DNA of 64,000 nucleotides, from contig NZ_KB894411.1 of assembly GCF_000374445.1 (NCBI RefSeq), forward strand, positions 124,001 to 188,000. Reading direction: 5' to 3'. The translations under genes were made by a program, and so were the position numbers. This stretch comes from Actinokineospora enzanensis DSM 44649. Lineage in GTDB: Bacteria; Actinomycetota; Actinomycetes; Mycobacteriales; Pseudonocardiaceae. Under the pieces are notes generated by a model. The model saw only the letters and a list, made by a program, of their open reading frames with translations. It was not told the DNA's origin and made no database searches. This document shows positions 1-64,000 of the stretch, piece after piece. The first letter of the stretch is position 1. Each line of letters opens with the position of its first letter.

Positions 1-9752: not shown

Positions 9753-9788
9753 GGGAGGCAGGGCTGGGTGGGTGGGAGGGAGGGAGGG
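9753..9788 (+). repeat. Guanine-run tract, possible G-quadruplex
   Basis: Eight GGG runs separated by 1-5 bases occur in 36 bp on the plus strand, about 50-85 bp upstream of the glmM start. The glmM transcript would carry the C-rich complement, so a quadruplex would form in the non-transcript strand at the promoter or leader. Such spacing satisfies the usual quadruplex pattern. The rest of the 208-bp rpsI-glmM gap holds the rpsI terminator. Confidence 0.6.
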
Positions 9789-9840
9789 AGAAATGTAACC
9801 GGGATGGGTGGGGCAGGTGGGACAAGACCCGGAAAAAGGA

Positions 9841-9885
9841 CCAGCGAGAGCAGCCTGTTCGTCGTGAACGTGCTGCTCCCGCTGG
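9841..9885 (-). terminator. Terminator of rplM-rpsI
   Basis: An extended imperfect palindrome: CCAGCG, GAGCAGC, GTTC, a 5-nt loop, then GAAC, GCTGCTC, CGCTGG. Read on the minus strand the hairpin is followed at once by TCCTTTTTCC. It lies 27 bp beyond the rpsI stop, which fits an intrinsic terminator separating rpsI from glmM. Confidence 0.75.
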
Positions 9886-9912
9886 GGTGGTGCGCTGGCG
9901 CTGCCGAGCAGG

Positions 9913-10530
9913 TCAGCGCTTGCTGTACTGCGGCGCCTTGCGGGCCTTCTTCAGGCCGTACTTCTTGCGTTCCTTCGCCCGCGGGTCGCGGGTCAGGAAG
10001 CCTGCCTTCTTCAGGACCGGGCGGTCCTCGCTGTCCAGCTCGATCAGCGCGCGGGCGATCGCCAGGCGCAGCGCACCGGCCTGGCCGGTGATGCCGCCGC
10101 CGTGCAGGTTCGCGCGGATGTCGAAGGACTCGGGCTTCTCGACGACCACGAGCGGCTCACGGATGAGCTGCTGGTGGACCTTGTTCGGGAAGTACTCCTC
10201 CAGGGAGCGGCCGTTCAGCACGAACTTGCCGCTGCCCGGGGTGATCCGGACGCGCACCACGGCCTCCTTGCGGCGGCCGACGGTCTGCGCGGTCTCTGCG
10301 GTCAGGTGCGGCAGCGCGGGCGCGGCGGGCTCCGCCTCGTCCTCGTGCACGGCCTCCGGGTCGGCCGCGGCGTCGAACGCCTCGACGGCCTCGGTCTCCC
10401 CGGCCTCGGTCTCGACAGCCGCCTGGTCGGCAGCCTCGGTCTCGACGGCCTCGGTCTCCACCGCGTCAGTCTCCACCGCGTCGACCTCGGCGGTGTCGGG
10501 GTTCACAGCGTCCGCACTGTCCTGACTCAC
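9913..10530 (-). CDS. rpsI: 30S ribosomal protein S9 with long acidic N-terminal extension
   Basis: The C-terminal 125 residues are canonical S9, from [14 protein letters not shown] to the basic tail [12 protein letters not shown] that reaches the P-site tRNA. The first 75-80 residues are an acidic Ala/Glu/Val/Thr stretch built from near-repeats of EAVETEA. Total length is 205, against about 130 in E. coli. The GTG start overlaps the rplM stop (GTGA), so the pair is coupled. Actinobacterial S9 often has some extension; this one is on the long side. Confidence 0.97.
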
Positions 10531-10970
10531 TTGGCGACCTTCGCAATCTCGAACGGCTTGGGCTGCTGGGCGGCGTGCGGGTGCTCGGGGCCCGCGTAGA
10601 CCTTGAGCTTCTTGCCCTGGGCGCGGCCGAGCTTGTTCTTCGGCAGCATGCCCTTGACGACCTTCTCCAGCAGCCGGTCGGGGCGGGTGTCGAGCAGCTC
10701 GCCGAACGACTGCTTGCGCAGACCGCCCGGGTAGCCACTGTGCCGGTAGGCGAACGCCTGGTCCCGCTTCTTGCCGGTCAGGACGACCTTCTCGGCGTTG
10801 ACGATGATGACGAAGTCACCGGTGTCCACGTGGGGGGCGTAGGTGGGCTTGTGCTTGCCGCGCAGCAGTGTGGCGACATGCGTGGCGAGACGGCCGAGCA
10901 CCACGTCCTCGGCATCGATCACGTGCCAGGCGCGGTCGACCTCGCCGGGCTTAGGGCTGTACGTGGGCAC
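10527..10970 (-). CDS. rplM: 50S ribosomal protein L13
   Basis: 147 residues with the family features: [42 protein letters not shown] and the C-terminal [15 protein letters not shown]13 is an early assembly protein of the large subunit. It is first in the rplM-rpsI operon; the promoter is recognisable at 11115-11143. Position next to an ESX locus matches the rplM/ESX-4 neighbourhood in mycobacteria, although here a SARP gene intervenes. Confidence 0.98.
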
Positions 10971-11114
10971 GGGTCTACCTCATCGTCAACTTGCGTCATG
11001 GGTGCCTGTGCGGGCCTCACCCCTGACCGACCGGGTCGTCCAGGGGCGCGCAACGCGGCTCGACTCGCGTTCGACCAGCCGAGCTATACGCCCCGCGCCG
11101 CACAACAACGTAAG

Positions 11115-11143
11115 AAGATACCGGGTGGGTGATGGAGGGTCAA
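11115..11143 (-). promoter_or_regulatory. Probable rplM-rpsI promoter
   Basis: On the minus strand TTGACC (11138-11143) is followed by a 17-bp spacer and TATCTT (11115-11120). The same elements, with flanking TTTTGACCCT and CGGTATCTT, precede the str operon. Transcription would start near 11107, leaving a leader of about 135 nt before rplM. Confidence 0.7.
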
Positions 11144-11162
11144 AATGGCCCCCGGCCACGAC

Positions 11163-14012
11163 TCACCGACGGTGCTCCCGAGCAGGCGAAGCGTACCCCC
11201 AGCGGGCCGCCAACCGGCCCGCGACGACGGTGTGGCCCGCGTGCCCGTCGGCGTCCGGGCGGGCGTCGGCGAGCGCGAGGTGCGCGGCGTACTCCACGTA
11301 TTTGTGCCGTAGATCACTTGCCAGCCGCAGCGCCTGGGTGGCGTGGACAGCGCCGCGCGGGTCGCCGTGGGCGGTGAGCGCGCGGGCGAGGCCGACGTGG
11401 GCGCGGGCGAGCAGGCCCGGCCCGGCCGACGCGCGGGCCACCGCCAGCGCCTCGGCGAGGCAGGCGAGCGCGTCGGCGCCCTGTCGGAGCCGGACCTCCC
11501 CCAGCGCGAGCAGGGCGACCACCAGGTCCCGGGGGTGGGTCCGGCGAGCCAGGGCGACGGCCCGCTCGGCATGGTCGGCGGCCTGGACAACCGCTACGGC
11601 GCCGGGGTGGACGGCGCTGAGCGCGCGGGCGTGCTCGGCCTCGGCGCCTGGGTGGTCCGGGCGGAGGGCGAGGGCGGCGGCGCTGTCGGCGAGGGCGGCG
11701 CGGTGGCTGCCGACGATCCGGTGCGCGGCGGCCCGGACGCTCAGGGCGTCGGCACGGCTGCCTGCCGGGGCGTCCGGTGGTTCGAGGCTGCGGGTGGCGT
11801 GTCCGGTGGCCGCGGCGGGTTCGCCCAGGTCGAGCAGGAGCGCGGCGAGGTCGGCTCGCGCGCGGGCGGCGGCGTCGGGGCTCACGTGCGGGGCCAGGCG
11901 GACGGCGCGGGTGAGGTAACCGCGGGACCGGCGGGCGTTGCCTTGGTCACTGTGCACGGCGGCGAGCGCGAGCAGGGCCCGGACCTCCTCCGTGTGCTCG
12001 GGTTCGGCGCGGGCGGCGCCGGGGACACCGAGGTCGCGGAAGCGTTTGACGGCGCGGGTCCCGTAGCGCAGCGCGGCCGCGGTGTCCCCGGTGCGGGCGT
12101 GCGCGGCGCTGAGGCTCAGCAGCATCCGGCCTTCGGCGTGCTGGTCGCCCGCGCGGAACGCGGCTTGCAGACCTGCGGTGCCGAGCGCGATCCACTCGGG
12201 GACCCGGGCGCGCGCCTCGACGTGGCCGCGCAGGGCCTCGGCCAGCCGCCAGGCGATGTCGGGGGCGGTGGACTCGACCGCGGCGGTGGCCACCGCGACG
12301 GCTCCCGGCAGTTCGGCGTCCACTCGGCCGACCCGGTCGCCGCACAGTTCGAGGTACCAGTCGCGGAGTGCGTGCCAGGTGCCCCCGTCCGGGCCATCCG
12401 GTTCGCCGCCGAGATCGTGGGCATACCGGCGGATCTCGTCGGGGCAGCCGTAGCGGTCGCGGGCCGGGCGGGTGAGCAGGCGGGCGCAGACCAGACGGTC
12501 GAGCGCGCGGCGGGTCGGGACGAGGCCGATGCCGGCGAGCGCGGCGGCGAGCGGGACACCGAAGTCGGGGCCGGGGATCCGGCCGACCAGGCGGAAGACG
12601 CGGGCGGACTCGGCTTCCAGGGCGTGGTAGGCGGCGGACAGGCCGGGCTCTTCGTCCATAAAGGACGAATCGGTGGCGGCGGCAAGGCGCAGGGCGAGCG
12701 GGAGGTGGCCGCACCGCGCGGCCACCTTGTCGGCGTCGGGCATGTCCCCGAGCAGGGCGAGCGCGTCGTCCGGCAGCAGCGGGCCGAGTTCCAGGCGGTA
12801 CGCGGAATCCTTGGTCACCAGGCTGGTCAGCCGGTCCCGGCTGGTGACCACCACGAGGCTGCCGCCGCCCTCCGGCAGCAGCGGCCGGACCCAGGTGGGA
12901 TCCGCCACACCGTCCACCAGGATCAACACCCGGCGGCCCGCGAGCAGGCCGCGATAGAGCGCGGCGGCCTCGTCGAAGTCCGGGGGCACCCGGTCGCCGG
13001 GAACGCCCAGGACGCGCAGGAAACCGGCGAGCGCGGCCGCCGGGGTGACCGGGGGAAACGGGCCGTAGCCGCGGAAGTCGAGGTGGAGCGCGCCATCCGG
13101 GTACTGGCCGCGGATCCGGTGCGCCCAGCGCAGGGCGAGCGCGGACTTGCCCGTGCCCGCGGGCCCGGTGATCACCACGACCGGGGCGGGGCCGCGCCGG
13201 TCCCCCACCCGTGCGCGGTCCAGTTCGACGAACTCGTCGAGCCGACCGCGGAAATTCCCGTTATTACCGGGTAATAGACGCGGCGCGGCTGGTGGCGTGT
13301 CCGGATCGGAGATCAACACGCGGTGGAAGACGGCCCGCAACGCGGAACCCGACTCGACCCCGAGATCGCGGCCGATGCGCGTGAACTGATCTATCGCCTC
13401 GTCCCGACGGCCCGATGACCACAGCGCCGTCATCACCTGACCGATGATCCGCTCATGCGCGGGATAACGCACCGCGCGGGCGAACAGGTCCGGCAACAAT
13501 TCGCGGTGTTCGCCCAACCGCAATCGGACGTCGACCCGATCCGACTCGACCGCGAGCCGTTCCTGGCGGAGTTGTTCGCGCATCCCGTCGAACCACGGCG
13601 TGGTCAGGTCACCGAACGCGCGACCGCGCCACAACTCGAATGCCTCCGCGTACAAAACCGCGGCTTCCCGGTCTTCCGATCCGCGTGCCCGCGCCACCAA
13701 CAGCCGGAATCGGTGCAGGTCGACCTGGCCGGGGTCGACTATCGCGGCATAGCCGTCCTGATCGCGGACTATTCGCGCACCCGCCGCGGCGAAAACGGCG
13801 CGCAGTTCCGCGAAGTGGTCGGCGAGCGCGCCGCGCACCCGTTCCGGCGGCCGATCCCCCCAGGCGCGTTCGACCAGCACCGCCACCGATACCGGGCGGT
13901 TCGCCTCGGTCAGCAGCACGGCCGCGAGCGCGACCTGTCGAGGATCGCGGGCCCCCGCCGCGGAAACCGCGCCGAGCACCCGGAAAACGACATTCCCACG
14001 CATACTCTCCAT
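11163..14012 (-). CDS. SARP/AfsR-type transcriptional regulator with NTPase and TPR domains
   Basis: A 949-residue regulator. Residues 8-95 form an OmpR-like winged helix of the SARP type; 97-240 form the helical BTAD domain (VDLHRFRLL onward). An NTPase domain follows, with Walker A GPAGTGKS at 283-290 and Walker B VLILVDGV. The C-terminal half is alanine-rich helical repeats that look like TPRs. AfsR relatives activate secondary-metabolite or developmental genes in response to ATP and partner binding. Here it sits between the esx pair and rplM, at a place where the ESX-4 locus and rplM adjoin in mycobacteria, so it may have been inserted there and may control the secretion genes. Regulation of ESX is inference. 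Confidence 0.92.
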   Translation of the reverse strand: MESMRGNVVFRVLGAVSAAGARDPRQVALAAVLLTEANRPVSVAVLVERAWGDRPPERVRGALADHFAELRAVFAAAGARIVRDQDGYAAIVDPGQVDLHRFRLLVARARGSEDREAAVLYAEAFELWRGRAFGDLTTPWFDGMREQLRQERLAVESDRVDVRLRLGEHRELLPDLFARAVRYPAHERIIGQVMTALWSSGRRDEAIDQFTRIGRDLGVESGSALRAVFHRVLISDPDTPPAAPRLLPGNNGNFRGRLDEFVELDRARVGDRRGPAPVVVITGPAGTGKSALALRWAHRIRGQYPDGALHLDFRGYGPFPPVTPAAALAGFLRVLGVPGDRVPPDFDEAAALYRGLLAGRRVLILVDGVADPTWVRPLLPEGGGSLVVVTSRDRLTSLVTKDSAYRLELGPLLPDDALALLGDMPDADKVAARCGHLPLALRLAAATDSSFMDEEPGLSAAYHALEAESARVFRLVGRIPGPDFGVPLAAALAGIGLVPTRRALDRLVCARLLTRPARDRYGCPDEIRRYAHDLGGEPDGPDGGTWHALRDWYLELCGDRVGRVDAELPGAVAVATAAVESTAPDIAWRLAEALRGHVEARARVPEWIALGTAGLQAAFRAGDQHAEGRMLLSLSAAHARTGDTAAALRYGTRAVKRFRDLGVPGAARAEPEHTEEVRALLALAAVHSDQGNARRSRGYLTRAVRLAPHVSPDAAARARADLAALLLDLGEPAAATGHATRSLEPPDAPAGSRADALSVRAAAHRIVGSHRAALADSAAALALRPDHPGAEAEHARALSAVHPGAVAVVQAADHAERAVALARRTHPRDLVVALLALGEVRLRQGADALACLAEALAVARASAGPGLLARAHVGLARALTAHGDPRGAVHATQALRLASDLRHKYVEYAAHLALADARPDADGHAGHTVVAGRLAARWGYASPAREHRR

Positions 14013-14060
14013 CGACGTCCCCCACGTCGGTACGAAGTACGCCCAAGATACACGGAAACG

Positions 14061-14099
14061 AAAAACCGCGGCCCCGGGGGGATTCCCCCGGGGCCGCGG
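14061..14099 (-). terminator. Terminator of the esx gene pair
   Basis: A perfect 15-bp GC stem (CCGCGGCCCCGGGGG and its complement) closes a 4-nt loop and, on the minus strand, is followed by TTTTT. It starts 14 bp past the stop of the gene at 14113, a textbook intrinsic terminator that isolates the SARP gene from the esx transcript. Confidence 0.92.
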
Positions 14100-14112
14100 T
14101 GGCAGTGCGGGC

Positions 14113-14409
14113 TCAGGCCCAGCGGCTCGCGTTCGCGTGCTCGGTCTGCTCGTAGTTCTCGCCGGACTGACGCACGGCGGTACCGATCGAGTTGAGGACC
14201 TGCTTCAGGTCGTCGTAGGCGGAGTCCCACTCGCGCTGCTTGGCGTCCCACGCCTCGGCGGCCGCACCGGAGTAACCGGCGCGCAGCGGGGCCAGCCGCG
14301 ACTTGAGGTCGCCGAGCAGGCCGTCGAGCTGCGAGGAGGTGGAGGTGATCGACTGGGCCGCGTTGGCGACCTCGGCGAAATTGACCTTGATGATGTCGCC
14401 GTTAGGCAT
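14113..14409 (-). CDS. WXG100-family type VII secretion protein (EsxA/EsxT-like)
   Basis: A 98-residue helical hairpin protein. The usual central W-x-G turn is replaced by AWDAKQREW; the C-terminus has the type VII signal Y-x3-E (YEQTE). Size and predicted helix-turn-helix shape fit ESAT-6/CFP-10 proteins, which pair as heterodimers. Its partner is encoded 59 bp upstream. By position it corresponds to esxT of the mycobacterial ESX-4 locus. Secretion is by the EccBCDE machinery encoded upstream. Confidence 0.93.
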   Translation of the reverse strand: MPNGDIIKVNFAEVANAAQSITSTSSQLDGLLGDLKSRLAPLRAGYSGAAAEAWDAKQREWDSAYDDLKQVLNSIGTAVRQSGENYEQTEHANASRWA

Positions 14410-14468
14410 TGCTTACTCCCTGTTCAAGTCTTTGGGGTTGGCGCGAAGACCAGTTGTCCGGAAAGGAC

Positions 14469-14777
14469 TCAGCCGAGGACGTTGGTGATGTTGCTCAGCG
14501 AGGAGGAGGCCTCCTCTTCCTGGCGCACGTACGCCTGGTTGCTGGCCTTCAGCTGCTCGGAGATGCCCTGCAGCGCGTCGTGCAGCTTGCGGGCGTCCTC
14601 GTCGAAGCGGTTCATCAGGGTCGCGAACGCGGCGGACGCCTGGCCCCTCCAGTTGTCGTGCAGCGGCGCGAGGTTGCCACGCAGCGTGCTCAGCGCGTTC
14701 CGGCTCTCCTCGTTGACGTTGTCGACGTCAACCGCGGCCTTCGCCATCTCTTCGGGCGTGATTCCGTAACCGGACAT
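14469..14777 (-). CDS. WXG100-family type VII secretion protein (EsxB/EsxU-like)
   Basis: A 102-residue protein with the canonical WRG turn (HDNWRGQASAAF) between two helices and a Y-x3-E secretion motif (YVRQE). It is the likely dimer partner of the protein encoded downstream. It corresponds by position to esxU in ESX-4. The 218 bp upstream hold two CGTACG palindromes 17 bp apart (about 14809-14831), a possible regulatory site, and no clear promoter hexamers. Confidence 0.94.
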   Translation of the reverse strand: MSGYGITPEEMAKAAVDVDNVNEESRNALSTLRGNLAPLHDNWRGQASAAFATLMNRFDEDARKLHDALQGISEQLKASNQAYVRQEEEASSSLSNITNVLG

Positions 14778-14995
14778 TGGGAGAAACCCCCTGGCTTGTG
14801 GGTGGGTCGTACGCCTTCTTCGTTCGTACGCCGCTTACGACGAAGACCCTGCCAGGTTCGGTTCCACTTCGGTGCCGGTTGTCCGCAGGTAGTTGCTCCC
14901 GTTAACGGTCTGCCGAGGAACCCGCAGGTCAGCGCACTGTGAACCGGGCGGTCCCGGCGGCTGAGCGGTTCCCGTTGGTGAATGATCGCCGCAGG

Positions 14996-15244
14996 TCAGC
15001 CGCCGTGGAACAGGATCTGGTGCTGCGAGAAGTCCTCATCATCGGGATCCGCCGGGGACGGTCCGGCTGACTCCCGCTCCGCCGCCTGGACCGGCCTGCG
15101 CGCCAGCCGCTGCGTCTCCCGGCGGAATGCCGCGCTCGTCTCCCGCCCCTCTGCCGACGCGCGCTGCGCGCGGGTGACGGCCGCCGACAGGTCCGCGCGG
15201 AACCGCGCGACCGCGTCGCTGAAGCCCTGGTTCGGTCCGGACAC
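14996..15244 (-). CDS. Small charged protein of the ESX locus, unknown function
   Basis: The GTG at 15244 is selected because GGAGG lies just upstream (GGAGGTGGACG). The 82-residue product is rich in Arg, Ala and Glu, predicted mostly helical, and ends in an acidic stretch (DPDDEDF) and QHQILFHGG. It has no membrane segment. It begins 16 bp after the Hsp70-like gene and precedes the esx pair, so it is probably co-transcribed with the secretion genes. No family is recognised. Confidence 0.7.
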   Translation of the reverse strand: MSGPNQGFSDAVARFRADLSAAVTRAQRASAEGRETSAAFRRETQRLARRPVQAAERESAGPSPADPDDEDFSQHQILFHGG

Positions 15245-15260
15245 CGTCCACCTCCGCAGA

Positions 15261-16982
15261 TCAACCCGAGACGACCATAGAGCGCACGACCGCGGCACAA
15301 GCCTGCCGCACCCGGTCCAGGCCGTCGGGGGTGTACTGGCAACCGATGCTGACCTGGTACCTGCCGCTCAACAGGACGTACCAGTCGACGGTCGCGTTGC
15401 TCGCCCGTTCGCGGTAGTGGATGACGTCGCGGCCGGCGAAGCTGGCCTTGTCGTCGAACTCGGAGAAGACGTCGCCGCCCTGGGTGTAGTCGTCGCGAAG
15501 GCGGTCGACGGCGCGGGCGCGGTCGGCGGTGCTGTCGAAGCTCAGTTCGCGTTCCTGGACGAGGATCTGGTCGTCGCCGCGTTCCGCGCCGGTCGGCTTG
15601 AGGTCGGTACGCATGAGGCCGGGGTTGCCGCCGGTCTGGGTCCAGTCGGCGGGGAGGGTGAAGCGGTACTCGTAGCGGGCGATGGTCTGGGCGGGGTCGT
15701 CCCGGCCCAGCACGATGATCAGGACGGCGGCGATGGCCGCGACCAGCGTCACGCCCGCGATACCGAGCCAGCGGCGGCGCCTGTTCGGCTTGGGTGGGAT
15801 GACCGGGACCGGGACGGCCGGGGTGACGGTGGGGAACGCGGTGCCGACCGGGGGTGGGCCCGATGGTCGAGTGGCCGGGCGGGAGCCGGTGAGCAGGCCG
15901 GTGTGGTCGACGCCGGTGGTGGGGCTGACGGCGCGGAGGGCGCCCCTGGCGACGACGGTCTCCGGCTGGTCGAGGGTGACCGGGACGATGCCGGTCCGGT
16001 CGGCGACGACCTGGGCGACCAGGGGAATGCGGCTGGAGCCGCCGACCAGGAAGACGCCCGCGAGCTGCCGGGGTGCCAGGCCCGCCGCGGAGATCGCGGC
16101 GAGGGTGAGGTCGGCGGCGGTGGCGATCGGGCCGGTGATGATCCGTTCCAGGTCCGGGCGGGTGACGTGGGCGTCCGGGAACGGGGACGGCAGCGGGATG
16201 TCGGCGTAGTTGTGGCGGGAGAGGGTTTCCTTGGCGCTGCGGACATCCTGGTGCAGGACACGCCTGCGGCGGCGGTCGGTGATGTCGCGGCCTTCGAGGA
16301 GTGCGCGCCAGGCCTCCGGGTCTTTCCCGCCCACCGTGGCGCCCAGGTGGTCCAACAGCAGCTGGTCGACGTCCGCGCCGCCGAAGGACGGGTTTCCCTT
16401 GGTGGACAGGATGGTGAACATGCCGGTGGCCTCGGTGCGGACGACGCTGACGTCGGTCGTCCCGCCGCCAAGGTCGAGGATGGCGAGGGTTCTTCCCGGC
16501 GGGCCGGGGAAAGTGGCCGCGTGATGGACGGCGGCGGCCACCGGTTCCGGGATCAGGATGACGCGGGGGCTCAGACCGGTTGCCGCCTGGCGCAGGGTTT
16601 GGGTGCGGAAGCCGCCCCAGTCGGCGGGGTGGGTGAGGACCAGTTGGTCTATCTGGGAATTGCCGGTTACCCGTCTTGCTTCGTCAGTTGCTCGTTGTAG
16701 GACTGCTCGGAAGATCGCGCTCACCGGGATGACGGTGTTGCCGAGCAGCAGTTCGGACTCGTCGATGCGGCGTTTGGGGTGGGGTTCGTAGCGGGAGGGG
16801 TCCAGGGCCGCTTGTCGGTCTGCCTCCTGGCCTACGAAGAGGGTGCCGTCCAGGGCGGCGTAGATGGCGGACGAGAGGAGGGGGTTGCCGTCCACCACTA
16901 CGACCTGGGGGTCGTGCAGGTCACGCGAGATGGCTATGCAGGTGCTGGAGGTGCCGAAGTCGATGGCTGCTCGTAGGGACAT
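15261..16982 (-). CDS. Hsp70-like type VII secretion-associated protein (Rv3446c type)
   Basis: The N-terminal 370 residues are an actin/Hsp70 ATPase fold: DFGTSSTCIAI, LVLTHPADWG, DLGGGTTDVSVV and VFLVGGSSRIP. A proline-rich linker leads to one membrane segment (about 400-425) and an outer domain of about 140 residues beginning YEYRFTLPADWTQTG with paired cysteines near the end. That outer domain is the hallmark of the Rv3446c-family secretion-associated proteins of ESX-4. The protein lacks an Hsp70 substrate-binding domain. Its position between eccC and the esx genes also matches mycobacterial ESX-4. The molecular role is not established. Confidence 0.92.
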   Translation of the reverse strand: MSLRAAIDFGTSSTCIAISRDLHDPQVVVVDGNPLLSSAIYAALDGTLFVGQEADRQAALDPSRYEPHPKRRIDESELLLGNTVIPVSAIFRAVLQRATDEARRVTGNSQIDQLVLTHPADWGGFRTQTLRQAATGLSPRVILIPEPVAAAVHHAATFPGPPGRTLAILDLGGGTTDVSVVRTEATGMFTILSTKGNPSFGGADVDQLLLDHLGATVGGKDPEAWRALLEGRDITDRRRRRVLHQDVRSAKETLSRHNYADIPLPSPFPDAHVTRPDLERIITGPIATAADLTLAAISAAGLAPRQLAGVFLVGGSSRIPLVAQVVADRTGIVPVTLDQPETVVARGALRAVSPTTGVDHTGLLTGSRPATRPSGPPPVGTAFPTVTPAVPVPVIPPKPNRRRRWLGIAGVTLVAAIAAVLIIVLGRDDPAQTIARYEYRFTLPADWTQTGGNPGLMRTDLKPTGAERGDDQILVQERELSFDSTADRARAVDRLRDDYTQGGDVFSEFDDKASFAGRDVIHYRERASNATVDWYVLLSGRYQVSIGCQYTPDGLDRVRQACAAVVRSMVVSG

Positions 16983-17030
16983 GGCACCTCCTGGTGGGGT
17001 TGGCCTGGTCAGGGTAGTTGGTGCGCAAGG

Positions 17031-17068
17031 GAAGAGCCCCGCTCGATGGGGTTCGGGCGGGGCTCTTC
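17031..17068 (-). terminator. Hairpin after eccC
   Basis: Perfect 11-bp arms GAAGAGCCCCG and CGGGGCTCTTC enclose 16 nt. It starts 17 bp beyond the eccC stop. No T run follows on the minus strand, so termination may be partial and allow read-through into the Hsp70-like gene. Confidence 0.65.
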
Positions 17069-17084
17069 CGGGTTGCGTTCCCGG

Positions 17085-20000
17085 TCAGTCCGGCTGGATC
17101 CAGGCGATGTGCATGAGGGACTGGCCGACCTTGCGGCTGACCAGGGTGCCGCGGCCGGGGGGCAGGGCGGAGGGTTTGACGGTGCCCAGCAGGGCGCCCT
17201 CGTCCTTGCTGCCGCTGCCGACCAGGCCGGGGCTGGCGATCTCGCGGAGCTTGCCGAGGATGGGGTCGAACAGGGCCCGGCTCGCGCCGCCGGTGCGGCG
17301 GACGGTGATGACGTGCAGGCCGACGTCCTTGGCCTGGGGGAGGAACTCGGCGATCGGCTGGAGGGGGTTGTTGCCCTGGGTGGCGACCAGGTCGTAGTCG
17401 TCGACGATGACGAAGAGCTCCGGGCCCTTCCACCAGGAGCGGTTCCGCAGCTCCTCCTGGGTGACGTCGGGGCCGGGGAGCCGCTTGAGCATGGAGCCGC
17501 GGACGTCCTTGATCATGTCGCCGAGCTGGTTGGACGAGACCGCGTAGCCGAGCAGGTGTTCGGTGTCGATGAAACCGAGCAGGGTGCGGCGGTAGTCGAC
17601 CAGGATGATGACCGCTTCCTTGGGGGTGTAGCGGTCCATGATGCCGCGGATGATGACGCGCAGCAGGTTCGTCTTGCCGGACTCGCCGTCGGCGAAGGCG
17701 ACGAAGTGCGGCTCGGCCTCCAGGTCCAGGTACATCGGGGCCAGGTCGTTCTCGTCGACGCCGATCGGGACCAGTTTGGTGTCCCGGCGGGTGTCCTGGG
17801 CCAGCAGCTCCTCATAGGGCAGGACCTCGGGCAGCAGCCGGACCTTGGGGGCGCCGCGGCCGCGCCAGGAGGACTTGATCTTGGCGACCGCGTCCTGGAC
17901 GCCGCCCGCGACGTCCTCGGGATTGCTTGAGCCGTCGACACGGGGCAGGCCGGTGAGGAAGTGCAGCTTGTCGCGGGAGAGGCCGCGGCCGGGGCGGCCT
18001 GCGGGCACGTTGACCGCGACTCGACGGTCCACATCGGACTCGCTCGGGTCGCCGAGGCGGAGCTCGAAGCGGGTGCCGAGCAGGTCCTTGAGCGCCGGGC
18101 GGATCTCCGCCCAGCGGTTCGCGGCGACGATCACGTGGATGCCGAAGGACAGGCCCTGCGCGGCGAGGTTGACGACCTGCATCTCCAGCGCCTCGAACTC
18201 CTGGCGGAAGTTCAGCCAGCCGTCCACGATCAGGAAGACGTCGCCGAACGGGTCCTCCCGGAGCTCACCGCGCCGCTTGCGGTTGCGGAAGTCGGTCATC
18301 GAGTCGATGCCCCAGTCGCGGAAGCGCTGTTCGCGCTCGGTGACCAGGCCGGAGACCTCGGCCACCATGCGGCGGGCCTTGTCCGGGTCGATACGGCCCG
18401 CGACGCCGCCCACGTGCGGGAGGCCGTCGAGTGTGCCGAGCGTGCCGCCGCCCAGGTCGAGGCAGTAGAACTGGACTTCCTCCGCGGTGTGCGTCAGCGC
18501 CATCGACATGACCAGGGTGCGCAGCATCATCGACTTGCCCGACTGCGGGCCGCCCGCGATGGCCGCGTGGCCCGCGGCGCCGGAGAAGTCGGCCCACAGC
18601 AGGTCGCGGCGCTGTTCGTAGGGCTTGTCGATGATGCCGAGCGGGACCTGGAGCCTGCCGTTGCCGTAGAAGCCGACCGGCGACAGGCCGCGGTCCTCGG
18701 TGGGCTGCAACGGCGGGAACAGCGTGTCCAACGAGTTGGGCTCGTTCAGCGGCGGCAGCCAGACCTCGTGCGCGGGCGGGCCCTGGCCGACCAACCGGCT
18801 GACGACCACGTCCAGCTCGCTGGTCTCCTGGCCGCCCTCCGGCTTGGCCTCCTCCTTGGGCTTCTCCTTCGGCGTCTCCGGTTCCTTCGGGATCTCCACG
18901 TAGTCCGGCACGAAGAGCCTGGCCCGCCGGTCACCCGAGACCGCCGCGACCGGGCCCGCCGCCTGCAGGCCCGCCGGGCGGTACGGACCGGAGACGTAGG
19001 ACGCCTTGAAGCGCACCATGGTGCTGGTGTCGTACTTGAGGTAGCCCGAACCCGGGATCGACGGCAGCTCGAACGCGTCCGACACACCGATGGCCGCGCG
19101 GGACTCCGCGGCGGAGAAGGTCTTCAGGCCGATCCGGTAGGACAGGTGCGAGTCGAGACCGCGCAGCTTGCCCTCCTCCAGGCGCTGCGAGGCGAGCAGC
19201 ATGTGCATCTGCAGCGACCGGCCCAGTCGGCCGATGGCGACGAACAGGTCGATGAAGTCCGGCTTGGCGGACAACAGCTCCGAGAACTCGTCGACCACGA
19301 TGAACAACGCGGGCAACGGGTCCAGGTCGGCGCCGTTCTCCCTGGCCTTCTCGTACTCCCAGACGTTCTTGAAGTTGCCGCCGTTCTTCAGCGCCTCCTG
19401 GCGCCGGTTCATCTCACCGGCGAGCGCGTCCTTCATCCGGTCGACCAACGTCAGGTCGCCCTGCAGGTTGGTGATGACCGCGGCGACGTGCGGCGCGCCG
19501 TCCAGACCGAGGAAGGTCGCGCCACCCTTGAAGTCGACCAGCACGAAGTTCAGCGTGGACGACGAGTGCGTGGCCAGCATGCCCAGCACCAGCGTGCGCA
19601 GGAACTCGGACTTGCCGGAACCGGTGGCGCCGATGCACAGGCCGTGCGGGCCCATGCCCTCCATGGCCGCTTCCTTGATGTCCAGCTCGACGGCCTGGCC
19701 GAACTCGCCGACGCCGAACGGCACCCGGTAGCGGTCGCGCACCGGCCGCGGCCGCCACGCCTGCTGCACGTCGAAGGTCATCGGGTCGCCGGGGATGCCC
19801 AGCAGCTCCAGCAGCGTCGGGTTGGACAGCAGCGGCTCCTCGTCGCCGGTGTCCGCGGCCGCGCCGCCCACCCGGTACGGGGCCAGCTTGCGGGCCAACG
19901 CCTCCGCCTCGGCCACGCTCAGCGTGTCCGGCTGGGCGAACCACTCCACCCCGCTGGCGCTGCGCGCGCCCAGCCGGTCCGCCTCCACCACCAGCCGCAG

Positions 20001-21077
20001 GCCGCGGCGGGCGGTCAGGTTGCCGAGGCAGTCGGACAGGTCCAGCAGTGTGCAGCCGACCAGGCCCTCCTCCAGGATGATCTGTTCCTCGCGGGTGACC
20101 TCGCCGTCGTCGATGACGATCACCACGTGCGGCTGGTCGGGCTGCGGCGGGGCGTTGCGGGTGAACCGCTGCCGGTCGCGCAGCTCCTCGTCCAGCCACT
20201 GCTCCACCTGGGACAGCGAGCCGCTCATCATGCGCAGCTGGCCGATGCCGTCGACCATCGTCGGGTGCTGGGTGTGCGGCAGCCATTTCGCCCACTCCCA
20301 CTCGGCCTTCGCCTTGCCGGAGGTGACCACGGCGACCAGCACGTCGTCGTGCGAGTGGAAGGTGACCAGCTGGGCCAGCAGGGCGCGGGCCAGGCCACGG
20401 GCCAGGTCCTTGTCGCCCGCCACGCCGACCGCGGCGAACCCGCGGATGGCCACCTGGATGGGCAGGTCCGGCACGATCGAGTGGGCGCGCACGAACCGGC
20501 GCAGCGCCAGCGTGGCGATCGGCTCCAGCTCGTCCACCGGGCCGGTCTGCGGCGGCACCAGCCGGGTGGCCAGCCGCTGCGAGCCGCGGCCCACCCGCAG
20601 GTGGCAGAAGTCCGAGTCGGCCTGGCGGCGCTCCCACATGCGCCTGCTGGTGGCGATCGACCACAGTGCCTGCGGGTCCGGGTGGGTCCACTCCAGCGAC
20701 CCGCGCTGGTCCAGCGCCGCCTCCCGGGCGCGGTCGCGCATCTGGCCGAGGTAGCGCAGGTAGTCCTTGCGGTCCTCGTTCATCTCGGCCTTCTTCTGGC
20801 CGCCGCCCCGACCGCCCATGCCGCCCGCCATCATGCCGACGGTCGACATCAGGAACATGCCGCCGAAGAGCAGGGACGTGGGGTTCTTGCCGCCCACGAC
20901 GAACATGAAGGCCATCATCCCGACCGAGGCCACGATCATGACCGCGGGCAGGATCTTCATGACGATGTTGCCCGGGATGACCCGCGGCACCTCGGGCGGC
21001 GGTTCGAGGTGGACCTCGCCGCCGGGCTGCCGCGGCGCGGCGAGCCGGGGCGAACGCTTGAACTGCAGCGTGCTCAC
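17085..21077 (-). CDS. eccC: Type VII secretion motor ATPase EccC
   Basis: A 1330-residue FtsK/SpoIIIE-family protein, the full-length fused form. Two membrane segments near residues 40-90 (IVMKILPAVMIVASVGMMAF and the following one) precede three ATPase domains. Walker A motifs are GATGSGKSE near 480, GGPQSGKSM near 840 and ADGESGKTN near 1127. The first domain has Walker B FIVVDEF with catalytic Glu; the second (FLIVDGW) and third (FVIVDDYD) lack that Glu, the usual EccC pattern. It selects WXG-type cargo through the C-terminal domain and powers export. GTG start after AGAGGTG. It is the hub of this locus. Confidence 0.98.
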   Translation of the reverse strand: MSTLQFKRSPRLAAPRQPGGEVHLEPPPEVPRVIPGNIVMKILPAVMIVASVGMMAFMFVVGGKNPTSLLFGGMFLMSTVGMMAGGMGGRGGGQKKAEMNEDRKDYLRYLGQMRDRAREAALDQRGSLEWTHPDPQALWSIATSRRMWERRQADSDFCHLRVGRGSQRLATRLVPPQTGPVDELEPIATLALRRFVRAHSIVPDLPIQVAIRGFAAVGVAGDKDLARGLARALLAQLVTFHSHDDVLVAVVTSGKAKAEWEWAKWLPHTQHPTMVDGIGQLRMMSGSLSQVEQWLDEELRDRQRFTRNAPPQPDQPHVVIVIDDGEVTREEQIILEEGLVGCTLLDLSDCLGNLTARRGLRLVVEADRLGARSASGVEWFAQPDTLSVAEAEALARKLAPYRVGGAAADTGDEEPLLSNPTLLELLGIPGDPMTFDVQQAWRPRPVRDRYRVPFGVGEFGQAVELDIKEAAMEGMGPHGLCIGATGSGKSEFLRTLVLGMLATHSSSTLNFVLVDFKGGATFLGLDGAPHVAAVITNLQGDLTLVDRMKDALAGEMNRRQEALKNGGNFKNVWEYEKARENGADLDPLPALFIVVDEFSELLSAKPDFIDLFVAIGRLGRSLQMHMLLASQRLEEGKLRGLDSHLSYRIGLKTFSAAESRAAIGVSDAFELPSIPGSGYLKYDTSTMVRFKASYVSGPYRPAGLQAAGPVAAVSGDRRARLFVPDYVEIPKEPETPKEKPKEEAKPEGGQETSELDVVVSRLVGQGPPAHEVWLPPLNEPNSLDTLFPPLQPTEDRGLSPVGFYGNGRLQVPLGIIDKPYEQRRDLLWADFSGAAGHAAIAGGPQSGKSMMLRTLVMSMALTHTAEEVQFYCLDLGGGTLGTLDGLPHVGGVAGRIDPDKARRMVAEVSGLVTEREQRFRDWGIDSMTDFRNRKRRGELREDPFGDVFLIVDGWLNFRQEFEALEMQVVNLAAQGLSFGIHVIVAANRWAEIRPALKDLLGTRFELRLGDPSESDVDRRVAVNVPAGRPGRGLSRDKLHFLTGLPRVDGSSNPEDVAGGVQDAVAKIKSSWRGRGAPKVRLLPEVLPYEELLAQDTRRDTKLVPIGVDENDLAPMYLDLEAEPHFVAFADGESGKTNLLRVIIRGIMDRYTPKEAVIILVDYRRTLLGFIDTEHLLGYAVSSNQLGDMIKDVRGSMLKRLPGPDVTQEELRNRSWWKGPELFVIVDDYDLVATQGNNPLQPIAEFLPQAKDVGLHVITVRRTGGASRALFDPILGKLREIASPGLVGSGSKDEGALLGTVKPSALPPGRGTLVSRKVGQSLMHIAWIQPD

Positions 21078-21111
21078 CGGGTGGACACCTCTTCGACTCG
21101 GGTGGTGCGGG

Positions 21112-21831
21112 TTAGTCCGTGGGGGAAACTACCGAACTACTGACAGCGACCTGACGCGTTTGGCGGGAACCGATGACCACCCGCGTGCCGATCGCCGCCA
21201 GCCAGGCGAGGTGGGCCAAGCCCAGCCCACAGGCGATCAGACCGGTCGGCACGAGCAGGACGGTCAGCAGCAGCCACAGTTGCGCGCACACCGCGGCGCC
21301 GAGGACCGCGAGATAGAGGGTAAACCTGGCCACGCGCGTCGAGTGCTGCCCGGCCAGGGCAGCGACCGTGGCCGCCAGCGCCAGCCCGCTGGGGAAGATC
21401 CACCAGCGGTGGGTGATCCCCCAGGACAGCGCGGTGATCGCGACGGCCAGCGCGGCGGCGATCACGAACGGGTCGGAGATCACCGGCGCGGTGCGGGCCG
21501 GGGCCGGGCAGACGACCAGCAGCCCGGCCAGTCCCGCGGCCATCAGCACCGGGATCCACGGGCCCTGGTGCACGCGGTCCAGTTGGGCCTCGGCGGCCAG
21601 CACGGCCGTCAACGCGATCGTGCCGAACACGATCCGCCCCGCCAGTTCCCGGCTCGCGCGCGAGTACGCCAGGGACGCCGTCGCGCCCGCGTAGACCAGG
21701 CCGGACAGCACCGATGGATAGAAGTGCTCGTACAGGTAGTACATCCGTGCGCCGACCGCGAGGCCCGCGAGCACGGTGAACGACGCGAGGACGGCGCGCG
21801 CCGCCGTCCGCGATCCCCCAGAAATGACCAC
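21112..21831 (-). CDS. Polytopic membrane protein, tandem paralogue A
   Basis: A 239-residue protein with about seven hydrophobic segments and no recognised domain. It aligns by eye with the protein encoded next (start 22681): YY..H.PSVL.G.VY..AT...AY..A.R.LAG near residues 30-70 of both. The GTG start is supported because conserved upstream elements lie at the same distance (within 1 bp) from it as from the start of the paralogue. It lies 34 bp upstream of eccC, so it is probably co-transcribed. It could be a lineage-specific accessory of the secretion channel; this is inference. Confidence 0.82.
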   Translation of the reverse strand: MVISGGSRTAARAVLASFTVLAGLAVGARMYYLYEHFYPSVLSGLVYAGATASLAYSRASRELAGRIVFGTIALTAVLAAEAQLDRVHQGPWIPVLMAAGLAGLLVVCPAPARTAPVISDPFVIAAALAVAITALSWGITHRWWIFPSGLALAATVAALAGQHSTRVARFTLYLAVLGAAVCAQLWLLLTVLLVPTGLIACGLGLAHLAWLAAIGTRVVIGSRQTRQVAVSSSVVSPTD

Positions 21832-21896
21832 TGCTTACCGCCCCCAGTCGCGCGGATGCCACCGAAACCGCCCAAACCCGCGTGTTCGGTGCGGAC

Positions 21897-21951
21897 ATCC
21901 TAAATCGACATCCGCGCTGGTGGGGAGAGGGCCGCGCGGCCCTGTGGACAA
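21897..21951 (-). promoter_or_regulatory. Probable promoter and DnaA-box-like site of paralogue A
   Basis: TAGGAT (21897-21902, minus strand) is a candidate -10 and is followed by CCGCACCGA. A perfect TTGTCCACA lies at 21943-21951, 43 bp further upstream. Both elements recur at matching distances ahead of paralogue B. TTGTCCACA equals the high-GC actinobacterial DnaA-box consensus. No -35 is obvious. Confidence 0.5.
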
Positions 21952-21964
21952 CTCGGGACCGGGA

Positions 21965-22681
21965 CTACTCCGCGCGGTCCGGCGCGTTCGCGAGGACCGG
22001 GCGACCGCCCAGCACGAGCGCGCCAAGCAGCCCGGCCACGAAGACCGCGCCAAGCAGGATCGGCACCGCGCCCGCGCTGGAGATGGCCAGGAAGTACAGC
22101 ACGCCCGCGGACACCGCGACGACCAGCGCGCACAGCGCGAACCGGCCGGGCCCCTGGATCCGTTGGCCGATCATGAAAACGGCCGCGGCGACCAGGAACA
22201 GGGAGCCGTGCACCAGCGAGCCCGGGTCGTCGGTGTCCGTGAAGAAGCGCACGACGAGCACGCCCACCGCGGCGGCGACCGCGACCAGCGTGGCGTATTC
22301 GGCGCGGCCTGCGGGAACGAGGTCGTCGATATACCCGGCTACCCGGCCGAGGGTGCCGACCACCAGCAGGAACGTCAACAACAGCGCCTGCGGGTTGTGG
22401 CCGCCCAGGTAGTACAGCTGCAACGCCATGCCCGCGATCCCGGCCAGGCTCACCACGCCAAGACCGATCAGGCCCGCCAGGTCGCGGCCCGCGGGCGTGT
22501 ACGCCTGGGCCAGCGTGGCGACGACGTAGACCACGCCCGGCAGCACCGACGCCGGGTGCCTGCCGGTCACGTAATAGATCAACACGCTCAGGCCGATACC
22601 CGCCACCACGGTGACGATCGGGAGCACTTTCCGGATCCGCTTCATGTCCGGCCCCGCGCCCGCCCCGGATGTCGCCCGCAT
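21965..22681 (-). CDS. Polytopic membrane protein, tandem paralogue B
   Basis: The ATG at 22681 is preferred: it has a GGGGGGAA just upstream and gives upstream elements at the same spacing as in paralogue A. The 238-residue product has about seven hydrophobic segments, beginning with VLPIVTVVAGIGLSVLIYYV. It shares the HPASVLPGVVY, AYTPAGRDLAG block with paralogue A (HFYPSVLSGLVY, AYSRASRELAG). No catalytic motif is seen. It is divergent from eccD, with 138 bp between the starts. Confidence 0.82.
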   Translation of the reverse strand: MRATSGAGAGPDMKRIRKVLPIVTVVAGIGLSVLIYYVTGRHPASVLPGVVYVVATLAQAYTPAGRDLAGLIGLGVVSLAGIAGMALQLYYLGGHNPQALLLTFLLVVGTLGRVAGYIDDLVPAGRAEYATLVAVAAAVGVLVVRFFTDTDDPGSLVHGSLFLVAAAVFMIGQRIQGPGRFALCALVVAVSAGVLYFLAISSAGAVPILLGAVFVAGLLGALVLGGRPVLANAPDRAE

Positions 22682-22747
22682 TCCATTTCCCCCCACCGCG
22701 ACGGCGCTTTCTGCCGAACCGCCTCATCCCGAGATATCGGTGCGGCC

Positions 22748-22802
22748 ATACTAGGACCGGCTCCGGCCCGGCGACGTCCGGACCGGGCAGACCTGTGGAC
22801 AA
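22748..22802 (-). promoter_or_regulatory. Probable promoter and DnaA-box-like site of paralogue B
   Basis: TAGTAT (22748-22753, minus strand) followed by GGCCGCACCGA parallels the TAGGAT site of paralogue A. A perfect TTGTCCACA is at 22794-22802. The site also lies 17 bp upstream of the divergent eccD start, so a protein bound there could affect both genes. Confidence 0.5.
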
Positions 22803-22819
22803 CTCCGAGGGGGCGCGCG

Positions 22820-24214
22820 GTGGCAACCGGTACGACCGTGTTCAGCAGGGTGACAGTGGTCGCACCGAGGACACGCATCGACGTGGCCCTGCCGGTGGAC
22901 GTCTCGGTGGCGGACCTGCTGCCGATGCTGTTGACGATGGCCGACGAGGCCACCCCGGACGGCGGCGCCCGGCACGGCGGCTGGTGCCTGGCCAAGCTGG
23001 GCGACAACCCGCTGGACCCGAGCCGCACGCTCGGCTCGCTCGGCGTGGTCGACGGCGACATGCTGCAGTTGCGCAAGCGCGCGGAGAACCCGCCGCCGCC
23101 GCTGTTCGACGACGTGGTGGACGCCATCGCCGAGTCCACCCCGGACAGCTACCGGCCGTGGACCAAGGAGACCGCCAACCGGATCGGGCACATCGCAGGC
23201 GCGCTGGCGCTGCTGCTCGGCGCGTTCGCGGTGCTGATGGCCGGACCGCTGTGGGGCGGCGGCAACATCGGCCCGGCGGTCGCCGCTGGGACCGGCGCGG
23301 TGGTGGCGGTGGCGCTCGGCGCGGTCATCGCGCGCGGCTACCAGGCCCGCACCACCGGCGTGTTGATCGCCGCGGCGGGCGGGCTGCCACTGGCGTTCGT
23401 GGCCGGGCTGTCCATCGTGCCCGGCGAGCCGGGCCGGGCGAGCCTGCTGCTGGCCTCGGCGCTGGTGCTGATCGTGGCCTCGGCGTCGATCATGCTGATC
23501 GGCGCGGGGATCACCACGTTCGTCGCCGCGGGCACCGCCGCCACGCTCGGCGTGCTCGCGTTCGCGGTGGCCACGCTGGTCGCGCACCCGGCCGCCGGGA
23601 TCGCGGCGGGCACCGTCGCGGTGGCGCTCGGCGCGCTGTCCGTGCTGCCCCGGGTGACCATCCAGCTGGCCCGGCTGCCGCTGCCGAACGTGCCGGGCAG
23701 CGCGGAGGACCTCAAGGAAGACAGCGGTTTCCCGGACTACCGGTCGATCGAGCGGCGCGCGGGCCTGGCGCACGAGTACATGACCGGCATGATCATCGGC
23801 TGTGGTTCGGCCACGGCCATCGGCGCCGTGGTGGCCGCCGCCGCGCCCGGCCTGTGGGGCGTGCTGCTCGGCGTGGTGGCCACGCTGGTGCTGCTGCTGC
23901 GCGCCCGCACCTACGCCAACGGCAGCCAGGCGATCGCGCTGCTGGCCACCGGCATGCTGGCCGCGGCGGGCATCGTGCTCGGCTGGCTGGTCACCGCCGA
24001 CACCTTCGACCGGCTGCTCTGGGTGTTCGGCGCGCTGGTGCTGATCGGCGCGGCCGCGCTGGTGCTCGGCGTGGTGTTCCCGGAGCAACGGTTCTCCCCG
24101 CCGCTGCGGCGCACGGTGGAGATCGTCGAGGCGCTGTGCGTGGCGATCGTGCTGCCGCTGGCGCTCGCGGTGATGGACCTCTATGCCACGCTGCGGCACG
24201 TGACGTTCAAGTGA
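22820..24214 (+). CDS. eccD: Type VII secretion integral membrane protein EccD
   Basis: The GTG at 22820 is taken because CCGAGGGGG precedes it and the product then begins with the EccD ubiquitin-like domain (FSRVTVVAPRTRIDVALPVD, to about residue 90). Eleven hydrophobic segments follow, from about 120 to the C-terminus. The 464-residue length is normal for EccD, which forms the membrane vestibule of the ESX complex. The stop overlaps the mycP start (GTGA), so the two are coupled, as in mycobacterial ESX-4. Confidence 0.96.
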   Translation: MATGTTVFSRVTVVAPRTRIDVALPVDVSVADLLPMLLTMADEATPDGGARHGGWCLAKLGDNPLDPSRTLGSLGVVDGDMLQLRKRAENPPPPLFDDVVDAIAESTPDSYRPWTKETANRIGHIAGALALLLGAFAVLMAGPLWGGGNIGPAVAAGTGAVVAVALGAVIARGYQARTTGVLIAAAGGLPLAFVAGLSIVPGEPGRASLLLASALVLIVASASIMLIGAGITTFVAAGTAATLGVLAFAVATLVAHPAAGIAAGTVAVALGALSVLPRVTIQLARLPLPNVPGSAEDLKEDSGFPDYRSIERRAGLAHEYMTGMIIGCGSATAIGAVVAAAAPGLWGVLLGVVATLVLLLRARTYANGSQAIALLATGMLAAAGIVLGWLVTADTFDRLLWVFGALVLIGAAALVLGVVFPEQRFSPPLRRTVEIVEALCVAIVLPLALAVMDLYATLRHVTFK

Positions 24215-25659
24215 CCCGGACCGCCACCCGCGTGGCCGCGGCCCTCGCCGTCGCCACCTTCGCGATCGCCCTGCCATTACCCGCGTCCGCGCAGAAGCAG
24301 CCCGTGACGACCACCACCGCGCAGGCCCCGGACTCGATGGCCACCCCGCCGCCGCTCGCGCCGGACTTCCCGGTGCCCAGCGGCACCGACCCGGACACCG
24401 CCTACGCGCTCAGCACCAACTGCATCGGCTCGCTCAACCAGGGCGTCGACCTGAAGAACAAGCCCTGGGGCCAGCTCCAGCTGCGCTTCGACGAGCTGCA
24501 CCACTTCGCCACCGGCAAGGGCCAGCTGGTCGCGGTGATCGACACCGGGGTGAAGGACCACCCGTACTTCGGCGGCCGGGTCACCCCGGGCGGCGACTTC
24601 GTCGTCCCGGACAAGCGCGGCCTGGAGGACTGCGACGGCCACGGCACCGAGGTGGCGGGCATCATCGCGGCCAACCCGCCCGCGGGCAGCGACATCGGGT
24701 TCAAGGGCATCGCGCCGGACGCGAAGATCCTGTCCATCCGGCAGTCCAGCGCCAACTACAAGGGCAAGCGGCCCACCGCCGCCAAGCCCGAGGGCGAGGA
24801 CGTCACCGCGGGCACCCTGGAGACGCTGGCGAAGGCCGTCGTGTCGGCGGCGAACCAAGGCGCGCGGGTCATCAACATGTCGGTGGACAACTGCCGCCCG
24901 GTCTCGGCCGGGCCGATCACGCCTGCGGAACAGCAGCTGCAGGCGGCGCTGCGGTACGCGTTCGAGCAGAAGAACGTGGTGCTGGTGGCCTCGGCGGGCA
25001 ACACCGGCGAGCACGGGTGCCCCGACCAGCGCAACGGCTCCGACCCGAACCGCCCGACCTACATCGTCACGCCGCCGTGGTTCTCCGAGTACGTGATCTC
25101 GGTGGCCGCGATGTCGCGGAACGGGGACCCGGCGGACTTCTCGGTGCAGGGACCGTGGGTGACCGTGGCCGCGCCGGGCACCGACATCATCTCGCTCGAC
25201 CCGGCCACCAACGGCCTGGCCAACCTCCAGGTCCTGCCGGACGGCAAGCAGGTCCCGATCCAGGGCACCAGCTTCGCGGCCCCGTACGTCTCCGGGCTGG
25301 CCGCGCTGATCCGGGAACGGTTCCCCAGCCTGACCGCCCGGCAGGTGACCGAGCGGATCAAGCTGTCCGCTTCGCACCCGGCCGCGCCCGGCGGGCGGGA
25401 CAACTCGGTCGGCTTCGGCATGGTGAACCCGATCGGCGCGCTGACCACGCTGATCCCCAGCGAGCAGGGCGTGGAACCGGACCAGCCGCTGGAGCTGAGG
25501 GCCGTGCTGCCCGCGACGGAGGTCCGGGACTGGACGCCGATGCGGGTGGCGTTGATCGGGACCGGTGGCGCGGTTCTCCTGCTGCTGTTGACGTTGTTCA
25601 TCGTGCACACGGTTCGGCGGAACCGGGGCGGATCGCGGGAGAGCCGGGGATCCGCCTAG
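24211..25659 (+). CDS. mycP: Mycosin, type VII secretion-associated subtilisin protease MycP
   Basis: A 482-residue S8 protease with GTG start overlapping eccD. A signal segment (AALAVATFAIALPLPASA) is followed by the catalytic D111 (AVIDTGV), H144 (DGHGTEVAG) and S354 (QGTSFAAPYVSG), with the oxyanion Asn in ASAGNTG. A C-terminal membrane helix (LIGTGGAVLLLLLTLFIV) and RRNRGG anchor it outside. Mycosins are required for ESX function partly by stabilising the membrane complex. A strong shared terminator follows. Confidence 0.97.
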   Translation: MTRTATRVAAALAVATFAIALPLPASAQKQPVTTTTAQAPDSMATPPPLAPDFPVPSGTDPDTAYALSTNCIGSLNQGVDLKNKPWGQLQLRFDELHHFATGKGQLVAVIDTGVKDHPYFGGRVTPGGDFVVPDKRGLEDCDGHGTEVAGIIAANPPAGSDIGFKGIAPDAKILSIRQSSANYKGKRPTAAKPEGEDVTAGTLETLAKAVVSAANQGARVINMSVDNCRPVSAGPITPAEQQLQAALRYAFEQKNVVLVASAGNTGEHGCPDQRNGSDPNRPTYIVTPPWFSEYVISVAAMSRNGDPADFSVQGPWVTVAAPGTDIISLDPATNGLANLQVLPDGKQVPIQGTSFAAPYVSGLAALIRERFPSLTARQVTERIKLSASHPAAPGGRDNSVGFGMVNPIGALTTLIPSEQGVEPDQPLELRAVLPATEVRDWTPMRVALIGTGGAVLLLLLTLFIVHTVRRNRGGSRESRGSA

Positions 25660-25722
25660 TCGCTCGTCTCGTTGTCGGCTCGGTGATGTGCGGTTTCGAC
25701 AAGGCGTTGCCCGCGAAAGCAT

Positions 25723-25754
25723 GGGGCCCCGGTGGATTTCTCCACCGGGGCCCC
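25723..25754. terminator. Bidirectional terminator between mycP and the subtilase gene
   Basis: A perfect 14-bp stem (GGGGCCCCGGTGGA and complement) with loop TTTC lies 63 bp after mycP and 38 bp after the convergent protease gene. It can fold in either transcript. T runs are short. Confidence 0.8.
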
Positions 25755-25792
25755 GCTTGTCGCACTGGGTGTTCAGTTGTCGCCGGGCCGGA

Positions 25793-27412
25793 TCAGACGT
25801 CCAGGGTCCAGCCGTTGATGTAGCCGATGTCGGCCTTGTAGCCGTCCCGGACCTGGAGCTTCCACACACCGGCGGCGTTCTTGGCGGACAGGTTGACGGT
25901 GAAGGTCTGCTTCACGTTGTCGGCCGAGTCCGTGGTGGAGGAGTTCTTCAGGCGGTAGGCGGTGCCGTCGGGGGCGATCAGGTCGACGGTCAGGTCGCCA
26001 CGGTAGGTGTGGATGATGTCCACGGCCACGGTCGAGGCCGTCGCGGCCTTGCCGGTGCAGTTGATGGTGATGGGGCTGAAGACCGCGTCACCCATGTCCG
26101 GGATGTTGACCTTGGTGGTGCTGCTGACCGCGGCGCAGCCGACCGGGGTCGGGGTGGGCGTCGGGGTCGGCGTCGGCGTGGGGGTCGGCGTCGGGGTCGG
26201 GGTGGCCACCGGGACCAGCTGCAACAGCTTGTTCGGCGAGCCGGTGCCCTCGTTGGTGACCTTGCCGGAGACCGAGGCGTTCACCACGGCGGTGGCGACC
26301 TGGGCCGGGGTGGCCGTCGGGTTGGCCGACAGGTACAGCGCCATGACGCCCGCGACGTGCGGGGAGGCCATGGAGGTACCGCTGATGGTGTTCTTCGCGG
26401 TGGTGTTGCCGATCCACGCCGAGGTGATGCCGTCGCCGGGGGCGAAGACGTCCACGCAGGTGCCGTAGTTCGAGTAGCTGGCGCGCGCGTCGGTCTTGGT
26501 GGTGGCGCCGACGGTCACGGCCTCCGGCACGCGGGCCGGGGAGGCGTTGCAGGCGACCGCGTTCGAGTTGCCCGCGGCGACCGCGTAGCTGACGCCCGCG
26601 GCGATGGAGCGCTGCACGGCCTGGTCCAGCGCGGTGGAGGTGGCGCCGCCGAGGCTCATGTTGGCGACGGCGGGCTTCACGCGGTTCGCGGTCACCCAGT
26701 CCACACCGGCGATGACGCCGGAGGTGGTGCCGGAGCCGTTGCAGTCCAGCACCCGGACGCCGACCAGCTTGACGCCCTTGGCGACACCGTAGGTGCTGCC
26801 GCCGATGGTGCCCGCCACGTGCGTGCCGTGGCCGTTGCAGTCGGTGGCGTCGTTGTCGTTGTCGACCTTGTCGGTGCCGCTGACCGCACGGCCACCGAAC
26901 TCGGAGTGCGTCAGGTTGATGCCGGTGTCGATGACGTACACGTTCACGTTCGACGCGGTGGTCGGGTAGGTGTACTTGGTGTTCAGCGGCAGCGCCGCCT
27001 GGTCGATCCGGTCCAGGCCCCACGACGGCGGGTTCGCCTGGTCGATCTTGGCGGTGACCTTCTGGTCCGCCTCGACGAAGGCCACCGACGGGTCGGCGGC
27101 GGTCCACTTGGCCTCCTGCAGCGTCATCGACGCCGAGTAGCCCTTGACGGTGGTGGCGTAGCGCTGCTTGACCTGGCCACCGTGCTTCTTCGCGATGGCG
27201 TCGGCGGTGCTGGACTGCGTCGAGACGCCGTCCTTGTACACCACGATGAAGCTGCCCGGGATCGCGGTCGGCGCGTCGGCACCGAGCACCGGACCTTCGG
27301 CCGCGCTGGCCGAGTTGGACAGGGCCAGGCCCAGTCCGGCGGCGGCGACGGCCGCCACGGCGACACTGACGCCGCCTACTCGCCGCATCCGTGCGGCGCG
27401 AGACATACCCAT
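25793..27412 (-). CDS. Secreted subtilisin-like protease with P domain
   Basis: The ATG at 27412 has GGAG 8 nt upstream. The 539-residue preproenzyme has a Sec signal (ending SNSASAAEG), an I9 inhibitor propeptide ([13 protein letters not shown] to about 125), and an S8 catalytic domain with D in [10 protein letters not shown] in GHGTHVAG and S in [12 protein letters not shown] linker of about ten TP repeats follows, then a C-terminal P (proprotein convertase) domain starting near [12 protein letters not shown]. It has no membrane anchor, unlike MycP, so it should be an exported housekeeping-type protease. It sits inside the ESX locus between mycP and eccE, which is unusual. Confidence 0.95.
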
Positions 27413-27809
27413 TCCATGGTCTCCTTCGCACCAGGCACCCGGCCTCGCCACGGGTGGCGGTCGCGATCGCTGGAGACCCGGGAGGAAACCTCCCGCCTGA
27501 CCAACTGCCGCGGCTGCCCTCAGGGGTCCGACCGGTTTGTGTGCCTGACTGGTGAACTGTCGCGGTGCTCTGCGTGACGCCTAGAACCGCTTGGGTCCGC
27601 CAATTCGGCCGATCGGGCGAAGTCCTGAGGGCTTGTGGTGACTGTGTGGTGTGGAGAACTCCGGCCGGGCGAGTCCGCCCCGGGCCAGGCGCGCAAATGG
27701 CCGGGACGCGGACCGCGCGTCCCGGCCATCTACTTCTTTCCTGACCCAGTTAACGGCCGCCACCAGTGAGAATCGGTGGCCGAACCAGTGCGAACCGGTA
27801 GCGAACGGC
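27413..27809. other. Intergenic region between the subtilase and the eccE operon
   Basis: These 397 bp hold the leader and promoter of the subtilase gene on the minus strand, with a short hairpin CGGGAGG-AAA-CCTCCCG at 27479-27495 about 70 bp before the start, and the terminator at 27697-27729. No small gene with a ribosome site was found, and no promoter hexamers are convincing. Confidence 0.6.
27697..27729 (-). terminator. Terminator of the eccE operon
   Basis: A perfect 14-bp stem (ATGGCCGGGACGCG and complement) with a 5-nt loop lies 81 bp beyond the stop of the gene at 27810. There is no T run on the minus side, while a TTCTTTC tract follows on the plus side, so it may also act on plus-strand transcripts. 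Confidence 0.65.
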
Positions 27810-28541
27810 TCAGTCGCCGCGGCGCACCGGACCGAGGATCTGCTGTTCCTTCTGCGTGGTCACCAGCCGCAGCGGCCGCCACAGGTTCCGGCCAAGGGCC
27901 ACCACCTGGTCATCCGCCAGGGTGGTCAGCTGCTGCACCATCGGGGGTGGCAGCCGCCACACCCGGGCGGCGAGCTGGGCTTGGCCGACCGGCAGCCGCT
28001 GCAACAACACCAGGTCGGCCGCGTTGGCCGTGGCCCCGGCCTGCGGATGCATGTACGGCAGCACGTACACCGTGGTCTGCCAGGGCGAACGCGGCGGGAA
28101 CAGCTCCTGCGGCGTCGGGCCGCCGTCGTGCACGACCAGCAGCGGGCCGTCCTCCGACGGGCGCGGCAGCTCCACCGGGCTCAGCCTGCGGATCTGCACC
28201 AGCGGCGCGGGCCGACCGTCCGGGCCGGTGCCCGCGGCCTTCTGCAGCACCTGCCACGCGGCAGGCCTGCCGGTGGCCACGACCACCCACGCGCCCACCG
28301 CCATCGCCCGCAGCGCCACCTGCCTGGCCAGGTAGAGACCACCCACCAGCACGATCCGGGTCGGCGCCGGGCGCAGCGCGGAGATCGTCAGCGGCTCGCC
28401 CTGCAAACCGGAGCCCAGCACCATCCCGCCGCGGTCGCCGGACGGGCTGACCGCGTCCAGCATCTCCGGGCTGACCAGGAACTCCGGCGCGATGCCCGCC
28501 GACCCGCCCTGGGTGTCCAGCAGCCTGCTCGACCCGCTCAC
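27810..28541 (-). CDS. Protein linked to EccE, unknown function
   Basis: A 243-residue soluble-looking protein; its start overlaps the eccE stop by 4 bp, so it is translationally coupled to eccE. It has alternating hydrophobic strands (TRIVLVGGLYLARQVALRAMAVGAWVVVATGRPAAW is split by a helix) suggestive of an alpha/beta fold, but no nucleotide-binding motif or membrane anchor. By genetic linkage it is a secretion-locus accessory, possibly cytosolic. I do not recognise a named family. Confidence 0.8.
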   Translation of the reverse strand: MSGSSRLLDTQGGSAGIAPEFLVSPEMLDAVSPSGDRGGMVLGSGLQGEPLTISALRPAPTRIVLVGGLYLARQVALRAMAVGAWVVVATGRPAAWQVLQKAAGTGPDGRPAPLVQIRRLSPVELPRPSEDGPLLVVHDGGPTPQELFPPRSPWQTTVYVLPYMHPQAGATANAADLVLLQRLPVGQAQLAARVWRLPPPMVQQLTTLADDQVVALGRNLWRPLRLVTTQKEQQILGPVRRGD

Positions 28542-29980
28542 GCCCGGCCCCCCAACGGCAGCGTCGCGGCCAGCCCGGCCACCTGCAGCCCGCGCAGCGG
28601 GGTCAGCGTGACGCCGATCCGGTCGGAGATCGAGTTCAGCCGGTCGTCGGCGTGCGCCAGCTCGTCCGGGGTGCGCGCGCTCACCCGGACCAGCCCGCGC
28701 AGCCCCACCTGGCCCTCGTCACTGCCCGGGGACAGCGACATGGCGACCGTGGCGGACAGCGCGCGCACGCCGGTGAGCGCGTTGAGGCTGGCCGCCGCCT
28801 TGCCCTGGGGCCAGCCGGTGATCGCGTAGCTGGCGTGGCCGACGCCCGCCGCGGTGACGCCGGTCCAGCGCTCGCGCAGGCTCGCCCGCTCCGGCGTGCC
28901 CGCCACCCCGGTCAGCTCCGCCGCGGCGATACCCGCCTTGAGCAGCTCGTCCGGGTCCAGCGGCCGGGTCGGCACGCCGCGCGACTCCAGCGCGTTGCGC
29001 ACCCGGGACAGCGCGCCGATCAGCGCCCGGTGCGCGCCCATGACGCCGCCGCCGCGCTCGCGTACCGCGGCCGGGCAGCGGCGCGGGTCCAGCCGCACGG
29101 CTACCCAGGTGGTGCGCCGGGCGGCCGCCGACAGCGGGCCGAGCACCTCCAGGTAGGAGGCCAGTGCCGGGGAGTTCGCGGGCAGCGCGGCACTGCCCGG
29201 GTAGCAGTGCCAGATCACCTGGATCGCGTCCAGCACCACGCCGCGGTCCTCCAGGCACGGCGCCAGCGCGCCGAGCGGCAGGCCCGCCGTCGCACCGACC
29301 TGGCTGACCAGCGCGGGCGCCGGGTCCACCAGCAGCACCGCGGTCCAGGTGCCCTCGTGCCAGGCCAGGCCGAGCGGCCTGCGCTCGTGGTCGGTGCCGT
29401 GCGCGACCACCAGGTCCGGCACGGCCAGCCGGAGCAGGCTGACCCGCGGGTCGTCCGGTCCGGTGACCGCGGCGCCCTCGGCGGCGGCCAGGTTGTCGAC
29501 GCTCACCGGGTCCGCAGGCTTGCTCACCCGCGCGTGTGAACGGAACGTGTAGCGGATTGTCAGCCCGACCCACTGGGTGAACCAGCGGCCCCGCCAGCGC
29601 AGGAACGCCACCACCAGCGCCACCGCGGCGATGCCGATGGCCACGTACTTGAGGCCGAGGTCGATCGCCAGCAGCACCAGGCCGATCGCGACGCCGACCT
29701 CCAGCACCACCAGGTTCGCCACCGGCAGCGCGCCCAGGCTCGCGCCCCGGTTGCGCCTGCGCGCGGAGACCCGGGTGGGCGGCGGGGACGGCGGCTGCGC
29801 GTCCGCGGGCGGGCGCCCGCGCGACGGTCCCGAGGGCGGCCCACCCGGCCTGCCGGGGCCACCGGGTCCGCCCGGTCCGCCGGGTCCACCCGGGCCACCG
29901 GGACCCCCCGGTCCGCCGGGTCGGGGCGGCTGGCCGGGAGGAGGCGTGCGGCCCTGTCGTGGAGGTGTGGTCACCGACAT
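28538..29980 (-). CDS. eccE: Type VII secretion protein EccE
   Basis: 480 residues. A Pro/Gly-rich cytosolic head with a run of GGP units (about residues 21-45) precedes two adjacent membrane helices (about 75-125: VANLVVLEVGVAIGLVLLAI and YVAIGIAAVALVVAFL), the RWRGRWFTQWVGL sequence typical of EccE, and a large C-terminal domain. EccE is the peripheral ESX component and partner of the mycosin. Mycobacterial ESX-4 lacks eccE in its locus, so its presence makes this locus more complete. It is divergent from eccB with 134 bp between starts. Confidence 0.9.
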   Translation of the reverse strand: MSVTTPPRQGRTPPPGQPPRPGGPGGPGGPGGPGGPGGPGGPGRPGGPPSGPSRGRPPADAQPPSPPPTRVSARRRNRGASLGALPVANLVVLEVGVAIGLVLLAIDLGLKYVAIGIAAVALVVAFLRWRGRWFTQWVGLTIRYTFRSHARVSKPADPVSVDNLAAAEGAAVTGPDDPRVSLLRLAVPDLVVAHGTDHERRPLGLAWHEGTWTAVLLVDPAPALVSQVGATAGLPLGALAPCLEDRGVVLDAIQVIWHCYPGSAALPANSPALASYLEVLGPLSAAARRTTWVAVRLDPRRCPAAVRERGGGVMGAHRALIGALSRVRNALESRGVPTRPLDPDELLKAGIAAAELTGVAGTPERASLRERWTGVTAAGVGHASYAITGWPQGKAAASLNALTGVRALSATVAMSLSPGSDEGQVGLRGLVRVSARTPDELAHADDRLNSISDRIGVTLTPLRGLQVAGLAATLPLGGRA

Positions 29981-30114
29981 CCGCTCGTTCTCTTCCCCTC
30001 AAGATCCTGACGCGTGGCGTTCGTGCACGGGATTGGTGGAGAACCCACATCCGGCCGTCACGGTACGGCTATCCTGCGGAACCGTACCGCGACGGGGAGA
30101 GCTGCAGGCCGAGA

Positions 30115-31719
30115 ATGCCATCAACACCGACTACCAAGTCACAGGTCCAGGCGTATCGCTTCGTGCTGCGCAGGATGCAGTCCGCGCTCGTCCGCAAGGA
30201 CGCGGTCATGCTGCACGACCCGATGCGCACCCACTCCAGGGCCACCGTGGTCGGCGTCTGCGTCGCCGCCGTCGGCATGATCGGGTTCCTGGTGTACGGG
30301 CTGCTCAGCCCGGCGCCGACGCTGCCGGACAAGTCGGGGATCATCATCGCCGAGCCGTCCGGCTCGGTGTACGTGCTGCTGACCGACACCGAGCGGGGCA
30401 AGGTGCTGGTCCCCACCTTCAACCTGGCCTCGGCGCGGCTGCTGATGGTGGCCCGCAGCAACCCGCAGGGCCAGCAGGCGGGCAGCCAGACCAACGGCGG
30501 CGGCGGCACCGCCGCGCCTGCCGAGGCGCAGATCATCCCGGACTCGAAGCTGGTGGACATCCCGCGCGACCGGCTCACCGGCATCCAGGACGGTCCGCAG
30601 CTGCTGCCCGACGGCAGCCAGCGGATCAGCAACGACTGGGCGGTGTGCGACGAGTACCAGCTGGACACCAGCCTGATCAACTCGGCCAGCCAGAACAAGA
30701 TCGAGACCACCGTGCTCGGCGGCGTCAAGGACCTCGGCCCCGAGCTGGCCGACACCGAGGCACTGCTGGTGCAGGCGCCGACCAAGAAGACGTACCTGGT
30801 CTACCGCACGCCCGCCACCGCCAACATCAAGAACGCCAACACGGTGCGCGCCGAGGTCAAGATGTCCAACAGCAACATGCGCTCCGCGCTGAACCTGAAG
30901 GACGACGCGATCCGGCAGATCACCGTCGGCCTGCTCAACGCCATCCCGGAGGCACCGGAGCTGGCCCCGCCCGCCATCGACGGGCAGGGCGGCCCCAGCC
31001 AGGTGGACATCAACGGGCTGCCGGTCGGCTCGGTCATGCGGGTCGAGCGCGCGGGCGGCGTCGACTACTACGTGCTGCTGCGCGACGGTGTGCAGCAGAT
31101 CAAGAAGACCACCGCGGACCTGATCCGGTTCACCGCGACCGCGGGCGGCGCGGACATCACCAAGGTGTCGCCGGACAAGATCCCGGCGGCGCTGGTGCGC
31201 GGGCGGATCGACGACAGCAGCTTCCCCGAGGTGGTGCCGGAGGCGCTGAGCCCGGTCAACTACCCGGTCGCCTGCCTCGGCTGGAGCGTGGTCGGCGAGG
31301 GCCGCGACGCCGACCAGCACACCGAGGTGCACGTCGGCAAGCAGCTGCGGGTGCCGCTCACCAGCTCGGGCAGGCCCGCCTCCATCCCGATCAGCAGCCC
31401 GAGCGCGGACGGCGAGCGGCTGGACCACTTCTACCTGCCGCCCGGCCGCGCGGCCGTGGTCCGCGGCGCCACCTCCAAACAGGACTTCGCCACCGGCCCG
31501 ATCTACCTGATCTCCGACCGGGGCGTGAAGTTCGGCGTCCCCGACCAGCGCACCGCGCAGGCCCTCGGGCTGGCCCAGCAGGTCCCGGCCCCGGACGCGA
31601 TCGTGCGGCTGCTGCCCAACGGCGCCTCGCTGAACACTCGGGACGTGCTGCAGACCTACGACGTGGTGCCGGTCGCGCCGGGCGCGTTCTCGACCACCAC
31701 GGCGCAGCCAGGCGGCTGA
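30115..31719 (+). CDS. eccB: Type VII secretion protein EccB
   Basis: The ATG at 30115 gives the family N-terminus (TTKSQVQAYRFVLRRMQSAL), although the ribosome site is weak. The 534-residue protein has a short cytosolic part, one membrane helix (TVVGVCVAAVGMIGFLVYGL) and a large outer domain with repeated beta modules, including the paired cysteines in WAVCDEYQ and VACLGWSV. EccB is the outer-facing ATPase-like or scaffold subunit of the ESX complex. The two presumed substrates are encoded directly downstream on the same strand. Confidence 0.96.
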   Translation: MPSTPTTKSQVQAYRFVLRRMQSALVRKDAVMLHDPMRTHSRATVVGVCVAAVGMIGFLVYGLLSPAPTLPDKSGIIIAEPSGSVYVLLTDTERGKVLVPTFNLASARLLMVARSNPQGQQAGSQTNGGGGTAAPAEAQIIPDSKLVDIPRDRLTGIQDGPQLLPDGSQRISNDWAVCDEYQLDTSLINSASQNKIETTVLGGVKDLGPELADTEALLVQAPTKKTYLVYRTPATANIKNANTVRAEVKMSNSNMRSALNLKDDAIRQITVGLLNAIPEAPELAPPAIDGQGGPSQVDINGLPVGSVMRVERAGGVDYYVLLRDGVQQIKKTTADLIRFTATAGGADITKVSPDKIPAALVRGRIDDSSFPEVVPEALSPVNYPVACLGWSVVGEGRDADQHTEVHVGKQLRVPLTSSGRPASIPISSPSADGERLDHFYLPPGRAAVVRGATSKQDFATGPIYLISDRGVKFGVPDQRTAQALGLAQQVPAPDAIVRLLPNGASLNTRDVLQTYDVVPVAPGAFSTTTAQPGG

Positions 31720-31817
31720 TCCCCGACACCCGATACCGCCGAGCGGGTGGTCGCGGGAACCACCCGGCACGGCCTAACGTCAAACGGGCACGTTCCGCGT
31801 CCCGCTGGGAGGTCACC

Positions 31818-32129
31818 ATGGCGATCGAGGTCGATCCGAGGTGGGTGTCCGACTACGCGAAGAAGGTCGCCTCCGCCGCCGACGAGCTGGGCAAGGGCGT
31901 GGACATCCTGCGCACCGCCCCGCTCACCCCGGAGGCGTTCGGCTCGCTCGGCCGCACGGCCAAGGTCACCGACTCCTACACCCGCGCCGCCGACCTGCTG
32001 CGCACCCAGCTGACCCGGGGTGTGGCGGCGCTGGAGTCGGCCGCGCACGCGCTTGGCGAGGTCGCGGACAAGTATCGGGGCTCCGACGACGACGGCGCCC
32101 ACACCATCACGCGCAGCGGCCAGGCCTGA
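31818..32129 (+). CDS. EspC-like type VII secretion target
   Basis: The ATG at 31818 follows GGGAGGTCACC. The 103-residue protein is two helices with the pattern APLTPEAFGSLGRTAKVTDSYT between them and ADKYRGSDDD at the end. This matches the EspC-like (ESX-1 substrate) family rather than canonical WXG100: no W-x-G, but the F-G-x-LG turn. It is encoded between eccB and a PPE-like gene, 13 bp from the latter, so the two may be exported as a pair. Confidence 0.87.
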   Translation: MAIEVDPRWVSDYAKKVASAADELGKGVDILRTAPLTPEAFGSLGRTAKVTDSYTRAADLLRTQLTRGVAALESAAHALGEVADKYRGSDDDGAHTITRSGQA

Positions 32130-32142
32130 GGGGAGACCCCAC

Positions 32143-33441
32143 ATGCGCACCCGACGCGACGACTGGCAGACCGGGGACGGCTCGACGACCTGGTCCCCGG
32201 ACACCGGCCTGTCCGCCCCCGAGGTGTGGGACACCTCCGGCTGGGACACCCCCGCGCCCGCCCCGCACGGCGAGCCCGCGCTCGCCAGGGTCGATGCGCC
32301 GGAGAGCGACGCCGACTCCGGTGAGCCTGCGCTGGCCACCGCCGACGAGCCGCCGGTGGTGAGCGCGCAGGGTGGCCTGGACGGGTCGGACATCGAGGCC
32401 AACATCGGCTCCTACCTGGACTTCCTCAGCAGGCTCTGCCGCGAGCTGGGCATCCCCGACCCGGTCGAGGAGTACTTCGCCCCGGTCGTCGGCCGGTGGA
32501 GCGACCTGCACGGCGAGGCCGAGCGCTGGCGTGCCGTCGGCGCGAAGGCCGAACACGTGATGGGCGAGCTGACCACCCCGCTCGGCGGTCTGGACGCGGC
32601 CTGGCAGGGCGCGGACGCGGACTCGTTCATCGACTACATGAACCGGGTCGGCCTGGCTGGCAACGACATGTCCGACGCCATGACCGGCATGGGCGAGGTC
32701 CTGGACGCCACCGCAGACGGCCTGCGCGAGATCGTGACCGAGATGGCGGGCCTGCTCGCGGAGGTCGCGCAGAACGGCAAGCAGGCCATGTCCGGGGCGG
32801 GGCGCAACGAGGACCGCACGCGGCAGTACCTGGACGCGATGAACCGGCCGACGCGGGAGCTGTTCGAGGCCGTGCGGCAGATGCTGGAAGCGTTGGTGCG
32901 CCTGTGCGACGGCATCGACGGCGCCAAGGTCTTCGACACGATCACGATGGCGCACACGTTCCCGGAACAGGACTTCGCGTTCGCCGTGCCGACCGTGCCC
33001 GGGGTGACGGTGCCGCCGCCCTCGTCGGAGTCCGTGCCCGCGGCGGCTGCCGCGGGGATCCCGGCCGACGCAAGCGCTTTCGACGGCGGCGGCGCCGGTG
33101 GGGGCGGTTTCGGCGGTGGCGGTGGTGGGGGCACGAGTGGCGGCGGTGGCGCGTCGACCGGTCAGCCGCCGCAGGCCGGTGGTTACGTGTCCGCCGGGGA
33201 GGCGGCGCCGAGCAAGCCTGGCGGTCTCGCCCCGGCCGCGGCGGCGGCCGCTGATGCCGGTGGCCGACCGGCGGGCGGCGGCATGATGGGCGGCGGCATG
33301 CCGATGGGGATGATGGGTGGCATGGGCGGCCAGGGCGGGGGGAACGGCGAGCACAAGCCGCGCACCCGGGTCGCGGGCAACCCACAGGACATCTTCGGCA
33401 AGCCGGCCAAGTCCTCTCCCCCAGTGATCGGCGACAACTGA
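32143..33441 (+). CDS. Large WXG100/PPE-like type VII secretion substrate with glycine-rich tail
   Basis: 432 residues; ATG after GAGGGGAGACC. An acidic N-terminal tail of about 85 residues precedes a helical domain (about 85-270) with a WQG turn in LDAAWQGADADSF, as in WXG100 and PPE proteins. The C-terminal third is Gly/Ala/Pro-rich with GGGG and GGM runs, ending in the short sequence RVAGNPQDIFGKP. It is the likely partner of the EspC-like protein. The gene ends 13 bp from convergent truA. Surface localisation is inference. Confidence 0.87.
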   Translation: MRTRRDDWQTGDGSTTWSPDTGLSAPEVWDTSGWDTPAPAPHGEPALARVDAPESDADSGEPALATADEPPVVSAQGGLDGSDIEANIGSYLDFLSRLCRELGIPDPVEEYFAPVVGRWSDLHGEAERWRAVGAKAEHVMGELTTPLGGLDAAWQGADADSFIDYMNRVGLAGNDMSDAMTGMGEVLDATADGLREIVTEMAGLLAEVAQNGKQAMSGAGRNEDRTRQYLDAMNRPTRELFEAVRQMLEALVRLCDGIDGAKVFDTITMAHTFPEQDFAFAVPTVPGVTVPPPSSESVPAAAAAGIPADASAFDGGGAGGGGFGGGGGGGTSGGGGASTGQPPQAGGYVSAGEAAPSKPGGLAPAAAAAADAGGRPAGGGMMGGGMPMGMMGGMGGQGGGNGEHKPRTRVAGNPQDIFGKPAKSSPPVIGDN

Positions 33442-33454
33442 GCCGGACGACGGC

Positions 33455-34231
33455 TCAGAGCGTGCGGACCCGGCGGGTCTGGGCGGCGCGGGTGGCCAGT
33501 TCGTCGTCCGGTGGGTAGTCGACGGCGATGAGAGACAGGCCATGGGCCGGGGCCACCGTGATGGCGCTGGGACGTTCGGTGGCGGTGAGCATGGACGCGG
33601 GCCACTGCGGGGGCTTGCGGCCCTCGCCGACCGCCAGCAGGGCGCCGACGAGGCTGCGGACCATGGAGTGGCAGAAGGCGTCCGCGGAAACCCAAGCGGT
33701 CAGGACGTCCTTGTCGCGGGTCCACTCCAGGCGCTGAAGCTCGCGGATCGTGGTGGCGCCCACGCGGCGCTTGCAGAAGGCCACGAAGTCGTGTTCACCC
33801 AACAGGAAAGCCGATGCGGCGTTGAGGGCGGACAGGTCCAACGGGCGCGGCCAGACCACGGTGTGGTTGCGCCGCAACGGATCCGCGCGCCACTGGGCGT
33901 CACACACACGGTAGGCATAGTGCCTGCGCAGGGCCGCGAAACGCGCATCGAACTCCGCGGGCACGTGACGCAGGTCAGTGATCCGCACGTCGGCGGGAAG
34001 AGCGCGGGCGACGCGCGGAAGCAGGGCGACGAGGTCTTCGTCGGCGGGCAGGTCCATGTGCGCGACCTGCCCCGTGGCGTGCACACCGGCGTCCGTACGC
34101 CCGGCCACGGTCAGCCTTACCTTGCGCCGCAACACCTGCGTGAGCGTCTCCTCCAACACCCCGCACACCGTGCGACGGGCGGGCTGCACCGCCCAGCCGG
34201 AGAAGTCCGTGCCGTCGTAGGAGATATCCAA
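33455..34231 (-). CDS. truA: tRNA pseudouridine synthase A
   Basis: TruA makes pseudouridine at tRNA positions 38-40. The catalytic Asp is in GRTDAGVHA, and family blocks [13 protein letters not shown] and [17 protein letters not shown] are intact. The only standard start in frame is TTG at 34231, but the frame stays open upstream to a CTG at 34298-34300 that overlaps the rplQ stop as CTGA and has AGGA 6 nt ahead. The extra 23 residues end in [11 protein letters not shown], which is the usual actinobacterial N-terminus, so the true start is probably that CTG. Confidence 0.95.
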
Positions 34232-34296
34232 CCGAACGCGGACGAGCCCGCCGTCCCCAAGGGGTTCGGCGGGCTCGTCCGGGTGCTGCGCGGGCG

Positions 34297-34848
34297 TCAG
34301 GACTTGTCCTCAGCCTTGTCGTCGGCCTTGTCCTCGGCCGGAGCCTCGGAAACCTCAGCGGCCTCAGCGGCCGGGGCGTCCTCGACCGCGGTCTCGTCGG
34401 CCACGGTCTCGTCGGCCACGGGCGCCTCGTCCTTCTTGGCGTCCTTGGCGAACTTGGTCTTGCGCGCGGCCTCGGCCTCGGCGGTGACCGTCTTCTCCTG
34501 GATCAGCTCGATGATCGCCATCGGGGCGTTGTCGCCCTTGCGCGGCATCGTCTTGATGATCCGGGTGTAGCCACCGTTGCGGTCGCTGAAGAACGGGCCG
34601 ATCTCGGTGCACAGCCGCTGCACGACGTCCTTGTCGCGGATCACCTTCATGATCTCGCGACGGTTGTGCAGGTCGCCGACCTTGGCCTTGGTGATCAGCC
34701 GCTCGGCGTACGGGCGCAGCCGCTTCGCCTTGGCCTCAGTGGTGGTGATGCGACCGTGCTCGAACAGCGCGGTGGCCAGGTTGGCCAGCAGCAGCCGCTC
34801 GTGGGCCGGACCGCCGCCGAGACGGGCGCCCTTGGTTGGCGTGGGCAT
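34297..34848 (-). CDS. rplQ: 50S ribosomal protein L17 with acidic C-terminal extension
   Basis: The first 120 residues are canonical L17 ([28 protein letters not shown]). The last 60 are an acidic Ala/Glu/Asp/Val tail of repeats such as [13 protein letters not shown]. Length is 183 against about 127 in E. coli. ATG after AAGGAGC. It is the last ribosomal gene of the alpha cluster and is coupled to truA. Confidence 0.97.
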
Positions 34849-34904
34849 TCTTGCTCCTTGAGGAATTCAGCACAGGTCAGGCCGGCCCAGAGACCAGCAC
34901 AGCA

Positions 34905-35954
34905 CTAGAGCTGCTCGGTCTCTGCGTAGTCCTGGCCGTCGTCGGTACCGGCGTCCGGGCTGTCGGTCCAGCTGTCCGTGGCGTAGTCGGTCGCCGCGGC
35001 GGTCGGGTCGAACCCGGGCGGGCTGTCCTTGAGGGCCAGGCCGAGCCCGACGAGCTTCATCTTGACCTCGTCGATGGACTTCGCGCCGAAGTTGCGGATG
35101 TCCAGCAGGTCCGCCTCGCTGCGCGAGACCAGTTCGCCCACGGTGTGGATGCCCTCGCGCTTGAGGCAGTTGTACGAGCGCACGGTGAGGTCCAGGTCCT
35201 CGATCGGCATCGCGTAGGCGGCGATGGTGTCCGCCTCCTGCGGCGAGGGGCCGATCTCGATGCCCTCGGCGTCCACGTTGAGCTCGCGCGCCAGCCCGAA
35301 CAGCTCGACCAGCGTCTTGCCTGCGGACGCCACCGCGTCCCGGGGCGTGATCGACGGCTTGGTCTCCACGTCCAGGATGAGCTTGTCGAAGTCGGTGCGC
35401 TGCTCGACGCGGGTGGCCTCGACCTTGTAGGTCACCTTCAGCACCGGCGAGTAGATCGAGTCGACCGGGATACGGCCGATCTCGGCACCCGCCTGCTTGT
35501 TCTGCACCGCCGGGACGTAGCCGCGACCGCGCTCGACCACGAGCTCGATCTCCAGCTTGCCCTTGCCGTTCAGCGTGGCGATGTGCAGGTCCGGGTTGTG
35601 CACCGTGACGCCCGCGGGCGGCACGATGTCACCCGCGGTGACCTCGCCGGGACCCTGCTTGCGCAGGTACATCGTCACCGGCTCGTCCTCCTCCGAGGAG
35701 ACCACGAGCTCCTTGAGGTTGAGGATGATGTCGGTGACGTCTTCCTTGACGCCCGGCACGGTGGTGAACTCGTGCAGCACGCCGTCGATGCGGATGCTGG
35801 TCACCGAGGCGCCGGGGATCGACGACAGCAGGGTCCGCCGCAGCGAGTTGCCCAGCGTGTAGCCGAAGCCGGGCTCCAGCGGCTCGATGACGAAGCGGGA
35901 GCGGGTCTCGTTGACCGGCTCCTCGGCAAGTCCAGGACGCTGTGAGATGAGCAC
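34905..35954 (-). CDS. rpoA: RNA polymerase alpha subunit
   Basis: 349 residues. The N-terminal assembly domain ([25 protein letters not shown]) is followed by a linker and the C-terminal DNA/activator-binding domain ([31 protein letters not shown]), then an acidic tail ending in EQL. GTG start with GGAAG upstream. Order rpsD-rpoA-rplQ is the standard alpha cluster. Confidence 0.98.
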
Positions 35955-36011
35955 TTCTTGGTTCTTCCTTCCCGTTGGCGCCCGCTATTTGACGCCGGTC
36001 GTGACTGGGAA

Positions 36012-36036
36012 GCGGGCGGCGGTGGCCGCCGCCCGC
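36012..36036 (-). other. Hairpin between rpsD and rpoA
   Basis: An 11-bp perfect stem (GCGGGCGGCGG and complement) with a 3-nt loop lies 9 bp past the rpsD stop, with no T run. It could attenuate read-through or bind S4, which controls the alpha operon in E. coli; the sequence alone cannot tell. Confidence 0.5.
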
Positions 36037-36045
36037 CGACGTCGT

Positions 36046-36651
36046 TTACTTCGAGTAGAACTCGACGATGAGCTGCTCCTGCACCGGCACGTCGATCTGG
36101 GCGCGCTCGGGCAGCTGGTGCACCAGCACGCGCAGGTTCGACGGGACGACCTGGAGCCAGCCGGGGATCGGCCGGTCGCCGAAGGACTCCTTGGCGGCCA
36201 CGAACGGCAGCGTCGGCAGCGACTTGGGTCGCACGTCGATGATGTCGAACTTGGACACCTGGAAGCTCGGGATGTTGACCTTCCGGCCGTTCACGATGAA
36301 GTGACCGTGGCTGACCAGCTGGCGGGCCTGGCGGCGCGTGCGGGCGAGCCCGGCGCGGTAGACCACGTTGTCCAGCCGGGACTCCAGCAGCTGCAGCAGG
36401 ACCTCGCCGGTCTTGCCGGTGCGGCGCGCGGCCTCCTCGTAGTAGCGGCGGAACTGCCGCTCCAGGACGCCGTAGGTGTAGCGGGCCTTCTGCTTCTCCT
36501 GAAGCTGGTTCAGGTACTCGCTCTCCTTGACCCGACCGCGGCCGTGCTGGCCGGGCGGGTAGGGACGGCGCTCGAAGGCCTGGTCGCCGCCGACCAGGTC
36601 GACCTTGAGGCGACGCGAGATACGGGTCGCGGGCCCGGTGTAACGTGCCAT
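36046..36651 (-). CDS. rpsD: 30S ribosomal protein S4
   Basis: 201 residues, normal length. [19 protein letters not shown] at the N-terminus and the S4 RNA-binding domain ([33 protein letters not shown]) identify it. The zinc-binding cysteines found in some S4 versions are absent, so it is the zinc-free form. It is a primary 16S rRNA assembly protein. Confidence 0.98.
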
Positions 36652-36674
36652 GACTTAGCTGTCCTCCCCGTTCC

Positions 36675-37082
36675 TCAGACCCGGCGCCGCTTGGGCGGGC
36701 GGCAACCGTTGTGCGGCTGCGGGGTCACGTCCTGGATGGAACCGACCTCAAGACCCGCCGCCTGCAGCGAGCGGATCGCGGTCTCCCGACCGGAACCCGG
36801 GCCCTTGACGAACACGTCGACCTTCTTCATGCCGTGTTCGGCGGCCTTGCGGGCGGCGTTCTCGGCCGCCATCTGCGCGGCGAACGGGGTGGACTTGCGC
36901 GACCCCTTGAAGCCGACGTGGCCGGAGGAGGCCCACGCGATCACGGCGCCGGTCGGGTCGGTGATCGAGACGATGGTGTTGTTGAACGTGCTCTTGATGT
37001 GAGCATGTCCGTGCGAGATGTTCTTCTTTTCCTTGCGCCGGACCTTCTTGACTCCGGCGCCGGTACGGGACTTCGGTGGCAT
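36675..37082 (-). CDS. rpsK: 30S ribosomal protein S11
   Basis: 135 residues; blocks [32 protein letters not shown] and [18 protein letters not shown] are diagnostic. S11 lies on the platform at the mRNA exit. It is separated from upstream rpsM by 194 bp, an unusually long gap within the alpha cluster in which no gene with a ribosome site is visible. Confidence 0.98.
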
Positions 37083-37276
37083 GTCTGCGGGTTTCTCCTA
37101 GCTGGAGCGCGAGGTGGTGATCTCAGGAGCTGCGTTGCGGATGACTGATCCGGCGTCCGTGTAGAGCTCGCGCAGTGCGGCCGGGCGGGCGCACTTGGGC
37201 GCGACGGTGAGGGCCATGAAGGCCCGGTTCCGACGCCGTTGGGGAACGACGGCGACCACGGTCTCGCAGCTCTTGG

Positions 37277-37657
37277 TCACTTCTTTCCGGCCTTCTTCTT
37301 GCCTGCGACCGTCTTCTTCGGGCCCTTGCGGGTACGGGCGTTGGTCTTGGTCCGCTGACCGCGGACGGGCAGACCGCGGCGCCACCGCAGGCCCTCGTAG
37401 CAGCCGATCTCGATCTTCCGGCGAATGTCGGCCTGCACCTCGCGGCGGAGGTCACCCTCGACCTTGAAGTTGTTCTCGATGTAGTCCCGGAGCCGGACCA
37501 CGTCGTCATCGGACAGGTCCTTGGCCCGCAGGTCCGGGCTGATCCCGGTGGCGGCCAGCAGCTCCTTGGAGCGGGTCCGGCCGATACCGAAGATGTACGT
37601 CAGCGCGATCTCCATCCGCTTCTCGCGGGGGAGGTCTACGCCTGCGACACGTGCCAT
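37277..37657 (-). CDS. rpsM: 30S ribosomal protein S13
   Basis: The ATG at 37657 follows AGGAG and gives the family start [13 protein letters not shown]; a further-upstream frame is rejected. 126 residues, with the helix-hairpin region [15 protein letters not shown] and the basic tail [17 protein letters not shown]13 contacts S19 and the P-site tRNA. Confidence 0.98.
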
Positions 37658-37705
37658 TGCGGCGGTATCTCCTCTTGGTTTCGCCCAGGTCTGCTCCCGC
37701 GCCAC

Positions 37706-37766
37706 CCCGGGCGGATACCCGGGCCCCGGCCTGGTCCGGGGGTGTGGTCGGGCCCAGATGGCCCGA
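37706..37766 (-). other. Two small hairpins between rpmJ and rpsM
   Basis: CCCGGG-N6-CCCGGG (37706-37723) and TCGGGCC-N5-GGCCCGA (37748-37766) occur in the 176-bp gap. Neither has a T run. They could modulate read-through from infA-rpmJ into rpsM. Confidence 0.4.
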
Positions 37767-37833
37767 CAGGCTGCGGGAGGTCCTCTTGCCTTGCTGTCGC
37801 GTAGCTCGGCGAACGGCTAGGTGGTGCGGCTGC

Positions 37834-37947
37834 TCAGCCCTGGCGCTGCTTGTGGCGCAGGTTCTCGCAGATCACCATGACCCGCCCGTGACGGCGGATC
37901 ACCTTGCACTTGTCGCAGATCTTCTTGACGCTCGGGTTGACCTTCAC
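37834..37947 (-). CDS. rpmJ: 50S ribosomal protein L36
   Basis: A 37-residue gene read directly from the sequence: GTG start at 37947 with AGGAGAAG upstream, product [19 protein letters not shown] and so on to LRHKQRQG. The zinc knuckle (C11, C14, C27, H32) is intact, so this is the zinc-binding form. It lies in the usual place between infA and rpsM. Confidence 0.96.
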
Positions 37948-38011
37948 GTCTGTCTTCTCCTGCTATTCGGCCGCGTGCCGCCACCGGGGGGCGGCGACAC
38001 CAGTAGTGGCG

Positions 38012-38033
38012 CCCGGCGGGTGAACCCGCCGGG
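38012..38033 (-). other. Hairpin after infA
   Basis: A perfect 9-bp stem, CCCGGCGGG-TGAA-CCCGCCGGG, lies 4 bp after the infA stop with no T run. It may stabilise the transcript end or attenuate entry to rpmJ. Confidence 0.5.
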
Positions 38034-38037
38034 TGGG

Positions 38038-38259
38038 TCACTTGTAGCGGTAGACGATGCGGCCGCGGGACAGGTCGTAGGGCGACAGCTCTACGACGAC
38101 CCGGTCCTCGGGCAGGATGCGGATGTAGTGCTGCCGCATCTTGCCGCTGATGTGTGCCAGGACCTTGTGGCCGTTCTCCAACTCGACGCTGAACATCGCG
38201 TTGGGAAGTGGCTCGACCACGCGGCCTTCGACCTCGATGGCCCCGTCCTTCTTGCCCAT
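38038..38259 (-). CDS. infA: Translation initiation factor IF-1
   Basis: 73 residues, a single S1-type OB fold ([20 protein letters not shown] to [10 protein letters not shown]). It binds the A site of the small subunit during initiation. The ATG at 38259 gives the family N-terminus. A promoter-like pair is found about 150 bp upstream, so infA may open the infA-rpmJ-rpsM-rpsK-rpsD-rpoA-rplQ unit. Confidence 0.98.
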
Positions 38260-38409
38260 GTCCTCCGCGTTTCGTGACGTATGTGGGTGTGGCTTCGGCT
38301 TGTCCTGCACGCCCGCCGGGCACGCGGCACGGCGACAGGTTCGCTTACCGAGCGACACACCCAGACTTGATCAGGCGGAAATTGGCGCTGCTGACAGCAC
38401 CAGCCATCG

Positions 38410-38439
38410 AGTGTACGCTCCCGCGCGAGGTGCACCCAA
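38410..38439 (-). promoter_or_regulatory. Candidate promoter of the infA-alpha cluster
   Basis: TTGGGT (38434-38439, minus strand), 18-bp spacer, TACACT (38410-38415). The -10 fits TAnnnT. The 263-bp map-infA gap, long compared with neighbouring gaps, supports a start here. Confidence 0.5.
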
Positions 38440-38522
38440 ATCGGGGTCGCCCTGGGCGCAAGTCCCTCGGTCGGGTGAGATTCTCGACCGCGCCGGTTCA
38501 CCCGGACAGCGGACCTACCGGA

Positions 38523-39350
38523 TCATTCCGGGGCGGTGAGCACCCACGGACCGTCATCGGTGACCGCGACGGTGTGTTCCCAGTGCGCGGCGCGCGAGCC
38601 GTCGGCGGTGACGACCGTCCAGCCGTCCTCCAGCTCCACGGTCTCCTCGGTGCCCAGCGTCAGCATGGGCTCGATGGCGATGGCCATCCCGGTGCGCAGC
38701 CGCGGGCCCTTGCCCGGCTTGCCGTAGTTCGGCAGGAACGGGTCCATGTGCATCGAGCTGCCGATGCCGTGGCCGCCGTACTCGCGGACGATGCCGTAGG
38801 CGCGCCCGTGCGCGCGCTCGGAGGTGTGCACCGAGGTCTCGATGGCGTGCGAGATGTCGGTGAGCCGGGCCCCCGGCGCGACCGCCTTGATACCCGCCTC
38901 CATGGCCGCCCTGGTGGCGTCGGACAGCGCCTGCTCGGCGTCGGTCACCGAGCCGACGTACAGCGTGACCGCGGAGTCGCCGTGCCAGTCGTCCAGGATG
39001 GCGCCGCAGTCGACCGAGATCAGGTCGCCGTCGGCCAGCACCTGGGTGCGCGCCGGGATGCCGTGCACGATCTGCTCGTTCACCGAGGCGCAGATGCTGG
39101 CCGGGAAGCCGTGGTAGCCCTTGAACGAGGGCACCGCGCCCGCGTCCCGGATGGTCTGCTCGGCGATCTCGTCCAGCTCCGCCGTGCTGATGCCCGCGCG
39201 GGCCGCCGCGGCGACGTTGCCGAGCGCGCGGGCCACCACCAGGCCTGCGGCACGCATGGCCGCCAGCTGGGCGGGCGTCTTGATCTCGATCATGCGCGCG
39301 CGCCAAGAGGCCAGGGCGAGCCGGAGTCCGCCGAGCAGACCACCGCTCAC
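38523..39350 (-). CDS. map: Methionine aminopeptidase, type I
   Basis: It removes N-terminal Met from new proteins. The metal ligands are present: Asp in [11 protein letters not shown] and the following HGDSA, His in [10 protein letters not shown], Glu in AIAIEPML and Glu in HWEHTVAVT. The GTG at 39350 overlaps the adk stop (GTGA), giving 275 residues; an internal ATG at 39293 ([10 protein letters not shown]) is the usual family start and may be the real one. It lies in the secY-adk-map cluster. Confidence 0.96.
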
Positions 39351-39901
39351 GACCGGTCGCGCAGCGCGGCGAGCACCCGTGCGGTGATGTCGTCGACCCC
39401 GCCGACCGCGTCCACGGTGATCAGCAGGTCGGCGTAGTAGTCCAGCAGCGGGGCGGTCTCCGTGCGGTAGACCTCCTGGCGGTGCCGGATGACCGACTCG
39501 TTGTCGTCGTCCCGGCCGCGGGCCAGCAGCCGCTCGACCACCACGTCCTCGTCGATCTTGAACTCGACCACCGCGTCCAGCTTGGTCTCGGCGGTGCTGA
39601 GCAGCTTGCCCAGCACCTCCGCCTGGCCCACGTTGCGCGGGAAGCCGTCGAGCAGGAAGCCGCCGCGGGCGTCCGCCTCCTCCAGCCGGGTGCGCACCAT
39701 CTCGTTGGTGACCTCGTCCGGCACCAGCTTGCCCTCGTCGAGGTAGCGCTTGACGTCCTGACCGAGCTCCGTGCTGTTCGCGATGTGCGCCCGGAAAAGG
39801 TCACCGGTGGAGATGTGCGGGACGCCGAGCTCCCGGCTCAGCGCCGTCGCCTGGGTGCCCTTACCCGCTCCGGGCGGTCCGACGAGAACAACACGCGTCA
39901 C
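39347..39901 (-). CDS. adk: Adenylate kinase
   Basis: 184 residues with P-loop [14 protein letters not shown], the AMP-binding [13 protein letters not shown] and short LID ([18 protein letters not shown]), so the zinc-finger LID of Gram-positive firmicutes is absent, as in mycobacteria. The GTG start overlaps the secY stop (GTGA). Confidence 0.98.
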
Positions 39902-41199
39902 TTCAGGAACCCTTCGTAGTTGCGCTGCATCAACTGGCTCTCGATCTGCTTCACGGTGTCGAGGCCCACGCCGACCATGATGAGGACGGCGGTGCCGCCG
40001 AACGGGAAGTTCTGGTTCTGTCCCTGGCCGGTGAGCTCCAGGAAGAAGTTCGGCAGGACCGCGATGATGCCCAGGTAGAGCGAGCCGGGCAGGGTGATGC
40101 GGCCCAGGACGAAGCTCAGGTACTCCGAGGTCGGCCGCCCCGGGCGGATACCCGGGATGAAGCCGCCGAACTTCCGCATCTCGTCAGCACGCTCGTTCAC
40201 GTTGAACGTGATGGTGATGTAGAAGTACGTGAAGAAGATGATCAGAGCGAAGTAGATCGCGATGTGGATCGGGCTCGACTGGTTGACGATGTGGTCGGAG
40301 ATGAAGCGCTGCCACCCGGAGGTGCCGGTGCCGACCAGCCGGGAGATCAGGTCCGGCAGGTAGAGCAGCGACGAGGCGAAGATGACCGGGATGACGCCCG
40401 CCTGGTTGACCTTCAGCGGCAGGTAGGTCGAGGTGCCGCCGTACATCCGGCGGCCGATCATGCGCTTGGCGTACTGCACCGGGATGCGGCGCTGGCCCTG
40501 CTCGATGAACACCACGCTGGCGATGATCAGCAGGCCGAACACGCAGACCACGGTGAAGACCATCGCGCCGTTGCCGGAGAAGATGGCCGCGCCCTCGCCC
40601 GGGATGCGGGCGGCGATGTTGACGAACATCAGCAGCGACATGCCGTTGCCGATCCCGCGCTCGGTGATCAGCTCACCGAACCACATGATCAGCGCGGTGC
40701 CCGCGGTCATCGTGATCACCACGACGGCCAGCTTGAACACGTTGCTGTCCGGGATGATGTCGTCCTGGCAGCCGCCGAAGAGCTGGCCGCGGTCGGCCAT
40801 CGCCACGATGCCGGTGGCCTGCAGGACGGCCAGCGCGATCGTCAGGTAGCGCGTGTACTGGGTGAGCTTGCCCTGACCCGCCTGGCCTTCCTTCTTCAGC
40901 TGCTCGAACCGCGGGATGACCACCGTCAGCAGCTGGATGATGATGCTCGCGGTGATGTAGGGCATGATCCCCAGCGCGAACACCGACAGCTGCAGCAACG
41001 CACCGCCGCTGAACAGGTTGAGCAGGCCGTAGACGCCACCTTCGTCGACGTCGGCCAGGCATTTCTGCACGTTCGGGTAGGACACACCGGGCGAGGGCAG
41101 CAACGCGCCGACCCGGTAGACCACGATGATCCCGAGGGTGAACAGGATCTTGCGGCGCAAGTCCGGCGTCGCGAGAGCCGAGCGGAAGGCGCTGAGCAC
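39898..41199 (-). CDS. secY: Preprotein translocase subunit SecY
   Basis: 433 residues with ten membrane helices; N-terminus [20 protein letters not shown] and the plug/lateral-gate region ([20 protein letters not shown]). It forms the SecYEG channel. GTG start. It has its own candidate promoter in the 443-bp region upstream and a terminator separates it from rplO. Confidence 0.98.
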
Positions 41200-41341
41200 G
41201 CAAGAACCTCCTCGGCGTCACCGGCAGCTCGTTACCGGTGAACGGCTTGACCCGGCTTGTCGCCGGCGGGTACAGGGCCCGACCCGCCGAGTACCGGCAG
41301 GCCAGGAGCGCTCCGGGGCCCAACCCCGCAGCGTGCGACCG

Positions 41342-41369
41342 ACTCTAACAGCACGCGGGACCGGTTCAG
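41342..41369 (-). promoter_or_regulatory. Candidate secY-adk-map promoter
   Basis: CTGAAC (41364-41369), 16-bp spacer, TAGAGT (41342-41347) on the minus strand. The -10 is good, the -35 moderate. Leader about 135 nt. Confidence 0.4.
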
Positions 41370-41595
41370 CACCCCGAGGGGCGCACAAGAGCCGAGGCCA
41401 CCCCGTGGTTGGCCGTGATGTCGCTTACAAAACGTGTATTCCGGGAAATCACCAGATCTACCAGGCGGTAAGTTCACCGGTTTCTCACACGCTCGACCGG
41501 TTCGGACCCGACTCGCACCAACAGACGATCGCCACTTACGAGTTGGGAAACCGGCAAAGCACCATCGGTCGGTTCGTCGCCATCCGCGAAAGCAG

Positions 41596-41628
41596 CGGGG
41601 CCGGGCACGCAATGCGTGTCCGGCCCCG
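41596..41628 (-). terminator. Terminator of the spc cluster after rplO
   Basis: A 15-bp stem (CGGGGCCGGGCACGC with one G-U pair in its mate) and a 3-nt loop begin 14 bp past the rplO stop. The T-poor tail implies termination by a strong GC stem, frequent in actinobacteria. Confidence 0.75.
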
Positions 41629-41642
41629 TCGCGCACAACGAC

Positions 41643-42086
41643 TCAGACGGTGGAGGCAGTGCCCCCGGCCGCGGTGAGCTTCTCCGTCGCGGAGGCGGAG
41701 AACTTGTCCGCGGTGACGTCCAGCTTGACGCCGTTCAGGTCGCCGTCGCCGAGGACCTTGACCAGCGAGCCCTTGCGGACCAGCCCGGCCGCGACCAGGT
41801 CGGCGATGCCGACCTTGCCGCCGTCCGGGAACGCGGTGGCCACGTCGCCGACGTTGACGACCTGGTACTCGACCCGGAAGCGGTTCTTGAAGCCCTTGAG
41901 CTTCGGCAGCCGCATCTGGATGGGCATCTGGCCACCCTCGAAGCGCGCGGGGACGTTCTTGCGCGCCTTGGTGCCCTTGGTGCCCCGGCCTGCGGTCTTG
42001 CCCTTGGAGCCCTCACCGCGACCCACACGGGTCTTCTCGGTCTTGGCACCCGGGGCTGGCCGCAGGTGGTGGATCTTGATAGCCAT
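41643..42086 (-). CDS. rplO: 50S ribosomal protein L15
   Basis: 147 residues; [19 protein letters not shown] and [11 protein letters not shown] identify it. Late assembly protein of the large subunit. Its start shares a base with the rpmD stop (TGATG). Last gene of the spc cluster here. Confidence 0.97.
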
Positions 42087-42271
42087 CAGTCCTCGACCTC
42101 CTCGACGGTCACGAGGTGGCGAACGGTGTGGATCAGGCCGCGCACCTCGGGCGTGTCGTCGCGCACCGTGGTCTGGCGGATCTTGCGCAGGCCGAGGGTG
42201 CGCAGCGACTCGCGGTGGTTGCGCTTGGTGCCGATCTCACTGCGGACCTGGGTGACCTTGAGCTTGGCCAT
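42086..42271 (-). CDS. rpmD: 50S ribosomal protein L30
   Basis: 61 residues from the ATG at 42271 ([20 protein letters not shown]), preceded by GGGGG; a GTG two codons upstream overlaps the rpsE stop and is less likely. Length and the [20 protein letters not shown] block are normal. Confidence 0.97.
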
Positions 42272-42273
42272 GG

Positions 42274-42936
42274 TCACACCCCCGTCCCGGCGGTGGCCGC
42301 GGCGGCACGGGCCCGCAGCATGCCCGCGGGAGCCACGTCCTCCAGCGGCAGGCCGCGGCGGGCCGCGACCTCCTCCGGACGCTGCAGGCCACGCAGGGCC
42401 GCCATGGTCGCGTGCACGATGTTGATGGCGTTGTCGCTACCCAGCGACTTCGACAGCACGTCGTGCACGCCCGCGCACTCCAGCACGGCGCGGACCGGGC
42501 CACCGGCGATGACGCCGGTACCGGCGCTGGCCGGGCGCAGGAGCACCACACCGGCCGCCTTCTCGCCCTGGATCGGGTGCGGGATGGTGCCGCCGATGCG
42601 CGGGACGCGGAAGAAGTTCTTCTTCGCCTCCTCGACGCCCTTCGCGATCGCGGCGGGCACCTCCTTGGCCTTGCCGTAGCCGACGCCGACCATGCCGTCG
42701 CCGTCGCCGACCACGACCAGGGCGGTGAAGCTGAAGCGACGACCGCCCTTCACGACCTTGGCGACGCGGTTGATCGCCACGACCTTCTCGATGTGCGGCG
42801 TCTTCTCAGCCGCAGCGCCGCCACGACCGCCGCCATCGCGCCGGTCCCGACGGTCGCGGCGCTCGCCGCGCTCGTTCCCGCCCTGACCGCCTCCGGGGCC
42901 GCCCTGGCCGCCGAACTGCCGCGTACGTCCCGGCAT
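42274..42936 (-). CDS. rpsE: 30S ribosomal protein S5 with Arg/Gly-rich N-terminal extension
   Basis: The C-terminal 165 residues are canonical S5 ([38 protein letters not shown]). The first 50 are a Gly/Gln/Arg-rich stretch with [17 protein letters not shown]. Total 220 residues against 167 in E. coli. Some actinobacteria have such tails; this one is notable for RGG-type content. Confidence 0.97.
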
Positions 42937-42967
42937 CAGGCGTTCCTTCCCTTGGTGTAGCTCGACA

Positions 42968-43369
42968 TCAGAACTCCAGCCCGGCTTCGCGGGCCGAGTC
43001 GGCCAGCGACGCGATCCGGCCGGTGTACTTGTTGCCGCCGCGGTCGAACACGACCTTGGCGATCCCGGCGTCCTTGGCGCGGGCGGCGAGCAGCGCGCCC
43101 ACCTTGGCCGCGCGGGCCTTCTTGTCGCCCTCGACCGCGCGGACGTCGGCCTCCAGGCTCGACGCGCTGGTCAGGGTGTGACCGGCGAGGTCGTCGACGA
43201 TCTGCGCGGTGATGTGCCGCGCGGACCGGTGCACGACCAGACGGGGCCGCTCGACGGTCCCGGCGACCTTCTTGCGGAGCCGGAAGTGCCTGCGGGCCTT
43301 GGCGACGCGGCGGCGGGTGGAGATGTCCTCGCCCACCGGCTTGCGCTTGGTGACAGTGCTCTCGCTCAT
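42968..43369 (-). CDS. rplR: 50S ribosomal protein L18
   Basis: 133 residues from the ATG at 43369 ([13 protein letters not shown]); a GTG at 43375 overlapping the rplF stop is an alternative. [20 protein letters not shown] and the [19 protein letters not shown] end are diagnostic. Binds 5S rRNA. Confidence 0.96.
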
Positions 43370-43371
43370 GA

Positions 43372-43911
43372 TCACTTACCCGTCTTTCCGACCTTGCGGC
43401 GGATCTTCTCGCCCGCGTACCGCACACCCTTGCCCTTGTACGGGTCGGGCTTGCGCAGCTTGCGGATGTTGGCCGCGACCTCGCCGACCCGCTGCTTGTC
43501 GATGCCCGCGACGGAGAACTTGGTCGGGCTCTCCACCGCGAAGGTGATGCCCTCCGGGGCGGCCACCTTCACCGGGTGGCTGTAGCCGAGCGCGAACTCC
43601 AGGTCCGAGCCCTTGGCCACGACGCGGTAACCGACGCCGTGGATCTCCATCTTCTTCTCGTAGCCAGCGGTGACGCCGACCACGATGTTGTTGACCAGCG
43701 ACCGGGTGAGCCCGTGCAGGGCCCGGTTCTGGCGCTCGTCGTTCGGCCGGGTCACCTGCAGCGTGCCGTCCTCGGCCCGCTCGACGGTGATCGGCTCGGA
43801 CACCTTCAGCGCCAGCGTGCCCTTGGGCCCCTTGACGCTGATGTCCTGGCCTTCGATGGTGACGTCCACCCCGGACGGAACGGGGATCGGAAGCCTTCCG
43901 ATGCGCGACAT
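43372..43911 (-). CDS. rplF: 50S ribosomal protein L6
   Basis: 179 residues, two related domains; [16 protein letters not shown] and the C-terminal [16 protein letters not shown] (the L6 signature) are present. It sits near the GTPase-associated centre. Confidence 0.98.
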
Positions 43912-43923
43912 GCTCGTTCCCCC

Positions 43924-44322
43924 TTACCAGACGTACGCGAGGACTTCGCCGCCCACGCCCTGCTTGCCCGCCTGGCGGTCGGTCAGCAGGCCGCCGGACG
44001 TGGAGATGATGGCCACGCCCAGGCCGCCGAGAACCTTCGGCAGGTTGGTCGACTTCGCGTACACCCGCAGACCGGGCTTGGACACCCGGCGCAGACCGGC
44101 GATGCTGCGCTCGCGGTTGGGGCCGTACTTGAGCTCGACGACGAGGTTCTTGCCCTTCTCGCCGTCCTCATCGCGGTAGCCCGCGATGTAGCCCTCACGC
44201 TTGAGGATCTCGGCGATGCTCGCCTTGAGCTTGCTGTGCGGCAGCACAACGGCGTCGTGGTACGCCGAGTTGGCGTTGCGCAGACGAGTCAGGAAGTCTG
44301 CGATCGGGTCGGTCATCGTCAT
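43924..44322 (-). CDS. rpsH: 30S ribosomal protein S8
   Basis: 132 residues; [19 protein letters not shown] and the C-terminal signature [12 protein letters not shown] match the family. In E. coli S8 represses the spc operon by binding rplE mRNA; no comparable site is recognised here beyond the hairpin upstream. Start MTMTDP; either Met possible. Confidence 0.98.
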
Positions 44323-44404
44323 GGTGACCTGTCAACCTTTCTCACCGCGGTTCCCGTACCGGGCCTTCGGTGAACTGGGGGATACAAGCGGGTGGGCGGC
44401 CGAT

Positions 44405-44430
44405 GGGCCACTCCCGATCAGGAGTGGCCC
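44405..44430 (-). other. Hairpin between rpsN and rpsH
   Basis: A perfect 10-bp stem GGGCCACTCC/GGAGTGGCCC with a 6-nt loop lies 11 bp after the rpsN stop inside the spc cluster, without a T run. It could be an attenuator or processing site. Confidence 0.5.
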
Positions 44431-44440
44431 GGTCAACCAC

Positions 44441-44626
44441 CTACCAGCTGGACTTGCTCACGCCGGGCAGCTCGCCCCGGTGCGCCATCTGCCGCAGGCA
44501 GATCCGGCACAGGCCGAACTTGCGGAACACCGAGTGCGGGCGACCGCACCGGCTGCACCGGGTGTAGGCGCGCACCGCGAACTTGGGCTTGCGGGCGGCC
44601 TTGGAGACCAGAGCCTTCTTAGCCAT
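44441..44626 (-). CDS. rpsN: 30S ribosomal protein S14, zinc-binding type
   Basis: 61 residues with two C-x2-C pairs ([10 protein letters not shown] and GLCRICLRQ) forming the zinc knuckle; this is the short type Z S14 (rpsZ in some genomes) rather than the longer zinc-free form. It occupies its usual position between rplE and rpsH. Confidence 0.98.
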
Positions 44627-44670
44627 GGATCACAGCTCCTTGTTTCGATCCTCAGCGGCGGCCACGCCGA

Positions 44671-45234
44671 TCACTGCTCCTTGAAGGGGAAGCCCAGGTG
44701 CTTGAGCAGCGCCCGGCCCTCCTCGTCGTTGGTCGCGGTGGTCACGATGGTGATGTCCATGCCGCGCTGCCGGTCGATGGAGTCGGGGTCGATCTCGTGG
44801 AACATCGACTGCTCGTTGAGACCGAAGGTGTAGTTGCCGTTGCCGTCGAACTGCTTGCCAGACAGGCCACGGAAGTCGCGGATACGGGGCAGCGCGATGG
44901 TCAGCAGGCGGTCGAGGAACTCCCACATGCGGTCGCCGCGCAGCGTGACGCGCGCGCCGATCGGCATGCCCTCGCGCAGCTTGAACTGCGCGATGGACTT
45001 GCGGGCCTTGCGCACCTCGGGCTTCTGGCCGGTGATGGTGGCCAGGTCGCGGATGGCGCCCTCGATCATCTTGCCGTCGCGGGCCGCCTCGCCGACGCCC
45101 ATGTTGACGACGACCTTGACGACACCCGGGATCTGCATGACGTTCGCGTAGGAGAACTCGCCCTGCAGGGCGGTGGTGATCTCCTCGCGGTAGCGGGTCT
45201 TGAGCCGCGGGATGATCTTTTCAGCGGTGGTCAT
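44671..45234 (-). CDS. rplE: 50S ribosomal protein L5
   Basis: 187 residues; [19 protein letters not shown], the L5 signature [14 protein letters not shown] region and [18 protein letters not shown] identify it. Binds 5S rRNA and touches the P-site tRNA. Confidence 0.98.
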
Positions 45235-45236
45235 GA

Positions 45237-45554
45237 TCAGATCTCCTTCCCGTTGCCCTTGCCGCGGGCCACGCGGACCTTGCGGCCGTCCTCGTCAACC
45301 TTGTAGCCCACCCGGACCGCCTTGCCGTCCACCACCAGCATGACGTTGCTGACGTGGATCGGGGCCTCCTGGGTCACGATGCCGCCGGACTGGGCACCGC
45401 GCTGGGTCTGCGTGACCCGGGTGTGCTTCTTGATCCGGTTGACGCCCTCGACCAGGACCTTGTTCGTCTCCGGGTAGGCCTGGATGACCTTGCCCTTGGC
45501 GCCCTTGTCCTTGCCCGAGATGACGACGACCGTGTCGCCCTTCTTGACCTTCAT
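45237..45554 (-). CDS. rplX: 50S ribosomal protein L24
   Basis: 105 residues with the KOW motif [20 protein letters not shown] at the N-terminus. Early assembly initiator near the tunnel exit. Two bases separate it from rplE. Confidence 0.98.
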
Positions 45555-45555
45555 G

Positions 45556-45924
45556 TCAGAGCACCTCCGGCGCCAGCGAGATGATCTTCATGAACTTCTT
45601 GTCGCGCAGCTCGCGGCCGACCGGGCCGAAGATGCGGGTGCCCCGCGGCTCGCCCTCGTTCTTGATGAGGACGGCGGCGTTCTCGTCGAAGCGGATGTAC
45701 GAGCCGTCCGGACGGCGGCGCTCCTTGACGGTGCGGACGATGACGGCCTTGACCACATCGCCCTTCTTCACACCGGCACCGGGGATCGCGTCCTTCACGG
45801 TGGCGACGATGATGTCGCCGATGCCCGCGTAGCGGCGGCCGGAGCCACCGAGAACACGGATGCAAAGGATCTCCTTCGCACCGGTGTTGTCGGCGACACG
45901 CAGCCGCGACTCCTGCTGGATCAC
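45556..45924 (-). CDS. rplN: 50S ribosomal protein L14
   Basis: 122 residues, normal; [19 protein letters not shown] is diagnostic. It marks the start of the spc-type group. The 74-bp gap upstream to rpsQ may contain a weak internal start but shows no clear promoter. Confidence 0.98.
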
Positions 45925-45998
45925 TGGGTTACTCCCTGACCATTCTTGGCCCGCCAGATTGCCGACCTGTCGGGCTCGGTCCTGCTAGGTGGAACTGC

Positions 45999-46292
45999 TT
46001 ACTTGGCCTTCTCAAGGATCTCCACGAGCCGCCAGCGCTTGGTCGCGGACAGCGGGCGGGTCTCCATCAGCAGCACGCGGTCGCCGACGCCAGCGGAGTT
46101 CTCCTCGTCGTGCGCCTTCACCTTGGTGGTGGAGCGCAGGACCTTGGCGTAGCGCGGGTGCTTCTTGCGGTCTTCCAGCGCCACCACGATGGTCTTGTCC
46201 ATCTTGTCGGACACGACCAGGCCCTCGCGGACCTTGCGGGCGTTGCGCGCCGTCACCTCGGCGGTGTTCTCGGTGGTCACGTTCTCGCTCAT
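45999..46292 (-). CDS. rpsQ: 30S ribosomal protein S17
   Basis: 97 residues; [20 protein letters not shown] and [20 protein letters not shown] are the family blocks. The first 17 residues ([11 protein letters not shown]) form a short extension. It overlaps rpmC by 4 bp and closes the S10 group. Confidence 0.98.
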
Positions 46293-46534
46293 GCGGCACC
46301 TTCATTGCTCGTCGCGTCCGGCGAGGCCGACAGGCCAAGCTCGCGCTCGCGCATCACGGTGTAGACCCGGGCGATCTCGTGCCGGACCGTGCGCAGCCGC
46401 CGGTTGTTGTCCAGCTGTCCGGTGGCCATCTGGAAGCGGAGGTTGAACAGCTCCTCCTTCGCCTCCCGCAGGCGCAGCACCAGCTCCTCGTCGGTCAGCT
46501 CGCGCAGGTCCGACGCGGTGGTCCCAGCCGCCAT
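46289..46534 (-). CDS. rpmC: 50S ribosomal protein L29
   Basis: 81 residues; [20 protein letters not shown] and the KxxIARV-type [14 protein letters not shown] are typical. Its start shares a base with the rplP stop and its stop overlaps rpsQ by 4 bp, indicating tight coupling. Confidence 0.97.
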
Positions 46535-46953
46535 CAGAAGTCACCACCCTCACGCGTGACGATCCGGCACTTCATCGGGAGCTTGTGGATCGCGCGGCGC
46601 AGCGCCTCGCGGGCCACCTGCTCGTTCGGGAACGACATCTCGAACATCACGCGTCCCGGCTTGACGTTGGCCACCCAGTACTCCGGCGAGCCCTTACCGG
46701 AACCCATCCGGGTCTCGGCGGGCTTCTTGGTCAGCGGGCGGTCCGGGAAGATGTTGATCCACACCTTGCCACCGCGGCGGATGTGCCGGTTGATGGCGAT
46801 ACGGGCGGACTCGATCTGCCGGTTGGTCACGTAGGCGGGCTCCAGCGCCTGGATGCCGAACTCGCCGAAGGTGACCTTCGTGCCGCCCTTGGCCGCACCG
46901 GCCCGCTTCGGGTGGTGCTGCTTGCGGTGCTTGACCCTGCGCGGGATGAGCAC
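46534..46953 (-). CDS. rplP: 50S ribosomal protein L16
   Basis: 139 residues; [18 protein letters not shown] at the start and [14 protein letters not shown] (L16 signature) are intact. It helps form the A-site of the large subunit. Confidence 0.98.
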
Positions 46954-46956
46954 TAC

Positions 46957-47796
46957 TCAGCCCTCCCCATTGCCGGAGGTGTTCTCGGCACCGGCACCGG
47001 CCGGGGCGGAGTCACCCTTCGTCTGAGCCTCGGCGGCCGCGCGGCCCGCCTCGGTGCTGGTGGCGGTGGTGCCGGAGGCACCGGAGCGACGGGCGCGGTT
47101 CGGGCGCTCGCGCCGCGGCTCGCGCCGGGCGTCCGGCGCGGCCGAGCGGGCTTCCTGCTCGCGGCGACCGCCGACGACCTCACCCTTGTAGATCCACACC
47201 TTCACGCCGATCCGGCCGAAGGTGGTGCGGGCCTCGAAGAAGCCGTAGTCGATGTCCGCGCGCAGCGTGTGCAGCGGGACCCGGCCCTCGCGGTAGTGCT
47301 CGGAGCGGGACATCTCGGCGCCGCCGAGACGGCCACCGCACTGCACCCGGATGCCCTTGACCTGCGGGGAGCGCATGGCCGACTGGATGGCCTTGCGCAT
47401 CGCGCGGCGGAAGGACACGCGGTTGGACAGCTGCTCGGCGGTCACCTGGGCGACCAGCTGGGCGTCCGCCTCGGGGTTCTTGACCTCAAGGATGTTCAGC
47501 TGGACCTGCTTCTTGGTGAGCTTCTCCAGCTCACCGCGGATGCGGTCGGCCTCGGCACCGCGGCGGCCGATGACGATGCCAGGACGCGCGGTGTGGATGT
47601 CCACCCGCACGCGGTCCCGGGTCCGCTCGATCTCCACGCGGGAGATACCGGCGCGCTCCATGCCCTTGGACAGCAGGCGACGGATCTTCACGTCCTCGGC
47701 GACGTACTCCGCGTACTGCTTGTCGGCGTACCAGCGGGACCGCCAGTCGGTGGTGATCCCGAGCCGGAAGCCGTGGGGGTTGATCTTCTGCCCCAT
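46957..47796 (-). CDS. rpsC: 30S ribosomal protein S3 with C-terminal extension
   Basis: KH domain ([19 protein letters not shown]) and [14 protein letters not shown] identify S3. The C-terminal 65 residues after [15 protein letters not shown] are an Arg/Ala/Thr/Gly-rich tail. Length 279 against 233 in E. coli. S3 shapes the mRNA entry tunnel. Confidence 0.98.
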
Positions 47797-48219
47797 TTAG
47801 CGGGCACCACCCTTCGTGCTGGTGCGGCGCTTGGGCGCCGCCTTGGCCACCGGACGGGACTCGACCTCGATGGTGATGTGGCTGGTCCGCTTGCGGATCC
47901 GGTAGGCGCGGCCCTGGGCGCGCGGGCGGAACCGCTTCAACGTCGGGCCCTCGTCCACGTAGGCCACCGCGACCCAGAGGGTCTCGGGGTCCAGCTGGAG
48001 GTTGTTCTCGGCGTTGGCGACGGCACTGGCGAGCACCTTCGCGACCGGCTCACTGGCTGCCTGCGGCGCGAACCGGAGCACGGCCAGGGCCTCGCCTGCG
48101 CTACGTCCCCGGATGAGCTCGACGACGCGGCGCACCTTCATCGGCGTGGCGCGAACGTAGCGAGCCCGAGCCACGGCGCGCGGGTACTCCGCCACCTCGG
48201 CTTCGTTGCGGGCGTTCAT
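47797..48219 (-). CDS. rplV: 50S ribosomal protein L22
   Basis: 140 residues; [20 protein letters not shown] and the beta-hairpin [20 protein letters not shown] that lines the exit tunnel are present. It ends directly before rpsC with no spacing. Confidence 0.98.
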
Positions 48220-48267
48220 ACGCTGCTTCCCCTTGCTCTTTCTGCTTGCTCTGGAATCGAGCCGCGA

Positions 48268-48549
48268 CTAGCGGCGGCGGGCCTTGCGGTCGTCCTTGAT
48301 GTGGCCCTTGAACGTGCGGGTCGGGGCGAACTCGCCCAGCTTGTGACCCACCATGGCCTCGGAGACGAACACCGGGACGTGCTTGCGGCCGTCGTGCACC
48401 GCGATGGTGTGGCCCAGCATGTCCGGGATGATCGTGGACCGGCGGGACCAGGTCTTGATGACGGTCTTCTTGCCCGACTCGTTCAGCGCGTCCACCTTCT
48501 TGAGCAGGTGGTCGTCCACGAACGGGCCCTTCTTCAGGCTGCGTGGCAT
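48268..48549 (-). CDS. rpsS: 30S ribosomal protein S19
   Basis: 93 residues, [20 protein letters not shown] and the signature [15 protein letters not shown]. It pairs with S13 in the head. Confidence 0.98.
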
Positions 48550-48567
48550 TGTCTTCTACCTCCCTGC

Positions 48568-49401
48568 TCAGCGCTTCTTGCCGGTACGGCGGCGGCGGAC
48601 GATCATGCGGTCGGAGGCCTTGCGGCGGCGGGTGCGGCCCTCCGGCTTACCGGCCGGGTTCACCGGGTGGCGACCACCGGAGGTCTTGCCCTCACCACCA
48701 CCGTGCGGGTGGTCGACCGGGTTCATCGCGACACCGCGGACGGTCGGGCGCTTGCCCTTCCAGCGCATCCGGCCCGCCTTGCCCCAGTTGATGTTGGCGT
48801 GCTCGGAGTTGCCGACCGCGCCGACCGTGGCGCGGCAGCGCACGTCCACGTTGCGGATCTCGCCCGAGGGCATCCGCAGCTGGGCGTACGGGCCGTCCTT
48901 GGCCACCAGCTGCACGCTGGTGCCCGCCGAGCGGGCGATCTTGGCGCCACCGCCGGGGCGCAGCTCGATGGCGTGCACCACGGTGCCGACCGGGATGTTG
49001 CGCAGCGGCAGGTTGTTGCCCGGCTTGATGTCGGCCCGGGGGCCGTTCTCGATCGGGTCACCCTGCTGCAGCTTGTCCGGGGCGATGATGTAGCGCTTCT
49101 CGCCGTCGGCGTAGTGCAGCAGCGCGATGCGCGCGGTGCGGTTCGGGTCGTACTCGATGTGCGCGACCTTGGCGGGCACGCCGTCCTTGTCGTTGCGCCG
49201 GAAGTCGATCAGCCGGTAGGCGCGCTTGTGACCGCCGCCCTTGTGCCGGGTGGTGATCTTGCCGTGCGCGTTCCGGCCGCCGCGCCCGTGCAACGGGCGG
49301 ACCAGCGACTTCTCCGGCGTGGACCGCGTGATCTCCTTGAAGTCGGAGACGCTGGCGCCGCGACGACCCGGGGTCGTCGGCTTGTACTTGCGGATACCCA
49401 T
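48568..49401 (-). CDS. rplB: 50S ribosomal protein L2
   Basis: 277 residues; the peptidyl-transferase-near loop [17 protein letters not shown] with the key His is intact, as is [17 protein letters not shown]. Largest protein of the S10 cluster. Confidence 0.98.
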
Positions 49402-49414
49402 GTGTCTCAGTCCC

Positions 49415-49714
49415 TTACGCGGCCGGGCCGCCGAAGATCTCGATCGGCTTGCTCTCGGCGGACAGCGTCACGATCGCTCGCTTGGTGTCCTTGCGCTTGC
49501 CGTACCCGGTGCGGGTGCGCTTGCGCTTGCCGTTGCGGTTCAACGTGTTGACGCTGACGACCTTCACGCCGAAGACCTTCTCCACCGCGATCTTGATGGC
49601 GGTCTTGTTGGCGTCCGGGTGCACGACGAAGGTGTACTTGTTCTCTTCGAGCAGCCCGTAGGACTTCTCGGAGATCACCGGCGCGAGCAGGATGTCGCGG
49701 GGGTCGGGGATCAC
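49415..49714 (-). CDS. rplW: 50S ribosomal protein L23
   Basis: 99 residues; [20 protein letters not shown] and [20 protein letters not shown]. Docking site for trigger factor and SRP at the tunnel exit. Overlaps rplD by 4 bp. Confidence 0.98.
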
Positions 49715-50409
49715 TTGCCCTCCTCCTCGGAAGCCCCAGCGGCCTCGGCCGAGGTGGCCCTGGCCTTGGCGGTCCGGACCGGGCGGGACAGGAAGTCGTC
49801 CAGCGCGGCCTTGCTGAACACCACGTCGTCGTTGACCAGCACGTCGTAGGTGTTGAGCTGGTCGGGCGTGATCACGTGCACGTGCGGCAGGTTGCGCACC
49901 GACACCCAGGCGACGTCCTCGTCCCTGGTCAGCACGACCAGCAGCCGCTTCGCCTCGGACACCGACTCCAGCAGCTGCCGGGCGGTCTTGGTGGACGGCT
50001 TGTCACCCTCGATGAGGGCGGTCACCACGTGCACCTGACCCGCGCGGGCGCGGTCGGAGAGCGCGCCGCGCAGCGCGGCGGCCTTCATCTTCTTGGGCGT
50101 CCGCTGCGTGTAGTCGCGCGGCTGCGGGCCGTGCACGACGCCACCACCGACGAACTGCGGCGCGCGGGTCGAGCCCTGGCGCGCGCGGCCGGTGCCCTTC
50201 TGCCGATAGGGCTTCCTGCCACCACCGGAGACCTCGCCGCGGGTCTTGGTCGAGTGCGTGCCCTGGCGGGCGGCCGCGAGCTGGGCCACCACCACCTGGT
50301 GCATCAGCGGCACGTTGGCCTGCACGTCGAAGACCTCGGCGGGGAGGTCGACCGAACCCTCGGTCTTGCCACCGGGGGCCTTGATGTCAACGCTGGTCAA
50401 CTCAGGCAC
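49711..50409 (-). CDS. rplD: 50S ribosomal protein L4
   Basis: 232 residues with the tunnel loop [20 protein letters not shown]. Start overlaps rplC by 8 bp. In E. coli L4 autoregulates the S10 operon through the leader; no matching leader structure is claimed here. The C-terminal 15 residues are an Ala/Glu tail. Confidence 0.98.
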
Positions 50410-51052
50410 CGCCCTTCGCAGCGGTCTTGAGGAACACCAGGCCGCCCTTGGGGCCGGGGACCGCGCCCTTGATCAGGATCAGGCCGGACTCGGCGTCGAC
50501 CTGGTGCACCTTGAGGTTCTGGGTGGTAACCCGGACGTTACCCATGCGGCCCGCCATGCGCAGACCCTTGAAAACCCGGCCCGGGGTGGCGCAGCCGCCG
50601 ATCGAACCCGGGGAGCGGTGCTTGCGCTGGGTGCCGTGCGAGGCGCTCAGACCCTTGAAGCCGTGCCGCTTCATGACACCGGCGGTGCCCTTGCCCTTGG
50701 TGGTGCCGGTCGCGTCGACGACCTGCCCGGCCTCGAACACCTCGGCGGTGATCTCCTGGCCCACCTCGTAGGCGGCGGCGTCGTTCGTGCGCAGCTCGGC
50801 GAGGAAGCGACGCGGGGACACCCCCGCCTTGCCGAAGTGCCCGGCCTCGGGCTTGTTGACCTTGCGCGGGTCGATCGCGCCGAAGGCGAGCTGGACCGCG
50901 ACGTAGCCGTCGGTCTCCTGGCTGCGTACCTGCGTGACGACGTTCGGGCCCGCCTTGACGACGGTGACCGGGACGATCCGGTTGTTCTCGTCGAAGACCT
51001 GGGTCATCCCGAGCTTGGTGCCCAGGATTCCCTTCATCTGCCTGTCAGACAT
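50402..51052 (-). CDS. rplC: 50S ribosomal protein L3
   Basis: 216 residues; [18 protein letters not shown] and the L3 signature ([20 protein letters not shown]) with central loop near the peptidyl-transferase centre. Early assembly protein. Confidence 0.98.
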
Positions 51053-51087
51053 GACTGTGTTTCTCTCCGCCGCTCAGCGCCGCACGC

Positions 51088-51393
51088 TTACTGGATGTTG
51101 ACGTCGACGCTCGCCGGCAGGTCGATGCGCATGAGCGCGTCCACCGTCTTCGGCGTCGGGTCGAGGATGTCGATCAACCGCTTGTGCGTGCGCATCTCGA
51201 AGTGCTCGCGCGAGTCCTTGTACTTGTGCGGCGAGCGGATGACGCAGTAGACGTTCTTCTCCGTGGGCAGCGGCACCGGCCCCACGACCCGCGCACCAGT
51301 GCGCGTCACGGTCTCCACGATCTTGCGCGCGGACGCGTCGATCGCCTCGTGGTCGTAGGCCTTGAGCCGGATGCGGATCTTCTGTCCCGCCAT
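51088..51393 (-). CDS. rpsJ: 30S ribosomal protein S10
   Basis: 101 residues; [20 protein letters not shown] and [20 protein letters not shown]. It also binds NusB in antitermination. First gene of the S10 cluster; the start ATG has AGGAACGGCAAG upstream. Confidence 0.98.
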
Positions 51394-51734
51394 GGTGGCT
51401 TGCCGTTCCTCTGTCTCGTTGCGATGTCGGCAGACCTGTCAGGCCGAACCGCGCCGCTTCCCTGTTCACATGCTGCGATCCCGCGGCTCCCGGTCCACGC
51501 GGTCGGGCGTGTCGCGCCCGCTTCGCATGGCGGTCCCTTGGATGAATCCCAGGACAAGCCGAGCATCTGTGGTCTGTACGGGTCAGAACTGCTGACCCCG
51601 GGCCCGCACGCGAGGGCGGCCGGGAAACGTATTTCACCGGCCGCCCGCGACGAGCAACCCATAAAGGATGCCACACACGTGTGCGGCGATCCAAACCGGG
51701 GGGTCGGACCACTGGTCCGACCCCCCGGGAGGCA
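51394..51734. other. Intergenic region between tuf and rpsJ
   Basis: These 341 bp hold the tuf terminator, a second hairpin (GGGCGGCCGG/CCGGCCGCCC, 51614-51646, 13-nt loop), an inverted repeat GGGTCA-N7-TGACCC (51580-51600) and a long leader for the S10 cluster. TACGTT lies in the loop of the second hairpin on the minus strand and could be a -10, but the -35 spacing is poor. No gene seen. Confidence 0.55.
51696..51728 (-). terminator. Terminator after tuf
   Basis: A perfect 15-bp stem (CCGGGGGGTCGGACC and complement) with loop ACT lies 6 bp after the tuf stop; a short TTT follows on the minus strand. It ends the str operon. Confidence 0.88.
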
Positions 51735-52928
<1,194 letters not shown>

Positions 52929-53009
52929 TTGATGTCCTCCTGGACTCGTACTTTCCGCCTGACCGAAGGTGTTTTCGGATGGCGGGCTTCAGGGTCAAAT
53001 GTGCGGACC

Positions 53010-53030
53010 CCGGGGAGTTGACTCCCCCGG
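53010..53030 (-). other. Hairpin between fusA and tuf
   Basis: CCGGGGAG and CTCCCCCGG can pair across a 4-nt loop (one bulge), with further pairing of GCGG/CCGC flanks. It may partly terminate fusA transcripts ahead of tuf. Confidence 0.5.
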
Positions 53031-53069
53031 AGAGCCCGCACGTAATGTGCGGCGCTTCCGGTTAGGGGT

Positions 53070-55169
53070 TTACTCCCCCGTAGCCTTTGCGATGATCTCC
53101 TTCGAGACGTTCGCGGGAACCTCTGCGTAGGAGTCGAACACCATCGAGTAGTTGGCCCGACCCTGGGTCTTGGACCGCAGGTCGCCCACGTACCCGAACA
53201 TCTCCGACAACGGGACCAACGCCTTGACGACGCGGGCACCGCTGCGCTCCTCCATGGCCTGGATCTGGCCGCGGCGGGAGTTCAGGTCGCCGATGACGTC
53301 GCCCATGTAGTCCTCGGGCGTGGTCACCTCGACCGCCATCAGCGGCTCCAGGATCACGGGGCCCGCCTTGCGGGCGGCCTCCTTGAGTGCCATGGAACCG
53401 GCGACCTTGAACGCCATCTCAGAGGAGTCGACCTCGTGGTAGGCGCCGTCGAGCAGGGTGAGCTTGAGGCCCACCAGCGGGTATCCGGCGATCACACCGT
53501 ACTGCATGGCGTCCTGCGCACCCGCGTCGACCGACGGGATGTACTCCCGCGGGACGCGACCGCCGGTGACCGCGTTCTCGAACTCGTAGAGCGCGCCGTC
53601 CGTGTTGGCCAGCGGCTCCAGCTTGATGACGACCTTCGCGAACTGGCCGGAGCCACCCGTCTGCTTCTTGTGGGTGTAGTCCAGCTTCTCGACCGTCTTC
53701 TTGATGGTCTCGCGGTAGGCCACCTGCGGCTTGCCGATGTTGGCCTCGACCTTGAACTCGCGGCGCATGCGGTCCACCAGGATGTCCAGGTGCAGCTCGC
53801 CCATGCCTGCGATGATGGTCTGGCCGGTCTCCTGGTCCAGGTTGACCTTGAAGGTGGGGTCCTCCTCGGCCAGCTTCTGGATCGCGGTGCCCAGCTTCTC
53901 CTGGTCGGCCTTCGTCTTGGGCTCGATGGCGACCTGGATGACCGGGTCCGGGAAGGACATCGACTCAAGCACGATCGGGTTCGCCGGGTCGCACAGGGTC
54001 TCGCCGGTCGTGGTGTCCTTCAGCCCGATCACCGCGTAGATGTGACCGGCGATGGCCTCGTCGACCGGGTTCTCCTTGTTGGCGTGCATCTGGAAGAGCT
54101 TCCCGATGCGCTCCTTGCGGTCCTTGGTCGAGTTGATGACCTGGGCACCGGAGGCGACCCGTCCGGAGTAGACCCGGACGTAGGTCAGCTTGCCGAAGAA
54201 CGGGTGCACCGCGATCTTGAACGCCAGGCCGGAGAACGGCTCCTGGGTGCTCGGCGCGCGGGTCACCTTGGTCTCGCCGTCCTGCAGGGTGCCCTCGACC
54301 GGCGGCACGTCCAACGGGGCGGGCAGGTAGTCGATCACGGCGTCGAGCATGGGCTGCACGCCCTTGTTCTTGAACGCCGAGCCGCACAGGACCGGGTAGG
54401 CCGAGCGGTCGTTCACGATCTTGCGGATGCCCGTCTTGATCTGCTCGACGGACAGCTCCTCGCCACCGAGGTAGAGCTCCATGAGCTCGTCGTCGGTCTC
54501 GGCGACGGCCTCGATGAGCGCCTCGCGGTACTCCTGGGCCTTGTCGGCCAGGTCGGCGGGGATCTCCTCGACGGCGTAGTCCTCGCCCTTCTTGACCTCG
54601 CCGCGCCAGGTCAGCGCCCGCATCTCCACCAGGTCGACGACACCGATGAAGTCGGACTCGCTGCCGATGGGCAGCTGCAGCGGCAGCGGCTTGGCCCCGA
54701 GGCGCTCGGAGATGGTGCGCACGGTGAAGTAGAAGTCGGCGCCCAGCTTGTCCATCTTGTTGACGAAGCAGATGCGCGGCACGTCGTACTTGGTGGCCTG
54801 CCGCCACACCTGCTCGGACTGGGGCTCGACACCCTCCTTGCCGTCGAAGACGGCGACGGCGCCATCGAGCACGCGCAGCGAGCGCTCGACCTCGACGGTG
54901 AAGTCGACGTGGCCGGGGGTGTCGATGATGTTGATCTGGTGGTCTTTCCAGAAGCAGGTGGTGGCGGCGGAGGTGATGGTGATCCCCCGCTCCTGCTCCT
55001 GCTCCATCCAGTCCATGACCGCGGCGCCGTCGTGCACCTCGCCGATCTTGTAGCTGATCCCCGTGTAGAAGAGGATCCGCTCGGTCGTCGTGGTCTTGCC
55101 CGCGTCGATGTGGGCCATGATCCCGATGTTGCGGACCTTGGCCAGGTCGGTCAGCACGTCGAGTGCCAC
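53070..55169 (-). CDS. fusA: Elongation factor G
   Basis: 699 residues; G1 [41 protein letters not shown] and the C-terminal domains IV-V ([10 protein letters not shown]) are present. It drives translocation. Third gene of the str operon. ATG-type start after ACAGGGGAAG. Confidence 0.99.
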
Positions 55170-55205
55170 GGGTTCTTCCCCTGTCCTTGAGCTGCGGCGC
55201 CGCTG

Positions 55206-55231
55206 GGGATCCGGCCGGTCGGCCGGATCCC
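55206..55231 (-). other. Perfect palindrome between rpsG and fusA
   Basis: GGGATCCGGCCG and its complement flank 2 nt, 5 bp after the rpsG stop. No T run. It may be an attenuator or an S7-responsive site; in E. coli S7 acts in the rpsL-rpsG gap, so this is only suggestive. Confidence 0.5.
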
Positions 55232-55236
55232 GTCAA

Positions 55237-55707
55237 TCACCAGCGGTAGTGGGCGAAGGCCTTGTTGGACTCGGCCATCTTGTGGGTGTCCTCGCGGCGC
55301 TTGACGCTGGCGCCGAGGCCGTTGGAGGCGTCGAGGAGTTCGTTCATCAGCCGCTCGATCATGGTCTTCTCGCGGCGGGCCTGAGAGAAGGACACCAGCC
55401 AGCGCAGCGCCAGCGTGGTGGAGCGGCCCGGCTTGACCTCGATCGGCACCTGGTAGGTGGCGCCACCGACGCGGCGGCTCTTCACCTCGATGGTGGGCTT
55501 CACGTTGTCGAGCGCGCGCTTGAGCGTCACGACCGGGTCGGTGCCGGTCTTGTCGCGGGCACCCTCCAGGGCGCCGTACACGATGCGCTCGGCGACGGAC
55601 CGCTTGCCGTCCTTGAGCACCTTGTTGATCAGCTGGGTGACCAGCGGCGAGCTGTACACCGGGTCGGAGATCAGCGGCCGCTTCGGGGCCGGTCCCTTGC
55701 GGGGCAT
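55237..55707 (-). CDS. rpsG: 30S ribosomal protein S7
   Basis: 156 residues; [20 protein letters not shown] and [20 protein letters not shown] block. Head assembly initiator. One base separates it from the rpsL stop. Confidence 0.98.
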
Positions 55708-55708
55708 A

Positions 55709-56083
55709 TCAGCTCTTCTCCTTCTTCGCGCCGTAGTGGCTGCGGGCCTGCTTGCGGTTCTTCACGCCCTGGGTGTCCAGCGAGCCGCGGATGATCTTGT
55801 AGCGAACACCCGGAAGGTCCTTCACACGGCCACCGCGCACCAGCACCATGGAGTGCTCCTGCAGGTTGTGGCCCTCGCCAGGGATGTACGCCGTGACCTC
55901 GATGCCGCTGGTCAGCTTGACGCGAGCGACCTTGCGGAGCGCGGAGTTCGGCTTCTTCGGGGTGGTGGTGTACACCCGGGTGCACACGCCACGCCGCTGC
56001 GGGCTCCCCTTGAGAGCCGCAGTCTTCTGCTTGGCGACCTTGTCCTGGCGGCCCTTGCGGACCAGCTGCTGGATCGTGGGCAT
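55709..56083 (-). CDS. rpsL: 30S ribosomal protein S12
   Basis: 124 residues from the ATG at 56083 ([14 protein letters not shown]), after AGAAAG. Streptomycin-relevant residues K43 and K88 are both Lys, the wild-type state. The Asp of PGVRYK region is normal. Opens the str operon (rpsL-rpsG-fusA-tuf). Confidence 0.98.
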
Positions 56084-56492
56084 AGACCGGCTTTCTCTTT
56101 GTCTCTCGACGCCCGCGCGGGGCGCCGAAGGCACTGTGTACTTGCGTTCCTGCTCTTCCGCCCGCCCCCCGAGGTCGGGCGTGTCGCCCGCACTCGCGGC
56201 ACCCGTGCGGGAAGAGAATCATCCCAACGGGGTTCGGGAGGAACTCCGGCGTGACTGGCAGGAGTCCACTTCGCGACGAACGACTGAACGAACGCCGATA
56301 AGCGGACCGCGCGGCACAGGCACACGGACCGACCCGACATGGGTCGGGCACGAGTAGCAAAGATACCGTGGCCGTGCGGGCAGGGTCAAAACGGGGGTAT
56401 CGGTCCGGCCGTCGGAAGACCACCCGAAGGGGGCCGGGTAGCTCACCTGTTCGAGTGAGCACCCGACCGCCTCGTCCGGATTCACCGACGAT
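56084..56492. other. Upstream region of rpsL
   Basis: 409 bp: a leader of about 270 nt, the str promoter, and a weak hairpin CGGGTAGCTCAC/GTGAGCACCCG near 56435-56465 that may terminate the XRE gene. No gene seen. Confidence 0.6.
56360..56389 (-). promoter_or_regulatory. Promoter of the str operon
   Basis: TTGACC (56384-56389), 18-bp spacer, TATCTT (56360-56365) on the minus strand; flanking bases TTTTGACCCT and CGGTATCTT equal those at the rplM promoter. Start near 56352. Confidence 0.75.
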
Positions 56493-57386
56493 CTACCCCG
56501 GCCGCTCCGCCGATCCGGCGAGCGTGGCCAGCCGCGCCCTGATCGCGTCGGCGGATTCCGCCGCCGACATGGCTACCGCGCGTAGCTGCTCGGTGTCCCT
56601 GGCGTACTGGGCCACCTGGCGCTCGTTGTGGATGTACACGCCGTCGTCGGCGATCTCGATGTAGACCACCGGCCGCGCCAGCACCCCGCCACCGGGATCG
56701 GCGAACCGCAGCATCGTGAACTGCCCCTCCAGGCTGTCGTGCCTGCCGAGCGCGGTCGGCAGCACCAGGATCTCGACCCCGTCCCGCGCGCCGAGGTCGA
56801 GCAGCAGCGCCAGCTGGCCGCGCATGACCTCCTCGGCGTCCTCCCCGCCGATCGGCCGGTCGAGCACCGACTCCTCGACGAGCATGGTCAGCCGCAGCGG
56901 CTCCGGGCCGAGCAACCGCCGTTGCCGCTCCATCCGCAGCCGCACCAACCGCCCGGCCTGGTCGGGCCGCACCCGCGCGCTGTTCGCGATCACCCCGGCC
57001 GCGTAGGCCTCGGTCTGCGCCAGCCCGTGCACCACCAGCGGCGCGTAAGCGACCACATGCGACGCCAGCCCCTCCAGCCCGAGATAGGTGCGTTGCCAGT
57101 CCGGGATCACATCGACCCACCTGGCCAGCCACCCGGACCGGTCGGCCCGCCGCGCCAGCGCCGCCAGCCGCTCGGTCTCCTCTTCGGACGCTCCATAGCA
57201 ACGCAGCAGGCTCGCGATCTGTTCCGGGGAGGGGAAATACCGCCCCACCTCGAAGTGGGCCACCATCGCCGCGGACAGCCGGACCGCGCGCCCCGCCTCC
57301 GCCTGCGAGATCCCCACCCGCTTCCGCTGATTGGCCAGCTCGACCCCGATGAGCCACCGCAATGCCTGCGGATCAACTCGTTCCAT
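56493..57386 (-). CDS. XRE-family regulator with DUF5753 domain
   Basis: 297 residues from ATG 57386 (MERVDPQALRWLIG). The first 65 are a Cro-type helix-turn-helix (RVGISQAEAGRAVRLSAAMV); the rest is the conserved domain with HVVAYAPLVVHGLAQTEAYA and LVEESVLDRPIGG typical of the DUF5753 (Scr1) regulators. Such proteins are abundant in actinobacteria, often paired with a small DUF397 gene, but none is seen here. Targets unknown. Confidence 0.93.
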   Translation of the reverse strand: MERVDPQALRWLIGVELANQRKRVGISQAEAGRAVRLSAAMVAHFEVGRYFPSPEQIASLLRCYGASEEETERLAALARRADRSGWLARWVDVIPDWQRTYLGLEGLASHVVAYAPLVVHGLAQTEAYAAGVIANSARVRPDQAGRLVRLRMERQRRLLGPEPLRLTMLVEESVLDRPIGGEDAEEVMRGQLALLLDLGARDGVEILVLPTALGRHDSLEGQFTMLRFADPGGGVLARPVVYIEIADDGVYIHNERQVAQYARDTEQLRAVAMSAAESADAIRARLATLAGSAERPG

Positions 57387-57965
57387 GGCGCCTGAGTGTG
57401 CACTATTCGCATACGGATAACCATCTGCTGATCGCGCTATCGGTTTATGGTCAATTAAAGCGAGCATCCCACTGCGACACTCGCCGGAAATGACGCGCGC
57501 AACGGGTTTCCGGCTCGCCGTGCGCAGGTACGACACGGCCCGAACCGCCCCCCGTTGGGAGGATGGCAGCACGGTCAGCTCGACCGTCCACTATGGAACA
57601 ATCCGGTCCAGGGAAAGCGCGGAGCCGGATTCCCACGACAACGCAGGAACATCCGGACGCGCCTCTGTCGAATCCACGGACCGTCAGCAGGAACCAGGAT
57701 GACAATCCCCACATCGCTGATGTGCAGCATTCTTCCCGCGCCGATCCCGGGCAGCTCGGGCTTTTCCCGCCCGGCTCCCGCACCCGGTTCAGCCGCGAAG
57801 GCTCCACACCGGACCGCGTGGGGCGCCCGGTCGATCCATGCCTGCCAGGCGGCCCACGGCGCAAAGCCGGCAATTCACCAATGGGACCAACGACCGCAGC
57901 ATGACCCGGCAGGGTCCCGATACGTTGGCGTGCAACGGTTTCCCGCTCACAAACCCGGAGGTCCC
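57387..57965. other. Divergent intergenic region
   Basis: 579 bp between the XRE gene and the DUF4082 gene. It must carry both promoters. About 57400-57470 is AT-richer. Open frames exist but lack ribosome sites and have no recognisable composition. Nothing further is supported. Confidence 0.5.
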
Positions 57966-58820
57966 GTGCTGCGAAGACTCCTGCCCCTGGTCGCCGCGTT
58001 GCTGCTGCTCCCGCTGATGCCGGGAAGTGCGAGCGCGTCTCGTTGGCCGTATCTCATCATCGACAGCCAGTGGTATCAACGCGTGTTGACGGTCGGCGAG
58101 CCCATCACCCTCACCGGCAGCTCCTACATCGGCGAGTCCGGCGACACCACCCAGTCGATGATCTCCGTGGACGACGGCCGGACCTGGACCCACTTCGACC
58201 ACGGCGGCCGCTGGTCGCTGGAGTTCACGCCGGACGCCGTCGGCGCCTTCAAGGTCCTCACCCAGGCGGCCATGCGGTCCGACTGGGCCGATGTCCGAAC
58301 CGACTACCTACGTGTCGGCCCGGCGACCCCACCCGGCCCGGTCGACTGCCCATGCACCTTCACATCCCCGCCCAAGGCGGGCAGTCCGGTGATCACCTCG
58401 TCGGACCAGCAGCTGACGGAGCTCGGCCTGCGCTTCTACGTCGACCGCGAGGGCACCCTCCCGTACTACACGGCAGGCAACCTGTCCGAGACATCACGGG
58501 GCGCTCTCTACGACTGGAACGGCGAGATAGTCGCGCGCTCCGTATACAACCGGGCCACCGCACGCTTCGAGTTCGCCACGCCGGTACATCTGGAGTCGTA
58601 CCACGCGTACACCCTGGCCTACCAGGCCGACTTCGATGAGTACCTGGTCGCCGAGAACTACTTCACCGAGACCGTCACCCAGGGCCCCATCACCGCTATG
58701 CACGACGCCACCGGCGGCGCGGGCGTCTACGCCTACCGGAACATGGGCGAGACGGTCATGCCCGCGAACGTCTATCTCGACAGCGACTACCTGATCTCGC
58801 CCACGTTCATCCCGGCCTGA
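57966..58820 (+). CDS. Secreted DUF4082-type protein, paralogue 1
   Basis: GTG 57966 after GGAGG. 284 residues: Sec signal (RRLLPLVAALLLLPLMPGSA), a beta-rich N-terminal half, a CPC motif (VDCPCTF) and a C-terminal domain with GLRFYVDREGTLPYYTAG, LYDWNGEIVARS and NVYLDSDYLISPTF, which fits DUF4082. That domain occurs in surface or extracellular proteins of actinobacteria, function unknown. Its convergent neighbour is a clear paralogue of the same layout. Confidence 0.88.
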   Translation: MLRRLLPLVAALLLLPLMPGSASASRWPYLIIDSQWYQRVLTVGEPITLTGSSYIGESGDTTQSMISVDDGRTWTHFDHGGRWSLEFTPDAVGAFKVLTQAAMRSDWADVRTDYLRVGPATPPGPVDCPCTFTSPPKAGSPVITSSDQQLTELGLRFYVDREGTLPYYTAGNLSETSRGALYDWNGEIVARSVYNRATARFEFATPVHLESYHAYTLAYQADFDEYLVAENYFTETVTQGPITAMHDATGGAGVYAYRNMGETVMPANVYLDSDYLISPTFIPA

Positions 58821-58840
58821 TCCCAGCCTGGTTCCCGGCC

Positions 58841-58870
58841 GAGCAGGGCGGGCCCCCTCCCGCCCTGCTC
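58841..58870. terminator. Bidirectional terminator between the DUF4082 genes
   Basis: A perfect 12-bp stem (GAGCAGGGCGGG and complement) with a 6-nt loop lies 20 bp from one stop and 6 bp from the other. Confidence 0.8.
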
Positions 58871-58876
58871 GCGCGC

Positions 58877-59752
58877 TCAGCCTGTTGTGAAAACCGGTGA
58901 CACCCAATAGTTGGTGCCGTTGTAGGTGTCGGTGGGGAAGCGGCCGCCGTCGCCGAAGACACCCGGGGCGCCGTAAGGGAAACCATCCCAGGTGTGGTAG
59001 TCCGCTGTGAACGGTGGGATTGTCATGCGGGCCTGGAACATTCCCGGTGTTGCCAGATAAGGCGTCTGCACCGGCGACGTGTACGAGACCACGTAAGGCG
59101 TGTACGCCCGCACCGCGACCGGACTGGCGAAGGTGAAGGTGGGGAACGTGCCCTGGTCCTCGCTGGTGGCCAGGAGCTTGCCGTCCGCGTTCCACAGGTG
59201 CGCCACCACGCCGGGGGCGGGCTTCAGACTGTCGGACAGGCGCAGGCCGGTGACGCTGCCCGGCCGGTCCACGAAGAACCGCAGCCCGAGCTCCCGGCTC
59301 ACGTGCTCGCTGTACAGCCCCGTGGACCCCGTCGGCTGCGGCTCGAAGCGACACGGGCAGGTGACCGCGGGCGTGTCCGGGTTCGACACCTGGAGCTTCA
59401 CCACGGTCGACGGCGACATCGTGCCGTCGTCCAGGTACACCCGGGTGGCGACCGAGACCGTACCCGCCAGCCAGTCGGCCAAGTCGAGCCGATAGGTCCA
59501 GTCCACCTGGCCCGCACTCGCGACCACGATGTAGTGGTTGTAATCCAGGAAAGACAGCTGCGTGTACTTCACCCCGGACGCCGCCGAACCACGCGAATGG
59601 CCGTGCAGGATCACGGACTTGCCGACCACCAGCTCCGCCGCCGCGGGCGTGTCCACCCAGGCCCCGGCCGGATCATCCGCGGCCCACGCCGTGGCAGGCA
59701 CCAACAGCGGCAGGAAAATCACTGCCAGCACAAGCGAAACCCGTCTTCGCAT
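58877..59752 (-). CDS. Secreted DUF4082-type protein, paralogue 2
   Basis: 291 residues with signal (LVLAVIFLPLLVPATAWA), beta-rich N-half, CPC motif (VTCPCRF) and C-terminal GLRFFVDRPGSVTGLRL, HLWNADGKLLATSE, AYTPYVVSYTSP and NYWVSPVFTTG. The aligned blocks match paralogue 1, so the pair arose by an inverted duplication or parallel gain. Exported; role unknown. It ends the region before rpoC. Confidence 0.88.
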   Translation of the reverse strand: MRRRVSLVLAVIFLPLLVPATAWAADDPAGAWVDTPAAAELVVGKSVILHGHSRGSAASGVKYTQLSFLDYNHYIVVASAGQVDWTYRLDLADWLAGTVSVATRVYLDDGTMSPSTVVKLQVSNPDTPAVTCPCRFEPQPTGSTGLYSEHVSRELGLRFFVDRPGSVTGLRLSDSLKPAPGVVAHLWNADGKLLATSEDQGTFPTFTFASPVAVRAYTPYVVSYTSPVQTPYLATPGMFQARMTIPPFTADYHTWDGFPYGAPGVFGDGGRFPTDTYNGTNYWVSPVFTTG

Positions 59753-59968
59753 GCGAGACCCCTCACTCCCGGAAACGATCGGGCGCCCAAGCTAGCGGTT
59801 ACCCCACCGGGCCCGAACCTTCCAGACGGGTGACAGCAAACCGGACAGAAACCCCCAGACGTAGAACTTCCCGACCCCGGCCCCCACCCCCCACCCGTCA
59901 AGACGGTTCTTCCCCCTTCGCCCACCAGTCCCCCCACGCGAGATCGCGCCGCCTCGGCGAAGCCGGGC

Positions 59969-60019
59969 CACAACAAGAAGAGCCCCCCAGCCGGAGGCCG
60001 AGGGGCTCTTCTTGTTGTG
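59969..60019 (-). terminator. Terminator of rpoBC
   Basis: A perfect 18-bp stem (CACAACAAGAAGAGCCCC and complement) with a 15-nt loop starts 3 bp after the rpoC stop. The descending arm is U-rich (CUUCUUGUUGUG), as in a strong intrinsic terminator. The remaining gap holds the DUF4082 leader. Confidence 0.9.
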
Positions 60020-60022
60020 CAA

Positions 60023-63000
60023 CTACCTGTAATCGCGACCGAAGTCGTAGTCGTCCAGCGGAACCGCGGCACCGGTGCCGGTCCCGAACACATCCGGCGT
60101 GTAGTACCCGTCGTCGTAGGACGGGATCGCGTACGCCGCCACCCGTGCCTCCTCGGTCGGCTGCACCTGGATGTTCCGGTACTTGTTGATCCCGGTACCG
60201 GCCGGGATCAACTTACCGATGATCACGTTCTCCTTGAGCCCCACGAGCTTGTCGGACCGCCCGTTGATGGCCGCGTCCGTCAACACTCGGGTGGTCTCCT
60301 GGAAGGAGGCCGCGGACAGCCACGAGTCCGTGGCCAGCGACGCCTTCGTGATACCCATCAGCACCGGACGGCCGGAGGCTGGCTCGCCGCCCGCGGCCAC
60401 CACGCGCCGGTTCTCCGCCTCGAACTCGGCCCGCTCGATGAGCGCGCCGGGCAGGAACTCCGCCGCGCCGCTGTCCAGGATCGTCACCCGGCGCAGCATC
60501 TGCCGGACGATGACCTCGATGTGCTTGTCGTGGATCGACACACCCTGCGCCCGGTAGACCTTCTGGACCTCGTCCACCAGGTGCAGCTGGGCCTCGCGGG
60601 GGCCCATCACGCGCAGCACCTCGTGCGGGTCCCGGGTGCCTTCCAGCAGCTGCTGGCCGACCGCCACGTGGTCACCGTCGGACAGCGGGCCGTCCGGGGT
60701 GGCCGCGAGCCGCTGACGCTTGGACAGCTTCTCGAAGATGATCTCCTCGCTGCCGTCGTCCGGGATCAGCGTGATCTTCCAGAAGCGGTCGCCGTCCTCG
60801 ATCCGGACCCGGCCGTCGACGTCCGCGATGGGCGCCTTGCCCTTCGGGACCCGGGCCTCGAACAGCTCCTGCACACGCGGCAGACCGGTGGTGATGTCGT
60901 CGTTGACGACGCCGCCCTGCTGGAACGTACGCATGGTCAGCTGGGTGCCCGGCTCACCGATGGACTGCGCGGCCACGATGCCGACCGCCTCGCCGATGTC
61001 GACCAGCTGGCCGGTCGCCATCGAGCGGCCGTAGCAGGTCGCGCACACGCCGACCTGGGCCTCGCAGGTGAGCACCGAGCGCACCTTGACCTTGGTGACG
61101 CCGTAGGACAGCAGCTTCTCGATCGCCGGGTCGCCCAGGTCGTCGGCCCGGTTCAGCAGGACCTCGCCGTTGGGCGCCTTGACCTCCTCGGAGACGCAAC
61201 GCGCGTACACGCCGGTCTCCACGTACTGGGCGCGCTCGACCTTCTCGCCGATCGGCTCGCCGAGCTTCATCACGATGCCGCGGGTGGTGCCGCAGTCGAC
61301 CTCGCGCACGATGACGTCCTGCGAGACGTCCACCAGACGCCGGGTCAGGTAGCCGGAGTCGGCGGTGCGCAGCGCGGTGTCGGCCAGACCCTTGCGGGCA
61401 CCGTGCGTGGCGATGAAGTACTCCAGCACCGACAGGCCCTCGCGGAAGTTGGCCTTGATCGGCCGCGGGATGAACTCGCCGCGAGGGTTGGTCACCAGAC
61501 CGTTCATGCCCGCCAGCTGGCGGATCTGGGTCATGTTGCCCGCCGCGCCCGACTTCACGATGGTCGGGATCGGGTTCTCGTCGGGGAAGTTCTCCTCCAT
61601 CGCCCGCGCGACGTCCTCAGTCGCGTTGGACCACACCTTGACCAGCTCGTTGTTCCGCTCGGATGCGGAGAGCTGACCGCGCTGGTAGCGCTTCTCGACG
61701 GTGTCGGCCTTCTTCTCGTACTCGTCGAGGATGCCCTTCTTGGCGGGCGGCACGATGACGTCCGAGATCGCGATGGTGACACCCGAGCGGGTGGCCCAGT
61801 AGAAGCCCGCGTCCTTCAGCTTGTCCAGCGTCCGCGCCACGGTGACCATCGGGTACCGCTCGGCGAGGTCGTTGACGATGGCCGCCTGCCGCTTCTTCGG
61901 CGCGGGCTCGTTGATGAACGGGTAGTCCGGCGGCAGCAGCTCGTTGAACAGCACCCGGCCCAGGGTGGTCTCGGCCAGCCACGGCTGGCCGGGGGTCCAG
62001 CCCTCCGGCTGCATGCCAGGACCCGGGTAGCGGTCCGAGATGCGGATCTTGACCGCGGACTGCAGGCCGATCACCTTGCGGTCGAAGGCCATGATGGCCT
62101 CGGCGGGCGAGGAGAACGCCAGGCCCTCGCCGACGCCGCCCGGCTTCGGCCGGGTCAGGTGGTAGATGCCGGTGACCATGTCCAGTCGCGGCATCGCCAG
62201 CGGGCGACCGGAGGCCGGGGACAGGATGTTGTTCGAGGACAGCATCAGGATGCGGGCCTCGGCCTGCGCCTCGGCCGACAGCGGCAGGTGCACCGCCATC
62301 TGGTCGCCGTCGAAGTCCGCGTTGAACGCCTCGCAGACCAGCGGGTGCAGCTGGATCGCCTTGCCCTCGACCAGCTGCGGCTCGAACGCCTGGATGCCGA
62401 GCCGGTGCAGGGTGGGCGCGCGGTTGAGCATCACCGGGTGCTCGGTGATGACCTCTTCCAGCACGTCCCACACGGCGGGCCGGGCGCGCTCCACCATCCG
62501 CTTGGCGGACTTGATGTTCTGCGCGTGGTTGAGGTCCACCAGTCGCTTCATCACGAACGGCTTGAACAGCTCAAGCGCCATCGCCTTGGGCAGGCCGCAC
62601 TGGTGCAGCTTCAGCTGCGGGCCGACCACGATGACCGAACGGCCGGAGTAGTCGACGCGCTTGCCGAGCAGGTTCTGCCGGAACCGGCCCTGCTTGCCCT
62701 TGAGCAGGTCGGACAGCGACTTCAGCGGCCGGTTGCCCGGACCGGTGACCGGACGGCCGCGGCGGCCGTTGTCGAACAGCGCGTCGACGGCCTCCTGCAG
62801 CATCCGCTTCTCGTTGTTGACGATGATCTCGGGCGCGCCGAGGTCGATCAGCCGCTTCAACCGGTTGTTGCGGTTGATGACGCGGCGGTACAGGTCGTTC
62901 AGGTCGGAGGTCGCGAAGCGGCCGCCGTCGAGCTGGACCATCGGGCGCAGGTCCGGCGGGATCACCGGGACGCAGTCGAGCACCATGCCCATCGGCGAGT

Positions 63001-63919
63001 TGCGGGTCGCCTGGAAGGCGGCCACCACCTTGAGCCGCTTGAGCGCGCGCAGCTTCTTCTGGCCCTTGCCGCTGCGGATGGTCTCGCGCAGGTTGTCCGC
63101 CTCGGCGTCGACGTCGAAGTCGCGCGCCAGGGTCTGGATCGCCTCGGCGCCCATCGAGCCGGTGAAGTAGTCGCCGTAGCGGTCGATCAGCTCGCGGTAG
63201 AGCAGCTCGTCCGCGATCAGCTGCTTGGAGTCCAGCTTGGTGAAGGTGGACCAGATCTCGTCGAGGCGGTCCAGCTCGCGCTGCGCGCGGTCGCGCAGCT
63301 GGCGCATCTCGCGCTCGCCGCCCTCCTTGACCTTGCGGCGCACGTCGCTCTTGGCGCCCTCGGCCTCCAGCTGGGCGAGGTCGGCCTCCAGCTTCTGCGC
63401 GCGACCCTCGATGTCGGCGTCGCGCTTGTTCTCGACCTGCTTGCGCTCGACGCCCATCTCGGACTCCAGCGTGGGCAGGTCGTTGTGCCGCAGCTCGGTG
63501 TTCACCGAGGTGATCACGTACGCGGCGAAGTAGATGATCTTTTCCAGATCCTTCGGCGCCAGGTCGAGCAGGTAGCCGAGGCGGCTCGGGACGCCCTTGA
63601 AGTACCAGATGTGGGTGACCGGGGCGGCCAGCTCGATGTGGCCCATCCGCTCGCGGCGCACCTTGGCGCGGGTCACCTCGACGCCGCAGCGCTCACAGAT
63701 GATGCCCTTGAACCGGACCCGCTTGTACTTGCCGCAGTAGCACTCCCAGTCCCGGGTGGGACCGAAGATCTTCTCGCAGAACAGACCATCCTTCTCCGGC
63801 TTCAGCGTCCGGTAGTTGATGGTTTCTGGCTTCTTGACCTCGCCGAACGACCACTGACGGATGTCATCGGCAGTAGCAAGACCGATGCGGAGCTCATCAA
63901 AGAAGTTAACGTCCAACAC
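60023..63919 (-). CDS. rpoC: RNA polymerase beta' subunit
   Basis: 1298 residues, actinobacterial length. The N-terminal zinc site ([20 protein letters not shown]), catalytic [12 protein letters not shown], bridge and trigger regions, and second zinc cluster ([14 protein letters not shown]) are present. GTG start after AAGGA. rpoB should lie immediately to the right; only 81 bp remain in view. Confidence 0.99.
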
Positions 63920-64000
63920 GTGGAGTTCCTTCTCCCCTTTTTGTTACAGCCATGGTGATTGGGGGATAGGGCCCGCGTGGCGACCGGGAACGGTCGCGCA

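What the first reader, a model, noticed from the sequence alone, without database searches (positions are those of the whole stretch)
11163..33441. Complete ESX-4-type secretion locus with accessory genes
The order esx pair, Hsp70-like, eccC then divergent eccD-mycP, flanked by rplM and truA-rplQ, matches mycobacterial ESX-4 synteny. It adds eccE, an EspC-like and a PPE-like substrate, a SARP regulator, an extra subtilase and two membrane paralogues. This looks like a functional fuller version of the ancestral type VII system.
Basis: partly seen in the sequence, partly recalled or inferred. Interest (0 to 1): 0.75.

Follow-up and report, generated by a model that had tools for sequence, protein, structure and literature searches.

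The report
ESX-4 secretion locus with pseudo-ATPase partner
The stretch holds a complete, ordinary-looking ESX-4 protein-secretion system of a soil actinomycete, and right after its EccE gene sits a conserved gene for a dead-looking motor domain that other bacteria carry fused to EccE, which hints at an overlooked part of the type VII secretion machine.

Summary
In detail: window 14113-33441 is an intact type VII (ESX-4) locus between rplM and truA-rplQ, in an Actinokineospora-like genome with one EccB. [quoted passage not shown] the Hsp70-like gene carries the T7SS_Rv3446c domain. EccB and EccC fall with Pseudonocardiaceae rplM/truA loci, outside the mycobacterial ESX-1/2/3/5-type rows. It is not an enriched ESX-4: eccE is in 69 of 71 relative loci with eccB, the other two being cut at a contig end, and at truA in other groups. 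EccE looks ancestral; five Mycobacterium-type truA/rplM loci lack it.

The new part is the 243-aa gene overlapping eccE (27810-28541), without Pfam or NCBIfam match. It is predicted to have the FtsK/HerA/EccC ATPase fold without Walker A (0 of 59 homologues). In Mycobacteriaceae the same domain is the C-terminal tail of EccE (E 1.7e-21), traceable in ESX-2-type and weakly in ESX-1-type EccE, but without room in ESX-3/ESX-5-type EccE, the kinds with solved structures. I propose an EccE-linked pseudo-ATPase that docks on the EccC motor; that role is inferred.

The parts
14113..14409 (-). WXG100 protein (98 aa), candidate secreted Esx partner; YxxxE motif near the C-terminus
   Evidence: PF06013 5.2e-20, TIGR03930 82.6 bits over cut-off; motif YEQTE at residue 86
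14469..14777 (-). WXG100 protein (102 aa), candidate secreted Esx partner; WRG and YxxxE motifs
   Evidence: PF06013 6e-21 and EspC PF10824 32.9 bits over cut-off, TIGR03930 77.0 bits over cut-off; motifs
14996..15298 (-). small ORF (100 aa from the first possible start) between the esx pair and the Hsp70-like gene, unknown
   Evidence: only chance-level family matches; homologues recognised in 20 of 80 loci
15261..16982 (-). Hsp70/actin-like protein with one hydrophobic stretch and a C-terminal T7SS_Rv3446c domain
   Evidence: HSP70 PF00012 9.2e-30; TIGR03931 90.0 bits, cut-off 47.6; found in 71 of 80 loci
17085..21077 (-). EccC, three Walker A motifs (residues 483, 842, 1129)
   Evidence: TIGR03924/TIGR03925 over cut-off; motifs; tree
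21112..21831 (-). membrane protein 1, paralogue of the next
   Evidence: 5 hydrophobic stretches; BLASTP 40% over 73 aa with 21965-22696
21965..22696 (-). membrane protein 2
   Evidence: 7 hydrophobic stretches; homologue recognised in 7 of 80 loci, all Actinokineospora
22820..24214 (+). EccD
   Evidence: TIGR03920 295.3 bits, cut-off 94.95; PF08817 and PF19053
24211..25659 (+). MycP mycosin, Asp/His/Ser motifs present, C-terminal hydrophobic stretch
   Evidence: TIGR03921 373.7 bits, cut-off 278.75; motifs and stretch
25793..27451 (-). subtilase with I9 propeptide and P-domain; signal-peptide-like N-terminus (by eye) suggests Sec export; accessory
   Evidence: PF00082, PF01483, PF05922; matches over 150 bits in 14 of 80 loci, a lower bound since flanks are cut, and in 5 of the 13 Pseudonocardiaceae loci fetched with truA (L156, L158, L204, L206, L208)
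27810..28541 (-). EccE-linked pseudo-ATPase (243 aa), FtsK/HerA fold predicted, no Walker A; free-standing form of the EccE C-terminal domain
28538..29980 (-). EccE (two hydrophobic stretches); its stop overlaps the start of the pseudo-ATPase gene by 4 bases (GTGA)
   Evidence: TIGR03923 199.9 bits, cut-off 108; overlap and stretches
30115..31719 (+). EccB, divergent from eccE; the only EccB match in the genome
   Evidence: TIGR03919 341.8 bits, cut-off 154; one match in own genome
31818..32129 (+). EspC-like small protein with YxxxD motif, candidate substrate
   Evidence: PF10824 21.3 bits, cut-off 23.5; motif; homologues in 47 of 80 loci
32143..33441 (+). 432-aa protein with a WXG-like region and Gly-rich tail, candidate substrate; not a PPE by Pfam
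   Evidence: PF06013 24.5 bits, cut-off 27.3; homologues in 46 of 80 loci

Best explanation
This is a genuine chromosomal ESX-4 (T7SSa) locus that keeps what looks like the ancestral parts list. SHOWN by sequence: EccB, C, D, E, MycP, an Esx pair, the Rv3446c-type Hsp70-like protein and, overlapping eccE, a conserved protein with a predicted FtsK/HerA ATPase fold that lacks the nucleotide-binding P-loop. The same domain is fused to the EccE C-terminus in Mycobacteriaceae and in Micromonosporaceae-like genomes. INFERRED: EccC hydrolyses ATP and drives Esx (and probably EspC-like/WXG-like) substrates through a membrane complex of EccB/C/D/E held by MycP; the EccE-linked pseudo-ATPase sits in the cytosol beside the string of EccC nucleotide-binding domains and packs on them as an inactive subunit, setting their open or contracted state or holding substrate. 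ESX-3/ESX-5-type EccE lost the domain, and Mycobacterium-type ESX-4 lost EccE altogether.
For: Core parts over curated cut-offs. EccB tree (95 rows): 33 Pseudonocardiaceae rows (99) next to all 27 Mycobacteriaceae rows (98), joint 97, with 14 ESX-1/2/3/5-type rows a clade (99) inside the latter; EccC tree (75 rows): 29 Pseudonocardiaceae rows (100), 10 ESX-2/3/5-type rows apart (100). eccE in 69 of 71 loci with eccB, the other two cut at a contig end (L002, L078); the 243-aa gene in 68 of 69 loci with eccE, the other cut at its end (L001). Order-level survey: EccE in 139 (118 over cut-off) and the 243-aa family in 118 of 199 genomes; 116 of those 118 also have EccE (compared by hand). AlphaFold pLDDT 82.0, pTM 0.78. 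Foldseek: the 8 PDB matches with E<=0.001 are a SIR2/HerA complex (7.4e-6), EccC2 ATPase (two chains), VirB4 (two chains), T. curvata EccC (2.4e-4), FtsK and one chain titled 'a bacterial protein' (EccC2 name). Walker A in 0 of 59 and 0 of 14 rows; Asp139 in 59 of 59. 17 fused ORFs, 14 distinct, all in Mycobacteriaceae, 1 more there and 3 in Micromonosporaceae-like genomes. hhalign of the 243-aa family vs 14 EccE tails: E 1.7e-21, 99.4%; those tails vs ESX-2-type tails 1.6e-16 (98.7%), vs ESX-1-type 1.4e-5 (80.2%), controls 0.084-0.62. Distances over 29 loci: EccB-EccE r 0.85, EccB-EccC r 0.85. Setting: in extended ESX-5 the EccC domains lie along EccD and EccE (PMC8131196, passages).
Against: No experiment. 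Profile comparison of the 243-aa family with EccC ATPase domains 3 and 2 gave nothing (0.2% and 0.3%), so kinship with EccC rests on fold alone, with moderate TM-scores (0.37-0.55 by query length for the eight best) over gapped alignments. Direct comparison of the 243-aa family with ESX-1- and ESX-2-type tails is weak (44.9%, E 2.2e-4; 33.6%, E 4.4e-4): the link runs through the fused tails. The fused domain itself was not modelled. Trees have midpoint roots and short searches; which groups are sisters depends on the root (in the EccC tree it falls inside Mycobacteriaceae); several EccE rows are long branches and two long-branch joins were flagged. Whether fusion or fission came first is open.
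Confidence: 0.7

Rival explanations
1. Later additions: eccE and the EspC/WXG genes were acquired by this lineage from plasmid-borne ESX systems, as in the published model in which eccE, pe and ppe joined an ESX-4 copy on a plasmid (Newton-Foot 2016).
For: Published model (PMC4791881, passages); relatives of a fused EccE exist in 50 plasmid records.
Against: EccE lies at the truA side of ESX-4 in 13 of 13 fetched Pseudonocardiaceae loci that include truA and rplQ, in 3 of 8 Mycobacteriaceae truA/rplM loci (the 3 not of genus g2) and in one locus of another order (L185, seen again in L234). The EccE tree splits 28 Mycobacteriaceae rows from the 49 others with support 100 and puts no Pseudonocardiaceae row among ESX-1/2/3/5-type rows. 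Plasmid EccE share the long tail of Mycobacteriaceae chromosomal EccE: 16 of the 25 listed matches reach residue 540 or more of a 570-aa fused query and all 25 pass 460, so they look derived from that family's form.
Confidence: 0.1
2. The 243-aa protein is not a degenerate ATPase but a generic Rossmann-like EccE domain (scaffold) whose likeness to HerA/FtsK is convergent.
For: No sequence-level link to EccC; PDB profile hits only chance-level, some to Rossmann enzymes (adenosylhomocysteinase, E 0.67 and up); EccE's own core has a weak glycosyltransferase likeness without a nucleotide pocket (PMC6986878, passages).
Against: 48 of the 50 listed Foldseek matches are named HerA, FtsK, VirB4, EccC, TcpA or B204, or complexes that contain them; the other two (8wiv, 8wj3) are titled only 'a bacterial protein' (EccC names). 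An invariant Asp ends the Walker-B-like strand.
Confidence: 0.2
3. An ordinary ESX-4 locus with nothing to add: accessory genes are neighbours of no consequence and the 243-aa gene is a minor cofactor.
For: SARP, membrane paralogue and small ORF are patchy (7, 7 and 20 of 80 loci), S8 protease at least 14 of 80 (lower bounds where flanks are cut).
Against: The 243-aa gene is as conserved as eccE wherever it can be judged (68 of 69, the other cut) and recurs as a fusion in other families.
Confidence: 0.15
4. A decaying, non-functional locus.
For: None found; secretion was not tested.
Against: Reading frames intact, Walker A motifs in three EccC domains and MycP triad motifs present; EccC 88-94% identical (best segment) in the 8 other Actinokineospora loci.
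Confidence: 0.03

Closest known systems
ESX-4 of Mycobacterium (eccC4-eccD4-mycP4-eccB4, Rv3446c, esxT/esxU; names recalled)
   Same: rplM and/or truA flanks, Esx proteins, Rv3446c-type protein, EccC divergent from EccD-MycP, EccB towards truA (L193, L194, L214, L221, L222)
   Different: These five loci have no EccE (EccE places of the five genomes, lie elsewhere); the window has EccE and its linked domain, EspC-like/WXG genes, and an inverted eccB block
ESX-4 with eccE4 of the M. abscessus-chelonae complex
   Same: An ESX-4 locus with EccE, reported to secrete EsxT/EsxU (PMC9401124 and PMC10906988, passages)
   Different: Not compared here by sequence; described in print as an exception among mycobacteria
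ESX-4-bis / ESX-4EVOL loci
   Same: EccB divergent from EccE (L203, L213, L236); the label for these loci is my inference
   Different: No truA or rplM in the stretches fetched; EccE and the pseudo-ATPase domain are one protein; eccA reported in such loci (PMC7478629, passages), not searched for in the window's genome
EccC nucleotide-binding domains, including the N-terminal 'DUF' domain
   Same: Fold class: Foldseek matches to T. curvata EccC, EccC2 and EccCb1 ATPases and N-terminal ESX-3 EccC3 chains
   Different: Free-standing soluble protein linked to EccE, no hydrophobic stretch, no Walker A, no detectable sequence kinship

Membership tests
ESX-4 (T7SSa) | EccB, EccC, EccD and MycP by curated models | tested here: met
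   all over cut-off
ESX-4 (T7SSa) | Esx/WXG100 pair and Rv3446c-type protein | tested here: met
ESX-4 (T7SSa) | rplM ... truA-rplQ location shared with Mycobacterium-type ESX-4 | tested here: met
ESX-4 (T7SSa) | EccB and EccC outside the ESX-1/2/3/5 rows | tested here: met
   in one genome (G125) ESX-1, -2, -3 and -5 labels were checked against named PDB chains, the others follow from the trees
ESX-4 (T7SSa) | No EccA, EspG, PE or PPE | tested here: inconclusive
   No PE, PPE or EspG model over cut-off in the window genes scanned (14469-14777 has sub-threshold PPE 22.8 and PE 18.7 bits); EccA was not searched for in the genome
ESX-4 (T7SSa) | Secretes its Esx pair | not testable with these tools
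   needs culture-filtrate proteomics
PPE family (for 32143-33441) | PF00823 domain | tested here: not met
EspC family (for 31818-32129) | PF10824 over cut-off | tested here: inconclusive
   21.3 bits against 23.5
Mycosin (for 25793-27451) | TIGR03921 over cut-off | tested here: not met
   108.4 against 278.75
FtsK/HerA-type ATPase (for 27810-28541) | Fold | tested here: met
   predicted model only
FtsK/HerA-type ATPase (for 27810-28541) | Walker A motif | tested here: not met
   0 of 59 homologues
EccE C-terminal domain (for 27810-28541) | Profile match to the tails of fused EccE | tested here: met
   E 1.7e-21, 99.4%

The most novel reading that the evidence does not exclude
The type VII motor was originally a mixed assembly: active EccC domains plus an inactive FtsK-type domain carried by EccE or encoded right after it. 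It survives in ESX-4 of many actinomycetes, ESX-4-bis, plasmid ESX, ESX-2 and, worn down, in ESX-1 EccE, but was lost in ESX-3 and ESX-5, so the solved structures show a reduced machine.
Probability: 0.45. Interest if true: 0.8.

Novelty: new variant of a known kind. Interest (0 to 1): 0.58.

Why it matters
Passages I read treat EccE as absent from the ancestral ESX-4 (PMC6986878) or present in all ESX systems but some ESX-4 variants (PMC11217815). The loci here suggest that EccE with a pseudo-ATPase partner is the ancestral state and Mycobacterium-type ESX-4 is reduced. It also points to a concrete, untested component of T7SSa outside the reach of the ESX-3 and ESX-5 structures, with harmless host families in which to test it.

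Tried and rejected
Considered and rejected: the S8/P-domain protease as a second mycosin (far under cut-off); the 32143-33441 product as a PPE protein; the 243-aa gene as a membrane paralogue (no hydrophobic stretch); a repeat-mediated inversion of the eccB block (no near-perfect inverted pair at its edges among the 25 of 212 pairs shown).

Led nowhere: profile search of the 243-aa family against PDB sequences (6 chance-level hits) and Pfam by member (at most 2 of 59 members match any family at E<=1); hhalign against EccC domains 3 and 2; EccE phmmer against PDB (6 chance-level hits). Paper searches by term; one returned only unrelated papers and 89 none. Term searches in one open-access library cannot show that the domain is undescribed.

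Rows and loci left out: one search kept the best 80 of 247 EccC relatives; only 20 of these 80 were offered to the EccB/EccC trees and 12 to the EccE tree (11 entered); EccC hits under 900 aa were dropped, so split ESX-1-type EccC are missing; EccE rows covering under 60% of the profile were left out; loci closer than 0.1 in EccB were thinned from 31 to 29. In one search ESX-1- and ESX-2-type tails were grouped by tail length (160-167 aa, ten; 188-204 aa, four); L120 (141 aa) was left out, and of these fourteen only the two from G125 (L096 and L103) were placed by neighbourhood and PDB matches.

Full report
WHAT IS THERE. The window lies at G000:C9:124001-188000 of an 8.1-Mb, 87-contig genome. 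In one search (best 80 of 247 EccC relatives kept) the 8 loci at 88-94% identity are Actinokineospora; the next are other Pseudonocardiaceae. The genome has one EccB match. EccC carries three Walker A motifs, MycP its Asp/His/Ser motifs, and both Esx proteins and the EspC-like protein a YxxxD/E motif near the C-terminus (that this is the general T7SS signal is recalled).

IS IT ESX-4. Synteny: loci with truA or rplM, Rv3446c-type Hsp70-like gene, EccC, EccD, MycP and EccB occur in unnamed Mycobacterium-type genomes (L193, L194, L214, L221, L222). That family f2 is Mycobacteriaceae is inferred; contig G034:C2 has the same length, 199256, as a Mycolicibacterium crocinum plasmid record. EccB tree (95 rows): the window is in a clade of 33 Pseudonocardiaceae rows (99), next to all 27 Mycobacteriaceae rows (98), joint support 97; 14 rows of ESX-1/2/3/5 type form a clade (99) inside the latter. 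EccC tree (75 rows): 29 Pseudonocardiaceae rows (100), 10 ESX-2/3/5-type rows apart (100); here the midpoint root falls inside Mycobacteriaceae and the 29 rows are joined by 26 rows of other T7SSa loci (99). Without a root both trees show the same three groups; which are sisters is not settled. Labels: in G125, EccC of L190 matches EccCb1 (651 bits) and EccC of L192 matches EccC2 (533 bits over 270 aa); an EccE of G125 matches EccE5 and another EccE3.

CORE AND ACCESSORY. In the 80 loci, cut by a 10-kb flank: eccD 78, mycP 77, eccB 71, Hsp70-like 71, eccE 69, the 243-aa gene 68, esx genes 64-65, EspC-like 47, WXG/'PPE-like' 46, small ORF 20, S8/P-domain protease over 150 bits 14, membrane paralogue 7; SARP over 86-96% of its length 7. 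These are lower bounds for genes near a cut end. The absences of eccE beside eccB (L002, L078) and of the 243-aa gene beside eccE (L001) are cut ends. L040 and L067 hold an EccC with no eccB, eccD or mycP recognised.

ECCE IS NOT AN ADDITION. EccE models match 139 of 199 order-level genomes (118 over cut-off), 91 of 295 class-level (62 over) and 15 of 148 phylum-level genomes (10 over); within the window's family 39 of 40. Among fetched stretches, EccE stands beside EccB in 13 of 13 Pseudonocardiaceae loci with truA and rplQ (L144, L146, L149, L151, L155-L158, L204-L208), in 3 of 8 Mycobacteriaceae loci with truA or rplM (L200, L201, L202), and in one locus of another order of the class (L185, again in L234). 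The five without are all of genus g2, and the EccE places listed for those genomes lie elsewhere. EccE distances follow EccB as EccC does (29 loci; r 0.85 and 0.85; 12 loci outside the big clade: 0.73 and 0.54; 0 of 2000 permutations reached any). The EccE tree (77 rows) separates 28 Mycobacteriaceae rows from 49 others with support 100, but 11 rows are long branches and some joins are flagged as doubtful. [quoted passage not shown] eccE incorporated on plasmids (PMC4791881); all but 'some ESX-4 variants' (PMC11217815); only M. abscessus, chelonae and immunogenum among mycobacteria (PMC10906988). Of these papers I saw passages (and the abstract and outline of PMC11217815), not the whole texts.

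THE GENE AFTER ECCE. Window 27810-28541 starts inside the eccE stop (GTGA), has no hydrophobic stretch and no Pfam or NCBIfam match (Pfam by member of 59 homologues). Its family occurs in 118 of 199 order-level genomes; 116 of these also have an EccE match, the exceptions being G223 and a marginal hit in G509 (compared by hand; co-occurrence in a genome, not always adjacency: the weak hit in G250 is not beside its EccE). AlphaFold2 on 59 sequences gave pLDDT 82.0 and pTM 0.78. Foldseek on PDB gave 659 matches at E<=10 and 8 at E<=0.001: 8woc (SIR2/HerA complex) 7.4e-6, 6jd5 two chains (EccC2), 4ag5 VirB4 two chains, 4nh0 T. curvata EccC 2.4e-4, 6t8g FtsK, 8wiv ('a bacterial protein'). Strand 61-66 is followed almost at once by helix 69-81, so there is no P-loop, and no row holds GxxxxGK[ST] (0 of 59), while Asp139 is invariant. 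Sequence-profile comparison with EccC domains failed.

FUSION. In Mycobacteriaceae the profile hits the same reading frame just after EccE: 17 fused ORFs, 14 distinct because three appear in two loci each, and L236. Three ORFs of family f49 are fused too (L224-L226), while L227 of the same family and L228-L235 of other families have separate neighbouring or overlapping frames (Micromonosporaceae for f49 is my guess). hhalign of the 243-aa family against 14 such tails: 99.4%, E 1.7e-21, 179 columns. Tail length after the EccE domain: 2 aa in the window (L090) and in 13 Streptomyces-like frames (a further weak one, L101, 19); 182-221 in ESX-4-like, -bis and one plasmid-type frame; 160-167 in ten ESX-1-type (L120, 141); 188-204 in four ESX-2-type; 4-52 in the short ESX-3/ESX-5-type frames. 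Against the fused tails, ESX-2-type tails score 98.7%, E 1.6e-16, and ESX-1-type 80.2%, E 1.4e-5; against the 243-aa family directly only 33.6% (4.4e-4) and 44.9% (2.2e-4); short tails, reversed tails and EccB/EccC pieces 0.1-0.7%, E 0.084-0.62. Single G125 tails: 95.7% (8.6e-9) and 38.5% (3.3e-4). A short-tail EccE matches solved EccE5 and another solved EccE3; an ESX-1-type EccE matches no solved chain at E<=0.001. In the plasmid collection 50 records hold relatives of a fused EccE; all 25 listed carry an EccE annotation under the match. A homologue of the 243-aa protein in a named Streptomyces plasmid has no listed annotation, and a second, short match lies in a gene annotated eccE.

HOW IT PROBABLY WORKS. 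Shown: the parts and their linkage. From print: EccE binds EccD in a cytosolic bridge and in the extended state the EccC domains lie along EccD and EccE (PMC8131196, passages); EccE3 does not touch EccB3 or EccC3 directly (PMC6986878, passages). Inferred: an inactive FtsK-type domain tethered to EccE would sit there and could pack on EccC domains as one more, dead, subunit, gating or latching them. My odds for this role are about one in three; for the domain being a true degenerate FtsK/HerA relative about three in four.

VERDICT. The locus itself is a new member of a known kind and typical of its family. The EccE-linked pseudo-ATPase is a component that I did not find described in the passages read or the searches listed, and is the reason for the score.

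Noticed in passing
window 25793-33441: The block S8 protease, 243-aa gene, eccE, eccB, EspC-like, WXG gene is inverted relative to all 71 relative loci with eccB and to 6 of 6 unnamed same-genus genomes; real inversion or assembly error.
   Followed up: partly
G000:C1:6153-9865 (L209): A second FtsK/EccC-like frame (1559 aa) with a sub-threshold WXG100 hit nearby, while the genome has a single EccB; a possible second, different type VII-like system.
   Followed up: no
G000:C1:303327-303884 (L210:7328-7885): A second WXG100 pair with no EccC recognised in the 20 kb fetched.
   Followed up: no
L040, L067: EccC copies at 77% and 76% identity with no eccB, eccD or mycP recognised in 24 kb (Amycolatopsis).
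   Followed up: no
L012, L021, L071: In three Actinosynnema/Kibdelosporangium loci eccB lies on the other side of, and opposite to, eccC; the locus seems prone to local rearrangement.
   Followed up: partly
L222 (G577): EccB at the truA locus of a Mycobacterium-type genome matches only in two separated parts within a 369-aa frame, which suggests a shortened or decayed gene; described only.
   Followed up: no
L145, L147, L148, L150, L152, L154, L159-L162: Several Pseudonocardiaceae carry further T7SSa loci without truA in the stretch, of a separate EccB/EccC group; G502, G516 and G525 have a second homologue of the 243-aa protein away from the truA locus.
   Followed up: partly
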